A DNA stretch of 34,206 nucleotides. It comes from a virus. Numbering within the stretch: the first letter of the stretch is position 1; every line of letters begins with the position of its first letter. The stretch covers positions 1 through 34,206 of IMG/VR virus record IMGVR_UViG_3300017756_000049; one strand, written 5' to 3'. A program made the translations under genes and the position numbers. Of this stretch, positions 1 to 34,206 are shown piece by piece. The notes beneath the pieces are model-generated. The model was not told the DNA's origin. It searched no databases and saw only the letters and a list, made by a program, of their open reading frames with translations.

Positions 1-93
1 GTCACGGGTTTGGGGAGTCAAGATTCCCCTCTCCAAAGTTCGTGATACTCTGGTCATGTCAAGGCTATGGAATCCATCGTTGGAGGGTGGTCA
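1..93 (+). repeat. Left copy of diverged terminal redundancy (within DNA polymerase gene)
   Basis: Aligns without gaps to 34114-34206 at the other end of the window, with 12 mismatches in 93 bases by hand count. Most differences are at third codon positions of the same polymerase reading frame; two codons change residue (Trp/Tyr and Ser/Gln). The window is therefore best read as a circular or terminally redundant genome whose two ends come from related but non-identical templates. Confidence 0.85.
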
Positions 94-1453
94 TAGTCTA
101 CGTGCATGGGGCGAAAGGCTCGGTGATTTTAAGGATGACTTTACTGATTTTGATGGAGGTTACACTGATGAGATGGCTGACTATTGTATGCAGGATGTCA
201 ACGTAACCGTCAAACTATATGACAAGTTGTCAAGAGAATTGGAATGCTACGGTCACTCTGTTGATCTTGAACATCAAATTGCACACATCATGAAGAAGCA
301 GGAAGACAATGGATTCAAACTCGATGAGAAAGAAGCTATCTCTTTGTTGGCTAAACTTAAGGATCGAATGGCTTATATTACTGATCACTTACAAAATATA
401 TTTCCTCCGATTGTGGAAGAGCGTTGGTCAGAGAAGACGGGAAAGAGACTCAAGGACGGGGTTGCCGTATTCAATGTGGGGTCACGTAAACAAATCGCAG
501 AGCGTCTTCAGGAGCGTGGTGTTGTCTTTACTAAGACGACTGAGAAAGGTACTATCATAGTTGACGAAGGTACGCTCAAGGCTATTGACTTACCTGAAGC
601 ACAACTGATTGCAGAATATCTGATGATACAGAAGCGTGTTGGTTTGTTAGACTCTTGGATTGATAACGTCAAGGATGACGGTAGGGTACACGGTAGGGTG
701 ATCACTAATGGTGCTGTGACAGGACGGATGACACATCAGAGTCCCAATATGGGACAGATACCTAGTGTCAACAGCGAGTATGGTAGCGAGTGTCGCAGGT
801 TGTGGACTGTCGATAATGATAATGTTCTTGTTGGGACAGACCTTGCAGGTATCGAGCTACGTTGTCTTGCACATTACATGCAGGATGCTGATTGGACAGA
901 GGAGTTATTGAATGGTGACATCCATCAGAAGAATGCGGATGCCGCAGGTATTACAAGACCACAAGCTAAGACTCTTATCTATGCTACCTTATACGGAGCA
1001 GGGCCAAGTAAAATTGGTAGTATTGTCGGAGGCGGTGCAAAAGAAGGGCAAGAAGTATTGTCTCGCTTTTATGCTAACACCCCTGCGCTCTCAAGGCTTA
1101 TGGAAAAGGTTAAGAAAGTGGCAAGCAAAGGGTACGTACCGGGGTTGGATGGTAGAATAATCATTGTTCGATCTGAGCACGCCGCACTCAACAGCCTCCT
1201 TCAAGGTTGCGGGGCTATTATTGCAAAGCAATGGTGTGTTGAAGCGCACCAGACATTCAAGACTAGAAAGCTCCCTGTTAAGCAGGTTGCGTTTGTCCAT
1301 GATGAAATACAGATTGAAACAGAGGAGAGATATGGCGAAGAAGTTGCGGCAATCATGGTTGACTCTGCCCGTAAAGCGGGCGAGGTGTTGGGGTTTCGAT
1401 GTCCGGTGGATGCTGAAGCAAAACTTGGTAACAATTGGTTTGACACGCACTAA
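2..1453 (+). CDS. DNA polymerase, family A, T7-like (3' part; 5' end at other end of window)
   Basis: Replicative DNA polymerase. The frame is open from base 2, so the ATG at 56 is internal; the missing 5' part is the gene at 33947-34206. Joining 34113 to base 1 gives 540 codons in frame. In joined numbering the 3'-5' exonuclease motifs are DIET (7-10), HNIIGFD (46-52) and Tyr117/Asp121. Polymerase motif A has Asp336 (TDLAGIELR), motif B Lys379 and Tyr383, motif C HDE with Asp490. The sequence closely follows T7 gp5 through the palm and fingers (NGAVTGR, LNGDIH, LYGAG, VHDEIQ). At about 539 aa it is shorter than T7 gp5 (704 aa), and most of the thumb insertion that binds thioredoxin is missing. 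Tyr383 corresponds to E. coli Pol I Phe762, as in T7. A consensus promoter for the next gene starts within its 3' end. Confidence 0.96.
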   Translation, partial: SRVWGVKIPLSKVRDTLVMSRLWNPSLEGGHSLRAWGERLGDFKDDFTDFDGGYTDEMADYCMQDVNVTVKLYDKLSRELECYGHSVDLEHQIAHIMKKQEDNGFKLDEKEAISLLAKLKDRMAYITDHLQNIFPPIVEERWSEKTGKRLKDGVAVFNVGSRKQIAERLQERGVVFTKTTEKGTIIVDEGTLKAIDLPEAQLIAEYLMIQKRVGLLDSWIDNVKDDGRVHGRVITNGAVTGRMTHQSPNMGQIPSVNSEYGSECRRLWTVDNDNVLVGTDLAGIELRCLAHYMQDADWTEELLNGDIHQKNADAAGITRPQAKTLIYATLYGAGPSKIGSIVGGGAKEGQEVLSRFYANTPALSRLMEKVKKVASKGYVPGLDGRIIIVRSEHAALNSLLQGCGAIIAKQWCVEAHQTFKTRKLPVKQVAFVHDEIQIETEERYGEEVAAIMVDSARKAGEVLGFRCPVDAEAKLGNNWFDTH

Positions 1454-1469
1454 CAATGTGTGTTATAAT
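1440..1469 (+). promoter_or_regulatory. Consensus sigma70 promoter before SSB gene
   Basis: TTGACA (1440-1445), 18-bp spacer, TATAAT (1464-1469) with an extended -10 TGT directly upstream. Both hexamers match consensus exactly. The -35 lies in the last codons of the polymerase gene and transcription would begin near 1476, about 25 nt before the SSB start. This gives SSB and the nuclease/RNR genes their own host-type promoter. Confidence 0.85.
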
Positions 1470-1501
1470 ATATGTTCAATTACTTCCTACAGGAGAAAAG
1501 T

Positions 1502-1915
1502 ATGAGCGAAGTATTCAAGCTTGAAGACGTGGAACTGATGTGGCCGTTCCTCTACGAGCGTAACAAACTCAGCAACAAGTTCCAAGTGGACTTGGTTAAT
1601 CTATCTGGTGATCAGGTAGAAGCAATCGAGAAGACTGGTGTCAAGGTACGCCAAGATTCTAACAAGCCTGAGAAAGGTTTCTTTGTCACATGCAAGTCAT
1701 CTAACTACGAGATCACTCCGCATGACAAGAATGGTGCTGTCATCTCTCGTGACATCAAGGTGGGCAATGGCTCAAAGGCTAACATCATGGTCAAGCCATA
1801 CTCATGGAAGTCTCCAACAGGACAGTCTGGTATGTCCCTTGGTATCTCCAAGCTCGTGGTCACTGACCTCAATGCGTATGTCCCAGAGCTTGTCGAGGAT
1901 GATGAGACGCTGTGA
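1502..1915 (+). CDS. Single-stranded DNA-binding protein, T7 gp2.5-like (putative)
   Basis: A 137-aa protein with the size, position and acidic C-terminal tail (ELVEDDETL) expected of a phage SSB. Such tails contact the polymerase and helicase in T7. The body is mixed charged/hydrophobic, compatible with an OB fold, but I see no diagnostic motif. The ATG at 1502 is preceded by AGGAGA at normal spacing; an in-frame ATG at 1472 lies at the predicted transcription start and is unlikely. It lies between polymerase and exonuclease and overlaps the exonuclease start by 4 nt (GTGA), so the two are translationally coupled. Assignment rests on context and general resemblance to marine podovirus SSBs. 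Confidence 0.72.
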   Translation: MSEVFKLEDVELMWPFLYERNKLSNKFQVDLVNLSGDQVEAIEKTGVKVRQDSNKPEKGFFVTCKSSNYEITPHDKNGAVISRDIKVGNGSKANIMVKPYSWKSPTGQSGMSLGISKLVVTDLNAYVPELVEDDETL

Positions 1916-2667
1916 TTGCGTTGATTGACGGTGACATCCTGTGCTATCGCATAGGCTTTGCAACCAACGAAGAGTCTGAGGACGTGGCTATCAGGACGAT
2001 GGCTAAGTTCTTGGAGGACATGCTGATGTTCAAGTTGGAAGTATCTGACTGGAGAACATACCTGACTGGTAGAGATAACTTCCGGTTTGGTGTTGCAGTC
2101 ACCGCCCCTTACAAGGGAAATCGCAAGGGTGAGAAACCTATCCATCATGCCTTGTTGCGAGAGTACCTTGAACTTTCTTGGAATGGTGTAGTCTCTGAGG
2201 GGAATGAAGCTGATGATGAGATTGCTATTGCGGCAACTGAACAGGGCGACGAGTCCATCATTGTTTCTCTGGACAAAGACTTTGATCAAGTGCAGGGATG
2301 GCACTACAACTTTGTCAAGGATGAGAAGTATTACGTTACACAAGAAGAGGGTATACTTAACTTCTATATGCAGTTTCTCACTGGTGATCGTATTGATAAC
2401 ATCATTGGTGTCAAAGGGATTGGGCCTGTAACCGCAAGGAAGTTATTGGAAGGGAAGACACAGCGTGAGATGTTTGCAACATGCGCTGAGAAGTTAGGAA
2501 GTGTTGAACGTGCAATTGAGAATGGAGTCCTCTTGCACCTTCAGCGTACCCGTGATGAGATTTGGGAACCGCCGTATGAAGACACAGAGTGCCAAAGCAA
2601 AGGGCAGAAAACTACAGCAATGGACAGCGGAACAGATACTCAAGACGTATCCACATCTGGAGAGTGA
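1912..2667 (+). CDS. 5'-3' exonuclease, FEN/PIN family (T7 gp6-like role)
   Basis: A 251-aa flap-endonuclease-type exonuclease, probably removing RNA primers and degrading host DNA. Visible motifs in order: LIDGDIL (N-terminal metal-binding Asp), YKGNR (helical arch), EADDEIA, SLDKDFDQ (acidic metal cluster) and TGDRIDNIIGVKGIGPVTA, the helix-3-turn-helix DNA-binding segment. The start is GTG at 1912, overlapping the SSB stop by 4 nt. The domain appears to end at about residue 220 (IWEPP). The last 30 residues, rich in Ser, Thr and Asp, are encoded in DNA that also encodes the start of the next gene in another frame, so this tail may be selectively unimportant. Confidence 0.9.
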   Translation: MIALIDGDILCYRIGFATNEESEDVAIRTMAKFLEDMLMFKLEVSDWRTYLTGRDNFRFGVAVTAPYKGNRKGEKPIHHALLREYLELSWNGVVSEGNEADDEIAIAATEQGDESIIVSLDKDFDQVQGWHYNFVKDEKYYVTQEEGILNFYMQFLTGDRIDNIIGVKGIGPVTARKLLEGKTQREMFATCAEKLGSVERAIENGVLLHLQRTRDEIWEPPYEDTECQSKGQKTTAMDSGTDTQDVSTSGE

Positions 2668-2953
2668 TGATGTTAGATCAACAAGCATGGGTGTTAGTGG
2701 CAGTGATGTTCAACTTAGCCCTCTGGCTAGCAAGTCTTTCGCGTATGATGTCGAATGCAAGTCGCTTGCGCGAGTTGGAGTCTATCGTTTTGTTGACCAG
2801 TGCAACAATCGAGGCGATGCACAACCACTTGTCATCGTTAAAGAAAACAGACGCAAGCCTCTCGCAGTCGTAGACGCGGAGCATTTTTTTGAATTACTAA
2901 GGTTAACCAAGTTAACCTCTGGAGATACAGATGAAACACATGGTAATACCTGA
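2576..2953 (+). CDS. PD-(D/E)XK-type endonuclease, putative Holliday-junction/T7 gp3-like role
   Basis: A 125-aa protein with a compact nuclease signature: VSGSDVQLS with Asp44, then YDVECKS with Glu60 and Lys62, followed by LVIVKENRRKPLAVVD. This matches the D...E-x-K core of PD-(D/E)XK nucleases common in marine phages. The role is inferred from its place next to the exonuclease (T7 encodes gp3 and gp6). The only plausible start is ATG 2576, because no other start codon occurs before the conserved GRKLQQW block. The gene overlaps the exonuclease by 92 nt in a different frame. Its 3' end contains the GTTAACC repeat at 2901 and overlaps the next gene by 23 nt. Confidence 0.78.
   Translation: MKTQSAKAKGRKLQQWTAEQILKTYPHLESDDVRSTSMGVSGSDVQLSPLASKSFAYDVECKSLARVGVYRFVDQCNNRGDAQPLVIVKENRRKPLAVVDAEHFFELLRLTKLTSGDTDETHGNT
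2901..2917 (+). repeat. GTTAACC dispersed repeat, copy 1
   Basis: GGTTAACCAAGTTAACC. It is an inverted repeat with 7-bp arms around CAA, and each half contains the palindrome GTTAAC. It lies inside the 3' end of the nuclease gene (read as Leu-Thr-Lys-Leu-Thr) and ends 13 nt before the ATG of the metallophosphoesterase gene, just upstream of its GGAG ribosome binding site. Confidence 0.95.
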
Positions 2954-3692
2954 CACGCAAGTGAAGCCCGGTAATCCTATCGAGCATTTGAAGTGGGCAG
3001 GACAATATGCTGTGGAGAAAAAGCCTGATGTTATCGTACACATTGGCGATCACTTTGATATGCCATCACTGTCTACGTATGACGTTGGTAAGAAATCATT
3101 TGAAGGACGTAGGTACATTAACGATATCAACTCAGGTATCGAAGGTATGCAAGCGTTCCTTGCACCTATTCGTAAGGAGCAGAAAAGACTAGCGCGTAAC
3201 AAACACAAGCAGTGGAACCCTCGTCTGGTATTCACACTTGGTAACCATGAGAATCGTATTGCTCGTGCAATTGAATCTGATCCTAAACTTGAAGGACTTA
3301 TGTCTTTCGATGATTTATACTTGAAAGAGATGGGATGGGAAGTCTATGGATTCTTACAGCCAGTGGTTATTGATGGCGTTTGTTATAGCCATTACTTTGT
3401 ATCTGGTGTTATGGGGAGACCAGTGAGTTCATCCAATGCGCTGATCAACAAGCAACACATGTCGTGTGTGATGGGTCATGTTCAAGACAGATCAATCAGC
3501 TACGCACGCAGAGCAGACGGTAAGCGTATCACTGGATTGTTTGCAGGTATCTTCTATCAACATGATGAGGACTACTTGAACCCACAGACTAACGGATCAT
3601 GGTCTGGTATCTGGATGTTGCATGAGGTACAAGATGGTACATTCGATGAGATGCCAGTGTCTATCAATTACTTGAGGAACAGATATGTCTGA
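2931..3692 (+). CDS. Calcineurin-like metallophosphoesterase
   Basis: A 253-aa protein with metallophosphoesterase motifs: PDTQ (Asp8, Gln10), VHIGDHFD (Asp40), TLGNHEN (Asn105, His106, Glu107) and MGHVQD (His). The first motif is normally D-x-H; here it is D-x-Q, seen in some phage members. The fold hydrolyses phosphomonoesters or phosphodiesters, and the substrate cannot be told from sequence. Candidates are nucleotides or nucleic-acid ends, given neighbours in DNA metabolism. The start is ATG 2931 after GGAG at 2921, 13 nt after repeat copy 1. It overlaps the next gene by 8 nt. Confidence 0.85.
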   Translation: MKHMVIPDTQVKPGNPIEHLKWAGQYAVEKKPDVIVHIGDHFDMPSLSTYDVGKKSFEGRRYINDINSGIEGMQAFLAPIRKEQKRLARNKHKQWNPRLVFTLGNHENRIARAIESDPKLEGLMSFDDLYLKEMGWEVYGFLQPVVIDGVCYSHYFVSGVMGRPVSSSNALINKQHMSCVMGHVQDRSISYARRADGKRITGLFAGIFYQHDEDYLNPQTNGSWSGIWMLHEVQDGTFDEMPVSINYLRNRYV

Positions 3693-3912
3693 TCTGTATG
3701 AGATGGCAAGGAACCATCAGATTGGAGGAGACCATTACCAAAAGTCTATTCAGCCTTGGGATTACATGGAAGTAGTACTGGCTGAAGAGCAGTTCAAAGG
3801 TTACCTAATTGGTAATGTAATCAAGTACATCTCTCGCTTTCAGGACAAAGGCGGAGCAATTGATTTGCAGAAATGCAAACATTACCTTGACAAGCTGATA
3901 GAAGTATGGTAG
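3685..3912 (+). CDS. DUF3310 family small protein (T7 gp1.7-related)
   Basis: A 75-aa protein with the DUF3310 pattern: GGDHYQKSIQPWDYME near the N-terminus, then GNVIKYISRFQDKGG and DLQKCKHYLDKLIE. DUF3310 proteins are common in phages. T7 gp1.7, a nucleotide kinase, carries a related domain, so a role in nucleotide metabolism is plausible beside the RNR genes, but this short form has no P-loop. It overlaps the metallophosphoesterase by 8 nt and is followed 5 nt later by the next gene. Confidence 0.85.
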   Translation: MSDLYEMARNHQIGGDHYQKSIQPWDYMEVVLAEEQFKGYLIGNVIKYISRFQDKGGAIDLQKCKHYLDKLIEVW

Positions 3913-3917
3913 AATAG

Positions 3918-4094
3918 ATGTTCACGCTTGAAGAAATTAAGGATAAACTCAAGCAGTTGGATGAGGTGACTCTGATGGAAACATTGGACATCACCTCAGA
4001 AGACTTAGTAGAAAGATTCACAGACCGAATCGAAAAACACCAAGATACACTGGAGAATGATTTCGATGAAACAACACCTTGGGATAACGATTGA
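3918..4094 (+). CDS. Small acidic protein of unknown function, upstream of nrdA
   Basis: A 58-aa frame starting at ATG 3918 (MFTLEEIKDKLKQLDEVTL) and ending in a strongly acidic tail (ENDFDETTPWDND). The N-terminal two thirds look helical and amphipathic. It fits between DUF3310 (5-nt gap) and nrdA (29-nt overlap) with no other frame using this DNA, which supports it as a real gene. Function not recognised. Confidence 0.7.
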   Translation: MFTLEEIKDKLKQLDEVTLMETLDITSEDLVERFTDRIEKHQDTLENDFDETTPWDND

Positions 4095-5823
4095 TGTTGA
4101 AAGAGACTCTCGCCTCAGCGATCAAGCGATTACACTTATGCGGGACTACTACATGTTTGAACATGAGACAAGTCCTCAAGAAGCTTTTGCGCGTGCCGCA
4201 GTTGCTTATTGTAAAGATGACCTCGATCTTGCTCAACGCATTTACGATTACGCTAGCAAAGGTTGGTTTATGTTTGCGTCACCTGTGCTTTCAAACGCAC
4301 CTGACGATACAAGAGACAATAGGGGCTTGCCTATTAGCTGTTTCCTTACTTACGTGGGGGACAATCTTGATTCTCTTATTGAACACAATGGTGAAGTAGC
4401 ATGGCTTTCCGTAAAGGGCGGCGGTGTGGGTGGGCATTGGTCAGACGTGAGAGGGATCAGCGACAAAGCCCCCGGCCCGATACCGTTCATGAAAGTAGTG
4501 GACAGCCAGATGACAGCTTACAAACAAGGAAAGACAAGAAAAGGTAGCTATGCCGCATACATGGATGTATCGCACCCTGACATTGAGGAGTTTGTTTCCT
4601 TCAAAGTAGCAACGGGTGGAGATATAAACCGCAAGTGTTTTAATTTATTTAACGCAGTGAATATCACAGATGACTTTATGGAGGCAGTGATAAATGATTC
4701 AGACTTCAACCTTACAGACCCGAATACAGGAATTGTCAGAGATACAGTTAAAGCTCGCAAACTGTGGCAACGAATCCTTGAAGCTAGGTTCAGAACTGGT
4801 AGCCCATACCTTAACTTTATCGACACAGCCCGACGATCTTTACCAGAGGCTCAAAGAAAACTTGGATTGTCAATTAATGGCAGTAACCTCTGCAATGAAA
4901 TCCATCTCGCAACAAATGAAGAACGCACAGCAGTCTGCTGTCTCTCCTCAGTCAACCTTGAAAAGTATGACGAGTGGAGAACAAGTGGAATGGTTGGAGA
5001 CCTTATCCGACTCTTGGACAACGTGCTTCAATATTTTATCGACAACGCACCAGAAGAACTGGGAAAAGCTGTCTACTCAGCATATAGAGAGCGTTCAATC
5101 GGCCTTGGAGCAATGGGCTTCCATGGGTACCTCCAAGGCAAAGGCATAGCGTGGGAGTCATGGCAAGCGGCGAGTGAGAACTATGGTATCTTTAAAGAGA
5201 TTAAGTCACAGGCTAAGGAAGCCACTTATGCACTGGCTACTGAACGGGGAGAGTGTCCTGATGGAGAAGGCACTGGCGTTCGTAACATGCACTTGCTCGC
5301 GATTGCACCCAATGCTAACAGTTCCATTCTCTGTGGTTGTAGTGCTTCTATTGAGCCTCGTATCAGCAATTGTTATGTGCATCGTACTCGTGCAGGCAGT
5401 CATACAGTGCGTAATACATATCTGGAAGAACTGTTAGATGAATACAACCAGAATACCAAGAAGGTTTGGCAGTCTATCATTGAGAACGAAGGCTCTGTAC
5501 AGCACTTGGAGTTCTTATCCGACGATGAGAAAGCAACGTTTAAGACAGCGTTTGAACTCGATCAGGGATGGGTTGTTGAACACTCCGCTAAAAGACAGGA
5601 TTTTATATGCCAAGGACAGAGTGTTAACGTCTTCTTCCCGTCCGGGACTGACAAGGCTATTGTCAATCAGGTACACCTCAAGGCGTGGAAGGAAGGACTT
5701 AAAGGATTATACTATCTCCGAACGACTGCAGGTGTTACAGCGGAAAAGGTTGGGACTAAAGTAGATCGTAATGCTCTCAAGGACTTTGAGGATGATGATG
5801 TATGCGTAAGTTGTCAAGGATAA
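4066..5823 (+). CDS. nrdA: Ribonucleotide reductase class I, large (alpha) subunit
   Basis: Reduces ribonucleotides to deoxyribonucleotides together with NrdB. Key residues are visible: Cys92 in ISCF (redox pair), SNLCNEI (active-site Asn, Cys, Glu), AVCCLSS (second redox Cys), the radical-transfer Tyr pair in LKGLYYLRT and a C-terminal CVSCQG for reduction by thioredoxin/glutaredoxin. At 585 aa it is much shorter than E. coli NrdA (761 aa) and has no N-terminal ATP-cone, so dATP feedback inhibition of overall activity is probably absent. ATG 4066 is preferred over 4057 because GGAG at 4052 is 10 nt away. It overlaps the small gene before it by 29 nt and is followed by a 57-aa gene and nrdB. 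Confidence 0.96.
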   Translation: MKQHLGITIDVERDSRLSDQAITLMRDYYMFEHETSPQEAFARAAVAYCKDDLDLAQRIYDYASKGWFMFASPVLSNAPDDTRDNRGLPISCFLTYVGDNLDSLIEHNGEVAWLSVKGGGVGGHWSDVRGISDKAPGPIPFMKVVDSQMTAYKQGKTRKGSYAAYMDVSHPDIEEFVSFKVATGGDINRKCFNLFNAVNITDDFMEAVINDSDFNLTDPNTGIVRDTVKARKLWQRILEARFRTGSPYLNFIDTARRSLPEAQRKLGLSINGSNLCNEIHLATNEERTAVCCLSSVNLEKYDEWRTSGMVGDLIRLLDNVLQYFIDNAPEELGKAVYSAYRERSIGLGAMGFHGYLQGKGIAWESWQAASENYGIFKEIKSQAKEATYALATERGECPDGEGTGVRNMHLLAIAPNANSSILCGCSASIEPRISNCYVHRTRAGSHTVRNTYLEELLDEYNQNTKKVWQSIIENEGSVQHLEFLSDDEKATFKTAFELDQGWVVEHSAKRQDFICQGQSVNVFFPSGTDKAIVNQVHLKAWKEGLKGLYYLRTTAGVTAEKVGTKVDRNALKDFEDDDVCVSCQG

Positions 5824-5826
5824 CAT

Positions 5827-6000
5827 ATGAAAGAAGAAGCACAAACATTACTTAAGATATTAGACTTGGTGAAAGACCACGACCCATTTAATAAACGATT
5901 ACTTAATGACTGCTTTACAGTCATACAACAATTGACCAATAAACTAGACACACTGGAGAAACAAATATATGAGCTTGCAGGAACAGAGCAAAAGCTATAA
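5827..6000 (+). CDS. Small coiled-coil-like protein between nrdA and nrdB
   Basis: A 57-aa frame starting at ATG 5827 (MKEEAQTLLKILDLVKDHD) and ending QIYELAGTEQKL. It is rich in Leu, Lys, Glu and Gln with heptad-like spacing, suggesting a helix or coiled coil. AAGGA lies 6 nt upstream, inside the nrdA stop region, so it is coupled to nrdA. It overlaps the nrdB start by 32 nt. Its constant position inside an RNR operon suggests an accessory role, but that is inference. Confidence 0.68.
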   Translation: MKEEAQTLLKILDLVKDHDPFNKRLLNDCFTVIQQLTNKLDTLEKQIYELAGTEQKL

Positions 6001-6922
6001 ACCATTCTCATACCCTTGGGCAGTGACATACGCAACAGAACATGAGCGTATCCACTGGATTGAGGACGAACTGGAGTTACAGACGGATGTCAATCATTGG
6101 AAGTCAGGAGCATTATCGCAGGAAGAAAAGAACCACATCACCCAGATCCTGCGGTTATTTACACAAACAGACGTGGCGGTTGGAACAAACTACTTGGAGT
6201 ATTACATTCCCAAGTTCAAGAACAATGAGATCAGAGCCATGCTCACGGCCTTTGCTTCACGAGAGTTCATCCACCAACGAGCCTACGCCCTGCTCAATGA
6301 TACTCTGGGACTACCTGAAGAAGAGTTCACAACCTTCTTAGAGTATCAGCAGATGGCTGAGAAGGTAGATTTTATGGGTGACATTGACATGCATAGTCAT
6401 CAAGGAACTGCACTGGCTATCGCACGTTCTGTACTTAATGAAGGCATGTCACTGTTCAGTGCGTTTGCTATGCTCTTAAATTATCAACGTCAGGGTAAGA
6501 TGCCCGGAATGTGTACAGTTGTTGAGTGGTCAGTACGTGATGAGTCACAACACGCAGAAGGTATGGCTAAATTATTTAGGGAGTTCTGCGATGAGCATCC
6601 ACGAGTAGTGAATGATGATTTCAAGAAAGATATCTACGAGATGTTTCGGACTGCAGTCAAACTTGAAGACAGGGTTATTGATCTTGCGTATGAGATGGGT
6701 GACTTGGAAGGTCTCGCGGCGGCAGATGTTAAGCAGTACATTCGCTACCTCGCAGACAGACGTTTACTGCAACTTGGTCTTAAGACGAACTGGAAGGTTA
6801 AAGAGAACCCTCTACCGTGGATGGAAGAGTTGTTGGGAGGTAGTTCTATTTCTAACTTCTTTGAGAAGAGAGTTACAGACTACAATGCACATGGTTTGGA
6901 AGGAGAAGATTGGGGATGGTAA
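5969..6922 (+). CDS. nrdB: Ribonucleotide reductase class I, small (beta) subunit
   Basis: A 317-aa radical-generating subunit. Diiron ligands can be placed as Asp68, Glu99, His102, Glu158, Glu192 and His195. The radical tyrosine is Tyr106 in EFIHQRAY, matching E. coli E115/H118/Y122 spacing, so this is a tyrosyl-radical class Ia/Ib-type enzyme. The C-terminus ends EDWGW and should bind NrdA. The start ATG 5969 follows GGAG at 5955 and lies inside the preceding small gene. No phage thioredoxin or glutaredoxin gene is seen, so host reductants are presumably used. Confidence 0.95.
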   Translation: MSLQEQSKSYKPFSYPWAVTYATEHERIHWIEDELELQTDVNHWKSGALSQEEKNHITQILRLFTQTDVAVGTNYLEYYIPKFKNNEIRAMLTAFASREFIHQRAYALLNDTLGLPEEEFTTFLEYQQMAEKVDFMGDIDMHSHQGTALAIARSVLNEGMSLFSAFAMLLNYQRQGKMPGMCTVVEWSVRDESQHAEGMAKLFREFCDEHPRVVNDDFKKDIYEMFRTAVKLEDRVIDLAYEMGDLEGLAAADVKQYIRYLADRRLLQLGLKTNWKVKENPLPWMEELLGGSSISNFFEKRVTDYNAHGLEGEDWGW

Positions 6923-7104
6923 CAGCTAGATTTCACCACGTATTTGGACTGTCAGCAGAGACAGTGGAAGATCAACCAGTATTAGGTTTTAAACAATGGG
7001 AGACTATTGATGAGGCAGAAGTATACTTCTTCAATGGTTTTATTATTAACATACCATTTGTAAAGATCATGATCGGCGATGTCTACGGCATCGTTGAAGA
7101 CTGA
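6916..7104 (+). CDS. Small hypothetical protein, last gene of the plus arm
   Basis: A 62-aa frame (MVTARFHHVFGLSAETVED...). It overlaps the nrdB stop by 7 nt. AGGAG at 6901-6905 is 10 nt before ATG 6916; a TTG six bases earlier is less likely. It is mixed hydrophobic/acidic with a hydrophobic centre (FFNGFIINIPFVKIMIG) that might be a buried strand or weak membrane segment. It ends 21 nt before the terminator hairpin. Function unknown. Confidence 0.6.
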   Translation: MVTARFHHVFGLSAETVEDQPVLGFKQWETIDEAEVYFFNGFIINIPFVKIMIGDVYGIVED

Positions 7105-7125
7105 ACCACCCTCCAGTGGACTTAG

Positions 7126-7151
7126 GGGGACTTCATAGTCCCCTTCTTTTT
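7126..7151 (+). terminator. Rho-independent terminator closing the plus arm
   Basis: Stem GGGGACT / AGTCCCC (7126-7132 and 7137-7143) with loop TCAT, followed by TTCTTTTT. It lies 21 nt after the last plus-strand gene and just before the convergent minus-strand gene. No T-run follows the hairpin on the minus strand, so it acts on plus-strand transcription only. Confidence 0.9.
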
Positions 7152-7153
7152 GA

Positions 7154-7170
7154 GGTTAACCAAGTTAACC
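7154..7170 (+). repeat. GTTAACC dispersed repeat, copy 2 (convergent junction)
   Basis: Exact GGTTAACCAAGTTAACC between the plus-arm terminator and the stop codon of the last minus-arm gene; its last base is shared with that stop codon. It is the only copy not near a plus-strand gene start or inside a plus-strand gene, and it marks the meeting point of the two arms. Confidence 0.95.
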
Positions 7171-9302
7171 TACTTAGCCCTCTGAGGAATATCATCTTCT
7201 AGTCCACGCTTCAAGATCTCTTGATTGTAATACTTACGCGCTACTTCAGGATCTTCTCTACGTAACTGAGCAAAGTAAGCCATACGAATCTTTCCTTGCG
7301 CTTTAGTTGTTACATCCTCAAGTACTTTCTTTCGACGTGACTTACTCATGTTCTTGTACGATGGTGATCTAATCAATCTCTCAAGTATTGGTGTGAGCAT
7401 CTCTGCTGACATCTGTCTGAACTCACCAAGCTGTTCAGTGGTCAGACCAACTCGCATGATGGTGTCACCTACACGTCCCTTGGTAAAGTTAAGATCAGTT
7501 AACTCTTGTTGTAGTTCTGATTGCGGTGTTGACTTAACACCGAAGCCTGTAATTGCTTGTATAAAGTCTGTCTCACGTGGCCCACCAATAGCACCGTATT
7601 CCATAGGCAAATCCCTACGAATTATTGGGAACCGTTGCTGTAGTTTTTCAAGTGGTGTTGTAGCCAAGCGTTCGTATGAATCTGTTGAGCGTGCAACCAT
7701 GTTTAAGAATGCAGGAGACAGAGGTCTTAATCCTGCCGCAGTAAATGATTCAATGTAACGAGCAGGGTCAGCCACAACTTCTGTAATGTTTGAAAAACCT
7801 TCCATAAAAGATTTACTAAACATGTTTGATTTTAATGCAGTCAGTATTGGCTTTACTCGATTTTCTAACCACTTCTCATCTTTGTCTGGATCTTTGCTTT
7901 GATTGTATTCATCTGTAATACGTATCAAATCTGATGTCAAACCAAGCACTGTAGCAATCGGCTCAATACGTTGATACGCTACCCATGAATCTCCAATCTT
8001 AATAGAGAATGGTTGAATACCTTGATCTTTCCATGCCTGTGCTTCCTGTGCATTCTTAGGTGATCCAGTAATTTGACCACTGCCATACATAGCCGCAACA
8101 CCTGCGAACATAGAAGCTCCTAAGATCTGACGAGGAATCAACTCATCATTGCTCATCTTCACAGGAGTAGCACCCTCAAGATACTTAGGTCTCAAAGCAA
8201 TTCCAAGCCCAGGAACAAACGATGTTCCTTCCTTCAATATGTTCCAAGGAGTTTTAATAAAAGGAACAAAATAAGTAAGTAGTGCGTTATCACGTCTTAA
8301 GTCTTGAGCAGTCTTTACAAATCCTATCAAAGGAGCCTGAAATGTTTGACGTAATGCAAACTCTTTTATTGATTTGTATGGTATAAAATCTTCATCTGAT
8401 TGTCCAAAGACTCTCCCAATGTCTGTCTTTAACTGACCAAACACGTCTTCAATTTCAAGTGCTTTACCTTCATCAACAACAGATAATGCTTCTTTGCGAT
8501 ACTGATTATATAACTCACGATAGTTACCCATACCCTTGGCAGAATCTTCTCGCGCTTTGACTGATGCCATCTGTGCTATCTTCTGTCTACGGAATCGAGC
8601 CTTACCATATTCATCAATTGCTACAGCCGCACGTGTAGGCCATCGAATAATATTCCCACCATACTCAGCAGGGATTGCACCACGAATGTAGTCATATGCT
8701 TCATCCATGTATGCTTCAAATTCATCAGGTGTAAAGCCTTGTTTTTCAAACGCATCCGTAAGTTGTTTCATTGTGGCTGTGTTGTCAGGATCTGCAAACT
8801 GTATTCTTGCTTTGCTTGCCGCAATCTCTTTGCCAATAATTTGCCGTGCTTTTGCAGGAGATACTTTAAGTTGACGCGCTAAAGCTGTAGTGCTACGAGT
8901 AATGTCAAGAGGATAACCACTCTTCCACCCTTGTTTCAGGAACATAATGTCAGCACCAAATCCCTCAAGTGCCGCCTCAAACATAGCCATACTATCAGCC
9001 AATGCACGATTACCTTTAGTAAGACGCAGGCTATCTGTGACTGCTCCAATCATTTCTAATGTGGGTGCTGTAAAGTTTTGAACACCAACAGAGATAGCGT
9101 TAGCAATAGGTGTACCAAAGCCTGACAAGTATCCATTGATTACACCTTCAAGTATTTTGTCTTTTAAACGAGTAGGCTTAGTTGCTTTGTTCAATCCTTT
9201 ACGAATTGCAATAGCAAGTTCTTTTTCACTAAGCTCTGAATTTTCCATTGTATCTAAAGCTAAATTAACTCTAGTATTACAAGCTTCACTTACTTTTGGC
9301 AT
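7170..9302 (-). CDS. Large internal virion protein (putative DNA-ejection protein)
   Basis: A 710-aa protein, last gene of the virion operon. It is helix-rich with hydrophobic and Gly/Ala-rich stretches (GTPIANAISVGVQNFTA near the N-terminus, ASMFAGVAAMYGSGQ in the middle) and blocks such as PFIKTPWNILKEG and QPFSIKIGDSW that I associate with internal/ejection proteins of marine podoviruses. Position after the tail and fibre genes matches T7 gp15/gp16. No lytic transglycosylase motif is evident. The start chosen is ATG 9302, sharing one base with the preceding stop (TAATG), with GGAG upstream; a GTG at 9308 is also possible. Confidence 0.75.
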   Translation of the reverse strand: MPKVSEACNTRVNLALDTMENSELSEKELAIAIRKGLNKATKPTRLKDKILEGVINGYLSGFGTPIANAISVGVQNFTAPTLEMIGAVTDSLRLTKGNRALADSMAMFEAALEGFGADIMFLKQGWKSGYPLDITRSTTALARQLKVSPAKARQIIGKEIAASKARIQFADPDNTATMKQLTDAFEKQGFTPDEFEAYMDEAYDYIRGAIPAEYGGNIIRWPTRAAVAIDEYGKARFRRQKIAQMASVKAREDSAKGMGNYRELYNQYRKEALSVVDEGKALEIEDVFGQLKTDIGRVFGQSDEDFIPYKSIKEFALRQTFQAPLIGFVKTAQDLRRDNALLTYFVPFIKTPWNILKEGTSFVPGLGIALRPKYLEGATPVKMSNDELIPRQILGASMFAGVAAMYGSGQITGSPKNAQEAQAWKDQGIQPFSIKIGDSWVAYQRIEPIATVLGLTSDLIRITDEYNQSKDPDKDEKWLENRVKPILTALKSNMFSKSFMEGFSNITEVVADPARYIESFTAAGLRPLSPAFLNMVARSTDSYERLATTPLEKLQQRFPIIRRDLPMEYGAIGGPRETDFIQAITGFGVKSTPQSELQQELTDLNFTKGRVGDTIMRVGLTTEQLGEFRQMSAEMLTPILERLIRSPSYKNMSKSRRKKVLEDVTTKAQGKIRMAYFAQLRREDPEVARKYYNQEILKRGLEDDIPQRAK

Positions 9303-11083
9303 TAACACTTAACTCCAAAGATGTCATCAATCGGCTTACCTGCTTTTACTTTAGCGGCATTTTTTCTGCGATTGGCTTTAATGTTCTGGATCTCTTTTAA
9401 TGCATGTGATGCACGAGTACCGTTGGTATCAATGATGTCAGCAATATAGCTATAGAACTGTAAGTCCATGACAGCATTGTATTCATCTTCTGTGTATGTG
9501 GTACTTCTGAATGATCCTTGAGAACGCATCTTACGCATAGCCTTGTAGGTTGTTGCGATACGTTGCTCTGCTTCTGCCCTCAGTGGTTCAAGTAGTCTTT
9601 GCTCTTGGAAATTAAATACTTTTCCTTTGCGTCCTGCGTCAATCAACCAATCAACAAGAGAGTCAAAGTCTTCACCAATTAGCTCTTTAACTTCTTGTTC
9701 CATTCGGGGGTTGTAGTCAAACGTGTATGCTCCAAACTTGTGTCCCATCAGATCTTGCAGTCTTTCTGATGCCGCAGACTGACGCTGTGCCGCACGTCTT
9801 AGGTCTTGCTCTGGTAATTCAAAACCTTGATCTGCCGCAGGCTCGACATTCTTACGAGACCACGCAGATGATACAAGTTCTGTTTCATCAACACCCTCTG
9901 CCGCTTGACCTGCATAACGTTGCTCTGGTCTAACACCTGCAGATCCTGCTGATGTACGTGGCTCAAAGCCCATTTGCAGTGGAGCAAAACCTTCTGCAGT
10001 TTGCTCAGTAGCCTGAGTAATTGGTTGACCTGCTTGTTGTGCTATCTGCACTTCTGGTTGTTGTGGTGTTACTTCTCGAACAACAGGTGTTTTTCCTTCA
10101 ACTTCTGTTGGTACTAAACGGGCTTGTGTTTCAGAAGATAGTTTATCTACTTGTCCTGTTTTAAGATTAGCTAGCTCTGCTCCTGCGGCTCTGCCTTCTT
10201 GACCTTTTTTAATACGCAAACGCATCTCACGTACTTCACCCATTAACCGTGAGCGAATACCTTCAAACCTTTCTAACGCTTCTTGTCCTGCCGCTTTATC
10301 ATCTTTCGCCCGTAACCCTTTAGTACGTTTTGCTGAAGCTTGCTCAATCTGCTCAACACGTGCAAGTCTTTCATCAATACCTTTTTGAATAACTTCTTCG
10401 GTGTCAAGAGTAATTCCACTTTTTGATTTAGCTTCGAGTTCAGCTTCAATTTCTTGACGCGCTTCATCCACAGTCTTAGTACGAGTAGCAGGCTGTACTG
10501 CTTCTGCAACATCTTCAAGTGCTGAGTCAACACCTTCATCTACTTCTTGTTTTGTTGGTGGCGTAACGTCACGCGCTATAAACTTAGACAATGCTCCACC
10601 AAGAGCACCACCAAATGCAGCCCCTACTGTTGTGTTTAAAAGTCTGCTATCATCAAACTCTTCAAACACAGGTTCGACTGCACCGCCTGCCGCACCGACA
10701 ATACCGCCACGTGCTACGCCAGTTGCAAGTTTACTTCCAAGGGTAATTGGTTTTAAAAAAGCCGCAGGTAGTGTGACTGGATCAAGAATAGAACCAACAA
10801 GTAAACCACCATAACCTGCGTATGGAGATTGCTTTAGCTGTACACGACTACGAAACTCATCTTCATATGAGTCTTCATAGAAGCCTAAGCCTGTAAGATT
10901 TGAGATACCCTCAATAGATGATTCAAGTCCCTCACCTAATTGATTAAAGAACACCTCTCCTGACGTGCCTTCAGGTTCAGTAACTGATCCAACTCGTAGT
11001 AGAATTTCTTCTATCTGATCAGGAGGAGTCCCATCAGGTAATTCAACTCTACCTAATACAGGATGATCAACTCTAATTGACAT
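9302..11083 (-). CDS. Internal virion protein with glycine-zipper segment (putative)
   Basis: A 593-aa protein beginning MSIRVDHPVLGRVELPDG. Residues about 85-165 carry Gly/Ala-rich hydrophobic segments (GYGGLLVGSILDP, GGIVGAAGGAVE, VGAAFGGALGGALSK), typical of proteins that insert in membranes during DNA ejection. A long charged helical region rich in Glu, Lys and Gln follows (coiled-coil likely, about 170-330), then a Pro/Gln/Thr-rich linker. TAATG couples it to the genes on both sides. Most likely one of the T7 gp14-16-type core proteins. Exact role not determined. Confidence 0.65.
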   Translation of the reverse strand: MSIRVDHPVLGRVELPDGTPPDQIEEILLRVGSVTEPEGTSGEVFFNQLGEGLESSIEGISNLTGLGFYEDSYEDEFRSRVQLKQSPYAGYGGLLVGSILDPVTLPAAFLKPITLGSKLATGVARGGIVGAAGGAVEPVFEEFDDSRLLNTTVGAAFGGALGGALSKFIARDVTPPTKQEVDEGVDSALEDVAEAVQPATRTKTVDEARQEIEAELEAKSKSGITLDTEEVIQKGIDERLARVEQIEQASAKRTKGLRAKDDKAAGQEALERFEGIRSRLMGEVREMRLRIKKGQEGRAAGAELANLKTGQVDKLSSETQARLVPTEVEGKTPVVREVTPQQPEVQIAQQAGQPITQATEQTAEGFAPLQMGFEPRTSAGSAGVRPEQRYAGQAAEGVDETELVSSAWSRKNVEPAADQGFELPEQDLRRAAQRQSAASERLQDLMGHKFGAYTFDYNPRMEQEVKELIGEDFDSLVDWLIDAGRKGKVFNFQEQRLLEPLRAEAEQRIATTYKAMRKMRSQGSFRSTTYTEDEYNAVMDLQFYSYIADIIDTNGTRASHALKEIQNIKANRRKNAAKVKAGKPIDDIFGVKC

Positions 11084-11883
11084 TAGCGATTTTTTCCCAT
11101 TTGGCCACGGCGATTAGGAGTAGTAGTCGATGGAGTTACAGTAGATTGAAGTTGTTCTGTTGGTTGAGCAGGTGTGTATTTTTCACCATCTGCAGTGTAA
11201 GCTGTTTGGTTACCTTCATCGTCTACATAAACATCTATTGGATCCCCGTTAACATAACGTCTTGCAACAAACGTACCTCGTGCATCATCTGCCGTGATTA
11301 CATCAGGAGCGTCGTTTCCTGTAAGAGCTTTATATCTTTCATTAAACGTGTCCCTAAAAGATTGTGCTTCAGATGTAGGTACAGTAATTTCAGTAATTTT
11401 ATAACTGGTTCTACTTCCTCCTAATGCATCTGTTACTGTTTGCGGTACAATAGTTTGAACTTTTTCAAAGCCTTCAATTTTTTCTTGTTGAGCACCTTTG
11501 AAACCTGACGTTGCTTGAGCCTCTTCAGCTTGTGCTTCTAAGGTAGCACGTTGTTGTGCTGAAGTTTCTCTTTGATCTGCCATTGCTAACAATTGCAACG
11601 CACGATCAGGAAACTGAGAGGCTAACGTAGCCGCCGCCGCACGCATCTGCTCAGGGCTTTCAAAGTTAACACCTTGTAGTTGACTGTAGAGTTCACGCTG
11701 ACGTGTGACATCTGCAGACTCTCCGCCAAATAAACGCCCAAGCCCTACACCAATTGCAGTACCCATTTGTTGATAAGGATTACGAATTGATTGAACAATT
11801 TCCGTTTGACGCATTGCTTCTTGTTGCATAATCTGCTCAGGTGATGCACCAAACAGACTTAATACTTGATTACGTGTTGCCAT
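11083..11883 (-). CDS. Virion-associated protein, Gln/Ala-rich coiled coil (unknown function)
   Basis: A 266-aa protein from ATG 11883 (MATRNQVLSLFGASPEQIMQ) after GAGG. The N-terminal half is helical and Gln/Ala/Glu-rich (REL YSQLQGVN-type repeats, then QRETSAQQRATLEAQAEEAQ as the likely coiled coil); the C-terminal part is low-complexity Thr/Pro. A longer frame reading back to 11955 overlaps the preceding gene and lacks a ribosome binding site. It sits between virion-type proteins and probably belongs to the internal core or tail. Confidence 0.6.
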   Translation of the reverse strand: MATRNQVLSLFGASPEQIMQQEAMRQTEIVQSIRNPYQQMGTAIGVGLGRLFGGESADVTRQRELYSQLQGVNFESPEQMRAAAATLASQFPDRALQLLAMADQRETSAQQRATLEAQAEEAQATSGFKGAQQEKIEGFEKVQTIVPQTVTDALGGSRTSYKITEITVPTSEAQSFRDTFNERYKALTGNDAPDVITADDARGTFVARRYVNGDPIDVYVDDEGNQTAYTADGEKYTPAQPTEQLQSTVTPSTTTPNRRGQMGKNR

Positions 11884-11887
11884 GAGG

Positions 11888-12799
11888 CTACCTCGGTAAT
11901 AAATTAAATAAGAAATTATTAGCGTAGCTTTGAGCAGGTGTAGTTGCTCCGGCATACCCTCCGGCTAATGGGCCAAACATAGGCGTTGCCGCGGATTGTG
12001 TCGTAGAACTAAACAAACCCGGAGTACTTAACAAACCAGAACTGATACCACCAAACAAATTCATGCGATTAGTACCCGCTTGTGCTGAAGCCTGAGTTGC
12101 TACGCCGTAGGGTGATAGTTCTAAATTACCTGCCGCATACTGTGCCGCCGCACGTGCAGTCTCAGCATCAACCCCTAACTTGATTAGCTCAGCTTCTGTA
12201 CCTGTGATACCCAAGCCAGACTGAAGCAGATTGCCTGCAACGCCTTGTAACTGTTGCATTTCACCTAATGCCTGTGACCGTGAACCTGCCGCAAGCTGTG
12301 CAAGAGTCTGTTGTTGCGCTCTGCCTAAACCAAGTGCGTCAGGTTGTACCATTCCTGAATCTGTACCAAGTCCTTGTGATTCGCCTGCAAGACGTAGCCC
12401 TAAACGCCCAGAACCAAACAAACGAGATTGTAGATCAGTTGCTTGCTGTTGGAATGAAGGTCGTAACATTTTTTCTTGTTCTTGGTAAATTTCTTGCGCT
12501 CGCTCGGCAGGATCAAAAGAACCTAACTGACCATAAATATTACTTGCACCCGCAAGAGACTGATTCAGTAACTGTTGATACTGAGGAGTCATCATTGAGT
12601 ACTGTTGACCAGTAATAGGATTGTAGCCCTGTTGACCCATTGATGTCGTTACAGTGTACGGTCTAAATGTACCGTAAGGTGCAATCTCTCTTGCACGATT
12701 TACTGCTTCTTGAGAGATACGTTGACCACCGCTATCTCCTCCCCCAAAAAGACCCCCGATCAATGCGGGTGCCGCGGCTAGTGCTAATCGTTCTAACAT
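11888..12799 (-). CDS. Gln/Gly-rich virion protein (putative internal protein)
   Basis: A 303-aa protein starting MLERLALAAAPALIGGLFGGGDSGGQ, a short hydrophobic Gly-rich N-terminus, followed by long Gln/Ala-rich helices (EQEKMLRPSFQQQATDLQSR; GRAQQQTLAQLAAGSRSQAL) and a Gly/Thr/Pro-rich end. Composition and location resemble T7 gp14-like internal proteins that form part of the ejection channel. It ends 4 nt before the next gene. No enzyme motif is seen. Confidence 0.6.
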   Translation of the reverse strand: MLERLALAAAPALIGGLFGGGDSGGQRISQEAVNRAREIAPYGTFRPYTVTTSMGQQGYNPITGQQYSMMTPQYQQLLNQSLAGASNIYGQLGSFDPAERAQEIYQEQEKMLRPSFQQQATDLQSRLFGSGRLGLRLAGESQGLGTDSGMVQPDALGLGRAQQQTLAQLAAGSRSQALGEMQQLQGVAGNLLQSGLGITGTEAELIKLGVDAETARAAAQYAAGNLELSPYGVATQASAQAGTNRMNLFGGISSGLLSTPGLFSSTTQSAATPMFGPLAGGYAGATTPAQSYANNFLFNLLPR

Positions 12800-12809
12800 A
12801 TTTTAGTCC

Positions 12810-13289
12810 TTAATAACTTGGGCCGTAGGAAGTATCTGCCGCCCTTAAAGAAGAAGCTTGACTAGATGACATACTTCTTGCATCATCTGTTGTACTTGGA
12901 GTAGTATTACCGCCAAAAAATTTCAGTCCACCTGCAATAGTATTACCAACTCCTCTTAATGCCGAAACGCCGGGTAATAAATTACTTAGCAACCCAAAAA
13001 ATTCTTGATTGGTAAACATTGGATTACCTGTTGACGGATCATTTGGAGTTCCGCCAGTTAGTTGACTTTGCCTTAAAGGATCATACATGATAGGTTGTTG
13101 CATAAACGGACTAAACATACTACGATAGGGATTCATCATGTAAGGACTACCCAATTGAAAGGGATTGTACGATTGATATGGATTATACTCCCTGTTGAAC
13201 TGTGGATAACTTACTCCGCCGAACATACCCTGCTGTGTAAAGTTAGGAATCATTGGGGTTGCCGGTGGTCTAAGATTTGCTAAGATCAT
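12810..13289 (-). CDS. Pro/Asn/Tyr-rich virion protein of unknown function
   Basis: A 159-aa protein with low-complexity N-terminus (PQFNREYNPYQSYNPFQLGS; PFMQQPIMYDPLRQSQ) and a short hydrophobic/Gly segment (LLPGVSALRGVGNTIAGGLKFFGG) near residues 110-130. It overlaps the preceding gene by 4 nt (ATGA). No family recognised; probably a minor structural protein. Confidence 0.55.
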   Translation of the reverse strand: MILANLRPPATPMIPNFTQQGMFGGVSYPQFNREYNPYQSYNPFQLGSPYMMNPYRSMFSPFMQQPIMYDPLRQSQLTGGTPNDPSTGNPMFTNQEFFGLLSNLLPGVSALRGVGNTIAGGLKFFGGNTTPSTTDDARSMSSSQASSLRAADTSYGPSY

Positions 13290-13720
13290 GAGATCATTCC
13301 TTTTACAATTGTTGTTATTGCTTCAGGAGTAGTGCAATCATCAATCTCTGTTTGTTTAGTATCATACTTAGAACGAATTAGTACACGTTGTGCTTCAGCT
13401 TCTGTAGCGTCTGCTCCCGGAATCTGTTTAGCAATGATGTCATCGTAAGGTGCAAACTCTTTTGCACGAGCAGTTCTTCTAACAGTATGAGCAAGGTCTT
13501 TTGCTTTAGTGACGTTTACTTCTACTGCTGATACTCCGTACTCCCAAGCGGCTCTTAATGTACGATCCGTTGGTATTTCTGTCTTGTTAATAATTTGAGA
13601 CGACACACCTTCAGGTACAACCTTTGCGGCAATATCCTGAACTGTCTCACCTTCAGATAAAACCGGAGTTACAACAGCCACTCCGCCGTTAGTGTTAGGG
13701 TAAATAATTACTTGTGACAT
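13286..13720 (-). CDS. Conserved phage structural-region protein, tail-assembly type (unknown)
   Basis: A 144-aa protein (MSQVIIYPNTNGGVAVVTP...). It contains TLRAAWEYG, then a basic helix NVTKAKDLAHTVRRTARAKEFAPYDD and a C-terminal helix ending TTIVKGMIS. The pattern of a short beta N-terminus followed by DRTFRNAW-like and R-rich segments recurs beside fibre genes in many marine phages and some tail-assembly accessory proteins. I cannot assign a function. It is translationally coupled to the next gene. Confidence 0.55.
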   Translation of the reverse strand: MSQVIIYPNTNGGVAVVTPVLSEGETVQDIAAKVVPEGVSSQIINKTEIPTDRTLRAAWEYGVSAVEVNVTKAKDLAHTVRRTARAKEFAPYDDIIAKQIPGADATEAEAQRVLIRSKYDTKQTEIDDCTTPEAITTIVKGMIS

Positions 13721-13730
13721 TTGATCTTCC

Positions 13731-14249
13731 TTAAGCTACAGCAACGACACAAACAAAGTCAGAATCTGCCAGAGCGTCAGCACTAACATTCAATACTTTG
13801 GTCTGAATCTCTGTATTGTTATTACCATTATCCATATCAAAGAAAACCATACGGTCTACCGGCCCCGCGCTTCCCGCAAGAGCAGGATGAATAGTGTCTA
13901 GTGTATTTGTAAGCGTTAGTGTGTAGTCGCCAGTTCCATTGTCTGTAAGAGCAGAGACATTAAAACTATCATACAATGCAACAGTACCTGTGCCGTCAAA
14001 ACGCGCCCAAGCCACCACTGCGGCTCTGCCTACAATATTACCAGTTAAGGTAACATCACCTGCAACACTAAGAGCATTGACAGCAAAGTTCTGAGAAGCA
14101 CTACCTGCTAATTCTGCTTTTGTTGCAACCGCAGTTTCAATCGCCTCAAACTCTGCATCAATTTCTGCACCTTTAACAATTTTAGCGGCATCACCGGTTG
14201 AGAGTGAATCCTTTGCCGCAAAGTCTGTAGTTTTAGTGTAATTACTCAT
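13731..14249 (-). CDS. Putative tail-fibre-type protein with conserved N-terminal domain
   Basis: A 172-aa protein starting MSNYTKTTDFAAKDSLSTGD and continuing KIVKGAEIDAEFEAIETAVA, a conserved phage fibre N-terminus that usually attaches the fibre to the tail. The remainder is beta-rich (VAGDVTLTGNIVGRA; VALYDSFNVSALTDNG). It is short for a full fibre, so it may be a fibre base or adaptor. It overlaps the preceding tail gene by one base. Confidence 0.65.
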   Translation of the reverse strand: MSNYTKTTDFAAKDSLSTGDAAKIVKGAEIDAEFEAIETAVATKAELAGSASQNFAVNALSVAGDVTLTGNIVGRAAVVAWARFDGTGTVALYDSFNVSALTDNGTGDYTLTLTNTLDTIHPALAGSAGPVDRMVFFDMDNGNNNTEIQTKVLNVSADALADSDFVCVVAVA

Positions 14250-15766
14250 TAGAACACTCTACCTTGTTGAATAAATATATCTAGTTTCTGAACAGATAGC
14301 TCTGCCCCATCAATGTCACATTCAACACCTACCTGCAAAACATTACCTGTTCCCCCGATAGGCGCTCTCATGCTTTCTACTGCTGTACCTATAGTGTACT
14401 CAGCAATATTGTACTCTGCTATACCATACTCCGCAGGGTTGCTATCAGTTAATGTTAAAGGAAACGTCTGGTATGCATCGCTGTAGTCATATCCTGCTTT
14501 CATAAACAGTGTCTGCGCTGATCCACCAATGACTGTAATTGCCATTCTCTTAATAATTTTAAACTGACTTGCGTTACCAAAGTCTAAGTAGTTTGTATAG
14601 TATTGAAAACGATAGTCATCAGTGTTGTCTTTATATGTCCGATACTCCGCAATCCCATTTGTTTGCCCAAAGTATACGGTATTAGGTAAAGATAGCATTG
14701 CACCTTGTGTTTGATTAGACCATGTTGTTACACGTAACGCACCATTCTGTAAGGGCATACGAGTATCAAAAGCATAAATCCGATTAAAACTAGGGAACAA
14801 TAATAAATAGAATGCATTGTCTTCTGAATAAACAGACTTGATGTTTGTTACAGTTTCTGTTCGTGTTGCCTGTACTAAATCATCTCGTATACTGGAGGAT
14901 AAGTCTCGCATTGGGAGTGACTTTTCTTGTACCACTCGACCAAGGCTACGTAAACCATCTTCAGATAAGAAAAATATATCAAGCCCTGTGTTTTGAATAC
15001 TGTCTCTTGCAACGCAACCAACGCGATTGATAACTTCTACAAGTCGTAGCGTGGCAGGATCAAATGAAGCACCGCCGGTTGAGTCATCAAAGATTACAAT
15101 AGTGTTCTTACAGAAGATAATAAACTGACCGTTCTGCGCGCCAATGCCTACAATCTCATCAGTACCATTGACAAGGACAGCGGAAAGATCAATTGATCCG
15201 GCTGATCCAGTACCCCAATCAGAACCAGATAACAGGTCTGACCAGTACACAGTCATTTTATTATTAGTCTTATCAGCTACCCACAAACGACCATATGCAG
15301 ACAAGACCGTGTTTCCTTGTGGGACAGTCCCTGAGTAATCTCCTGCATCTTCAATGTCTGTAATAGTACCTGAGCTATACACCATGGGTTTATAATCACG
15401 ATGAAAAAAGTATGCCTTGTCGTTTAATGTAGCACACTGCCAGTTGCCGTCTATAATTGTATTGTCTGTTGTCGGTGTAATCTCAGTGAGTGTACCTGTA
15501 CCTGTAAAGAACTTAGTATTTGACCAAGAGATAATTGTCTCAGTACCATTAATATCTACGTGACGGTGTAGCCCTACAATGTTTGTGGCAGTACCGCCAG
15601 AGCTAGTCACATAAGACCATCCCTTACGCGCACCCAAGCGTCCAAAACGGTCAATAATACAGTTGGTTGCCGTAGACGCAAACCCAGTGTCAAGAGTAAT
15701 ACCTGAATCCTGTGTGTTAAGCCCGTAGAATCCGGGAGCGGCAATGCTAACTGTTTGTAATGGCAT
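14249..15766 (-). CDS. Tail tubular protein B-like (nozzle) protein
   Basis: A 505-aa beta-rich protein (MPLQTVSIAAPGFYGLNTQD; CIIDRFGRLGARKGW; repeated Trp/Tyr-containing strands with VTYSD-like turns) resembling the beta-propeller of the T7 gp12 nozzle family, though shorter than T7 gp12 (794 aa). It lies directly after the gp11-like gene, sharing a TAATG-type junction, in the same order as in T7. It would form the tip of the short tail that touches the host surface. Confidence 0.72.
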   Translation of the reverse strand: MPLQTVSIAAPGFYGLNTQDSGITLDTGFASTATNCIIDRFGRLGARKGWSYVTSSGGTATNIVGLHRHVDINGTETIISWSNTKFFTGTGTLTEITPTTDNTIIDGNWQCATLNDKAYFFHRDYKPMVYSSGTITDIEDAGDYSGTVPQGNTVLSAYGRLWVADKTNNKMTVYWSDLLSGSDWGTGSAGSIDLSAVLVNGTDEIVGIGAQNGQFIIFCKNTIVIFDDSTGGASFDPATLRLVEVINRVGCVARDSIQNTGLDIFFLSEDGLRSLGRVVQEKSLPMRDLSSSIRDDLVQATRTETVTNIKSVYSEDNAFYLLLFPSFNRIYAFDTRMPLQNGALRVTTWSNQTQGAMLSLPNTVYFGQTNGIAEYRTYKDNTDDYRFQYYTNYLDFGNASQFKIIKRMAITVIGGSAQTLFMKAGYDYSDAYQTFPLTLTDSNPAEYGIAEYNIAEYTIGTAVESMRAPIGGTGNVLQVGVECDIDGAELSVQKLDIFIQQGRVF

Positions 15767-16410
15767 TAGACTGTCCAGATTAGTTCGTCAGGATTTTGAT
15801 CTGCATCAAGTGCAATCGCGTCATTAAGTACACGTTGAGCAGTTGCGTAAGCAGATTGAGCACTAACGCCACCATCTTCTCCACGCTCTTCAATTGCTTT
15901 AGCATACGCAAGCATTTGGACTGGTTTAGAAGGAACAAGAATTGATGTACTGTCTGTAGTCAGCTCTGCTTGTGGAGCAACTACGTTAAATCGAAGTGAG
16001 TACACACCGTTAGGAATAGGGTAAACATCAACTAATGTATCTCCGTCAGAAGACGCACCGTTAAAGTTGTAGTACCGGGGCGATCCAGTTGCAGGTGTGT
16101 TATTCAAAAATAAGTTGTTAAAGTCTGAAGTAGTTCGAGTAGTCATAAAAAAATTACTTGTGTCATTCAACACATCAAGTAACTTAAATCGTCCTTGAGT
16201 ACCATTAAGTTCGTAGCTAAACGTATCAGCAACAGTTGTTAATGTTAGTGTTGTTTTAAGAGGCGCCCACAACCAAGCGTTTTCTACTTCTTCTTTTGCA
16301 TCGTTGATTAGAACACCGATAAGCTCTGAGTATGTATTCTCAGACACAGTTGACACTGTACGCTCTCTTAAGCGTTTAAGAACATTATTTACTAATTGAA
16401 GATACGTCAT
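15766..16410 (-). CDS. Tail tubular protein A-like (gatekeeper) protein
   Basis: A 214-aa protein of the size and style of T7 gp11: an N-terminal helical segment (MTYLQLVNNVLKRLRERTV; LINDAKEEVENAW) followed by beta strands, DVYPIPNGVYSLRFNV, and a C-terminal helix with SAYATAQRVLNDAIALDADQ. It forms the ring between portal and nozzle. It is the first gene after the consensus promoter at 16434-16462, with TTAAG/AGG upstream. Confidence 0.8.
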   Translation of the reverse strand: MTYLQLVNNVLKRLRERTVSTVSENTYSELIGVLINDAKEEVENAWLWAPLKTTLTLTTVADTFSYELNGTQGRFKLLDVLNDTSNFFMTTRTTSDFNNLFLNNTPATGSPRYYNFNGASSDGDTLVDVYPIPNGVYSLRFNVVAPQAELTTDSTSILVPSKPVQMLAYAKAIEERGEDGGVSAQSAYATAQRVLNDAIALDADQNPDELIWTV

Positions 16411-16433
16411 TTGTTTTTCCTACTTAAGAGATT

Positions 16434-16462
16434 ATTATACCACACTTTTGTGTGTTTGTCAA
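16434..16462 (-). promoter_or_regulatory. Perfect consensus sigma70 promoter for tail genes
   Basis: On the minus strand TTGACA (16462-16457), 17-bp spacer, TATAAT (16439-16434), with extended -10 TGG. Both hexamers and the spacing match consensus exactly. The spacer contains the dyad CACACTTTTGTGTG (16441-16454), a possible operator. Just downstream lies CTTAAGAGATTATTAT (plus strand), similar to the GTAAGAGATAAT motif found elsewhere in the window. It would drive the tail and internal virion genes. Confidence 0.88.
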
Positions 16463-16465
16463 CCC

Positions 16466-16729
16466 CTACCATTTTTTACAAGACCAATAACGTGCTGTGA
16501 GTTTGCTAGGTGGATTAGTATCGCACTTATGCCTAGCACGAAAGCTCTTACGGCGCTTAGGTTGATCTTTTTTAATAGTCATGTTAGGATCACCAAATCG
16601 AATTGTCTTAGTCGTATCGCCTTCTTTAGCAACTACAACAAACTTTTTAGAACCGCCGGGCGTACGTTTAGGTTTGTTGTAAGCACTAACACCCGCACGA
16701 GCTAACTTAGGGTCTTTAGACTTAGGCAT
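16466..16729 (-). CDS. Small basic DUF6321-like protein
   Basis: An 87-aa protein, strongly basic, starting MPKSKDPKLARAGVSAYNKP with the block KRTPGG, then VVVAKEGDTTKTIRFGDPN and KRRKSFRARHKCDTNPPSK, ending ARYWSCKKW. This pattern (SKDP, NKPKRTP, AKEG...TIRFG, RRKSFRARH, YW) matches a family widespread in marine phages, annotated DUF6321 as far as I recall. Function unknown; a virion or DNA-binding role is often supposed. It abuts the following gene and sits at the promoter. Confidence 0.75.
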   Translation of the reverse strand: MPKSKDPKLARAGVSAYNKPKRTPGGSKKFVVVAKEGDTTKTIRFGDPNMTIKKDQPKRRKSFRARHKCDTNPPSKLTARYWSCKKW

Positions 16730-17053
16730 TTAGCCTCCTTGGACAATATCGTTGTGTTCTATGACAGATACAATTAGTGTCATAGATTGTGTGGCACTGG
16801 CTGTAATTGTTTGTCCTGCATCTATAAACACAAACGTATTTTCATGTCCGCCAATGTCTTTAAAATCTTTGGAAGACACGCTATAAGAATCTAGTAAAAC
16901 TAAACCATTAACAGACATAGTAACTGTCCCATTAGAACCAGAGACATTAGTAATGTAAGCATGAACCCATTCAGCTTTTTTGCCTGCAGGAACTGTGTAA
17001 ACTGCCGTTGCTGATCCTGTTAGTGTAGCTCCAAAAGACTTACGAATACTCAT
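16730..17053 (-). CDS. Beta-rich structural-type protein, unknown function
   Basis: A 107-aa protein (MSIRKSFGATLTGSATAVYTV) with alternating Thr/Ser/Val strands: AEWVHAYITNVSGSNG, TVTMSVNGLVLLDS and an end like TQSMTLIVSVIEHND. It looks like a small immunoglobulin-like or jelly-roll decoration or neck protein common in phage structural clusters. It overlaps its upstream neighbour by 4 nt (ATGA). Assignment to virion structure is from context. Confidence 0.6.
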   Translation of the reverse strand: MSIRKSFGATLTGSATAVYTVPAGKKAEWVHAYITNVSGSNGTVTMSVNGLVLLDSYSVSSKDFKDIGGHENTFVFIDAGQTITASATQSMTLIVSVIEHNDIVQGG

Positions 17054-17289
17054 TTCTTTTTCTTCCAGTTGACACGCTTAGAAGACTTCTTCTTAGCCAT
17101 AGCTGTCTTTGCACCTGCGGCTTTACAAGCGGCCTTAGTAGGTCTACAAGCAGGATAACTCTTACGCTTGTCCTTCGGCCCTGAGCGACCACAAGGCTTC
17201 CCTGTCTTGCAGTCTACCCAACCCTTGCCTTGATTCTGGCTAAACCACTTCTTGAGTGACTCACCAGACTTACTTTTTCTTACGGCCAC
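17050..17289 (-). CDS. Lysine/cysteine-rich small basic protein (marine-phage family)
   Basis: About 79 aa if started at GTG 17289, which has GGGGA at good spacing; a GTG at 17313 in the same frame is the alternative. Conserved-looking blocks: KSGESLKKWFSQNQGKGWVD, CKTGKPCGRSGP, YPACRPTKAACKA and KKSSKRVNWKKKK. The family recurs in marine phages and phycodnaviruses as small Cys-containing basic proteins; a zinc or DNA-binding role is possible but unproven. It overlaps the upstream gene by 20 nt. Confidence 0.65.
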   Translation of the reverse strand: MAVRKSKSGESLKKWFSQNQGKGWVDCKTGKPCGRSGPKDKRKSYPACRPTKAACKAAGAKTAMAKKKSSKRVNWKKKK

Positions 17290-17425
17290 TCTTGTTTCCC
17301 CAGTTCTTAGCACCTACCTTTCGGCACTTTGCTACAGCCCCTGATGCATACGCTGAAGGCCAAACCTTATAGCGGCTTTTGACCTTCTTAGCACAAGCGT
17401 CTAGCTTCTTTTTTTTGGCGGCCAT
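17270..17425 (-). CDS. Small basic DUF5872-like protein
   Basis: A 51-aa frame: MAAKKKKLDACAKKVKSRYK, then VWPSAYASGAVAKCRKVGAK and an end NWGNKSGRKKK. The motif C-x2-KVK-x-RYKVWPSAYASGA-x-x-KCRK is a widespread signature in marine phage and giant-virus proteins (DUF5872-like, from memory). Two Cys flank the motif. Highly basic, so nucleic-acid binding or packaging is plausible. TAATG junction with the gene upstream. Confidence 0.75.
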   Translation of the reverse strand: MAAKKKKLDACAKKVKSRYKVWPSAYASGAVAKCRKVGAKNWGNKSGRKKK

Positions 17426-17598
17426 TACTTTTTCTTTTTTGCTTTAATAATTTTAGATTGCAATGCTTTTGGTAATTTTTTCTGCTTTGCGGTTAATCCA
17501 ACTTTTTTGGCAAACGCCGCATCTTTTTTACGTGCAGATGCTTCTTTTTTCATAGCACGTTGTACAGCACCTGGATCACGATGTTTTTTACCTTGCAT
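17425..17598 (-). CDS. Small lysine-rich protein, unknown function
   Basis: A 57-aa frame from ATG 17598 (MQGKKHRDPGAVQRAMKKEA) to a C-terminal KAKKKK. About one third of residues are Lys/Arg, otherwise Ala/Gln: a helical, DNA- or RNA-binding-like composition. It is packed with 1-nt spacing between neighbours. An upstream in-frame extension to 17736 would overlap the next gene and has no supporting ribosome site. Confidence 0.65.
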   Translation of the reverse strand: MQGKKHRDPGAVQRAMKKEASARKKDAAFAKKVGLTAKQKKLPKALQSKIIKAKKKK

Positions 17599-17599
17599 A

Positions 17600-17767
17600 T
17601 TACTTAGCCTTTTTTTGTGCAGTTTTTGACAAATCTCTAAAGTGGTAGAGACGTTTAGAATTTTTAGTGTGCCGCATACCAGAGTGTAATTCACCGTTTG
17701 GCATTTTATGCATACCACCTTTGTGTTCAGTACCATCCCTAAAGTAATGCTTCACACCTTTAGCCAT
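17600..17767 (-). CDS. Small basic His/Lys-rich protein
   Basis: A 55-aa frame: MAKGVKHYFRDGTEHKGGMH, then KMPNGELHSGMRHTKNSKRL, ending LSKTAQKKAK. The repeated HYFRDG.HKGGMHKMP.G.LH pattern is seen in other marine phages as a conserved small protein. The start shares one base with the upstream stop (TAATG). Function unknown. Confidence 0.68.
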   Translation of the reverse strand: MAKGVKHYFRDGTEHKGGMHKMPNGELHSGMRHTKNSKRLYHFRDLSKTAQKKAK

Positions 17768-17877
17768 TATGCTTTCCTTGTGGGTTTCTTAGGCATTGTT
17801 TTCTTAGCTACCATCGGCTTTTTCTTTTTTGCTGTGGTAGTTTTTTTCATTCCTGATCCGTATCCATATCCCGGCAT
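17767..17877 (-). CDS. Very small lysine-rich peptide
   Basis: A 36-aa frame: MPGYGYGSGMKKTTTAKKKK followed by a KPMVAKKTMPKKPTRKA tail. The Gly/Tyr N-terminus and Lys/Pro C-terminus resemble a histone-tail-like or intrinsically disordered DNA-binding peptide. It fills the gap between the holin gene (1 nt away) and the next basic gene (1-nt overlap), which supports it being translated. Confidence 0.55.
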   Translation of the reverse strand: MPGYGYGSGMKKTTTAKKKKPMVAKKTMPKKPTRKA

Positions 17878-17878
17878 G

Positions 17879-18247
17879 TTACTTTTTCCCTATCATTTCC
17901 ATAAGGCCTTTACCGGCTTTGACACCGAATGAGGCCAGTACAATTACCATGAGTATTTCATGATACCAAGTCGGCAAAGTTGCCAATGCTGTAAACCCTG
18001 ATTGAATATGCCCTACCATGCTTGGTATAAAGACAAGGATCAAAGGTATGCTGAACACTATTGTAAGCCACTCGTCCTTCCACGAGTTCTTGGAAGACTC
18101 TGCCATTATGCGTTCCCAATCCGCTGTGGACTGTGCCGCTGTTTTCAGTGCGGTGGCTTTCGCCTCTGCAGTGGCTTTGGTTGATTCCGCCTTGGCACTG
18201 ACCCATGTACCTGCCAAGTTCGTGATAGCTGTGACTAGCCCAATCAT
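17879..18247 (-). CDS. Putative holin, GTA-type 3TM holin-like
   Basis: A 122-aa membrane protein. A short hydrophobic N-terminus (MIGLVTAITNLAGTWVSA) precedes an Ala/Lys/Thr-rich helix, then WERIMAESSKNSWKDEW, and two hydrophobic segments (TIVFSIPLILVFIPSMVG; EILMVIVLASFGVKAG). The SWKDEW block before the paired membrane segments is the feature I associate with the gene-transfer-agent 3TM holin family (DUF3154). It would make membrane lesions letting the lysozyme (27426-27896) reach the wall. It overlaps the upstream gene by 4 nt. Confidence 0.68.
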   Translation of the reverse strand: MIGLVTAITNLAGTWVSAKAESTKATAEAKATALKTAAQSTADWERIMAESSKNSWKDEWLTIVFSIPLILVFIPSMVGHIQSGFTALATLPTWYHEILMVIVLASFGVKAGKGLMEMIGKK

Positions 18248-18432
18248 GTAGCATCGCCTTTAGGCTCTTTGTGAAGTGGAATACAGGCCATGTTACGAGG
18301 GTCTTCCTTATCCTTCATAATGCTCATGGCTTGTAAAAAACACTCTTCTGGTTTGTCAAAGGTGTGCATGTCGATTACTTGAAAAGTATTTGTAGCTACT
18401 AAAATGTAATAAATTCCTACAACCTTCCACAT
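18244..18432 (-). CDS. Small protein with hydrophobic N-terminus, lysis-region
   Basis: A 62-aa protein: MWKVVGIYYILVATNTFQVI gives a short signal-anchor-like segment, followed by a soluble part (HTFDKPEECFLQAMSIMKDK) with two Cys and an acidic/basic end. It lies between putative lysis/membrane genes. It could be a periplasmic or membrane accessory such as a spanin component, but no lipobox or spanin signature is evident. Confidence 0.55.
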   Translation of the reverse strand: MWKVVGIYYILVATNTFQVIDMHTFDKPEECFLQAMSIMKDKEDPRNMACIPLHKEPKGDAT

Positions 18433-18435
18433 AAT

Positions 18436-18879
18436 TTATCCTTGTTTACTTAACCAGTAAAATATATATATCACCAAACCGACGGCTGAGAGAATGCTAA
18501 TACCCAAAGTAATGCAAAGGCACCAATCCATAATCTGTTTTTTACGTTGAGCTTTTTTGGCTTTCTCAGCTTTTTTTGCGGCTTCACGGCTTTCCTTCAT
18601 TTTACTTTGGTAGTTTAACCAATCAGTCCATAACCCGGCTCGCCCTTGCCAGATCATCATTTGTTTGAGCGTGTTTTCATACTCTTTGAGACGCTCTGTA
18701 GCCATGAATGCTTGGAGATCAGATTTATATCCATGTTCATGTGCTTTCTTTTGTATTGTAGCCTTGAGGCCAAAGTAGTCTGCTAATGCGTCTCCTGCTT
18801 CATACAGTTCTTTACCATTAGCAATGGTTTGTTTAATAACGCCAAAGGCCGCATTAGCGGCGGCCAACTCAGCTATCAT
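18436..18879 (-). CDS. Coiled-coil protein with C-terminal membrane anchor, unknown
   Basis: A 147-aa protein (MIAELAAANAAFGVIKQTIA). Residues about 20-115 form charged helices, with a Lys/Ala/Glu-rich coiled coil (KMKESREAAKKAEKAKKAQR) before a single membrane segment (WCLCITLGISILSAVGLVIY) and a short tail. The design is tail-anchored with the coiled coil probably cytoplasmic. Related proteins occur near holins in marine phages. Role in lysis or head morphogenesis unknown. It overlaps its upstream neighbour by 11 nt. Confidence 0.6.
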   Translation of the reverse strand: MIAELAAANAAFGVIKQTIANGKELYEAGDALADYFGLKATIQKKAHEHGYKSDLQAFMATERLKEYENTLKQMMIWQGRAGLWTDWLNYQSKMKESREAAKKAEKAKKAQRKKQIMDWCLCITLGISILSAVGLVIYIFYWLSKQG

Positions 18880-19051
18880 CTGGGCGATCCTTGCCCAACA
18901 TCTTTCTTACTGTTTTTGTTTCGTAAATGCGAATAGCTGTCCACACCAGTGTAAACAATGCCGCCAATGGAGGCAACATTTCACCAATCGTACCTACTAC
19001 TGTAACTACACTTAAACCGTCTACGAGTGTCTTAGTGCTTTCTGTTGCCAT
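18869..19051 (-). CDS. Small membrane protein, holin-like candidate
   Basis: A 60-aa protein from ATG 19051 (MATESTKTLVDGLSVVTVVG), with AGGA 9 nt upstream; a GTG three codons earlier sits on top of that site and is rejected. A hydrophobic region (SVVTVVGTIGEMLPPLAALF to TLVWTAIRIYE) may span the membrane once or twice, followed by a basic tail (KTVRKMLGKDRPDDS). Size and charge pattern fit a small holin or antiholin. Function inferred only. Confidence 0.6.
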   Translation of the reverse strand: MATESTKTLVDGLSVVTVVGTIGEMLPPLAALFTLVWTAIRIYETKTVRKMLGKDRPDDS

Positions 19052-19069
19052 TTCGTTCACATCCTGCCC

Positions 19070-19450
19070 TTACTCAGCTAAGCTGATGGCGTTCCACCCG
19101 GTAGTGTTATCTGCTTGGTATGCTTCTTCATCCCAAACATAATTACCTTCGGGTTTAGTAATAGGAGATTCCCACGCAAGAGTTGTTGTGTTTTTAGTCC
19201 AAGAAGCATATGGCTGTGGAGACCAAAAGCAATCATTTGCCACATCAAACTCAAAACCTTTACCTGCGTAATTCTTACGAAAGTTAGAGTTGTAGGAAGT
19301 TTGCTTCCAAGTTCCACCTAAGAGTTGGCTACAAAACTCTGATCCAATAGCTTCAGAGCCGGGATAGATACCACCTCCACAGTCATCATTAGAAACAACA
19401 ATAACTCTTTGTACTATGTTATTTGCATCAATTTCTGCAAAGTGGGCCAT
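19070..19450 (-). CDS. Conserved marine-phage structural/fibre-associated protein
   Basis: A 126-aa protein: MAHFAEIDANNIVQRVIVVS, then KQTSYNSNFRKNYAGKGFEF and WSPQPYASWTKNTTTLAWES. The MAHFAEID.NN.V.RV start plus a TSYN..FRKNYAG block is very widespread in cyanophages and other marine phages near tail-fibre genes. Its function is unknown to me. It follows the glycine-rich adhesin-like gene, consistent with a role in host attachment. Confidence 0.7.
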   Translation of the reverse strand: MAHFAEIDANNIVQRVIVVSNDDCGGGIYPGSEAIGSEFCSQLLGGTWKQTSYNSNFRKNYAGKGFEFDVANDCFWSPQPYASWTKNTTTLAWESPITKPEGNYVWDEEAYQADNTTGWNAISLAE

Positions 19451-19468
19451 TATTAAATTTCCTTACGA

Positions 19469-20350
19469 TTAAACTGCGTACCGGATGATGACAACGCCTG
19501 TACCGCCGTTACCGCCAGTAGCACTGTAACCACCGCCACCGCCGCCTCCAGTGTTAGCCGTACCGTTTCCGCCTGCAACACCGCCTGCGGTTCCACCGTT
19601 ACCACCACCACCTTGACCGCCAGTACCTGCCAAGCCGCCTAAGCCTGATCCGCCGCCACCGCCTGCATAGTAAGTGGCTGTACCATTAACAGAAGACTGA
19701 ATACCATCACCGCCGTCACCACCATTAATACCGGCTCCAGTAACGCTTTCGCCAACTTCTCCTGCACCGCCACCTCCGGCACTTTGATAGTTAGCACCAC
19801 CATTAGCTTGTGCGCTACCACCGTTAAATCCGTGTTGGAATGTGCCTTTACCTCCGCTATGAGAACCGCTGTTGTAGGCTTGCGCTCCGCCTCCGCAACC
19901 ACCGTCTCCACCTGCACCGTTGGGGAAAGAAAAACCTCCACCGCCGCCATCTACATCAAGGTCTCCGAACGATGTTGTTCCACCTTGAGAAGCTAAAGTA
20001 GTACCAGTATTTGTACCTGCACCTCCGGCTCCAATAGTAATAGTGTAATCACCTGCGGCTAAGTAAACAGAAGGTTCAACACCTGCTAAGGCACCTGATG
20101 TTTCGCCAGATATAGAAGAGCGATAACCACCTGCACCACCTGCAGAACCCAAGGTAGAGCCTCCGCCGCCTCCACCGCCACCTACGATGACGTAATCAAA
20201 GAGTCCTGCTGTAGTAACTGTAAATGTACCAGACGATGTAAACGTATGTATTTTATTACCACCGGCAGTTGTTTCTGTTCCGCCTGAACCCGCCCCTGCC
20301 GTAACAGCAGTAGAGCCTCCGCCTCGTCTAACAACTAAACCTTCACTCAT
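19469..20350 (-). CDS. Glycine-rich adhesin-like fibre protein
   Basis: A 293-aa protein with extreme glycine content. After an N-terminal stretch with KIHTFTSSGTFTV, FDYVIVGGGGGGGG and GAGGYRSSISGE, it continues in long Gly/Ala/Asn runs to VVIIRYAV at the end. The F-x-SSGTFTV...YVIVGGGGGGG pattern matches the glycine-rich domain common in phage receptor-binding or fibre-tip proteins; polyglycine sandwiches occur in T4-like gp38 adhesins. It overlaps the upstream fibre gene by 4 nt. Likely a distal host-binding element. Confidence 0.75.
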   Translation of the reverse strand: MSEGLVVRRGGGSTAVTAGAGSGGTETTAGGNKIHTFTSSGTFTVTTAGLFDYVIVGGGGGGGGSTLGSAGGAGGYRSSISGETSGALAGVEPSVYLAAGDYTITIGAGGAGTNTGTTLASQGGTTSFGDLDVDGGGGGFSFPNGAGGDGGCGGGAQAYNSGSHSGGKGTFQHGFNGGSAQANGGANYQSAGGGGAGEVGESVTGAGINGGDGGDGIQSSVNGTATYYAGGGGGSGLGGLAGTGGQGGGGNGGTAGGVAGGNGTANTGGGGGGGYSATGGNGGTGVVIIRYAV

Positions 20351-21351
20351 CGGACAACCTTAATCTGAAGCGAAAAACTTTTTGCAGGTTCTGCTGTAGC
20401 ATATACCTTTAATGTGTTGGCTGAACTTGCTTCCACACGATAAACTGTAGCCCACTCTGCACCAATGTCAGTAACGTCTGAATAGGACGCTCCAGATAAA
20501 TCAATATCTACAATTGGTGTATCATTAGCAAGGAGACCACTAACAGTTTTTGTTGCAATGTAAGGGCCAGAGCCTGTCCAATCGGATGAGCCTGCTGATC
20601 CTGTAACTGTAGTTGTATATAATGCTGTTGTCGCGTATGTTCCTAAATCACTAACTTGAGATTCAGTAATTGACAAAGCCGCTTGGTGTTGCGTAACCGA
20701 TGCTTGGGTAATGTTTGAATTTGGGACGTTAGCCCATACGACCGCCGCAGACAAATCGTTAGTTTCGGTAAAGCTTTGTAATGCGGAGTCAGCTTTAGCA
20801 CCCTGTGCCGCTGTAGCGTAGTCTGTAGATGCTGTAGTAGCGACAGTACCTAAACCTAAATTAGTACGTGCAGTAGCGGCATTATTTAAATCGGACAGAT
20901 TATTAGCTACACTTAAAAAATCCGATGCACTTACAGCCGCATTAACCCATGCAGAACCTGTGTAAACTTTAAGTGTATTGGTGCTAGTGTTAAAATATAA
21001 ATCACCGGCTGTTAATGCATCGCCATCATTATCTACTGTAGGATCACTAGATTTAGCTCCTAAGTAAATATCATCAATATTATCAGCCGCTAGTTCAGCG
21101 GCGGTCTGTGCCGCTTGTGCCGCAGTTTTAGCAGTGTTGGCATCATTGGCGTGGCCTAGTGCTGTTGTTGCGTGTCCGCTTGCTGTAGTTGCTGAGCCAG
21201 AAGCCGCAGTTGCGGAAGTAGCCGCTTGTGTTGCTGAAGTAGCGGCGGCAGAAGCTGAAGATGAAGCGGCGACTGCTTGGGCTGTTACATCAGTAACTGT
21301 AGCATCTGTAGTAGAATCACCCGCGCCACCTGTACCACGATAAAGTGCCAT
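20347..21351 (-). CDS. Putative tail fibre protein with Ala/Ser/Thr repeat shaft
   Basis: A 334-aa protein. Residues about 25-95 are a degenerate Ala/Ser/Thr/His repeat (AAATSATQAATSATAASGSA; TTASGHATTALGHANDANTA), a typical trimeric fibre shaft coded by GC-rich triplets. Then comes YLGAKSSDPTVDNDGDALTAGDLYFNTSTN-like sequence, a domain common in fibre proteins just before the C-terminal part. A beta-rich C-terminus ends FSLQIKVVR. It is the first gene after the terminator that follows the capsid gene. Confidence 0.78.
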   Translation of the reverse strand: MALYRGTGGAGDSTTDATVTDVTAQAVAASSSASAAATSATQAATSATAASGSATTASGHATTALGHANDANTAKTAAQAAQTAAELAADNIDDIYLGAKSSDPTVDNDGDALTAGDLYFNTSTNTLKVYTGSAWVNAAVSASDFLSVANNLSDLNNAATARTNLGLGTVATTASTDYATAAQGAKADSALQSFTETNDLSAAVVWANVPNSNITQASVTQHQAALSITESQVSDLGTYATTALYTTTVTGSAGSSDWTGSGPYIATKTVSGLLANDTPIVDIDLSGASYSDVTDIGAEWATVYRVEASSANTLKVYATAEPAKSFSLQIKVVR

Positions 21352-21380
21352 TAAAATCTCCAGTGTATAGAATTAGGAAA

Positions 21381-21396
21381 CCCCTCCGAAGAGGGG
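21381..21396 (-). terminator. Hairpin terminator after the major capsid gene (possibly partial)
   Basis: On the minus strand CCCCTC-TTCG-GAGGGG followed by TTTCCT: a 6-bp GC stem with a stable UUCG-type loop and only a short T-run, so leaky termination is likely. It lies 9 nt past the capsid stop, the same place as T7's T-phi terminator after gene 10, and would raise capsid expression over downstream genes. Confidence 0.7.
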
Positions 21397-21405
21397 CTAG
21401 TTTAC

Positions 21406-22344
21406 TTAGGAGTTAAACACCAAAGTAAGAGCTGACTCAGGACGTAAAACTTTTACGCCATACAGAGTGTCTGCAGTGAACAAGTCACCTAAGAACTCTT
21501 GCTTGTACTGAGTTTGTGAGCGAATACCCATTTGCTCTGCAAATACCATTGAGTCACGATGACCAAGGATACCTGCTTTCAACTCTCCACCCGCAGAGTT
21601 AGCAGATGCAGTTTCTACAACAGGGCAGTTAGTTGAGACATAAACGTCAATACCATAAAGGCTACCGATGTTACCGTTTTGTACAGGCTGACCTGATACG
21701 AAATCAGATGAGTTGTAACGGTCAATACCACGGATAGTCTGTACGACTGATGGAGGTACAACAAGGAAACGTCCGTCCATAGGAGTATCGTTGTCATCTA
21801 ACTCTTTGACTGCTTCACGGAAGCCAGTGTCAGAAAAGATGTCAGCCGCGGCTACAGTGTCAACAGCGTAAGCTGTTAAGTTTGTAGAAGCATCCATAAA
21901 GAACGAGTTGCTGTGTACGTAGTCAGCACCATCAGAATCGCCGAATGACTTAGCCAAGGCAAACAAGTCAGTATCGACCTGCTTTGCAAGTGCATAGCCT
22001 GCGTCTGAAGTGTAGAACTGACGGAGTGAAGCAAGTGCTTGCACATCAGTAATGTCTTCAATCAAACGAGAGTACTCGTAATGTTGATCTATTGTTACTT
22101 GGACTTCTGACTCAGTTGCCGCAATCAAAGTTACCTGAGTTGAAGCCGCCTTTGCAGAAGCATCGCCACGAGTTGGCTTAGGGATGTGAAGTGTATCTCC
22201 CTTTTTACCAGTCATTGGCATACGGTTTACAAGATTAGCAAGAACGAGAGCCTTCTCGTATGCCGCGATGATTTCGTCTGACCAAATTTCTGGGATAAAA
22301 GTAGCCGCAGTAGTATTGGTGACGTGGTTAGTACCTAGTGCCAT
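21406..22344 (-). CDS. Major capsid protein
   Basis: A 312-aa protein beginning MALGTNHVTNTTAATFIPEI with WSDEIIAAYEKALVLANLVN, the usual start of marine podovirus capsid proteins of HK97-type fold. Further blocks: KKGDTLHIPKP, YEYSRLIEDITDVQA, a P-domain-like GRFLVVPPSVVQTIRG, NIGSLYGIDVYVS and YGVKVLRPESALTLVF at the end. It directly follows the scaffold gene and precedes a terminator, matching T7 gp9-gp10 order. Confidence 0.92.
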   Translation of the reverse strand: MALGTNHVTNTTAATFIPEIWSDEIIAAYEKALVLANLVNRMPMTGKKGDTLHIPKPTRGDASAKAASTQVTLIAATESEVQVTIDQHYEYSRLIEDITDVQALASLRQFYTSDAGYALAKQVDTDLFALAKSFGDSDGADYVHSNSFFMDASTNLTAYAVDTVAAADIFSDTGFREAVKELDDNDTPMDGRFLVVPPSVVQTIRGIDRYNSSDFVSGQPVQNGNIGSLYGIDVYVSTNCPVVETASANSAGGELKAGILGHRDSMVFAEQMGIRSQTQYKQEFLGDLFTADTLYGVKVLRPESALTLVFNS

Positions 22345-22362
22345 TGTTTTAGCTCCTTAACG

Positions 22363-23169
22363 CTATTTGACACGACCCTCTTGGTAAGCCTGCATAATCT
22401 CATCACTGAGTGCTTGATACCGCTTAGGGTCATTTTGCATAAGTTTAATAATATCAGCACGACGATAGATTTTACGACTTGGAGCTTCTCCTGATCCTTT
22501 CGCGCTACCTGTTGAAGCAGACTTCAATTGGCGTTTACGATCAGTTTCTTGCATCTCGGCAGTTTCTTTGACAATGTTTTGACGTTCTTTCCACGTTGTG
22601 AGAAGTTCATCAGCCGCATCAAAATCAAAGTGTTGGTCTGCTCGTTGAAACAATTCAGTACGAACTTTAGATTTAGTAATCCATTCAGCAAACTGCTCAT
22701 TAGAAATAATTTCTTGGTAGTCTGGATGATTGGCTTGTAATCTACTAAGAACCTCTTGTTGCTTTAACGCATAAGAAACTTTTTCAGCTTCTTTAATTTT
22801 AGGATGGTTCGATAGCTTGTGTTCAATGTACTTATCAGGATCGGCAAATATGTCGATGTCTTCGTCTTGTTGTTGTGGGCTTTCTTTGGCGTTTAATTGC
22901 GTCTTAACGAAATCATCTACAATTTTGCGTAATTCACCAACTTCAGAAGATTGCTTACCCATAAGCTTTTCAGCTTCTTGATGCATCTGAACAATATCTA
23001 CAATAGATTTATTCTGATACTTTTCAGGAAGTGATTCTTCTTGGGCTTCCTGAATCTCTTCAGGTTCAGCAGGTTGTTCCTCTTCAGGAGTCTGCTCTTC
23101 AACTTCTAGTGGGGCAAATTCTTCGCCTTCTTGTAAACTTTCGGGACTTTCCTCTAAAAATCGTGCCAT
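22363..23169 (-). CDS. Scaffolding (capsid assembly) protein
   Basis: A 268-aa acidic, helical protein. The N-terminal 50 residues are extremely acidic (EQTPEEEQPAEPEEIQEAQE). Central coiled-coil-like segments (EVGELRKIVDDFVKTQLNAK) follow, and a basic C-terminal tail (SRKIYRRADIIKLMQNDPKR) probably binds the capsid protein. Position directly before the capsid gene and composition match T7 gp9-type scaffolds. Confidence 0.85.
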   Translation of the reverse strand: MARFLEESPESLQEGEEFAPLEVEEQTPEEEQPAEPEEIQEAQEESLPEKYQNKSIVDIVQMHQEAEKLMGKQSSEVGELRKIVDDFVKTQLNAKESPQQQDEDIDIFADPDKYIEHKLSNHPKIKEAEKVSYALKQQEVLSRLQANHPDYQEIISNEQFAEWITKSKVRTELFQRADQHFDFDAADELLTTWKERQNIVKETAEMQETDRKRQLKSASTGSAKGSGEAPSRKIYRRADIIKLMQNDPKRYQALSDEIMQAYQEGRVK

Positions 23170-23205
23170 ATTGTTAAACTCCGTGCCTTAGCATTATGGA
23201 AGTGA

Positions 23206-23415
23206 TTAGTGTTGAGCGGCTCTTTCGTGATCCTTAGCCCACGCATCATCGGCATCAGGCCAACCTGTACCTTTGAAATGTGTTCGGATACTAGAGATTA
23301 TCCGCTTTGCGGTATGTCCACACTCAGGGCAAGTAGCAAACTCATCAGATGCGTCTACCCACTGTTCCTCAATGTGATTACATTCTGTGCATTTGAAATC
23401 AAATCTTTTAATCAT
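23206..23415 (-). CDS. FmdB-like zinc-ribbon small protein
   Basis: A 69-aa protein: MIKRFDFKCTECNHIEEQWV then FATCPECGHTAKRI, a CxxC...CxxC zinc ribbon of the FmdB regulatory type, ending with a basic/acidic tail (FKGTGWPDADDAWAKDHER). ATG 23415 overlaps the upstream stop by 8 nt; an ATG at 23430 in frame is an alternative. Small zinc ribbons of this kind occur beside scaffold genes in marine podoviruses. Function unknown; possibly an assembly or DNA-binding accessory. Confidence 0.7.
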   Translation of the reverse strand: MIKRFDFKCTECNHIEEQWVDASDEFATCPECGHTAKRIISSIRTHFKGTGWPDADDAWAKDHERAAQH

Positions 23416-23638
23416 TAAGATTGATCTCATATGCGCGTTTCATTGCGTTTTCAAACCTTAACACTCTAAAGAACGCATCACGTTCTCCTTTAACAAATGC
23501 TAAGTGTCTTTCATCCTTGATGTCTTCTATACGATATTTATCAAGAATGTCTTGTATTTCTTCTTGGAATTGTTTCCAACCCGGATGTATAAACAAATCA
23601 AAATAAGTTTCGTAATACTTCTGATCTTCAGGACTCAA
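23408..23638 (-). CDS. Small helical protein between portal and scaffold
   Basis: A 76-aa protein (MSPEDQKYYETYFDLFIHPG), charged and largely helical, ending FENAMKRAYEINLND. It begins about 25-30 nt downstream of the consensus promoter at 23668-23696, with GGGAGAAAC as ribosome site. Similar short proteins are found at this place in pelagiphage-like genomes. Function unknown. Confidence 0.65.
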   Translation of the reverse strand: MSPEDQKYYETYFDLFIHPGWKQFQEEIQDILDKYRIEDIKDERHLAFVKGERDAFFRVLRFENAMKRAYEINLND

Positions 23639-23667
23639 TAGAGTTTCTCCCTAATTATAATGCAATT

Positions 23668-23696
23668 ATTATACCACAATTTTATTGTTTTGTCAA
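23668..23696 (-). promoter_or_regulatory. Perfect consensus sigma70 promoter for scaffold/capsid genes
   Basis: On the minus strand TTGACA (23696-23691), 17-bp spacer, TATAAT (23673-23668) with extended -10 TGG. An exact consensus match. The spacer contains the dyad ACAAT-TTT-ATTGT (23676-23688). The -35 is one arm of an inverted repeat GTCAAG...CTTGAC (from 23692), resembling that at the terminase-side promoter. It would give capsid-assembly genes a second strong start. Confidence 0.88.
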
Positions 23697-23837
23697 GTCT
23701 TTTGCTTGACTTTTTGTATTTCTTGTGGTAGGAGGCTTCGTACTTGCCTCTTCTAATCTAGTAATTCGCTCATCTAATCTTTGCAATATGGCATTCATCT
23801 GTTGGAGAATGTTGTCCACGTCTTGCTTAGTTACCAT
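23682..23837 (-). CDS. Small coiled-coil protein after the portal gene
   Basis: A 51-aa frame from ATG 23837: MVTKQDVDNILQQMNAILQR, then LDERITRLEEAS and a basic end (TKPPTTRNTKSQAKDLTKQ). The regular hydrophobic spacing (I, M, I, L, I, L) is a clear short coiled coil. It overlaps the portal stop by 11 nt. The promoter for the next genes lies inside its 3' end, so promoter constraints shape its last codons. Function unknown; perhaps a neck or assembly peptide. Confidence 0.62.
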   Translation of the reverse strand: MVTKQDVDNILQQMNAILQRLDERITRLEEASTKPPTTRNTKSQAKDLTKQ

Positions 23838-25773
23838 TACTTTGCCTCATTTGTTGCTCTACAATATCTTCTTTACTTGCAATCTCGCGCTCTTTAAGTA
23901 CAAGCTCTGCAAGTTTAGCGCGACGCTCAAACTCTTTGTCAACCTCATCAGGCCCACCTTTAGCTTGAACAGCCAATCGTCTAGTCTCTGCATCCAATGG
24001 AAGCAACTGACTTTCAATTTCATTCTGCTTAACTCGTGATTGAATCTCTGCAGTTTGCGCTTGAATATTTTTAATACTTTCTTGTTTTTGAGCCATATCT
24101 ATTTGCAATGCCATTTGTGTTTGTTCTTGGCGTTGTTGCATTTGCGATTGATTCGCATTTCGCAGCCCTTCAATAATCTGCTCACGATTAGATAAGTTCA
24201 TATTATCTACAATTGATTCAATTAACATTGGATACATTGGAGACTCAGGACTCATTGTTTGCAATAACTGTACCAATTGTGTGACTTCATACTCACGTGC
24301 AATAATTCCAAGCGAACTACTTGCAACAAACTTAAAGTCTTTAACCGGATACAACTCTGGATTAAACTGCATGTATCGATGTGCGGCTTTGCGTACAAAT
24401 GGAATCAAAAATGAATCTTGAAAGTTAATCAACGTGCGTTTATGCCGTTTGATAATAGCTCCCAGTGACATGCTGATACCTGCGGCTGTGGCTTCCCCAT
24501 TAATACTTCCCGGAATACCTGCCGCATCAATAGCTCCAGTTGCCATCTGAACCATTTGTTGGAGACTGGCTGATTGATTAAATGAGTTAGCGTCAAGATT
24601 TCCAAATCTGAACGGTTGTAAGATCTCTGCGGGATTACCATTCGTAAGGATGGCCTTGCCGGGTCTAACTTCCAATTTACTTCCGCGAGGTAAGCGTGAA
24701 GCATCAACAGCAAGCATAGGATGTACAGTAAGCGCAAGTGCGTCAATTCGTGCTCTCAGTTCAGTATCAAGGGCTTTCTGTGCGTTATATCCTTTCTCGC
24801 ATACTCCACGACCCCAGAAACGTCCCGGTACTATATCCCATGGGAAAGCCACTACTGGACGATCTTGCATCATGTAAGGGTTAGCCTCAGCTTTTAATAA
24901 AGTTCCACCATTTGCAATTACAATCATTGCTTCAATATATGATGGGCCATCTTCAGTAATATCATCATCTGACATTTCATAGACTGTGCTTTCAAACAAC
25001 TCACGTGGCACAAGTCCATAATATTTTGTAAGACGAACTTTATCATCAAAGTGAACTGTTAAGTCTTGATCAGGTTCTAAATCACTATCCGCAGGTGCTG
25101 TACCAATTTGAACATTGTTGTATACACCTTGTTCTTGTAGTAGGACTACTTGATGGTAAGGTACAAACTCATCAATAGCGACACCTAATGCTTCATCAAT
25201 ATTTGTCGCAACAGGATCAATCAAAAAGTTTTGTGGTAAGACAGGGCGCAACTTAACAAGTGTCCTTGGTGCTTCCATAACTCCAACTGCTTGCATTTCT
25301 CCATCAAGGATTGGTTGCGTTGCAGGACGTAACTCATTAACTTCTTCAAGAACTAATTCACCAATCCCTGTACCAAATACAGCAGAGTTAATTAAACACT
25401 CAGCAATTGCTTTACGAGCATTAGCAAACTGCATATCTTCAGTTAACTGAGTTCGTAAGAACTGCATGTCTTGTTGTTGTTCATCAGCAAAGTCATCTTT
25501 GATGTCGAACCATTTACCACGACCAAAGGTAGCTTCTTCTACTTCTGCTACGCTAGACTCAACAGCCTGTTGCAATGCGGGAGAAATAATTCTTGATCTT
25601 TCAGATGCACGCATTGTATCTTCAGCAGACCAAATGCCACGCCATAAGCGATAATACTCATCAAACTTTTCTTGATAGTTTGCTTCGTAATGGTCACGCC
25701 ATGAATCGCACTTATCAATAACCCACGCCTCCAGACTTGTTGGGTCAATTGATCCTTTGTTTTCATATTCCAT
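23827..25773 (-). CDS. Portal (head-tail connector) protein
   Basis: A 648-aa protein placed directly after the large terminase. N-terminus MEYENKGSIDPTSLEAWVID, then SWRDHYEANYQEKFDEYYRL and SRIISPALQQAVESSVAEVE typical of podovirus portals. PFVRKAAHRYMQFNPELYPV occurs late, and a Gln-rich helical C-terminus with coiled-coil character (QSQMQQRQEQTQMALQIDMA) forms the barrel region. It is longer than T7 gp8 (536 aa). It forms the dodecameric channel for packaging and ejection. Confidence 0.88.
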   Translation of the reverse strand: MEYENKGSIDPTSLEAWVIDKCDSWRDHYEANYQEKFDEYYRLWRGIWSAEDTMRASERSRIISPALQQAVESSVAEVEEATFGRGKWFDIKDDFADEQQQDMQFLRTQLTEDMQFANARKAIAECLINSAVFGTGIGELVLEEVNELRPATQPILDGEMQAVGVMEAPRTLVKLRPVLPQNFLIDPVATNIDEALGVAIDEFVPYHQVVLLQEQGVYNNVQIGTAPADSDLEPDQDLTVHFDDKVRLTKYYGLVPRELFESTVYEMSDDDITEDGPSYIEAMIVIANGGTLLKAEANPYMMQDRPVVAFPWDIVPGRFWGRGVCEKGYNAQKALDTELRARIDALALTVHPMLAVDASRLPRGSKLEVRPGKAILTNGNPAEILQPFRFGNLDANSFNQSASLQQMVQMATGAIDAAGIPGSINGEATAAGISMSLGAIIKRHKRTLINFQDSFLIPFVRKAAHRYMQFNPELYPVKDFKFVASSSLGIIAREYEVTQLVQLLQTMSPESPMYPMLIESIVDNMNLSNREQIIEGLRNANQSQMQQRQEQTQMALQIDMAQKQESIKNIQAQTAEIQSRVKQNEIESQLLPLDAETRRLAVQAKGGPDEVDKEFERRAKLAELVLKEREIASKEDIVEQQMRQSNGN

Positions 25774-25774
25774 A

Positions 25775-27028
25775 TTAGTATCCTGCTACGGGGTCTAAGA
25801 TTTCAAAGTCTTCTTCTTCATAATCGTAGTGGTATGCAACCTTAGCAAGTTGATCGATGTAAGCTAAAGCATCCACTAAGTCATCATGAACCAATTGATT
25901 TGGAAACTGGAACAACTCATCTAAAAATGCAGAGTTCCATTCTCCTTCGTTTAACGTGATCTGTCCGTGTTCAAAGCGTCCCTGTAAGCCCCACACGATA
26001 CGATCAGTTTTCTTTTTGTTCCCATGCGTCAATTCCTCCACACGAAAGAATCGTTGTCCAGACTTCATAATGTCTGTAAGGTAAGGGAGCACCGCATTCT
26101 TTAATGCTCCTTTTTCGATACCAACCGCTACTGGTTGATAGTGTGCGACAGCATCGAATATTTTTTTGGCGGTTTTTTTGATATCCCATCTTCCATGTAC
26201 AATATCCGCTACCCACCATCCGTCTTCATTAACCTTTACAATCGCAATAGCCGTTTGGTCAAGCTTTTTGTTTTTACTTTTCGTCGCGGATTCCACATCT
26301 GCAAAGCCCGCCAAGTCAACCGCAATATAGTAATCACCATGCTCAGGTTCATCATCATCAAACTGTATCCAATCCTCTTTAAAGATTTCAGACCCCATTG
26401 CTTCAAAGCTTGCAAGAAACTCCTGTCTAAACGCATAGTTTGACATGGACTTCTTAGCTGTGTCAATCTCTTCTGGATCAAGAAGCGGGTTATCATAAGA
26501 TGTGAAGTGCCAAGCCTTATAGCTCTCATCATCGCCCAACGTGGCGTAATGGTAGAGTTCATAAAAGTGATTCCTTCCCATAGGCGTACCAATAAACATG
26601 GCATCGCCCTTCTGGTCAGCAAGTGCAGGTCTCAGGATTTGTTCCCACACACTGGGCTTCATATCCGCATATTCGTCCATAACAAGGAATTTAAGGGAAA
26701 CTCCTCGCATTGTCTCTGGTCTATCAGCACCCTTTAACGATATCGTACACCCGTTAATGAGAGTGATTTGCAAGTTGTTTATATGTGATGACTTGATAAC
26801 AGGATGAGCTAACTCAAGTAAAGTAGTCCACATAATGTCACGAGCCTGTCCTTGAGTAGGGGCAACATAAAACACATGACCACGATCAGTTTGTAATCCG
26901 TAGATAATCAATTGCCATGCGGCTAGTCTTGACTTACCAGTACGACGACCTGCGGCTACAATCTTGAAACGTGCTTTGTCGTTGAAGACATCTTGTTGCC
27001 ACGGGAGCAACTCAACATTAAGCTCCAA
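25775..27028 (-). CDS. terL: Terminase large subunit
   Basis: A 417-aa packaging ATPase/nuclease. Walker A is GRRTGKS (27-33), Walker B LKFLVMDEYADM with the catalytic Glu, followed by MFIGTPMG (coupling motif). The C-terminal RuvC-like nuclease begins at YYIAVDLAGFAD and continues with AVGIEKGALKN and DDLVDALAYI, supplying the acidic residues. It is shorter than T7 gp19 (586 aa) but both domains are complete by motif. It directly abuts the portal gene (1-nt gap) and the preceding small gene. Confidence 0.93.
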   Translation of the reverse strand: MELNVELLPWQQDVFNDKARFKIVAAGRRTGKSRLAAWQLIIYGLQTDRGHVFYVAPTQGQARDIMWTTLLELAHPVIKSSHINNLQITLINGCTISLKGADRPETMRGVSLKFLVMDEYADMKPSVWEQILRPALADQKGDAMFIGTPMGRNHFYELYHYATLGDDESYKAWHFTSYDNPLLDPEEIDTAKKSMSNYAFRQEFLASFEAMGSEIFKEDWIQFDDDEPEHGDYYIAVDLAGFADVESATKSKNKKLDQTAIAIVKVNEDGWWVADIVHGRWDIKKTAKKIFDAVAHYQPVAVGIEKGALKNAVLPYLTDIMKSGQRFFRVEELTHGNKKKTDRIVWGLQGRFEHGQITLNEGEWNSAFLDELFQFPNQLVHDDLVDALAYIDQLAKVAYHYDYEEEDFEILDPVAGY

Positions 27029-27433
27029 TTACTTACCGCCCGGACGTTTTAGTTTAGGTTTAGTCAGCATTTTTTCTTGAATTTGTTTTACTGAACCTCC
27101 TGAACTACCACCGCCAATAGCTTTTAATTTAGCTTGAAACTTCGGGTCTTTTAGACTTTCTGCCGCCATGCGTTGTATTTTTGTCATTTTTTTAGGGTCT
27201 TTACCTTTTGATGTACTATACACATCACGTACAGTTACACGAGGATTTTGAGAACCTAATGAGGTTGAAGAAACATTATTGAGTACACGGTTTCGCGCAG
27301 TTTCTTTATGTTTTTCATTAAAGATTTGTTTAGCTTGTGCGGCAGACTTAGCTTCAATTTGCTTTGTTGCTTTAACACCTGCACCTGATCCTGTAGGATC
27401 GCTCACTCTATACTCAACTGTAAACTTAGCCAT
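27029..27433 (-). CDS. Basic protein of unknown function next to terminase
   Basis: A 134-aa basic protein (MAKFTVEYRVSDPTGSGAGV) with an N-terminal beta/helix segment ending AKQIFNEKHKETARNRV, a middle VTVRDVYSTSKGKDP, then Lys-rich helices and a Gly/Ser-rich end (KAIGGGSSGGSVKQ). It overlaps the lysozyme gene by 8 nt and abuts terL. It could be a packaging accessory or virion protein. No family recognised. Confidence 0.6.
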   Translation of the reverse strand: MAKFTVEYRVSDPTGSGAGVKATKQIEAKSAAQAKQIFNEKHKETARNRVLNNVSSTSLGSQNPRVTVRDVYSTSKGKDPKKMTKIQRMAAESLKDPKFQAKLKAIGGGSSGGSVKQIQEKMLTKPKLKRPGGK

Positions 27434-27896
27434 CAGTTTTTGCTTCCTTCATGATGTCAACAAGCTCTGCACTACGACGACCTACTTGACGATACCACTT
27501 TGAATCAATCATTTCGTTGGCGGCCATCAAGTAGTTCCCTTCATTCACATAACTAATCATGTTCTTAAACTTACCTAAGCGATTACGCCCAAGGTTAAAC
27601 GCCATGTTTACTAACACACGTTGTACATCATCAGGATGTGAGCTAAAGTTTAACACAAGCGCACACGCATCACTGTACGCAACATCACAATCATCATGGA
27701 ATACTTGGAGGATGCGCTCATCAGTTACAGGAGTTCCAACAGGCCATGTGTATTCCATGTCGTCTTCTGTAACAAGGTGACCAATTCCAAAAGTGGGTAG
27801 GTTTTCACTGTCAAGATAAATCTCAGCAACGTAACCTTCGTGGCGAACGAGATCTTCTTTTACAATCTCAATCAGTTCATTCTTCGTTATCGACAT
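27426..27896 (-). CDS. Endolysin, T4-type lysozyme (GH24)
   Basis: A 156-aa muramidase. The catalytic triad is visible with the same spacing as T4 lysozyme: Glu20 (RHEG), Asp29 (YLDS) and Thr35 (PTFGIGH), compared with E11/D20/T26. Further matches: VNMAFNLGRNRLGKF, then SKWYRQVGRRSAEL. No signal peptide, so it needs a holin (17879-18247 is the best candidate, almost 10 kb away in the same operon). It overlaps the small-terminase gene by 20 nt. Position between terminase genes is unusual. Confidence 0.88.
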   Translation of the reverse strand: MSITKNELIEIVKEDLVRHEGYVAEIYLDSENLPTFGIGHLVTEDDMEYTWPVGTPVTDERILQVFHDDCDVAYSDACALVLNFSSHPDDVQRVLVNMAFNLGRNRLGKFKNMISYVNEGNYLMAANEMIDSKWYRQVGRRSAELVDIMKEAKTDG

Positions 27897-28275
27897 CGAT
27901 TACCTCTGCATCAATAATATCATCTTGACCTGTGATTACAGTATCGCCACCCACGCCTGTAATCGTAATACTTACACTAGATTTACCTGTAGTGTTTTTA
28001 TCTCTCTCAAAATAACTAACAGGCAACATACGATCCATTAGTAACTTCCACGCCGCCGCTTGATTTTTATGTTCATCGTCTAGTGCCGCGTTCATAATAC
28101 TATCCAATACCTTTTGAGATCTTGGACTGGCTAACAAACGCGCCTTGAATTCATTGATTGCCGCCGCATCACCGGGAGGTCTACCACGTTTGCCACGTTT
28201 GCCCGCCTTCTTAGACTCAACAATCGACTTACGAGGTCTTCCTACTCGTTTTTTTGTTGGAGTATTCTCTGTCAT
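27877..28275 (-). CDS. Putative terminase small subunit with AT-hooks
   Basis: A 132-aa DNA-binding protein, first gene of the virion operon. The basic N-terminus carries two AT-hook-like motifs (KRVGRPRKS and KRGRPPGD). A helical middle follows (INEFKARLLASPRSQKVLDS, then NQAAAWKLLMDRMLPVSYF) and a beta/acidic tail (DIIDAEVIDVDNEE). Position and helical design suit a small terminase that recognises DNA for packaging; similar proteins occupy this place in marine podoviruses. A role as an AT-hook regulator is the alternative. Confidence 0.62.
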   Translation of the reverse strand: MTENTPTKKRVGRPRKSIVESKKAGKRGKRGRPPGDAAAINEFKARLLASPRSQKVLDSIMNAALDDEHKNQAAAWKLLMDRMLPVSYFERDKNTTGKSSVSITITGVGGDTVITGQDDIIDAEVIDVDNEE

Positions 28276-28308
28276 ATACAGTACTCTGTAGTTATCGCAA
28301 CAATCATT

Positions 28309-28366
28309 GCAAGAGATTGTAAGAGATAATAATTACTACTTGCGTTTTTCTCTTGCGTTATCTCTT
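28309..28366. repeat. Nested AAGAGA inverted repeats in minus-operon leader
   Basis: GCAAGAGA (28309-28316) pairs with TCTCTTGC (28349-28356), and AAGAGATAA (28321-28329) with TTATCTCTT (28358-28366). The 12-mer GTAAGAGATAAT at 28319 also occurs at 32105. The repeats lie just downstream of the minus-strand promoter, so they could be operator sites or fold the 5' leader of the virion transcript. Confidence 0.75.
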
Positions 28367-28376
28367 TAGTGCTAAT

Positions 28377-28405
28377 ATTGTAGCATACTTTTAAGGATTT
28401 GTCAA
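28377..28405 (-). promoter_or_regulatory. Sigma70 promoter for the terminase/virion operon
   Basis: On the minus strand TTGACA (28405-28400), 17-bp spacer, TACAAT (28382-28377): one mismatch from perfect. The -35 is one arm of TGTCAA-N10-TTGACA (28400-28421), a dyad that could bind a regulator over the promoter. Transcription would start near 28370 and read about 95 nt of structured leader before the small-terminase gene. Confidence 0.82.
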
Positions 28406-28619
28406 GTTATATTTTGACACTACAATATAGTTTCCCTTCTTCGGCGGGTTTCAGGCAGTATTCCTCCGCAGTGCGTAATTGATTTTCTCTATTATAATCA
28501 GTATCTTAATCAGTTCTTACGCAAATGCAAATCATTCTTATTTAAATCCTAAATTCACCTTTTTTTGTATCTGAGTAGGTACACTATATCGACGCAATGT
28601 TGTGCGCCCTCCCCCGGCC

Positions 28620-28745
28620 TGTGGATAACTTTGGGGATAACTATTTAATTTCTGTGGATAACTCAACAATCCTGTGGATAAATATGCTCTGCCTGTGGAA
28701 AACTAGCGAGAGAATGTGTATAAGTAGTACCTACCCCGTGGATAA
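28620..28745 (+). other. Phased array of seven DnaA boxes: candidate replication origin
   Basis: Same-orientation 9-mers start at 28620 (TGTGGATAA), 28632 (TGGGGATAA), 28653 and 28673 (TGTGGATAA), 28694 (TGTGGAAAA), 28715 (TGTGTATAA) and 28737 (CGTGGATAA). Four match the DnaA consensus TTATNCACA exactly (reverse complement); three differ at one base. From the second box on, starts are 21, 20, 21, 21 and 22 bp apart, two helical turns. Sequence between boxes is not conserved, so these are boxes and not long iterons. The first box context CCTGTGGATAAC equals that of E. coli oriC R1 as I recall it. Confidence 0.85.
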
Positions 28746-28815
28746 GTCTGTTAATACCCCACCTATGTAACCAATAGTTCTAATAACCCAGATCCTTATG
28801 ACAAATTAATCTAAC

Positions 28816-28832
28816 GATTAACCTGGTTAACC
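28816..28832 (+). repeat. GTTAACC dispersed repeat, degenerate copy
   Basis: GATTAACCTGGTTAACC, 14 of 17 positions as in the other copies. It ends exactly one base before the -35 hexamer of the predicted early promoter, where a regulator would contact RNA polymerase. Confidence 0.75.
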
Positions 28833-28860
28833 TTGACGCACGACTGGTTTCTGTTAGCAT
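28833..28860 (+). promoter_or_regulatory. Predicted early promoter of the plus arm
   Basis: TTGACG (28833-28838), 16-bp spacer, TAGCAT (28855-28860) preceded by an extended -10 TGT. Weaker than the other promoters but well placed, with the degenerate GTTAACC repeat abutting the -35. The transcript would carry about 55 nt of AT-rich leader before ATG 28924. Confidence 0.6.
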
Positions 28861-28923
28861 GTACATATGGTCAATAAAGATCATAAATAAAGTAAATAGT
28901 AAATATATAGACTGGAGGGTCTA

Positions 28924-29463
28924 ATGACTACTAAAAACGAAGCGATTCAATTCGATGGGAAAGGTGTGTCTTACGCGAAGTTCTTAAATACTGATGTGAG
29001 CTTGATTGTTGAGTCCACGGATGGTAAGCAAGTGTCGAACATGGTCGAGATGGTTAACCAAGTTAACCTAGACAAGGATATCATCAAGGGCTATTGCTCT
29101 GAGTTTGAATCAATGTTGCTTGCGGCGGGTAAGGATAAGCAGACAATCAAGGCTTTAAAGTCTGCCAGAAAATGCGTATTGGATTTCGCACTAGGCATTC
29201 GCAAGAAGCAACAGGCCCAGCCGGAACTATGGGAAAATGGCGAAGGTAAGACCATGATTGTCAAAGAGTTCAAAGGAGCCGGTAATATCAACGCTCTAGC
29301 GGGACTATGCCGCGAAGCCGAAGGCGACGAAGAAGCACCGAAGCCTTGGGACCTTGGCGAAAAACTCAACGCATTGCTTGAGAAAGCATACGAAGAGGGC
29401 TACAACCAAGCCGATATCCAGAAAGCGTTCAAGGAGTTGACAGCCGAACCGAAAGCGGCGTAA
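28924..29463 (+). CDS. First early gene; unknown function
   Basis: A 179-aa acidic protein (MTTKNEAIQFDGKGVSYAKF) with a good GGAGGG site. The middle is helical (LLAAGKDKQTIKALKSARKC), and the C-terminal half is Glu/Ala/Lys-rich (EKLNALLEKAYEEGYNQADI). Codons 43-48 (MVNQVNL region) are the in-frame reading of a GTTAACC repeat. It is the leftmost plus-strand gene, next to the origin-like region, and is followed by its own strong terminator, so it is a single-gene unit. Such genes in T7-like phages are often host-takeover proteins, which is inference here. Confidence 0.72.
   Translation: MTTKNEAIQFDGKGVSYAKFLNTDVSLIVESTDGKQVSNMVEMVNQVNLDKDIIKGYCSEFESMLLAAGKDKQTIKALKSARKCVLDFALGIRKKQQAQPELWENGEGKTMIVKEFKGAGNINALAGLCREAEGDEEAPKPWDLGEKLNALLEKAYEEGYNQADIQKAFKELTAEPKAA
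29052..29068 (+). repeat. GTTAACC dispersed repeat, copy 3 (inside early gene)
   Basis: Exact GGTTAACCAAGTTAACC inside the first early gene, read as Val-Asn-Gln-Val-Asn. This is a different reading frame from the copies at 2901 and 33181, which are read Leu-Thr-Lys-Leu-Thr. Conservation is therefore at the DNA or RNA level, not the protein level. Confidence 0.95.
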
Positions 29464-29470
29464 TCGAGAG

Positions 29471-29490
29471 AGGGGCGAAAGCCCCTTTTT
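29471..29490 (+). terminator. Rho-independent terminator after the first early gene
   Basis: AGGGGC-GAAA-GCCCCT: a 6-bp stem with a GNRA loop, followed by TTTTTCTTT. It starts 8 nt after the stop codon. Separates the first early gene from the rest of the plus arm. Confidence 0.92.
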
Positions 29491-29538
29491 CTTTGTCTAA
29501 AATAAAATTTTTTTACACCGGATCTCAGCACCAAGCTG

Positions 29539-29560
29539 TGTTATACTGTGTTTACACAGT
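29539..29560 (+). promoter_or_regulatory. Extended -10 promoter with overlapping dyad
   Basis: TGTTATACT (29539-29547) is an extended -10; no good -35 lies 16-18 bp upstream. A perfect 6-bp-arm dyad ACTGTG-TTTA-CACAGT (29545-29560) overlaps the -10 and the expected start point, as in a repressor operator. It would serve the 29619 operon just after the terminator. Confidence 0.65.
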
Positions 29561-29587
29561 CGAGCGGCAGTGTTCGTTCTGTGTTGA

Positions 29588-29604
29588 AGTTAACCAAGTT
29601 AACC
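29588..29604 (+). repeat. GTTAACC dispersed repeat, copy 4
   Basis: AGTTAACCAAGTTAACC (the 16-mer core is exact; first base A). It ends 14 nt before ATG 29619, just upstream of the GGAGGG ribosome site, and lies in the leader of the transcript from the 29539 promoter. Confidence 0.95.
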
Positions 29605-29618
29605 TACTGGAGGGTTAC

Positions 29619-29924
29619 ATGAACAATCAAGTTACAGTGGAGACTTTACTCAAGGTGTTCATCAGTGAGGTGGTCGAATGTATCAAGAAGCCATCACAAG
29701 TTGACGAATATGCATATTACAACAGCGAGCCTAAAAACTTTGAGTTGCGCGTGCGTACTCAGGTTGGTGGTTCTTACTGGTCATTGCGTGGTATCTCATC
29801 ACAAGTGTTCAAGCATAGCGAAGCTGTGGAGTTTGAGAAGCGTTCGCAAGAGTTCTTCCATAGTCACTGTCGTAACATCATGGACGCATACGAGGGCTTG
29901 AATACACCGGAGTATCAGGACTGA
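29619..29924 (+). CDS. Early hypothetical protein
   Basis: A 101-aa protein (MNNQVTVETLLKVFISEVVE) with a central beta-like, aromatic region (FELRVRTQVGGSYWSLRGIS) and charged helices to the end. The start is set by GGAGGG at 29609-29614; the frame stays open upstream to 29493 through the promoter and repeat, which is coincidental. One base overlaps the next gene (TGATG). Function unknown. Confidence 0.65.
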   Translation: MNNQVTVETLLKVFISEVVECIKKPSQVDEYAYYNSEPKNFELRVRTQVGGSYWSLRGISSQVFKHSEAVEFEKRSQEFFHSHCRNIMDAYEGLNTPEYQD

Positions 29925-30025
29925 TGGAGTTCGTAGTACTTTGGATTGGCCTGTTGTGCTTTATCGGGGCGTGCGCTTGCACGTCTCATGTTATTGCTGA
30001 ATTTATGAGGAAGTATTTCAAATGA
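29924..30025 (+). CDS. Tiny predicted membrane peptide
   Basis: A 33-aa frame: MEFVVLWIGLLCFIGACACT followed by SHVIAEFMRKYFK. A single hydrophobic helix with three Cys and a basic C-terminal end. It is tightly fitted between neighbours: its ATG shares a base with the upstream stop and its stop overlaps the next ATG (ATGA), which argues that it is translated. Function unknown; small early membrane peptides are known in several phages. Confidence 0.55.
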   Translation: MEFVVLWIGLLCFIGACACTSHVIAEFMRKYFK

Positions 30026-30675
30026 GTTTCGAAGTTGTAAACCCAGTGATCAATGCGTACATGCAGAAAGATCACAAGCATATGATGGACGGTATCATGT
30101 TTGTTGTGTTATCGGTGAAGGCACCATTCAGTACGATGGACATGCAGATGCGTGATTACCGTGAGAAAGGACGTGACTCCAAATATATTTGGGGTTGGAA
30201 GAAAGATACATACGACTATCTGCAGAAGAACAGCGAGGAGTTGTACTATCAGTTGATGTATCTATCAAAGAAGCGGTGGTCTTCTGGTACTGGTGCTCAC
30301 ATGAGTGATCGTACTATTCGTGATCGAAAGATGATGCTTGTGCTTACAAATGTTCCGGGCCTTGGTCTAGCCAAAGCAGGTTTTGTGATGCAGATGATGT
30401 TCGGTCGTGTCGGTTGTATTGATGTGCATAACTTGCGACGCTTGCGTACTGTCAGTATCAAGGATCTTCAGTTCACGAAGATGCTGTCAGATGAGACCAA
30501 GATGAAGAAGATCGAGAACTATGTGGACATTTGCAAACACAACAATTCCACCAAGCGGTTGTGGGATCAGTGGTGCGAGCAACTGACGCAGAAGAAATGT
30601 AACAAGAGTAAGTTTAGTACAGGTTGGGATGTGTCTGTGTTCCACCTGTCTGCTCTGACTGGACGAACGATTTAA
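30022..30675 (+). CDS. Helix-hairpin-helix protein, HhH-GPD/EndoIII-like (putative)
   Basis: A 217-aa basic protein. Residues about 110-140 read NVPGLGLAKAGFVMQMMFGR then VGCIDVHNLRRL. This is a helix-hairpin-helix (PGLGLAKA) followed by a [V/I]D-x-H-N-x-x-R segment, the arrangement seen in HhH-GPD base-excision glycosylases, where Asp is catalytic. Overall length and flanks are unlike EndoIII and there is no iron-sulfur Cys cluster, so it may be a DNA-binding relative rather than an active glycosylase. It overlaps the membrane peptide by 4 nt. Confidence 0.6.
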   Translation: MSFEVVNPVINAYMQKDHKHMMDGIMFVVLSVKAPFSTMDMQMRDYREKGRDSKYIWGWKKDTYDYLQKNSEELYYQLMYLSKKRWSSGTGAHMSDRTIRDRKMMLVLTNVPGLGLAKAGFVMQMMFGRVGCIDVHNLRRLRTVSIKDLQFTKMLSDETKMKKIENYVDICKHNNSTKRLWDQWCEQLTQKKCNKSKFSTGWDVSVFHLSALTGRTI

Positions 30676-30710
30676 CCTCCAGTGTCCTGAGCATGACCTT
30701 AAACTGCTCA

Positions 30711-30727
30711 AGTTAACCAAGTTAACC
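30711..30727 (+). repeat. GTTAACC dispersed repeat, copy 5
   Basis: AGTTAACCAAGTTAACC in the only gap of this operon (30676-30741). It ends 14 nt before ATG 30742 and directly precedes AAGGAG. The spacing to the start codon is nearly the same as for copies 1 and 4. Confidence 0.95.
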
Positions 30728-30741
30728 TTAAGGAGATTACA

Positions 30742-30951
30742 ATGATGATATTCAATTACAGCAGTAAGAAAGAGATGCGTGAGCATATTGGTCAGCGTCT
30801 CAACTACACTGAGACATCGTGGTTTGGGCCGGAGTATAAGGCCAATGGAGTATTGACAGGATCTAACAGACCACAACTTACGGATAACAAGGGGCGTGAG
30901 TTCTTTGCACAGGTCACAATGAGTGACGGCTTAATAGCAGGAGTGAAGTAA
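30742..30951 (+). CDS. Conserved small marine-phage protein, unknown function
   Basis: A 69-aa protein: MMIFNYSSKKEMREHIGQRL, then ETSWFGPEYKANG, TGSNRP and GREFFAQVTMSDGLIAGVK. The FNYSSKKE..E.IGQ and GPEY...G...GSNRP blocks recur in many marine podovirus genomes. No function is known to me. It begins a run of three coupled small genes after repeat copy 5. Confidence 0.68.
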   Translation: MMIFNYSSKKEMREHIGQRLNYTETSWFGPEYKANGVLTGSNRPQLTDNKGREFFAQVTMSDGLIAGVK

Positions 30952-31298
30952 TGAAAGGTGTATTAGTAGATCCTTATCTCAAGACTATTGAGAACGTAGA
31001 AGTGAATGACTACACAGATATCAGCAAGCATTTGCAGTGTGATATCTTCTGCAGTGGTGGTTATGATGAGGGCGGTGATGCCATATATGTGAATGACGAG
31101 GGACTGTATGAGGAGACAGAGTTCTGGTATGCACCAGAGATATATCCTTACCCGTATGCGGGGCGTGTGTTGTTCCTTGGTATCAATCGTGCCAATGGAG
31201 AATCTCAGGATGCATTCTTGGATGCAGAAGATGTGATGGACATTGATCACAAGTTCATGTCTCGTGATGAGGTATCAGTGATGGGAGACTTGGGATGA
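30951..31298 (+). CDS. Small acidic protein, DUF3846-like (tentative)
   Basis: A 115-aa acidic protein (MKGVLVDPYLKTIENVEVND). The layout, MK..LVDP...I..VEV at the start, then AIYVNDEGLYEE, GRVLFLGIN and QDAFLDAEDV, resembles DUF3846 phage/plasmid proteins, but the match is by eye and weak. The ATG shares a base with the upstream stop (TAATG). It overlaps the next gene by 4 nt. Confidence 0.6.
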   Translation: MKGVLVDPYLKTIENVEVNDYTDISKHLQCDIFCSGGYDEGGDAIYVNDEGLYEETEFWYAPEIYPYPYAGRVLFLGINRANGESQDAFLDAEDVMDIDHKFMSRDEVSVMGDLG

Positions 31299-31585
31299 TA
31301 TGGACTGATGGTTGTGAGTACAGATGTGCTCACTGGTGGTATGACTCAGAGGATAACGACTACCAACTGACTACGACGTGGAAGTTTGAGAAGAACTATC
31401 CTGATATGCCTGACTACTGGCACTTGCAAGATGTTGAATTTGATGCAGGTTCTGCTCGTGCCTTGGCGAACAACCATGCTGATGAGATACTGTCAGGGTG
31501 TCGCAACGGTGGGTCTGTATGGTGTGACATTGAGTCGCAAGGTCCAGACTTAAATCAATTAGAAGAGGTAAGTTATTATGAGTAG
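31295..31585 (+). CDS. Small Trp/acid-rich hypothetical protein
   Basis: A 96-aa acidic protein (MIWTDGCEYRCAHWWYDSED), rich in Trp, Tyr, Asp and Glu with four Cys (positions 7, 11, about 69 and 77), which might bind metal or form a small fold. It overlaps the upstream gene by 4 nt and the HTH gene by 8 nt. Function unknown. An acidic DNA-mimic role is a formal possibility only. Confidence 0.6.
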   Translation: MIWTDGCEYRCAHWWYDSEDNDYQLTTTWKFEKNYPDMPDYWHLQDVEFDAGSARALANNHADEILSGCRNGGSVWCDIESQGPDLNQLEEVSYYE

Positions 31586-31820
31586 ATACTATGGAACAGG
31601 AGTTAGACTAATGGGTATGCGTCGAGGTGAAGAACAAGTCAATGCGAAGTTGACAGCAGATCAGGTGCGTCAGATTCGTGAGCTTGATCGAGAGCGTGTT
31701 GTGCTCAAGGAGAAACTTGCTAACTTGTCACAGCGTGCAATCGCGGATCGCTTTGGTGTCTCCAAGCAGAGAGTGTGGGAGATTGTTAACTTTCGCAATG
31801 GTGCATGGAGTCACGTTTGA
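31578..31820 (+). CDS. Small helix-turn-helix DNA-binding protein (candidate regulator)
   Basis: An 80-aa protein. The core reads NAKLTADQVRQIRELD, a Leu/Lys/Glu helix, then LSQRAIADRFGVSKQRVWEI and VNFRNGAWSHV. This is a clear helix-turn-helix (Q-x-x-IADRFGVS-x-x-RVWEI) of the kind found at the ends of HNH homing endonucleases and in small phage regulators. ATG 31578 follows AGAGG; ATG 31611 after AGGAG at 31596-31600 is an alternative that keeps the whole domain. It is the only clear sequence-specific regulator in the plus arm and so a candidate ligand of the dispersed repeats. The promoter of the next gene overlaps its stop codon. Confidence 0.75.
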   Translation: MSRYYGTGVRLMGMRRGEEQVNAKLTADQVRQIRELDRERVVLKEKLANLSQRAIADRFGVSKQRVWEIVNFRNGAWSHV

Positions 31821-31845
31821 GATTCTTAATTGGTTGTGTTATACT
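31817..31845 (+). promoter_or_regulatory. Sigma70 promoter before the zinc-finger gene
   Basis: TTGAGA (31817-31822), 17-bp spacer, TATACT (31840-31845) with extended -10 TGT. One mismatch in each hexamer. The -35 overlaps the stop codon of the HTH gene. It would start transcription near 31852, heading to the zinc-finger, primase-helicase and polymerase genes. Confidence 0.82.
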
Positions 31846-31880
31846 GGTAGTAATTTTATACCTGATCAGGAGTGCTACCC

Positions 31881-32081
31881 ATGAGATGCCTATCATGTGA
31901 CGCTGAGTTGACTGACTTTGAGGCCACTCGTAAAAGCGCAGAGTCTAATGAATTCATAGACTTATGTAACTATTGTTACTCATTTGTGAAGAGTGAAATC
32001 AATGCAGTCGAGCGTCAGGATCTGATGCATGATTGTGATGAAAATAATTTTTTTGTACCTGATTCTTCAGATGATTTGTGA
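31881..32081 (+). CDS. Small zinc-finger-like protein
   Basis: A 66-aa protein: MRCLSCDAELTDFEATRKSA, then FIDLCNYCYSFVKSEINA and an acidic tail (DCDENNFFVPDSSDDL). Two CxxC pairs (Cys3/Cys6 and two near residues 26-29) form a likely zinc knuckle. AGGAG at 31868-31872 sets ATG 31881. The family is frequent in marine phages upstream of replication genes; function unknown. The next promoter overlaps its 3' end. Confidence 0.7.
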   Translation: MRCLSCDAELTDFEATRKSAESNEFIDLCNYCYSFVKSEINAVERQDLMHDCDENNFFVPDSSDDL

Positions 32082-32087
32082 TATACT
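32079..32087 (+). promoter_or_regulatory. Extended -10 promoter before the hairpin leader
   Basis: TGATATACT (32079-32087): extended -10 with TATACT overlapping the stop of the zinc-finger gene. No convincing -35 at 16-18 bp. Transcription would start near 32094 and run straight into the inverted repeat at 32105-32138. Confidence 0.55.
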
Positions 32088-32104
32088 ATTCTCTCTTGAG
32101 ATAC

Positions 32105-32138
32105 GTAAGAGATAATTATTATCTTAGTTATCTCTTAC
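32105..32138 (+). repeat. 11-bp perfect inverted repeat, GTAAGAGATAA
   Basis: GTAAGAGATAA (32105-32115) and TTATCTCTTAC (32128-32138) separated by 12 nt, itself containing ATTATCTT. The 12-mer GTAAGAGATAAT is shared with 28319 in the leader of the minus operon. It lies at the 5' end of the predicted transcript from 32079-32087, before ATG 32159. It may be an operator or an RNA hairpin controlling entry into the replication genes. Confidence 0.85.
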
Positions 32139-32158
32139 AACAACTTAGGACTGTTGAG

Positions 32159-32395
32159 ATGAATGATTTAAATATTCCTATTGAGGAATTTACTATTGCG
32201 ATGGAGGAGCACAACAATCACATTGTGATGACTGAGTGTTGTGATTTGATTTACAGACATGGACTCTTGCGTGTGCTAACATCTCTTTCGGATTATTGTT
32301 GTGATCCAAAAGAAGCGTATGCTCTTGCAGTGCTCGCAAACATTTACAAGGAGAGTGAACATGCCTTTTGTAAAGACGCACCAACCATGCAATGA
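32159..32395 (+). CDS. Small acidic helical protein upstream of primase-helicase
   Basis: A 78-aa protein from ATG 32159 (MNDLNIPIEEFTIAMEEHNN), helical, with several Cys (TECCDL; DYCCD) and ending EHAFCKDAPTMQ. AGGA is 9-10 nt upstream. It overlaps the primase-helicase by 35 nt. The open frame extends back to 32078, but that part covers the hairpin and promoter. Function unknown. Confidence 0.62.
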   Translation: MNDLNIPIEEFTIAMEEHNNHIVMTECCDLIYRHGLLRVLTSLSDYCCDPKEAYALAVLANIYKESEHAFCKDAPTMQ

Positions 32396-33947
32396 CTGTG
32401 GATCAAGTGATGGTCTGTCAATCAACGATGACGGATGGACTCATTGCTTTGTCTGTGAGGCACGTACAGCCCCGCAGTCCGACGATTACATACCAACCTA
32501 TGAGGAGGTACAGGTGGAAGCCAAACAACTAGATACTGTCCACGAGATTTATCTAACGATTATCGAACGTGGTATCAGCAGTGACACAGCCAAGGCATAC
32601 AAGTGTGCGAAAGATGGACAGATGTACCACTTCAATTACACTGACAGCCAAGGCAACATCATTGCTTACAAGACACGCACCGCTGACAAGAACTTTCGCA
32701 TCAACGGTGACTGGAAGAATGCTGTACTATACGGACAGAACCTGTTCAGCAAGGGTGGTAAGTTTGTCACCATTGTGGAAGGTGAGTTCGATGCGATGGC
32801 TACATACCAAATGCTTGGATCAAAGTATCCTGTCGTATCAGTACGCAACGGAGCCGCATCCGCGTCCAAGGATATTCGCAAGCAGTATGAGTGGCTCGAC
32901 TCGTTCGACAACGTGGTGATCTGCTTTGACTCAGACGAGGCAGGTCAACGTGCCGCTTCACAGGTGGCAGAGATCTTTGGTAGCAAAGCTAAGATCTTCA
33001 AGCACCTCGATGGTATGAAGGATGCCTGTGACTATCTTCAGCATAAGAAGATGAAGGAGTTCACTGATAAGTGGTGGGCATCTGAACAGCATGTACCTGA
33101 TGGCATCATTGCAGGTAACAGTCTGTATGAGGAGGTGATGAAACCTGTTACACCTGCTGACGTTGACTATCCATTTGCAGGGTTAACCAAGTTAACCTAT
33201 GGTGTACGCAAGGGTGAGCTAGTCACCATCACTGCAGGTTCAGGACTTGGTAAGTCTCAGTTCGTGCGTGAGATTGTGTGGCACATACTGAACAAGACAA
33301 CAGACAACATCGGCTTGATGTTCTTGGAAGAATCAGTACGCAAGACTGCGCTGTCTATCATGTCACTCGCCGCTAACAAACCACTGCATCTACCTGACGC
33401 AGATGCGACTGACGAGGAGAAGACGGATGCCTACAAGCAGACTCTTGGTACTGATCGTATGTACCTCTTTGACCACTTTGGGAGTACATCAGTCGATAAC
33501 ATTATTAATCGAGTCCGGTATCTTGCCAAGGGACTGGGGTGTACTTATATTTTTCTCGATCATATTAGTATCGTGGTATCTGCTCAAGCCAGTGGAGACG
33601 AACGAAAAGCAATAGATGAGATCATGACCAAGCTCCGTATGCTTGTACAAGAGACTGGTGTATCTCTGATTGTGGTGTCACACCTCAAACGTCCTGAGTC
33701 CAAGGGACATGAAGAGGGTGCGGCTACCTCATTGGCACAGCTACGTGGCTCTGGTTCTATTGCTCAGTTATCTGACATGGTGATTGGATTGGAGCGTAAC
33801 GGTCAGGCTGATGACGAACAGGAACGTAACACCACACGAGTGCGAGTGCTTAAGAATCGTTTCTGTGGTATCACTGGCCCTGCATGTAGCTTGCTTTATT
33901 CTCGTGAGACTGGTAGAATGAGTGAGATAAATGAAGAGGAGTTGTAA
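32361..33947 (+). CDS. Bifunctional primase-helicase, T7 gp4-like
   Basis: A 528-aa replisome enzyme. An N-terminal zinc ribbon (Cys10, Cys13, Cys29, Cys32) recognises priming sites. The TOPRIM primase has VEGEFDAMATY and ICFDSDEAGQ. A DnaB-type helicase follows with Walker A GSGLGKS (293-299), Walker B YIFLDHIS, then IVVSHLKRP and QLRGSGSIAQLSD. ATG 32361 follows AAGGAG by 7 nt. It overlaps the upstream gene by 35 nt and the polymerase ATG by one base, so helicase and polymerase are coupled as partners. A GTTAACC repeat is embedded at codons 274-279. Confidence 0.95.
   Translation: MPFVKTHQPCNDCGSSDGLSINDDGWTHCFVCEARTAPQSDDYIPTYEEVQVEAKQLDTVHEIYLTIIERGISSDTAKAYKCAKDGQMYHFNYTDSQGNIIAYKTRTADKNFRINGDWKNAVLYGQNLFSKGGKFVTIVEGEFDAMATYQMLGSKYPVVSVRNGAASASKDIRKQYEWLDSFDNVVICFDSDEAGQRAASQVAEIFGSKAKIFKHLDGMKDACDYLQHKKMKEFTDKWWASEQHVPDGIIAGNSLYEEVMKPVTPADVDYPFAGLTKLTYGVRKGELVTITAGSGLGKSQFVREIVWHILNKTTDNIGLMFLEESVRKTALSIMSLAANKPLHLPDADATDEEKTDAYKQTLGTDRMYLFDHFGSTSVDNIINRVRYLAKGLGCTYIFLDHISIVVSAQASGDERKAIDEIMTKLRMLVQETGVSLIVVSHLKRPESKGHEEGAATSLAQLRGSGSIAQLSDMVIGLERNGQADDEQERNTTRVRVLKNRFCGITGPACSLLYSRETGRMSEINEEEL
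33181..33197 (+). repeat. GTTAACC dispersed repeat, copy 6 (inside primase-helicase)
   Basis: Exact GGTTAACCAAGTTAACC just upstream of the helicase Walker A, read Leu-Thr-Lys-Leu-Thr. It occupies the junction between primase and helicase domains, a linker where codon choice is freer. No gene start is near. Confidence 0.95.
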
Positions 33948-34206
33948 TGAAGGTATTGGTACTCGACATTGAGACCAACCTCGCACACGATACGATATGG
34001 TGCTGTGTTGCTAACGATAAGGTGTGTCTTGATTCAACTGGTTTGCAAGAACTGATTGACTCACATGACGTTATTGTTGGACATAACATCATCGGGTTTG
34101 ACGGGCCAGTGCTGTCACGGGTTTGGGGAGTAAAGATTCCCCTCTCCAAAGTTCGTGACACTCTGGTTATGTCAAGGCTATACAATCCACAACTTGAAGG
34201 TGGGCA
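33947..34206 (+). CDS. DNA polymerase, family A (5' part; continues at base 2)
   Basis: The N-terminal 86 codons of the polymerase, cut by the window end. It begins MKVLVLDIETNLAHDTIWCC with the exonuclease motif DIET (7-10), then VGHNIIGFDGPVLSRVWGV with motif II (Asn47, Asp52). The start shares a base with the primase-helicase stop (TAATG). Its last 31 codons duplicate the beginning of the left-end fragment with about 87% DNA identity. Confidence 0.95.
   Translation, partial: MKVLVLDIETNLAHDTIWCCVANDKVCLDSTGLQELIDSHDVIVGHNIIGFDGPVLSRVWGVKIPLSKVRDTLVMSRLYNPQLEGG
34114..34206 (+). repeat. Right copy of diverged terminal redundancy
   Basis: Partner of bases 1-93 in the same polymerase frame, 12 mismatches by hand count. 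Removing it leaves 34113 bp as the likely unit genome length. Confidence 0.85.

Follow-up and report, generated by a model that had tools for sequence, protein, structure and literature searches.

Palindrome type follows gp1 in mosaic marine phages: candidate operators of the early arm

The window analysed here is a 34,206-nt stretch of DNA from a member of a mosaic marine phage family. In a search of phage records its first 24,000 bases are matched only by tail-fibre pieces from two Pelagibacter phages, and a helicase-alignment scan of bacterial genomes yielded no host, returning only remote matches whose best segments are 21-40% identical. Two large records were also considered: one of 74.7 kb (G029) holds a phage of the same kind together with a second phage-like stretch, and one of 52.5 kb (G027) is self-overlapping, with a unit of about 38.9 kb. 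Because the former is composite and the latter self-overlapping, neither shows an insertion site. No integrase or parA was recognised among the ORFs scanned. The sites and signals of the window are collected in Table 1.

Table 1. Palindromic sites, genes and transcription signals in the window
Feature	Coordinates	Strand	Start of 16-mer	Description
S10	2901..2917	+	2902	Palindrome a little upstream of the metallophosphoesterase (MPE) start, in the 3' end of ORF 2501-2953
Intrinsic-terminator-like hairpin	7124..7145	+		End of the early arm
S11	7154..7170	+	7155	Palindrome where the converging arms meet, 3' of the early-arm terminator
Putative virion-arm promoter	28377..28405	-		TTGACA-N17-TACAAT, without a palindrome nearby
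S1	28816..28832	+	28817 (degenerate)	Degenerate palindrome ATTAAC-CTG-GTTAACC, adjoining the -35 of the gp1 promoter
Putative sigma-70 promoter of gp1	28833..28860	+		TTGACG-N16-TAGCAT
gp1	28924..29463	+		179 aa, first early-arm gene; proposed cognate DNA-binding regulator
S2	29052..29068	+	29053	Palindrome within gp1, coding for V-N-Q-V-N
Intrinsic-terminator-like hairpin	29466..29491	+		Directly 3' of gp1
S3	29588..29604	+	29589	Palindrome a little upstream of the gp2 start
S5	30711..30727	+	30712	Palindrome a little upstream of the gp4 start
gp7	31578..31820	+		Small HTH protein; suggested partner, rejected
S8	33181..33197	+	33182	Palindrome within the primase-helicase gene, coding for GLTKLT

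The element common to these sites is a 16-mer, GTTAACCAAGTTAACC, with six exact copies and one degenerate copy carrying 3 mismatches. When up to 3 mismatches are allowed the window contains 13 matches, against a mean of 0.35 and a maximum of 3 in 100 dinucleotide shuffles, and the copies listed in the original prediction are thus real and far above chance. All six exact copies have the spacer CAA, and all six are directly followed by T, as had been noted. An extra 5' G in four of them extends the match to a perfect 7-bp inverted repeat, GGTTAAC-CAA-GTTAACC, while the remaining two are AAGTTAACC-AAGTTAACC; the window repeats are near-perfect DNA palindromes. The degenerate copy and every exact copy fall in the early arm, which makes up 38% of the window (P ~0.003 for the six exact ones), and the proposed restriction to one arm is borne out in eight longer records, where comparison of site positions with gene maps placed no own-class site in the virion arm. 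Three exact copies lie within open frames and, as predicted, in two different frames: gp1 in frame 0, and the helicase-primase gene and ORF 2501-2953 both in frame 2. A start codon stands shortly 3' of three of the six (P ~0.004, for a 40-nt zone chosen by the analyst).

Sites at homologous positions are found in relatives: 5' of and within gp1, 5' of gp2, gp4 and the phosphoesterase gene, within the helicase gene and at the arm end, with about eleven recurrent positions in relatives of classes A and B. The location of the element is therefore conserved, and the refuting case set out in the original prediction, with copy positions not kept in relatives, does not hold. Its sequence, though, switches by lineage between discrete palindromes, namely GGTTAACGNCGTTAACC, TTAAGCATRCTTAA, TTAATCATGATTAA, TTAGTCATGACTAA or TTTGTA-N2/3-TACAAA, and its strand is not kept. 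The classes were assigned by the analyst from the sites themselves, including those in and near gp1; their patterns are close to mutually exclusive across 37 genomes, and none occurs in unrelated contigs totalling 284 kb. When recurring perfect inverted repeats were sought without bias, the class palindrome came out as top match in most relatives that yielded any. The longer records have 3-10 sites each and several contigs of classes C, D and E only 1-4; counts are partly dependent, owing to near-copies among the loci (e.g. L195/L197/L198 and L157/L160/L189). One locus (L137) combines one B and one F site, and three (L143, L166 and L168) have no site; the last of these is more distantly related and spans the gp1 interval, where no ORF resembling gp1 was seen.

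Several of the individual sites can be followed across genomes. The homologue of the degenerate S1 is a complete palindrome in relatives such as L195 and L200, all 13 class A/B records covering gp1 (three being copies of one phage) have the S2 homologue at gp1 nt +126 to +135, and the S11 homologue was also found in L127, L152 and L157. In some relatives the site overlaps a start codon, that of gp1 in L130 and that of MPE in classes C, D and E. The identical orientation of the window copies had been proposed as a property of the element. It holds within the window but not as a general rule: the GNC type occurs in both orientations (25 GCC/GAC vs 19 GGC/GTC), and strand bias was discarded as a functional property. 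Spacers in relatives also include TTG, TCG and TATG, and in L152 spacers of 3 nt and 4 nt stand side by side, which would be odd for a rigid dimer.

The site in the helicase gene (S8) coincides with an amino-acid change, from GVNDLTYG to GLTKLTYG, as S7 does with a change of its own. Because the helicase site carries this change, selection is placed at the level of DNA, which upholds one half of an earlier suggestion that selection acts on DNA or RNA. The other half fared less well. RegA targets are translational operators near ribosome-binding sites, and the repeats might likewise act as RNA, as leader hairpins or as RegA-like or start-associated translational operators; a Shine-Dalgarno sequence does lie just 3' of three of the six window copies and of many sites in relatives, and a stable hairpin forms in the MPE leader (-10.5 kcal/mol, z -2.6). 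However, the copy at 29589 and the tested sites of classes C, D, E and F fold no better than shuffles, sites that are mid-gene or beyond the arm end cannot regulate initiation, and at comparable positions relatives show the loop on one strand or the other (CAA/TTG, GCC/GGC). With stability so inconsistent among sites the hairpin was rejected, and a role as RNA is judged very unlikely.

The type of palindrome in a genome tracks gp1. When gp1 identity was compared between same-class and different-class pairs, the AUC was 0.971 (25 genomes), the highest of 19 genes; the other 18 ranged from 0.39 to 0.88, the next best reaching 0.878. On the 19 genomes common to the comparison gp1 gave an AUC of 0.992 and the lowest number of class changes, 5. 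Class statistics used 33 of the 37 genomes, leaving out the mixed L137 and the three loci without a site. In this gp1 does not stand alone, for gp8 too tracks the classes fairly well (AUC 0.86, and 5 changes on the common set). Between genomes of different class, with C and D merged, the maximum identity is 49% for gp1 vs 82-100% for every other gene. Of 55 sites more than 700 bp from gp1, 54 share the type of the gp1-proximal sites, the sole mismatch being a class A site within a class C genome (G010:22194), and loci retrieved by gp1 similarity carried the expected palindrome in 20 of 20 cases, several of them near-copies.

These relationships bear directly on what might read the sites. Palindromes containing TTAA, as here, resemble some bacterial regulator sites, and the elements could be sites for host transcription factors that vary with the hosts of the relatives. 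Site type follows gp1, however, and not the virion genes (AUC 0.55 for TerL and 0.46 for the lysozyme-like gene), and near-identical genes of many kinds coexist with different palindrome types. A host regulator, one of the roles first suggested, is thus unlikely because the palindromes of these mosaic genomes vary with a single phage gene, and it is the least probable of the alternatives weighed here. The CtrA-type host motif is TTAA-N7-TTAA; this candidate was rejected, since the TTAA half-sites of the window stand 5 nt apart, and those of classes C and D 6 nt, instead of 7 nt. Also rejected was the small HTH protein gp7, once suggested as partner, which was found in just 5 of 26 related records; the other 21, element bearers included, gave no homologue. 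An operator for a phage regulator, also among the roles first suggested, is the most likely of them, its type following gp1 across mosaic genomes.

The product of gp1 is a small, all-helical, very fast-evolving phage protein, whose structure model is helical with a mean pLDDT of 81.7. Searches gave no confident match in Pfam, PHROG or PDB, no HTH or repressor family and no recombinase above curated cut-offs, and no relative in 50,697 phage records by tblastn. With Foldseek and VIA-align no clear match emerged either (best Z 5.3 with the full model and 7.1 with the domain), nor did a viral library provide one, and tyrosine recombinases are absent among the fold matches listed. There are nevertheless faint resemblances to integrases: weak matches to the Pfam integrase SAM-like family Phage_int_SAM (E 0.002-0.25), and an hhalign value of 22.5 against lambda Int, compared with controls of at most 18.5 (60 shuffles) and 15.9 (7 proteins). 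Values against MrpR/YopR, HP1 Int and YopP were 11.6, 12.3 and 11.6. A six-frame search of the window did not find PF13102.

Across these mosaic marine phages, then, the sites keep their positions, are confined to the early arm and are selected as DNA, and their type changes in step with gp1. It is rather likely, judging from sequence comparison, that gp1 recognises a palindromic operator whose core is the 16-mer, and that it would turn down the early arm while the virion arm stays on. The protein is probably an autoregulated regulator of the early arm, a repressor whose sites would work as roadblocks in the manner of "stoperators". A gp1 homodimer would bind each palindrome; at S1 and S2 it would control its own promoter and gene, and on the other sites, 5' of gene starts, within long genes and at the arm end, it would halt elongating host RNA polymerase. 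As gp1 accumulates, the early (replication) arm would be turned down, and the virion arm, with a good sigma-70 promoter of its own and no sites, would remain on. In all of 24 genomes the putative virion-arm promoter keeps 10 or more of the 12 consensus bases.

The same protein might instead act as an activator or antiterminator of early transcription. By-eye inspection placed a TTG...N16...TAWTAT signal where the gp1 promoter lies in most class A and B relatives, and S1 sits just 5' of the -35 in class A (centre near -42 by the analyst's count), a frequent activator position, and farther 5' in class B. Yet in classes C-F the gp1 site lies past the promoter, ahead of the start codon or on it, and most sites are a little 5' of a start codon, on it, mid-gene or 3' of the last gene, where no promoter can follow for that gene; activation is accordingly judged unlikely. 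Sites bound by gp1 for genome maintenance, replication or packaging, partition-like or controlling replication forks, would fit the spread of sites over the early arm and at its end, and the site cluster adjoins a DnaA-box array in the window lineage. That array is missing, at the stringency used, in 8 of 10 genomes examined, all of which still have sites, and the arrangement beside promoters and gene starts suggests transcription; such a role is rated below even action as RNA. Repression by roadblock remains the preferred reading.

Comparable arrangements are known. Passages of PMC6550527 and PMC9283540 describe cluster A mycobacteriophages (L5, Bxb1, TipsytheTRex), in which many short repressor sites occupy short gaps of long operons, at least one lies at an early promoter, and site motif and repressor (~180 aa) diverge together. 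The window phage is similar in its multiple short sites dispersed through operons, many near gene starts, and in the joint divergence of palindrome and candidate regulator. Systems of the L5 type are further characterised by a Stoperator domain in the repressor, a temperate life cycle (integrase or parA) and arrest of transcription elongation by the bound repressor. The L5 sites, as those passages have it, are 13-bp, asymmetric, oriented with transcription and genome-wide at 20-30 per genome, and they are bound by a monomeric repressor that has an N-terminal HTH. In the present phages, in contrast, the sites are 14-18-bp palindromes of discrete types, in either orientation, 3-10 per longer record and in the early arm only, no HTH has been recognised in gp1 and no lysogeny gene in the phage. 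The Bacillus phage SPbeta, in the account given in parts of PMC10516654, is temperate and has a dispersed intergenic element, SPBRE, bound by MrpR/YopR, which derives from the tyrosine-recombinase fold with an N-terminal core-binding domain. A dispersed element with a phage regulator, here a predicted one, is common to both; MrpR, however, has 325 aa and the whole recombinase fold, whereas gp1 has 179 aa and only weak likeness to core-binding domains. The C1 repressor of phage P1, a temperate plasmid prophage, serves 22 dispersed 17-bp asymmetric operators (portions of PMC8546580). It shares with gp1 the scheme of one repressor, predicted here, and operators scattered over the genome; P1 differs in its asymmetric operators and plasmid-prophage life. 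Finally, the SAS/ESAS repeats of cluster K mycobacteriophages lie just 5' of gene starts, ESAS having an inverted-repeat consensus that varies by subcluster, 17 bp per arm and a variable spacer, with no partner protein known in the passages of PMC3203893 that describe them. The window-phage sites resemble them in position and in differing by lineage, but also occur within genes and at the arm end, three of the six exact copies lying away from any start where SAS/ESAS are nearly always start-associated, and a covarying protein, gp1, is identified.

Stoperator-like regulons are thus already known in temperate phages; the gp1 family and its switching specificities appear to be new, and among the papers listed in searches of an open-access library none described the element, or dispersed operators in marine phages of this kind. 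It is plausible, though somewhat less likely than not, that gp1 belongs to a hitherto undescribed family of regulators that read palindromes, perhaps with a reduced recombinase core-binding domain, and that this family shuts the early arm by roadblocks in marine phages without recognised lysogeny genes. Such a family would have at least five DNA specificities, with the whole site set rewritten at each switch, including sites that cost helicase amino-acid changes, and would define immunity-like groups among apparently lytic phages. Such groups could arise if gp1 also acts on an incoming phage of the same site type, a role that is speculative because no lysogeny gene was recognised.

When the specificity of a regulator switches, all of its sites must be rewritten. 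These phages supply five or more end points, sites at homologous positions and a few mosaics (G010 and L137), so that the joint evolution of regulator and regulon becomes traceable here and directly testable. If the proposal is true, a protein family without a database name would gain a function, and the palindrome type would serve as a sequence mark legible even in contigs of a few kilobases. If gp1 silences the early arm in trans, this would also explain how related marine phages that have no recognised lysogeny genes could exclude one another.

The original prediction placed six exact copies of a 16-mer and one degenerate copy in the window, and all seven stand where it put them; at up to three mismatches 13 matches are present, against a mean of 0.35 in shuffled sequences. 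Four exact copies form a perfect 7-bp inverted repeat, GGTTAAC-CAA-GTTAACC, and the other two read AAGTTAACC-AAGTTAACC. The restriction to one arm was likewise borne out, every copy lying in the early (plus) arm or at its extreme end (P ~0.003). A start codon lies a short way 3' of three of the six (P ~0.004); both values come from simple binomial reasoning over zones that we chose. The virion (minus) arm is without any site, and its putative promoter, TTGACA-N17-TACAAT, is present in 24 of 24 genomes examined.

Features of the source record, a viral contig (34,206 bases)
Feature	Position	Remarks
Exact 16-mers	2901-2917, 7154-7170, 29052-29068, 29588-29604, 30711-30727, 33181-33197
Degenerate copy	28816-28832
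Plus-arm genes		primase-helicase, metallophosphoesterase, nucleotide-kinase-like gene
Further plus-arm genes		DNA polymerase, SSB, exonuclease, ribonucleotide reductase (names given by us from reading frames)
Minus-arm genes		terminase, portal, scaffold-like, tail, internal virion genes
DnaA-box cluster	28620-28745	between the divergent arms
Putative sigma-70 promoter of gp1	28833-28860
gp1	28924-29463 (+)	first early-arm gene
Terminator-like hairpin		3' of gp1
gp3	30022-30675	217 aa
gp8	31872-32081	69 aa, CxxC motifs
Overlapping contig ends	1-93, 34114-34206	within polymerase gene

The contig ends, compared by eye, overlap by ~93 nt and are similar but mismatched at a number of positions, which makes a circular or permuted map probable, with ends derived from two variants. 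The DnaA-box cluster comprises seven TGTGGATAA-like boxes in ~125 bp (at most one mismatch, three exact). A similar cluster occurs in the related genome L152/G016 and none in eight other group genomes at that stringency; it may serve as an origin, or sequester the DnaA of the host. Gp3 is kept in nearly all relatives and matched nothing in Pfam or PHROG searches; its GLGLAKAGFVMQM stretch is reminiscent of helix-hairpin-helix proteins. Gp8 is conserved across the whole group.

Among 72 loci obtained by a helicase search of viral contigs, only a few contain the exact 16-mer; a blind tally of recurring 11-mers showed that further close relatives carry another palindrome, likewise repeated. In front of the phosphoesterase gene stands GGTTAACCAAGTTAACC, GGTTAACGCCGTTAACC, GGTTAACTATGGTTAACC, GGTTAAGCATGCTTAAA, GGTTAATCATGATTAAA or CTTAGTCATGACTAAA, according to the relative, with no site there in L141, L145, L148 and L158. 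The same palindromes emerged when recurrent perfect inverted repeats were sought independently. We name these types A (centre mostly YNR), B (GNC), C, D, E and F; two types rarely share a genome, and none occurs in 284 kb of unrelated contigs.

L137 has one site of class B, upstream of the phosphoesterase gene, and one of class F; on its helicase side it is like class F genomes, and from SSB to the phosphoesterase like a class B genome, the product of either recombination in nature or chimaeric assembly. G029 (74.7 kb; loci L237-L240) joins a phage of this kind to another phage-like stretch whose virion genes are related, and resembles a chimaera of assembly; G027 (52.5 kb; L241-L243) overlaps itself, the unit being ~38.9 kb, and has the look of permuted read-through. 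In L152/G016 the spacer is 3 nt in some palindromes and 4 nt in others; two that overlap each other where the arm ends (17046 and 17056) have the 4-nt form.

The gene that best follows palindrome type is gp1. A homologue lies between the arms in 23 loci covering that place, near-copies included; none was found in L168, which also covers it. Identity to the window's gp1 falls to 9-10% across classes. When 33 genomes were classed by us from their sites and 19 genes compared for separating same-class from different-class pairs, gp1 performed best (AUC 0.971), followed by exo (0.878), gp8 (0.864), the window ORFs x2501 (0.819) and m27877 (0.790), and SSB (0.775), with helicase (0.678), TerL (0.554) and RNR2 (0.402) lower. 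On a common set of 19 genomes sharing seven genes, gp1 reached 0.992 with five class changes, the minimum; gp8 also took five (AUC 0.855), and the remaining genes 7-12. The tree of all 25 gp1 sequences has six changes, and B, C and D are each not a single clade on it. Partial correlations favour gp1 over other genes (0.53-0.63 for gp1 given another gene; -0.08 to 0.24 in reverse). In different-class pairs (C and D merged) gp1 identity is at most 49%, and that of every other gene reaches 82-100%.

Of 55 distal sites, 54 are of the same type as those near gp1, and the expected type was present in 20/20 loci retrieved by gp1 similarity, several of them near-copies. The sole mismatch, a class A site in the class C genome G010, adjoins a part of the genome in which RNR2 matches its counterpart in the class A genome G027 at 100% identity, and so was probably acquired by recombination.

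Class A and B sites recur ~100 nt upstream of gp1, inside it (+126 to +135), before gp2, inside gp3 (+141), before gp4 and gp7 (a small HTH protein), in the helicase gene (+123, and +818 to +848, where indels shift the position), upstream of SSB and of the phosphoesterase, and where the arm ends; which of these positions are occupied differs from genome to genome. In classes C-F, sites lie on the gp1 start or close upstream. Where the palindrome is present the helicase has GLTKLTYG, GLTALTYG or GLTSLTYG (ELTALTYG in L022), and where it is absent G[VL]N[DGE]LTYG; at +123, DVNQVNH-like sequences with the site compare with DDYTPTH, DDWAERN and the like without. The amino-acid change coincides with the palindrome; the coding sequence has thus yielded to the site, with selection acting on the DNA.

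Gp1 (179 aa) has a confident, helical AlphaFold model (pLDDT 81.7; 85.2 for a relative's domain), and structural searches with the gp1 models gave no clear match. Weak Pfam matches to the phage-integrase SAM-like domain occur in 6/16 members, and the hhalign score against the lambda Int core-binding region exceeds shuffles, as those against MrpR, HP1 Int and YopP do not. A recombinase-derived DNA-binding domain is thus a lead, not a finding.

The proposed system would work in a like manner to L5 stoperators (PMC6550527, PMC9283540), P1 C1 operators (PMC8546580) and SPbeta MrpR/SPBRE (PMC10516654), and some sites resemble SAS/ESAS (PMC3203893). The asymmetry and orientation that define stoperators in those accounts are missing here, and SAS are there start-only by definition, whereas the present sites also lie elsewhere. 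The element is therefore filed as a variant form belonging to neither kind; no earlier description was found in the open-access literature searched.

We infer that gp1 binds, represses or blocks. Since the sites are palindromic and orientation-free, a putative dimer would sit on each, in either orientation; sites adjoining the gp1 promoter and within gp1 suggest that it regulates its own promoter and gene. Those before start codons, mid-gene and at the arm end leave no room for promoters, so that bound protein may be a roadblock to host RNA polymerase at these dispersed positions. Most simply read, gp1 would be a repressor of the early arm, limiting its own arm as it builds up.

Follow-up and report, generated by a model that had tools for sequence, protein, structure and literature searches.

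A helically phased DnaA-box array as one version of a putative exchangeable host-regulator-binding module in an uncultured podovirus family

The E. coli datA locus is a chromosomal cluster of consensus and near-consensus DnaA boxes that needs IHF for the hydrolysis of DnaA-ATP (PMC5835720). In phage lambda, the binding of host DnaA at pR/ori-lambda promotes ori transcription and so stimulates early and replication transcription (PMC8203912; PMC3985674); lambda is temperate, supplies its own O and P initiators, and has two consensus-resembling boxes at pO rather than a phased and exchangeable array. A marine cyanophage has genes under the control of the host regulator PhoB, through boxes at individual promoters and not through arrays that change identity among relatives; the same source reports that bioinformatic site prediction in a phage was unreliable without binding assays (PMC10976474). 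The array considered here lies in the IMG/VR record, 34,206 bases long, of a marine virus of bacteria, analysed whole and referred to below as the window. It resembles datA in its mixture of consensus and near-consensus boxes, and the lambda and cyanophage cases resemble the role that is proposed for it. A search of the literature on phage DnaA titration, decoy sites, sigma54/NtrC control and T5 DnaA boxes, one T5 review lying outside its coverage, yielded no description of such a module.

The injection-stop signal of the unrelated phage T5 (iss; T5 9140-10149, positions 1341-2350 of L507), tied by annotation to two-step DNA entry, brings DnaA, LexA and Fur sites together in terminal DNA that is non-coding, a combination with which the sites of the window and its relatives may be compared. 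Within it are a LexA box matching at 20/20, several Fur boxes in a row, and four DnaA or near-DnaA boxes, one of them perfect, arranged as two pairs at 12-bp spacing; these boxes may have been noted before. In the T5-like Salmonella phage bombadil (L493, 380-1300), a longer Fur-like array, annotated merely as repeat regions, lies beside DnaA boxes and a LexA box. The Berlinvirus NJ2 of Enterobacter, reached through a BLAST match, has boxes spaced 12, 22, 30, 22 and 22 bp, and similar arrays are found in E. coli phage P483, Shigella phage VB_Ship_A7 and a Klebsiella Przondovirus. The arrays of P483, A7 and NJ2 are, like that of the window, tandem TTATCCACA/TTACCCACA boxes, mostly at spacings of 11-12, 22-23 and 34 bp, in non-coding DNA near a packaging gene. 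In P483 and A7 the array occupies an exchanged block of ~150 bp (L492, L494, L501-L506) that, between conserved flanks, consists of other sequence in P151, CarlSpitteler, DS_BP2, SWJM-03, D226 and ErnstBeyeler. Unlike the window's phage, these cultured Berlinviruses are true T7-like phages in which an own RNA polymerase is expected; their DnaA boxes are unannotated and, to our knowledge, unstudied. At the level of sequence they provide the example in a T7-like group that an earlier, sequence-only reading of the window had not known. DnaA boxes were absent from the right ends of T7 and T3 and from the first 2.5 kb of T5.

Within the DNA polymerase gene, positions 34114-34189 of the window repeat positions 1-76 with 93% identity over the 76 bp. 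The set of genes is therefore nearly complete, and the contig is probably a join between two strains, differing slightly, of a genome assembled as a circle. The early/replication arm runs rightward from 28,924 and wraps to ~7.1 kb (primase-helicase, polymerase, exonuclease, nrdA/nrdB), and the late arm runs leftward from 28,275 down to 7,170 (terL, portal, capsid, internal virion protein). The replication genes are T7-type, and to that extent the initial description of the genome as T7-like stands; it does not extend to the portal, which is distantly HMO-2011-like. The single-subunit RNA polymerase of its own by which a phage qualifies for the Autographiviridae has no candidate in the ORF inventory or in Pfam and PHROGs scans of the window, in agreement with the initial reading, the result resting on the ORF inventory. 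The two arms diverge from a 648-bp intergenic control region (28276-28923), with the first late gene (27877-28275, minus strand, small terminase by position) on one side and the first early gene (28924-29463, plus strand, 179 amino acids) on the other; neither gene has a family match. A GC-skew minimum lies at 28-29 kb and is confounded with gene direction. Genome contigs offered two host links, both MAG contigs (Sphingobacteriales, Verrucomicrobiales) that are probably mis-binned and were set aside; the identities of regulators given here rest on motif matches.

Seven minus-strand DnaA boxes occupy 28620-28745. Three are perfect copies of TTATCCACA (28620-28628, 28653-28661 and 28673-28681), two more fit TTWTNCACA (TTTTCCACA at 28694-28702 and TTATACACA at 28715-28723), and two have one mismatch and may be weak (TTATCCCCA at 28632-28640 and TTATCCACG at 28737-28745). 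Successive starts are 12, 21, 20, 21, 21 and 22 bp apart, which bears out the original count of seven same-strand boxes in 126 bp, six of them with starts separated by 20-22 bp. The clustering exceeds chance: the intergenic region has five strict TTWTNCACA boxes, and 5000 dinucleotide shuffles of it gave none in 4615 cases, one in 371 and two in 14, while 200 shuffles of the whole window never put more than two boxes in any 126-bp stretch. Chance was rejected on these grounds. An assembly accident is unlikely because a second IMG/VR contig, L002, repeats all seven boxes with identical spacings. The anatomy of the array is solid; its function is inferred. Five consensus and two one-mismatch boxes at one locus make a datA-like set; the IHF arrangement of datA does not adjoin it, the intergenic region containing no IHF consensus and the nearest lying at ~29145. 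A search of 19 records revealed no Bac_DnaA homologue, the control being positive, and BLAST of the intergenic DNA against plasmids and phages gave just short matches driven by the boxes.

The rest of the intergenic region is also populated. A leftward sigma70-type promoter, TTGACA-N17-TACAAT (28377-28405, minus strand, 11/12), kept in relatives, would serve the terS/terL late operon. To its right, on the plus strand, are a Fur-box-like site, AATGCAAATCATTCTTATT (28524-28542, two mismatches from consensus), copies of which with 0-3 mismatches are found in many relatives down to ~54% TerL identity, and a left bracket motif, BL, TTTTTTGTATCTGAGTAGG (28561-28579), after which comes a C-rich tract. 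The distance from BL to the start of the module is ~58-68 bp in most TerL-close relatives and 80-82 bp in a few. A right bracket motif, BR, GTGTATAAGTAGTACC (28716-28731, plus strand), which reads GTGTCTGAGTAGCACC in sigma54-type relatives, overlaps the box at 28715; since BR is present without DnaA boxes in relatives, the match of that box may be partly incidental. A rightward sigma70-like early promoter candidate, TTGACG-N16-TAGCAT (28833-28860, plus strand, 9/12), lies 88 bp right of the last box and by itself is not above chance (2.8 expected in the scanned region). The window's intergenic region has DnaA boxes and a Fur-like box; it lacks sigma54 sites and a LexA box, LexA-like boxes being found in relatives. 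The palindrome GATTAACCTGGTTAACC (28816-28832, plus strand) is one of seven genome-wide GGTTAACNNNGTTAACC copies, against 0.07 expected (at 2901, 7154, 28816, 29052, 29588, 30711 and 33181). All seven are on the plus strand, in the early arm or at its end, and three of the four that were folded form an RNA stem-loop; a phage operator or an RNA element is possible.

How the array fares among relatives was surveyed in 240 loci collected by TerL searches, in which DnaA boxes were not a selection criterion. For 135 of them the sequence extends 2 kb or more upstream of TerL. A DnaA array is present in 60 of these and one or more perfect sigma54 sites (TGGCAYRNNNNTTGCW) in 52, and 42 are without either; nearly all of the arrays and sites lie upstream of terS/terL. 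After dereplication to 110 zones, perfect DnaA boxes number 172 (1.4 expected) and perfect sigma54 sites 128 (0.2 expected), with 28 Fur sites against ~0 and 12 NtrC sites against 0.3; motifs for CRP, FNR, ArgR, PurR, OxyR and other regulators are near expectation in the same zones, and the IHF motif stands at 46 against 10.8, partly through one conserved L104-group copy far from the array. The 88 distinct sigma54-type sites match the textbook -24/-12 pattern with varying spacer bases. TTATCCACA accounts for 168 of the 236 boxes within arrays, and in long records perfect boxes are rare outside the module. Independent pattern scans of IMG/VR agree: of 120 loci having three spaced DnaA boxes, 45 belong to the window's phage family, as do ~30 of 80 having paired sigma54 sites. 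No array was seen in ten of the better-known marine relatives, namely HMO-2011, CRP-3, CRP-345, HTVC115P, HTVC104P, SIO1, P12053L, ICBM1, MW202701 (an HMO-2011-like spring phage genome) and Vibrio 1.157.O, six of the ten having been scanned over the first 50 kb only.

The helical phasing that was first remarked in the window extends to its relatives. For 24 distinct same-strand spacing signatures, not fully independent where arrays are related, the spacing resultant R reaches 0.73 for a period of 10.8 bp, the highest null value being 0.41. Spacings cluster at 11-12, 19-22 and 31-35 bp, and R is still 0.68 once neighbours 11-12 bp apart are excluded. Order and orientation vary among the signatures, which looks like repeated selection on phase and not like one inherited layout.

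Alignment of the closest relatives shows a conserved left flank (the Fur-like box, TTTTTTGTATCTGAGTAGG and the C-rich tract), a variable module, and then BR. L003 and L010, with TerL 91-95% identical, have three sigma54-type sites in place of the window's DnaA boxes. DnaA and sigma54 sites are interleaved in L023, LexA-like boxes accompany sigma54 sites in L039, and three Fur-like and three NtrC-like sites without a sigma54 site are present in L054. Arrays of 8-9 sigma54 sites in alternating orientation are found in L269-L271 and L278, L269 having nine, many of which alternate. L013 has three copies of the TTAGTCATGACTAA palindrome. L011 and L019 have no recognised array, and from such relatives it follows that the role of the array is dispensable or replaceable. 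A TerL tree with 110 tips requires no fewer than 40 changes of module type, an approximate count because the motif thresholds influence the type labels, and different module types occur within three sets of identical TerLs. Conservation in relatives, which the sequence-only reading had proposed as a check, therefore has two sides: the array recurs in many relatives, and close relatives swap it for other sites. The best-supported interpretation of these patterns is that the seven boxes represent the DnaA version of an exchangeable host-regulator-binding module, placed between the conserved left flank and the early operon, in a large family of uncultured podoviruses.

Several features of these genomes deserve separate mention. 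Repeated sites of no recognised type are found at the module position: TTAGTCATGACTAA, CTACACAGC and AAGACATAAGAGTACTC-type (L013, L042 and L293/L344/L349). A conserved LexA-like palindrome, mostly CTGTATGCATACACAG, precedes by ~60 bp a sigma54-like site that stands ahead of the first early gene in L241 (in the form CTGTATACATACACAG), L246, L248, L261, L263, L274, L277, L281 and L289. Early promoters driven by NtrC and sigma54 are likely in L291 (~1100-1350 upstream of TerL) and at further loci of the L104 group, in which no integrase was seen.

What might such a module do? The reading that we favour, tentatively and at somewhat less than an even chance, is that it tunes the first stage of infection, the window having the DnaA version. 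Host DnaA would bind the array cooperatively along one face of the DNA, as other host proteins would bind the alternative modules, and the bound regulators would adjust that first stage to the state of the host. The steps so tuned would be the firing of the early operon and possibly the entry or settling of incoming DNA; the action of the array would be akin to the DnaA stimulation of lambda pR/ori transcription. Titration of DnaA with rising copy number would follow automatically and might be part of the benefit. In the L104 group all 15 members in which both a sigma54 site and a start codon were found have the site 31-47 nt ahead of the first early start codon, and in the L085 group the distance is 38-49 nt in 13 members. 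In one subgroup, of which L291 is an example, NtrC-like sites stand 151 and 182 bp upstream of the -24 element and the DnaA array lies in between. This spacing, with NtrC-like sites at the classical enhancer distance, is the anatomy of a regulated early promoter. Set against early control are the position of the window's array, 88 bp from a weak early candidate and ~215 bp from the late promoter, which is not an obvious activator position; the alternating arrays of 8-9 sigma54 sites, which fit sinks better than promoters; and a Fur-type site in both deep branches without obvious promoter overlap.

The alternating sigma54 arrays are at home in an unlikely but substantial alternative, titration, which the sequence-only reading had also named for DnaA: accumulating phage copies, with 5-7 good boxes each, would soak up host DnaA and so stall host replication or rewire transcription, and in relatives sigma54 and NtrC would be soaked up likewise. 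Alternating orientation makes poor sense for promoters, the bound regulator differs among close relatives, and titration is plausible because the boxes are mostly top-consensus and because fewer boxes already matter at datA (PMC5835720). A sink requires no fixed place and no strict phasing, however, and in the L104 group, as in some members of the L085 group, the sigma54 site stands at the place expected of an early promoter. A single Fur or LexA site per genome, to judge by general copy numbers, would not titrate abundant repressors.

Replication offers a further and distinctly less likely explanation, the one with which the sequence-only reading began: phased DnaA would open neighbouring DNA for the phage primase-helicase and polymerase. 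The boxes are on the same strand and phased, the array coincides with the GC-skew minimum and stands where the replication operon begins, and the phage has its own primase-helicase and polymerase with no RNA polymerase seen; the skew, as already stated, is confounded with gene direction. The proposal is weakened because in relatives with 90-95% TerL identity the position of the array is taken by sites of the sigma54 or another type. The array is missing from over half of the relatives sampled (60/135 have it) and module type switches often, which falls short of the conservation of an oriC-type element across its replicon family; the AT content beside DnaA arrays equals that beside sigma54 arrays, so that the flanks disclose no AT-rich unwinding element specific to the DnaA version. 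Frequent loss and exchange and the lack of such an element together lower this reading, and it is improbable that the array serves as a dedicated origin of replication. Berlinviruses, which are close relatives of T7, so that T7-type origins are expected of them, carry such arrays too. Least likely, and improbable on present indications, is a DNA-entry signal like the T5 injection-stop region, at which host proteins on incoming terminal DNA would pause, anchor or protect it. The LexA, DnaA and Fur sites of the T5 signal and of bombadil speak for it, as do Berlinvirus arrays beyond gene 19/19.5, near the genome end, and the terminal repeat that ICBM1, sharing the two-arm gene order, has between its divergent arms. 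Contig ends of the window's phage family nevertheless show no sharp pile-up, and two-step DNA entry is known only in T5-like phages.

The module may, finally, have a wider compass. It is possible, though we think it rather less than probable, that unrelated lytic phages (marine podoviruses, Berlinviruses and T5-like phages) independently keep exchangeable DnaA, sigma54, NtrC, Fur and LexA arrays in terminal or early non-coding DNA, constituting a general class of landing module that would sense or hijack the state of the host and would be swapped between lineages as units. If the module works in the way proposed, a widely distributed group of phages has the first of its switches plugged directly into the replication, nitrogen and iron regulators of its hosts and swaps the plug as it changes. 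There would then be a DNA-level handle on how host physiology sets the outcome of infection, and one already open to bench tests, since P483 and T5, which infect E. coli, share the design.
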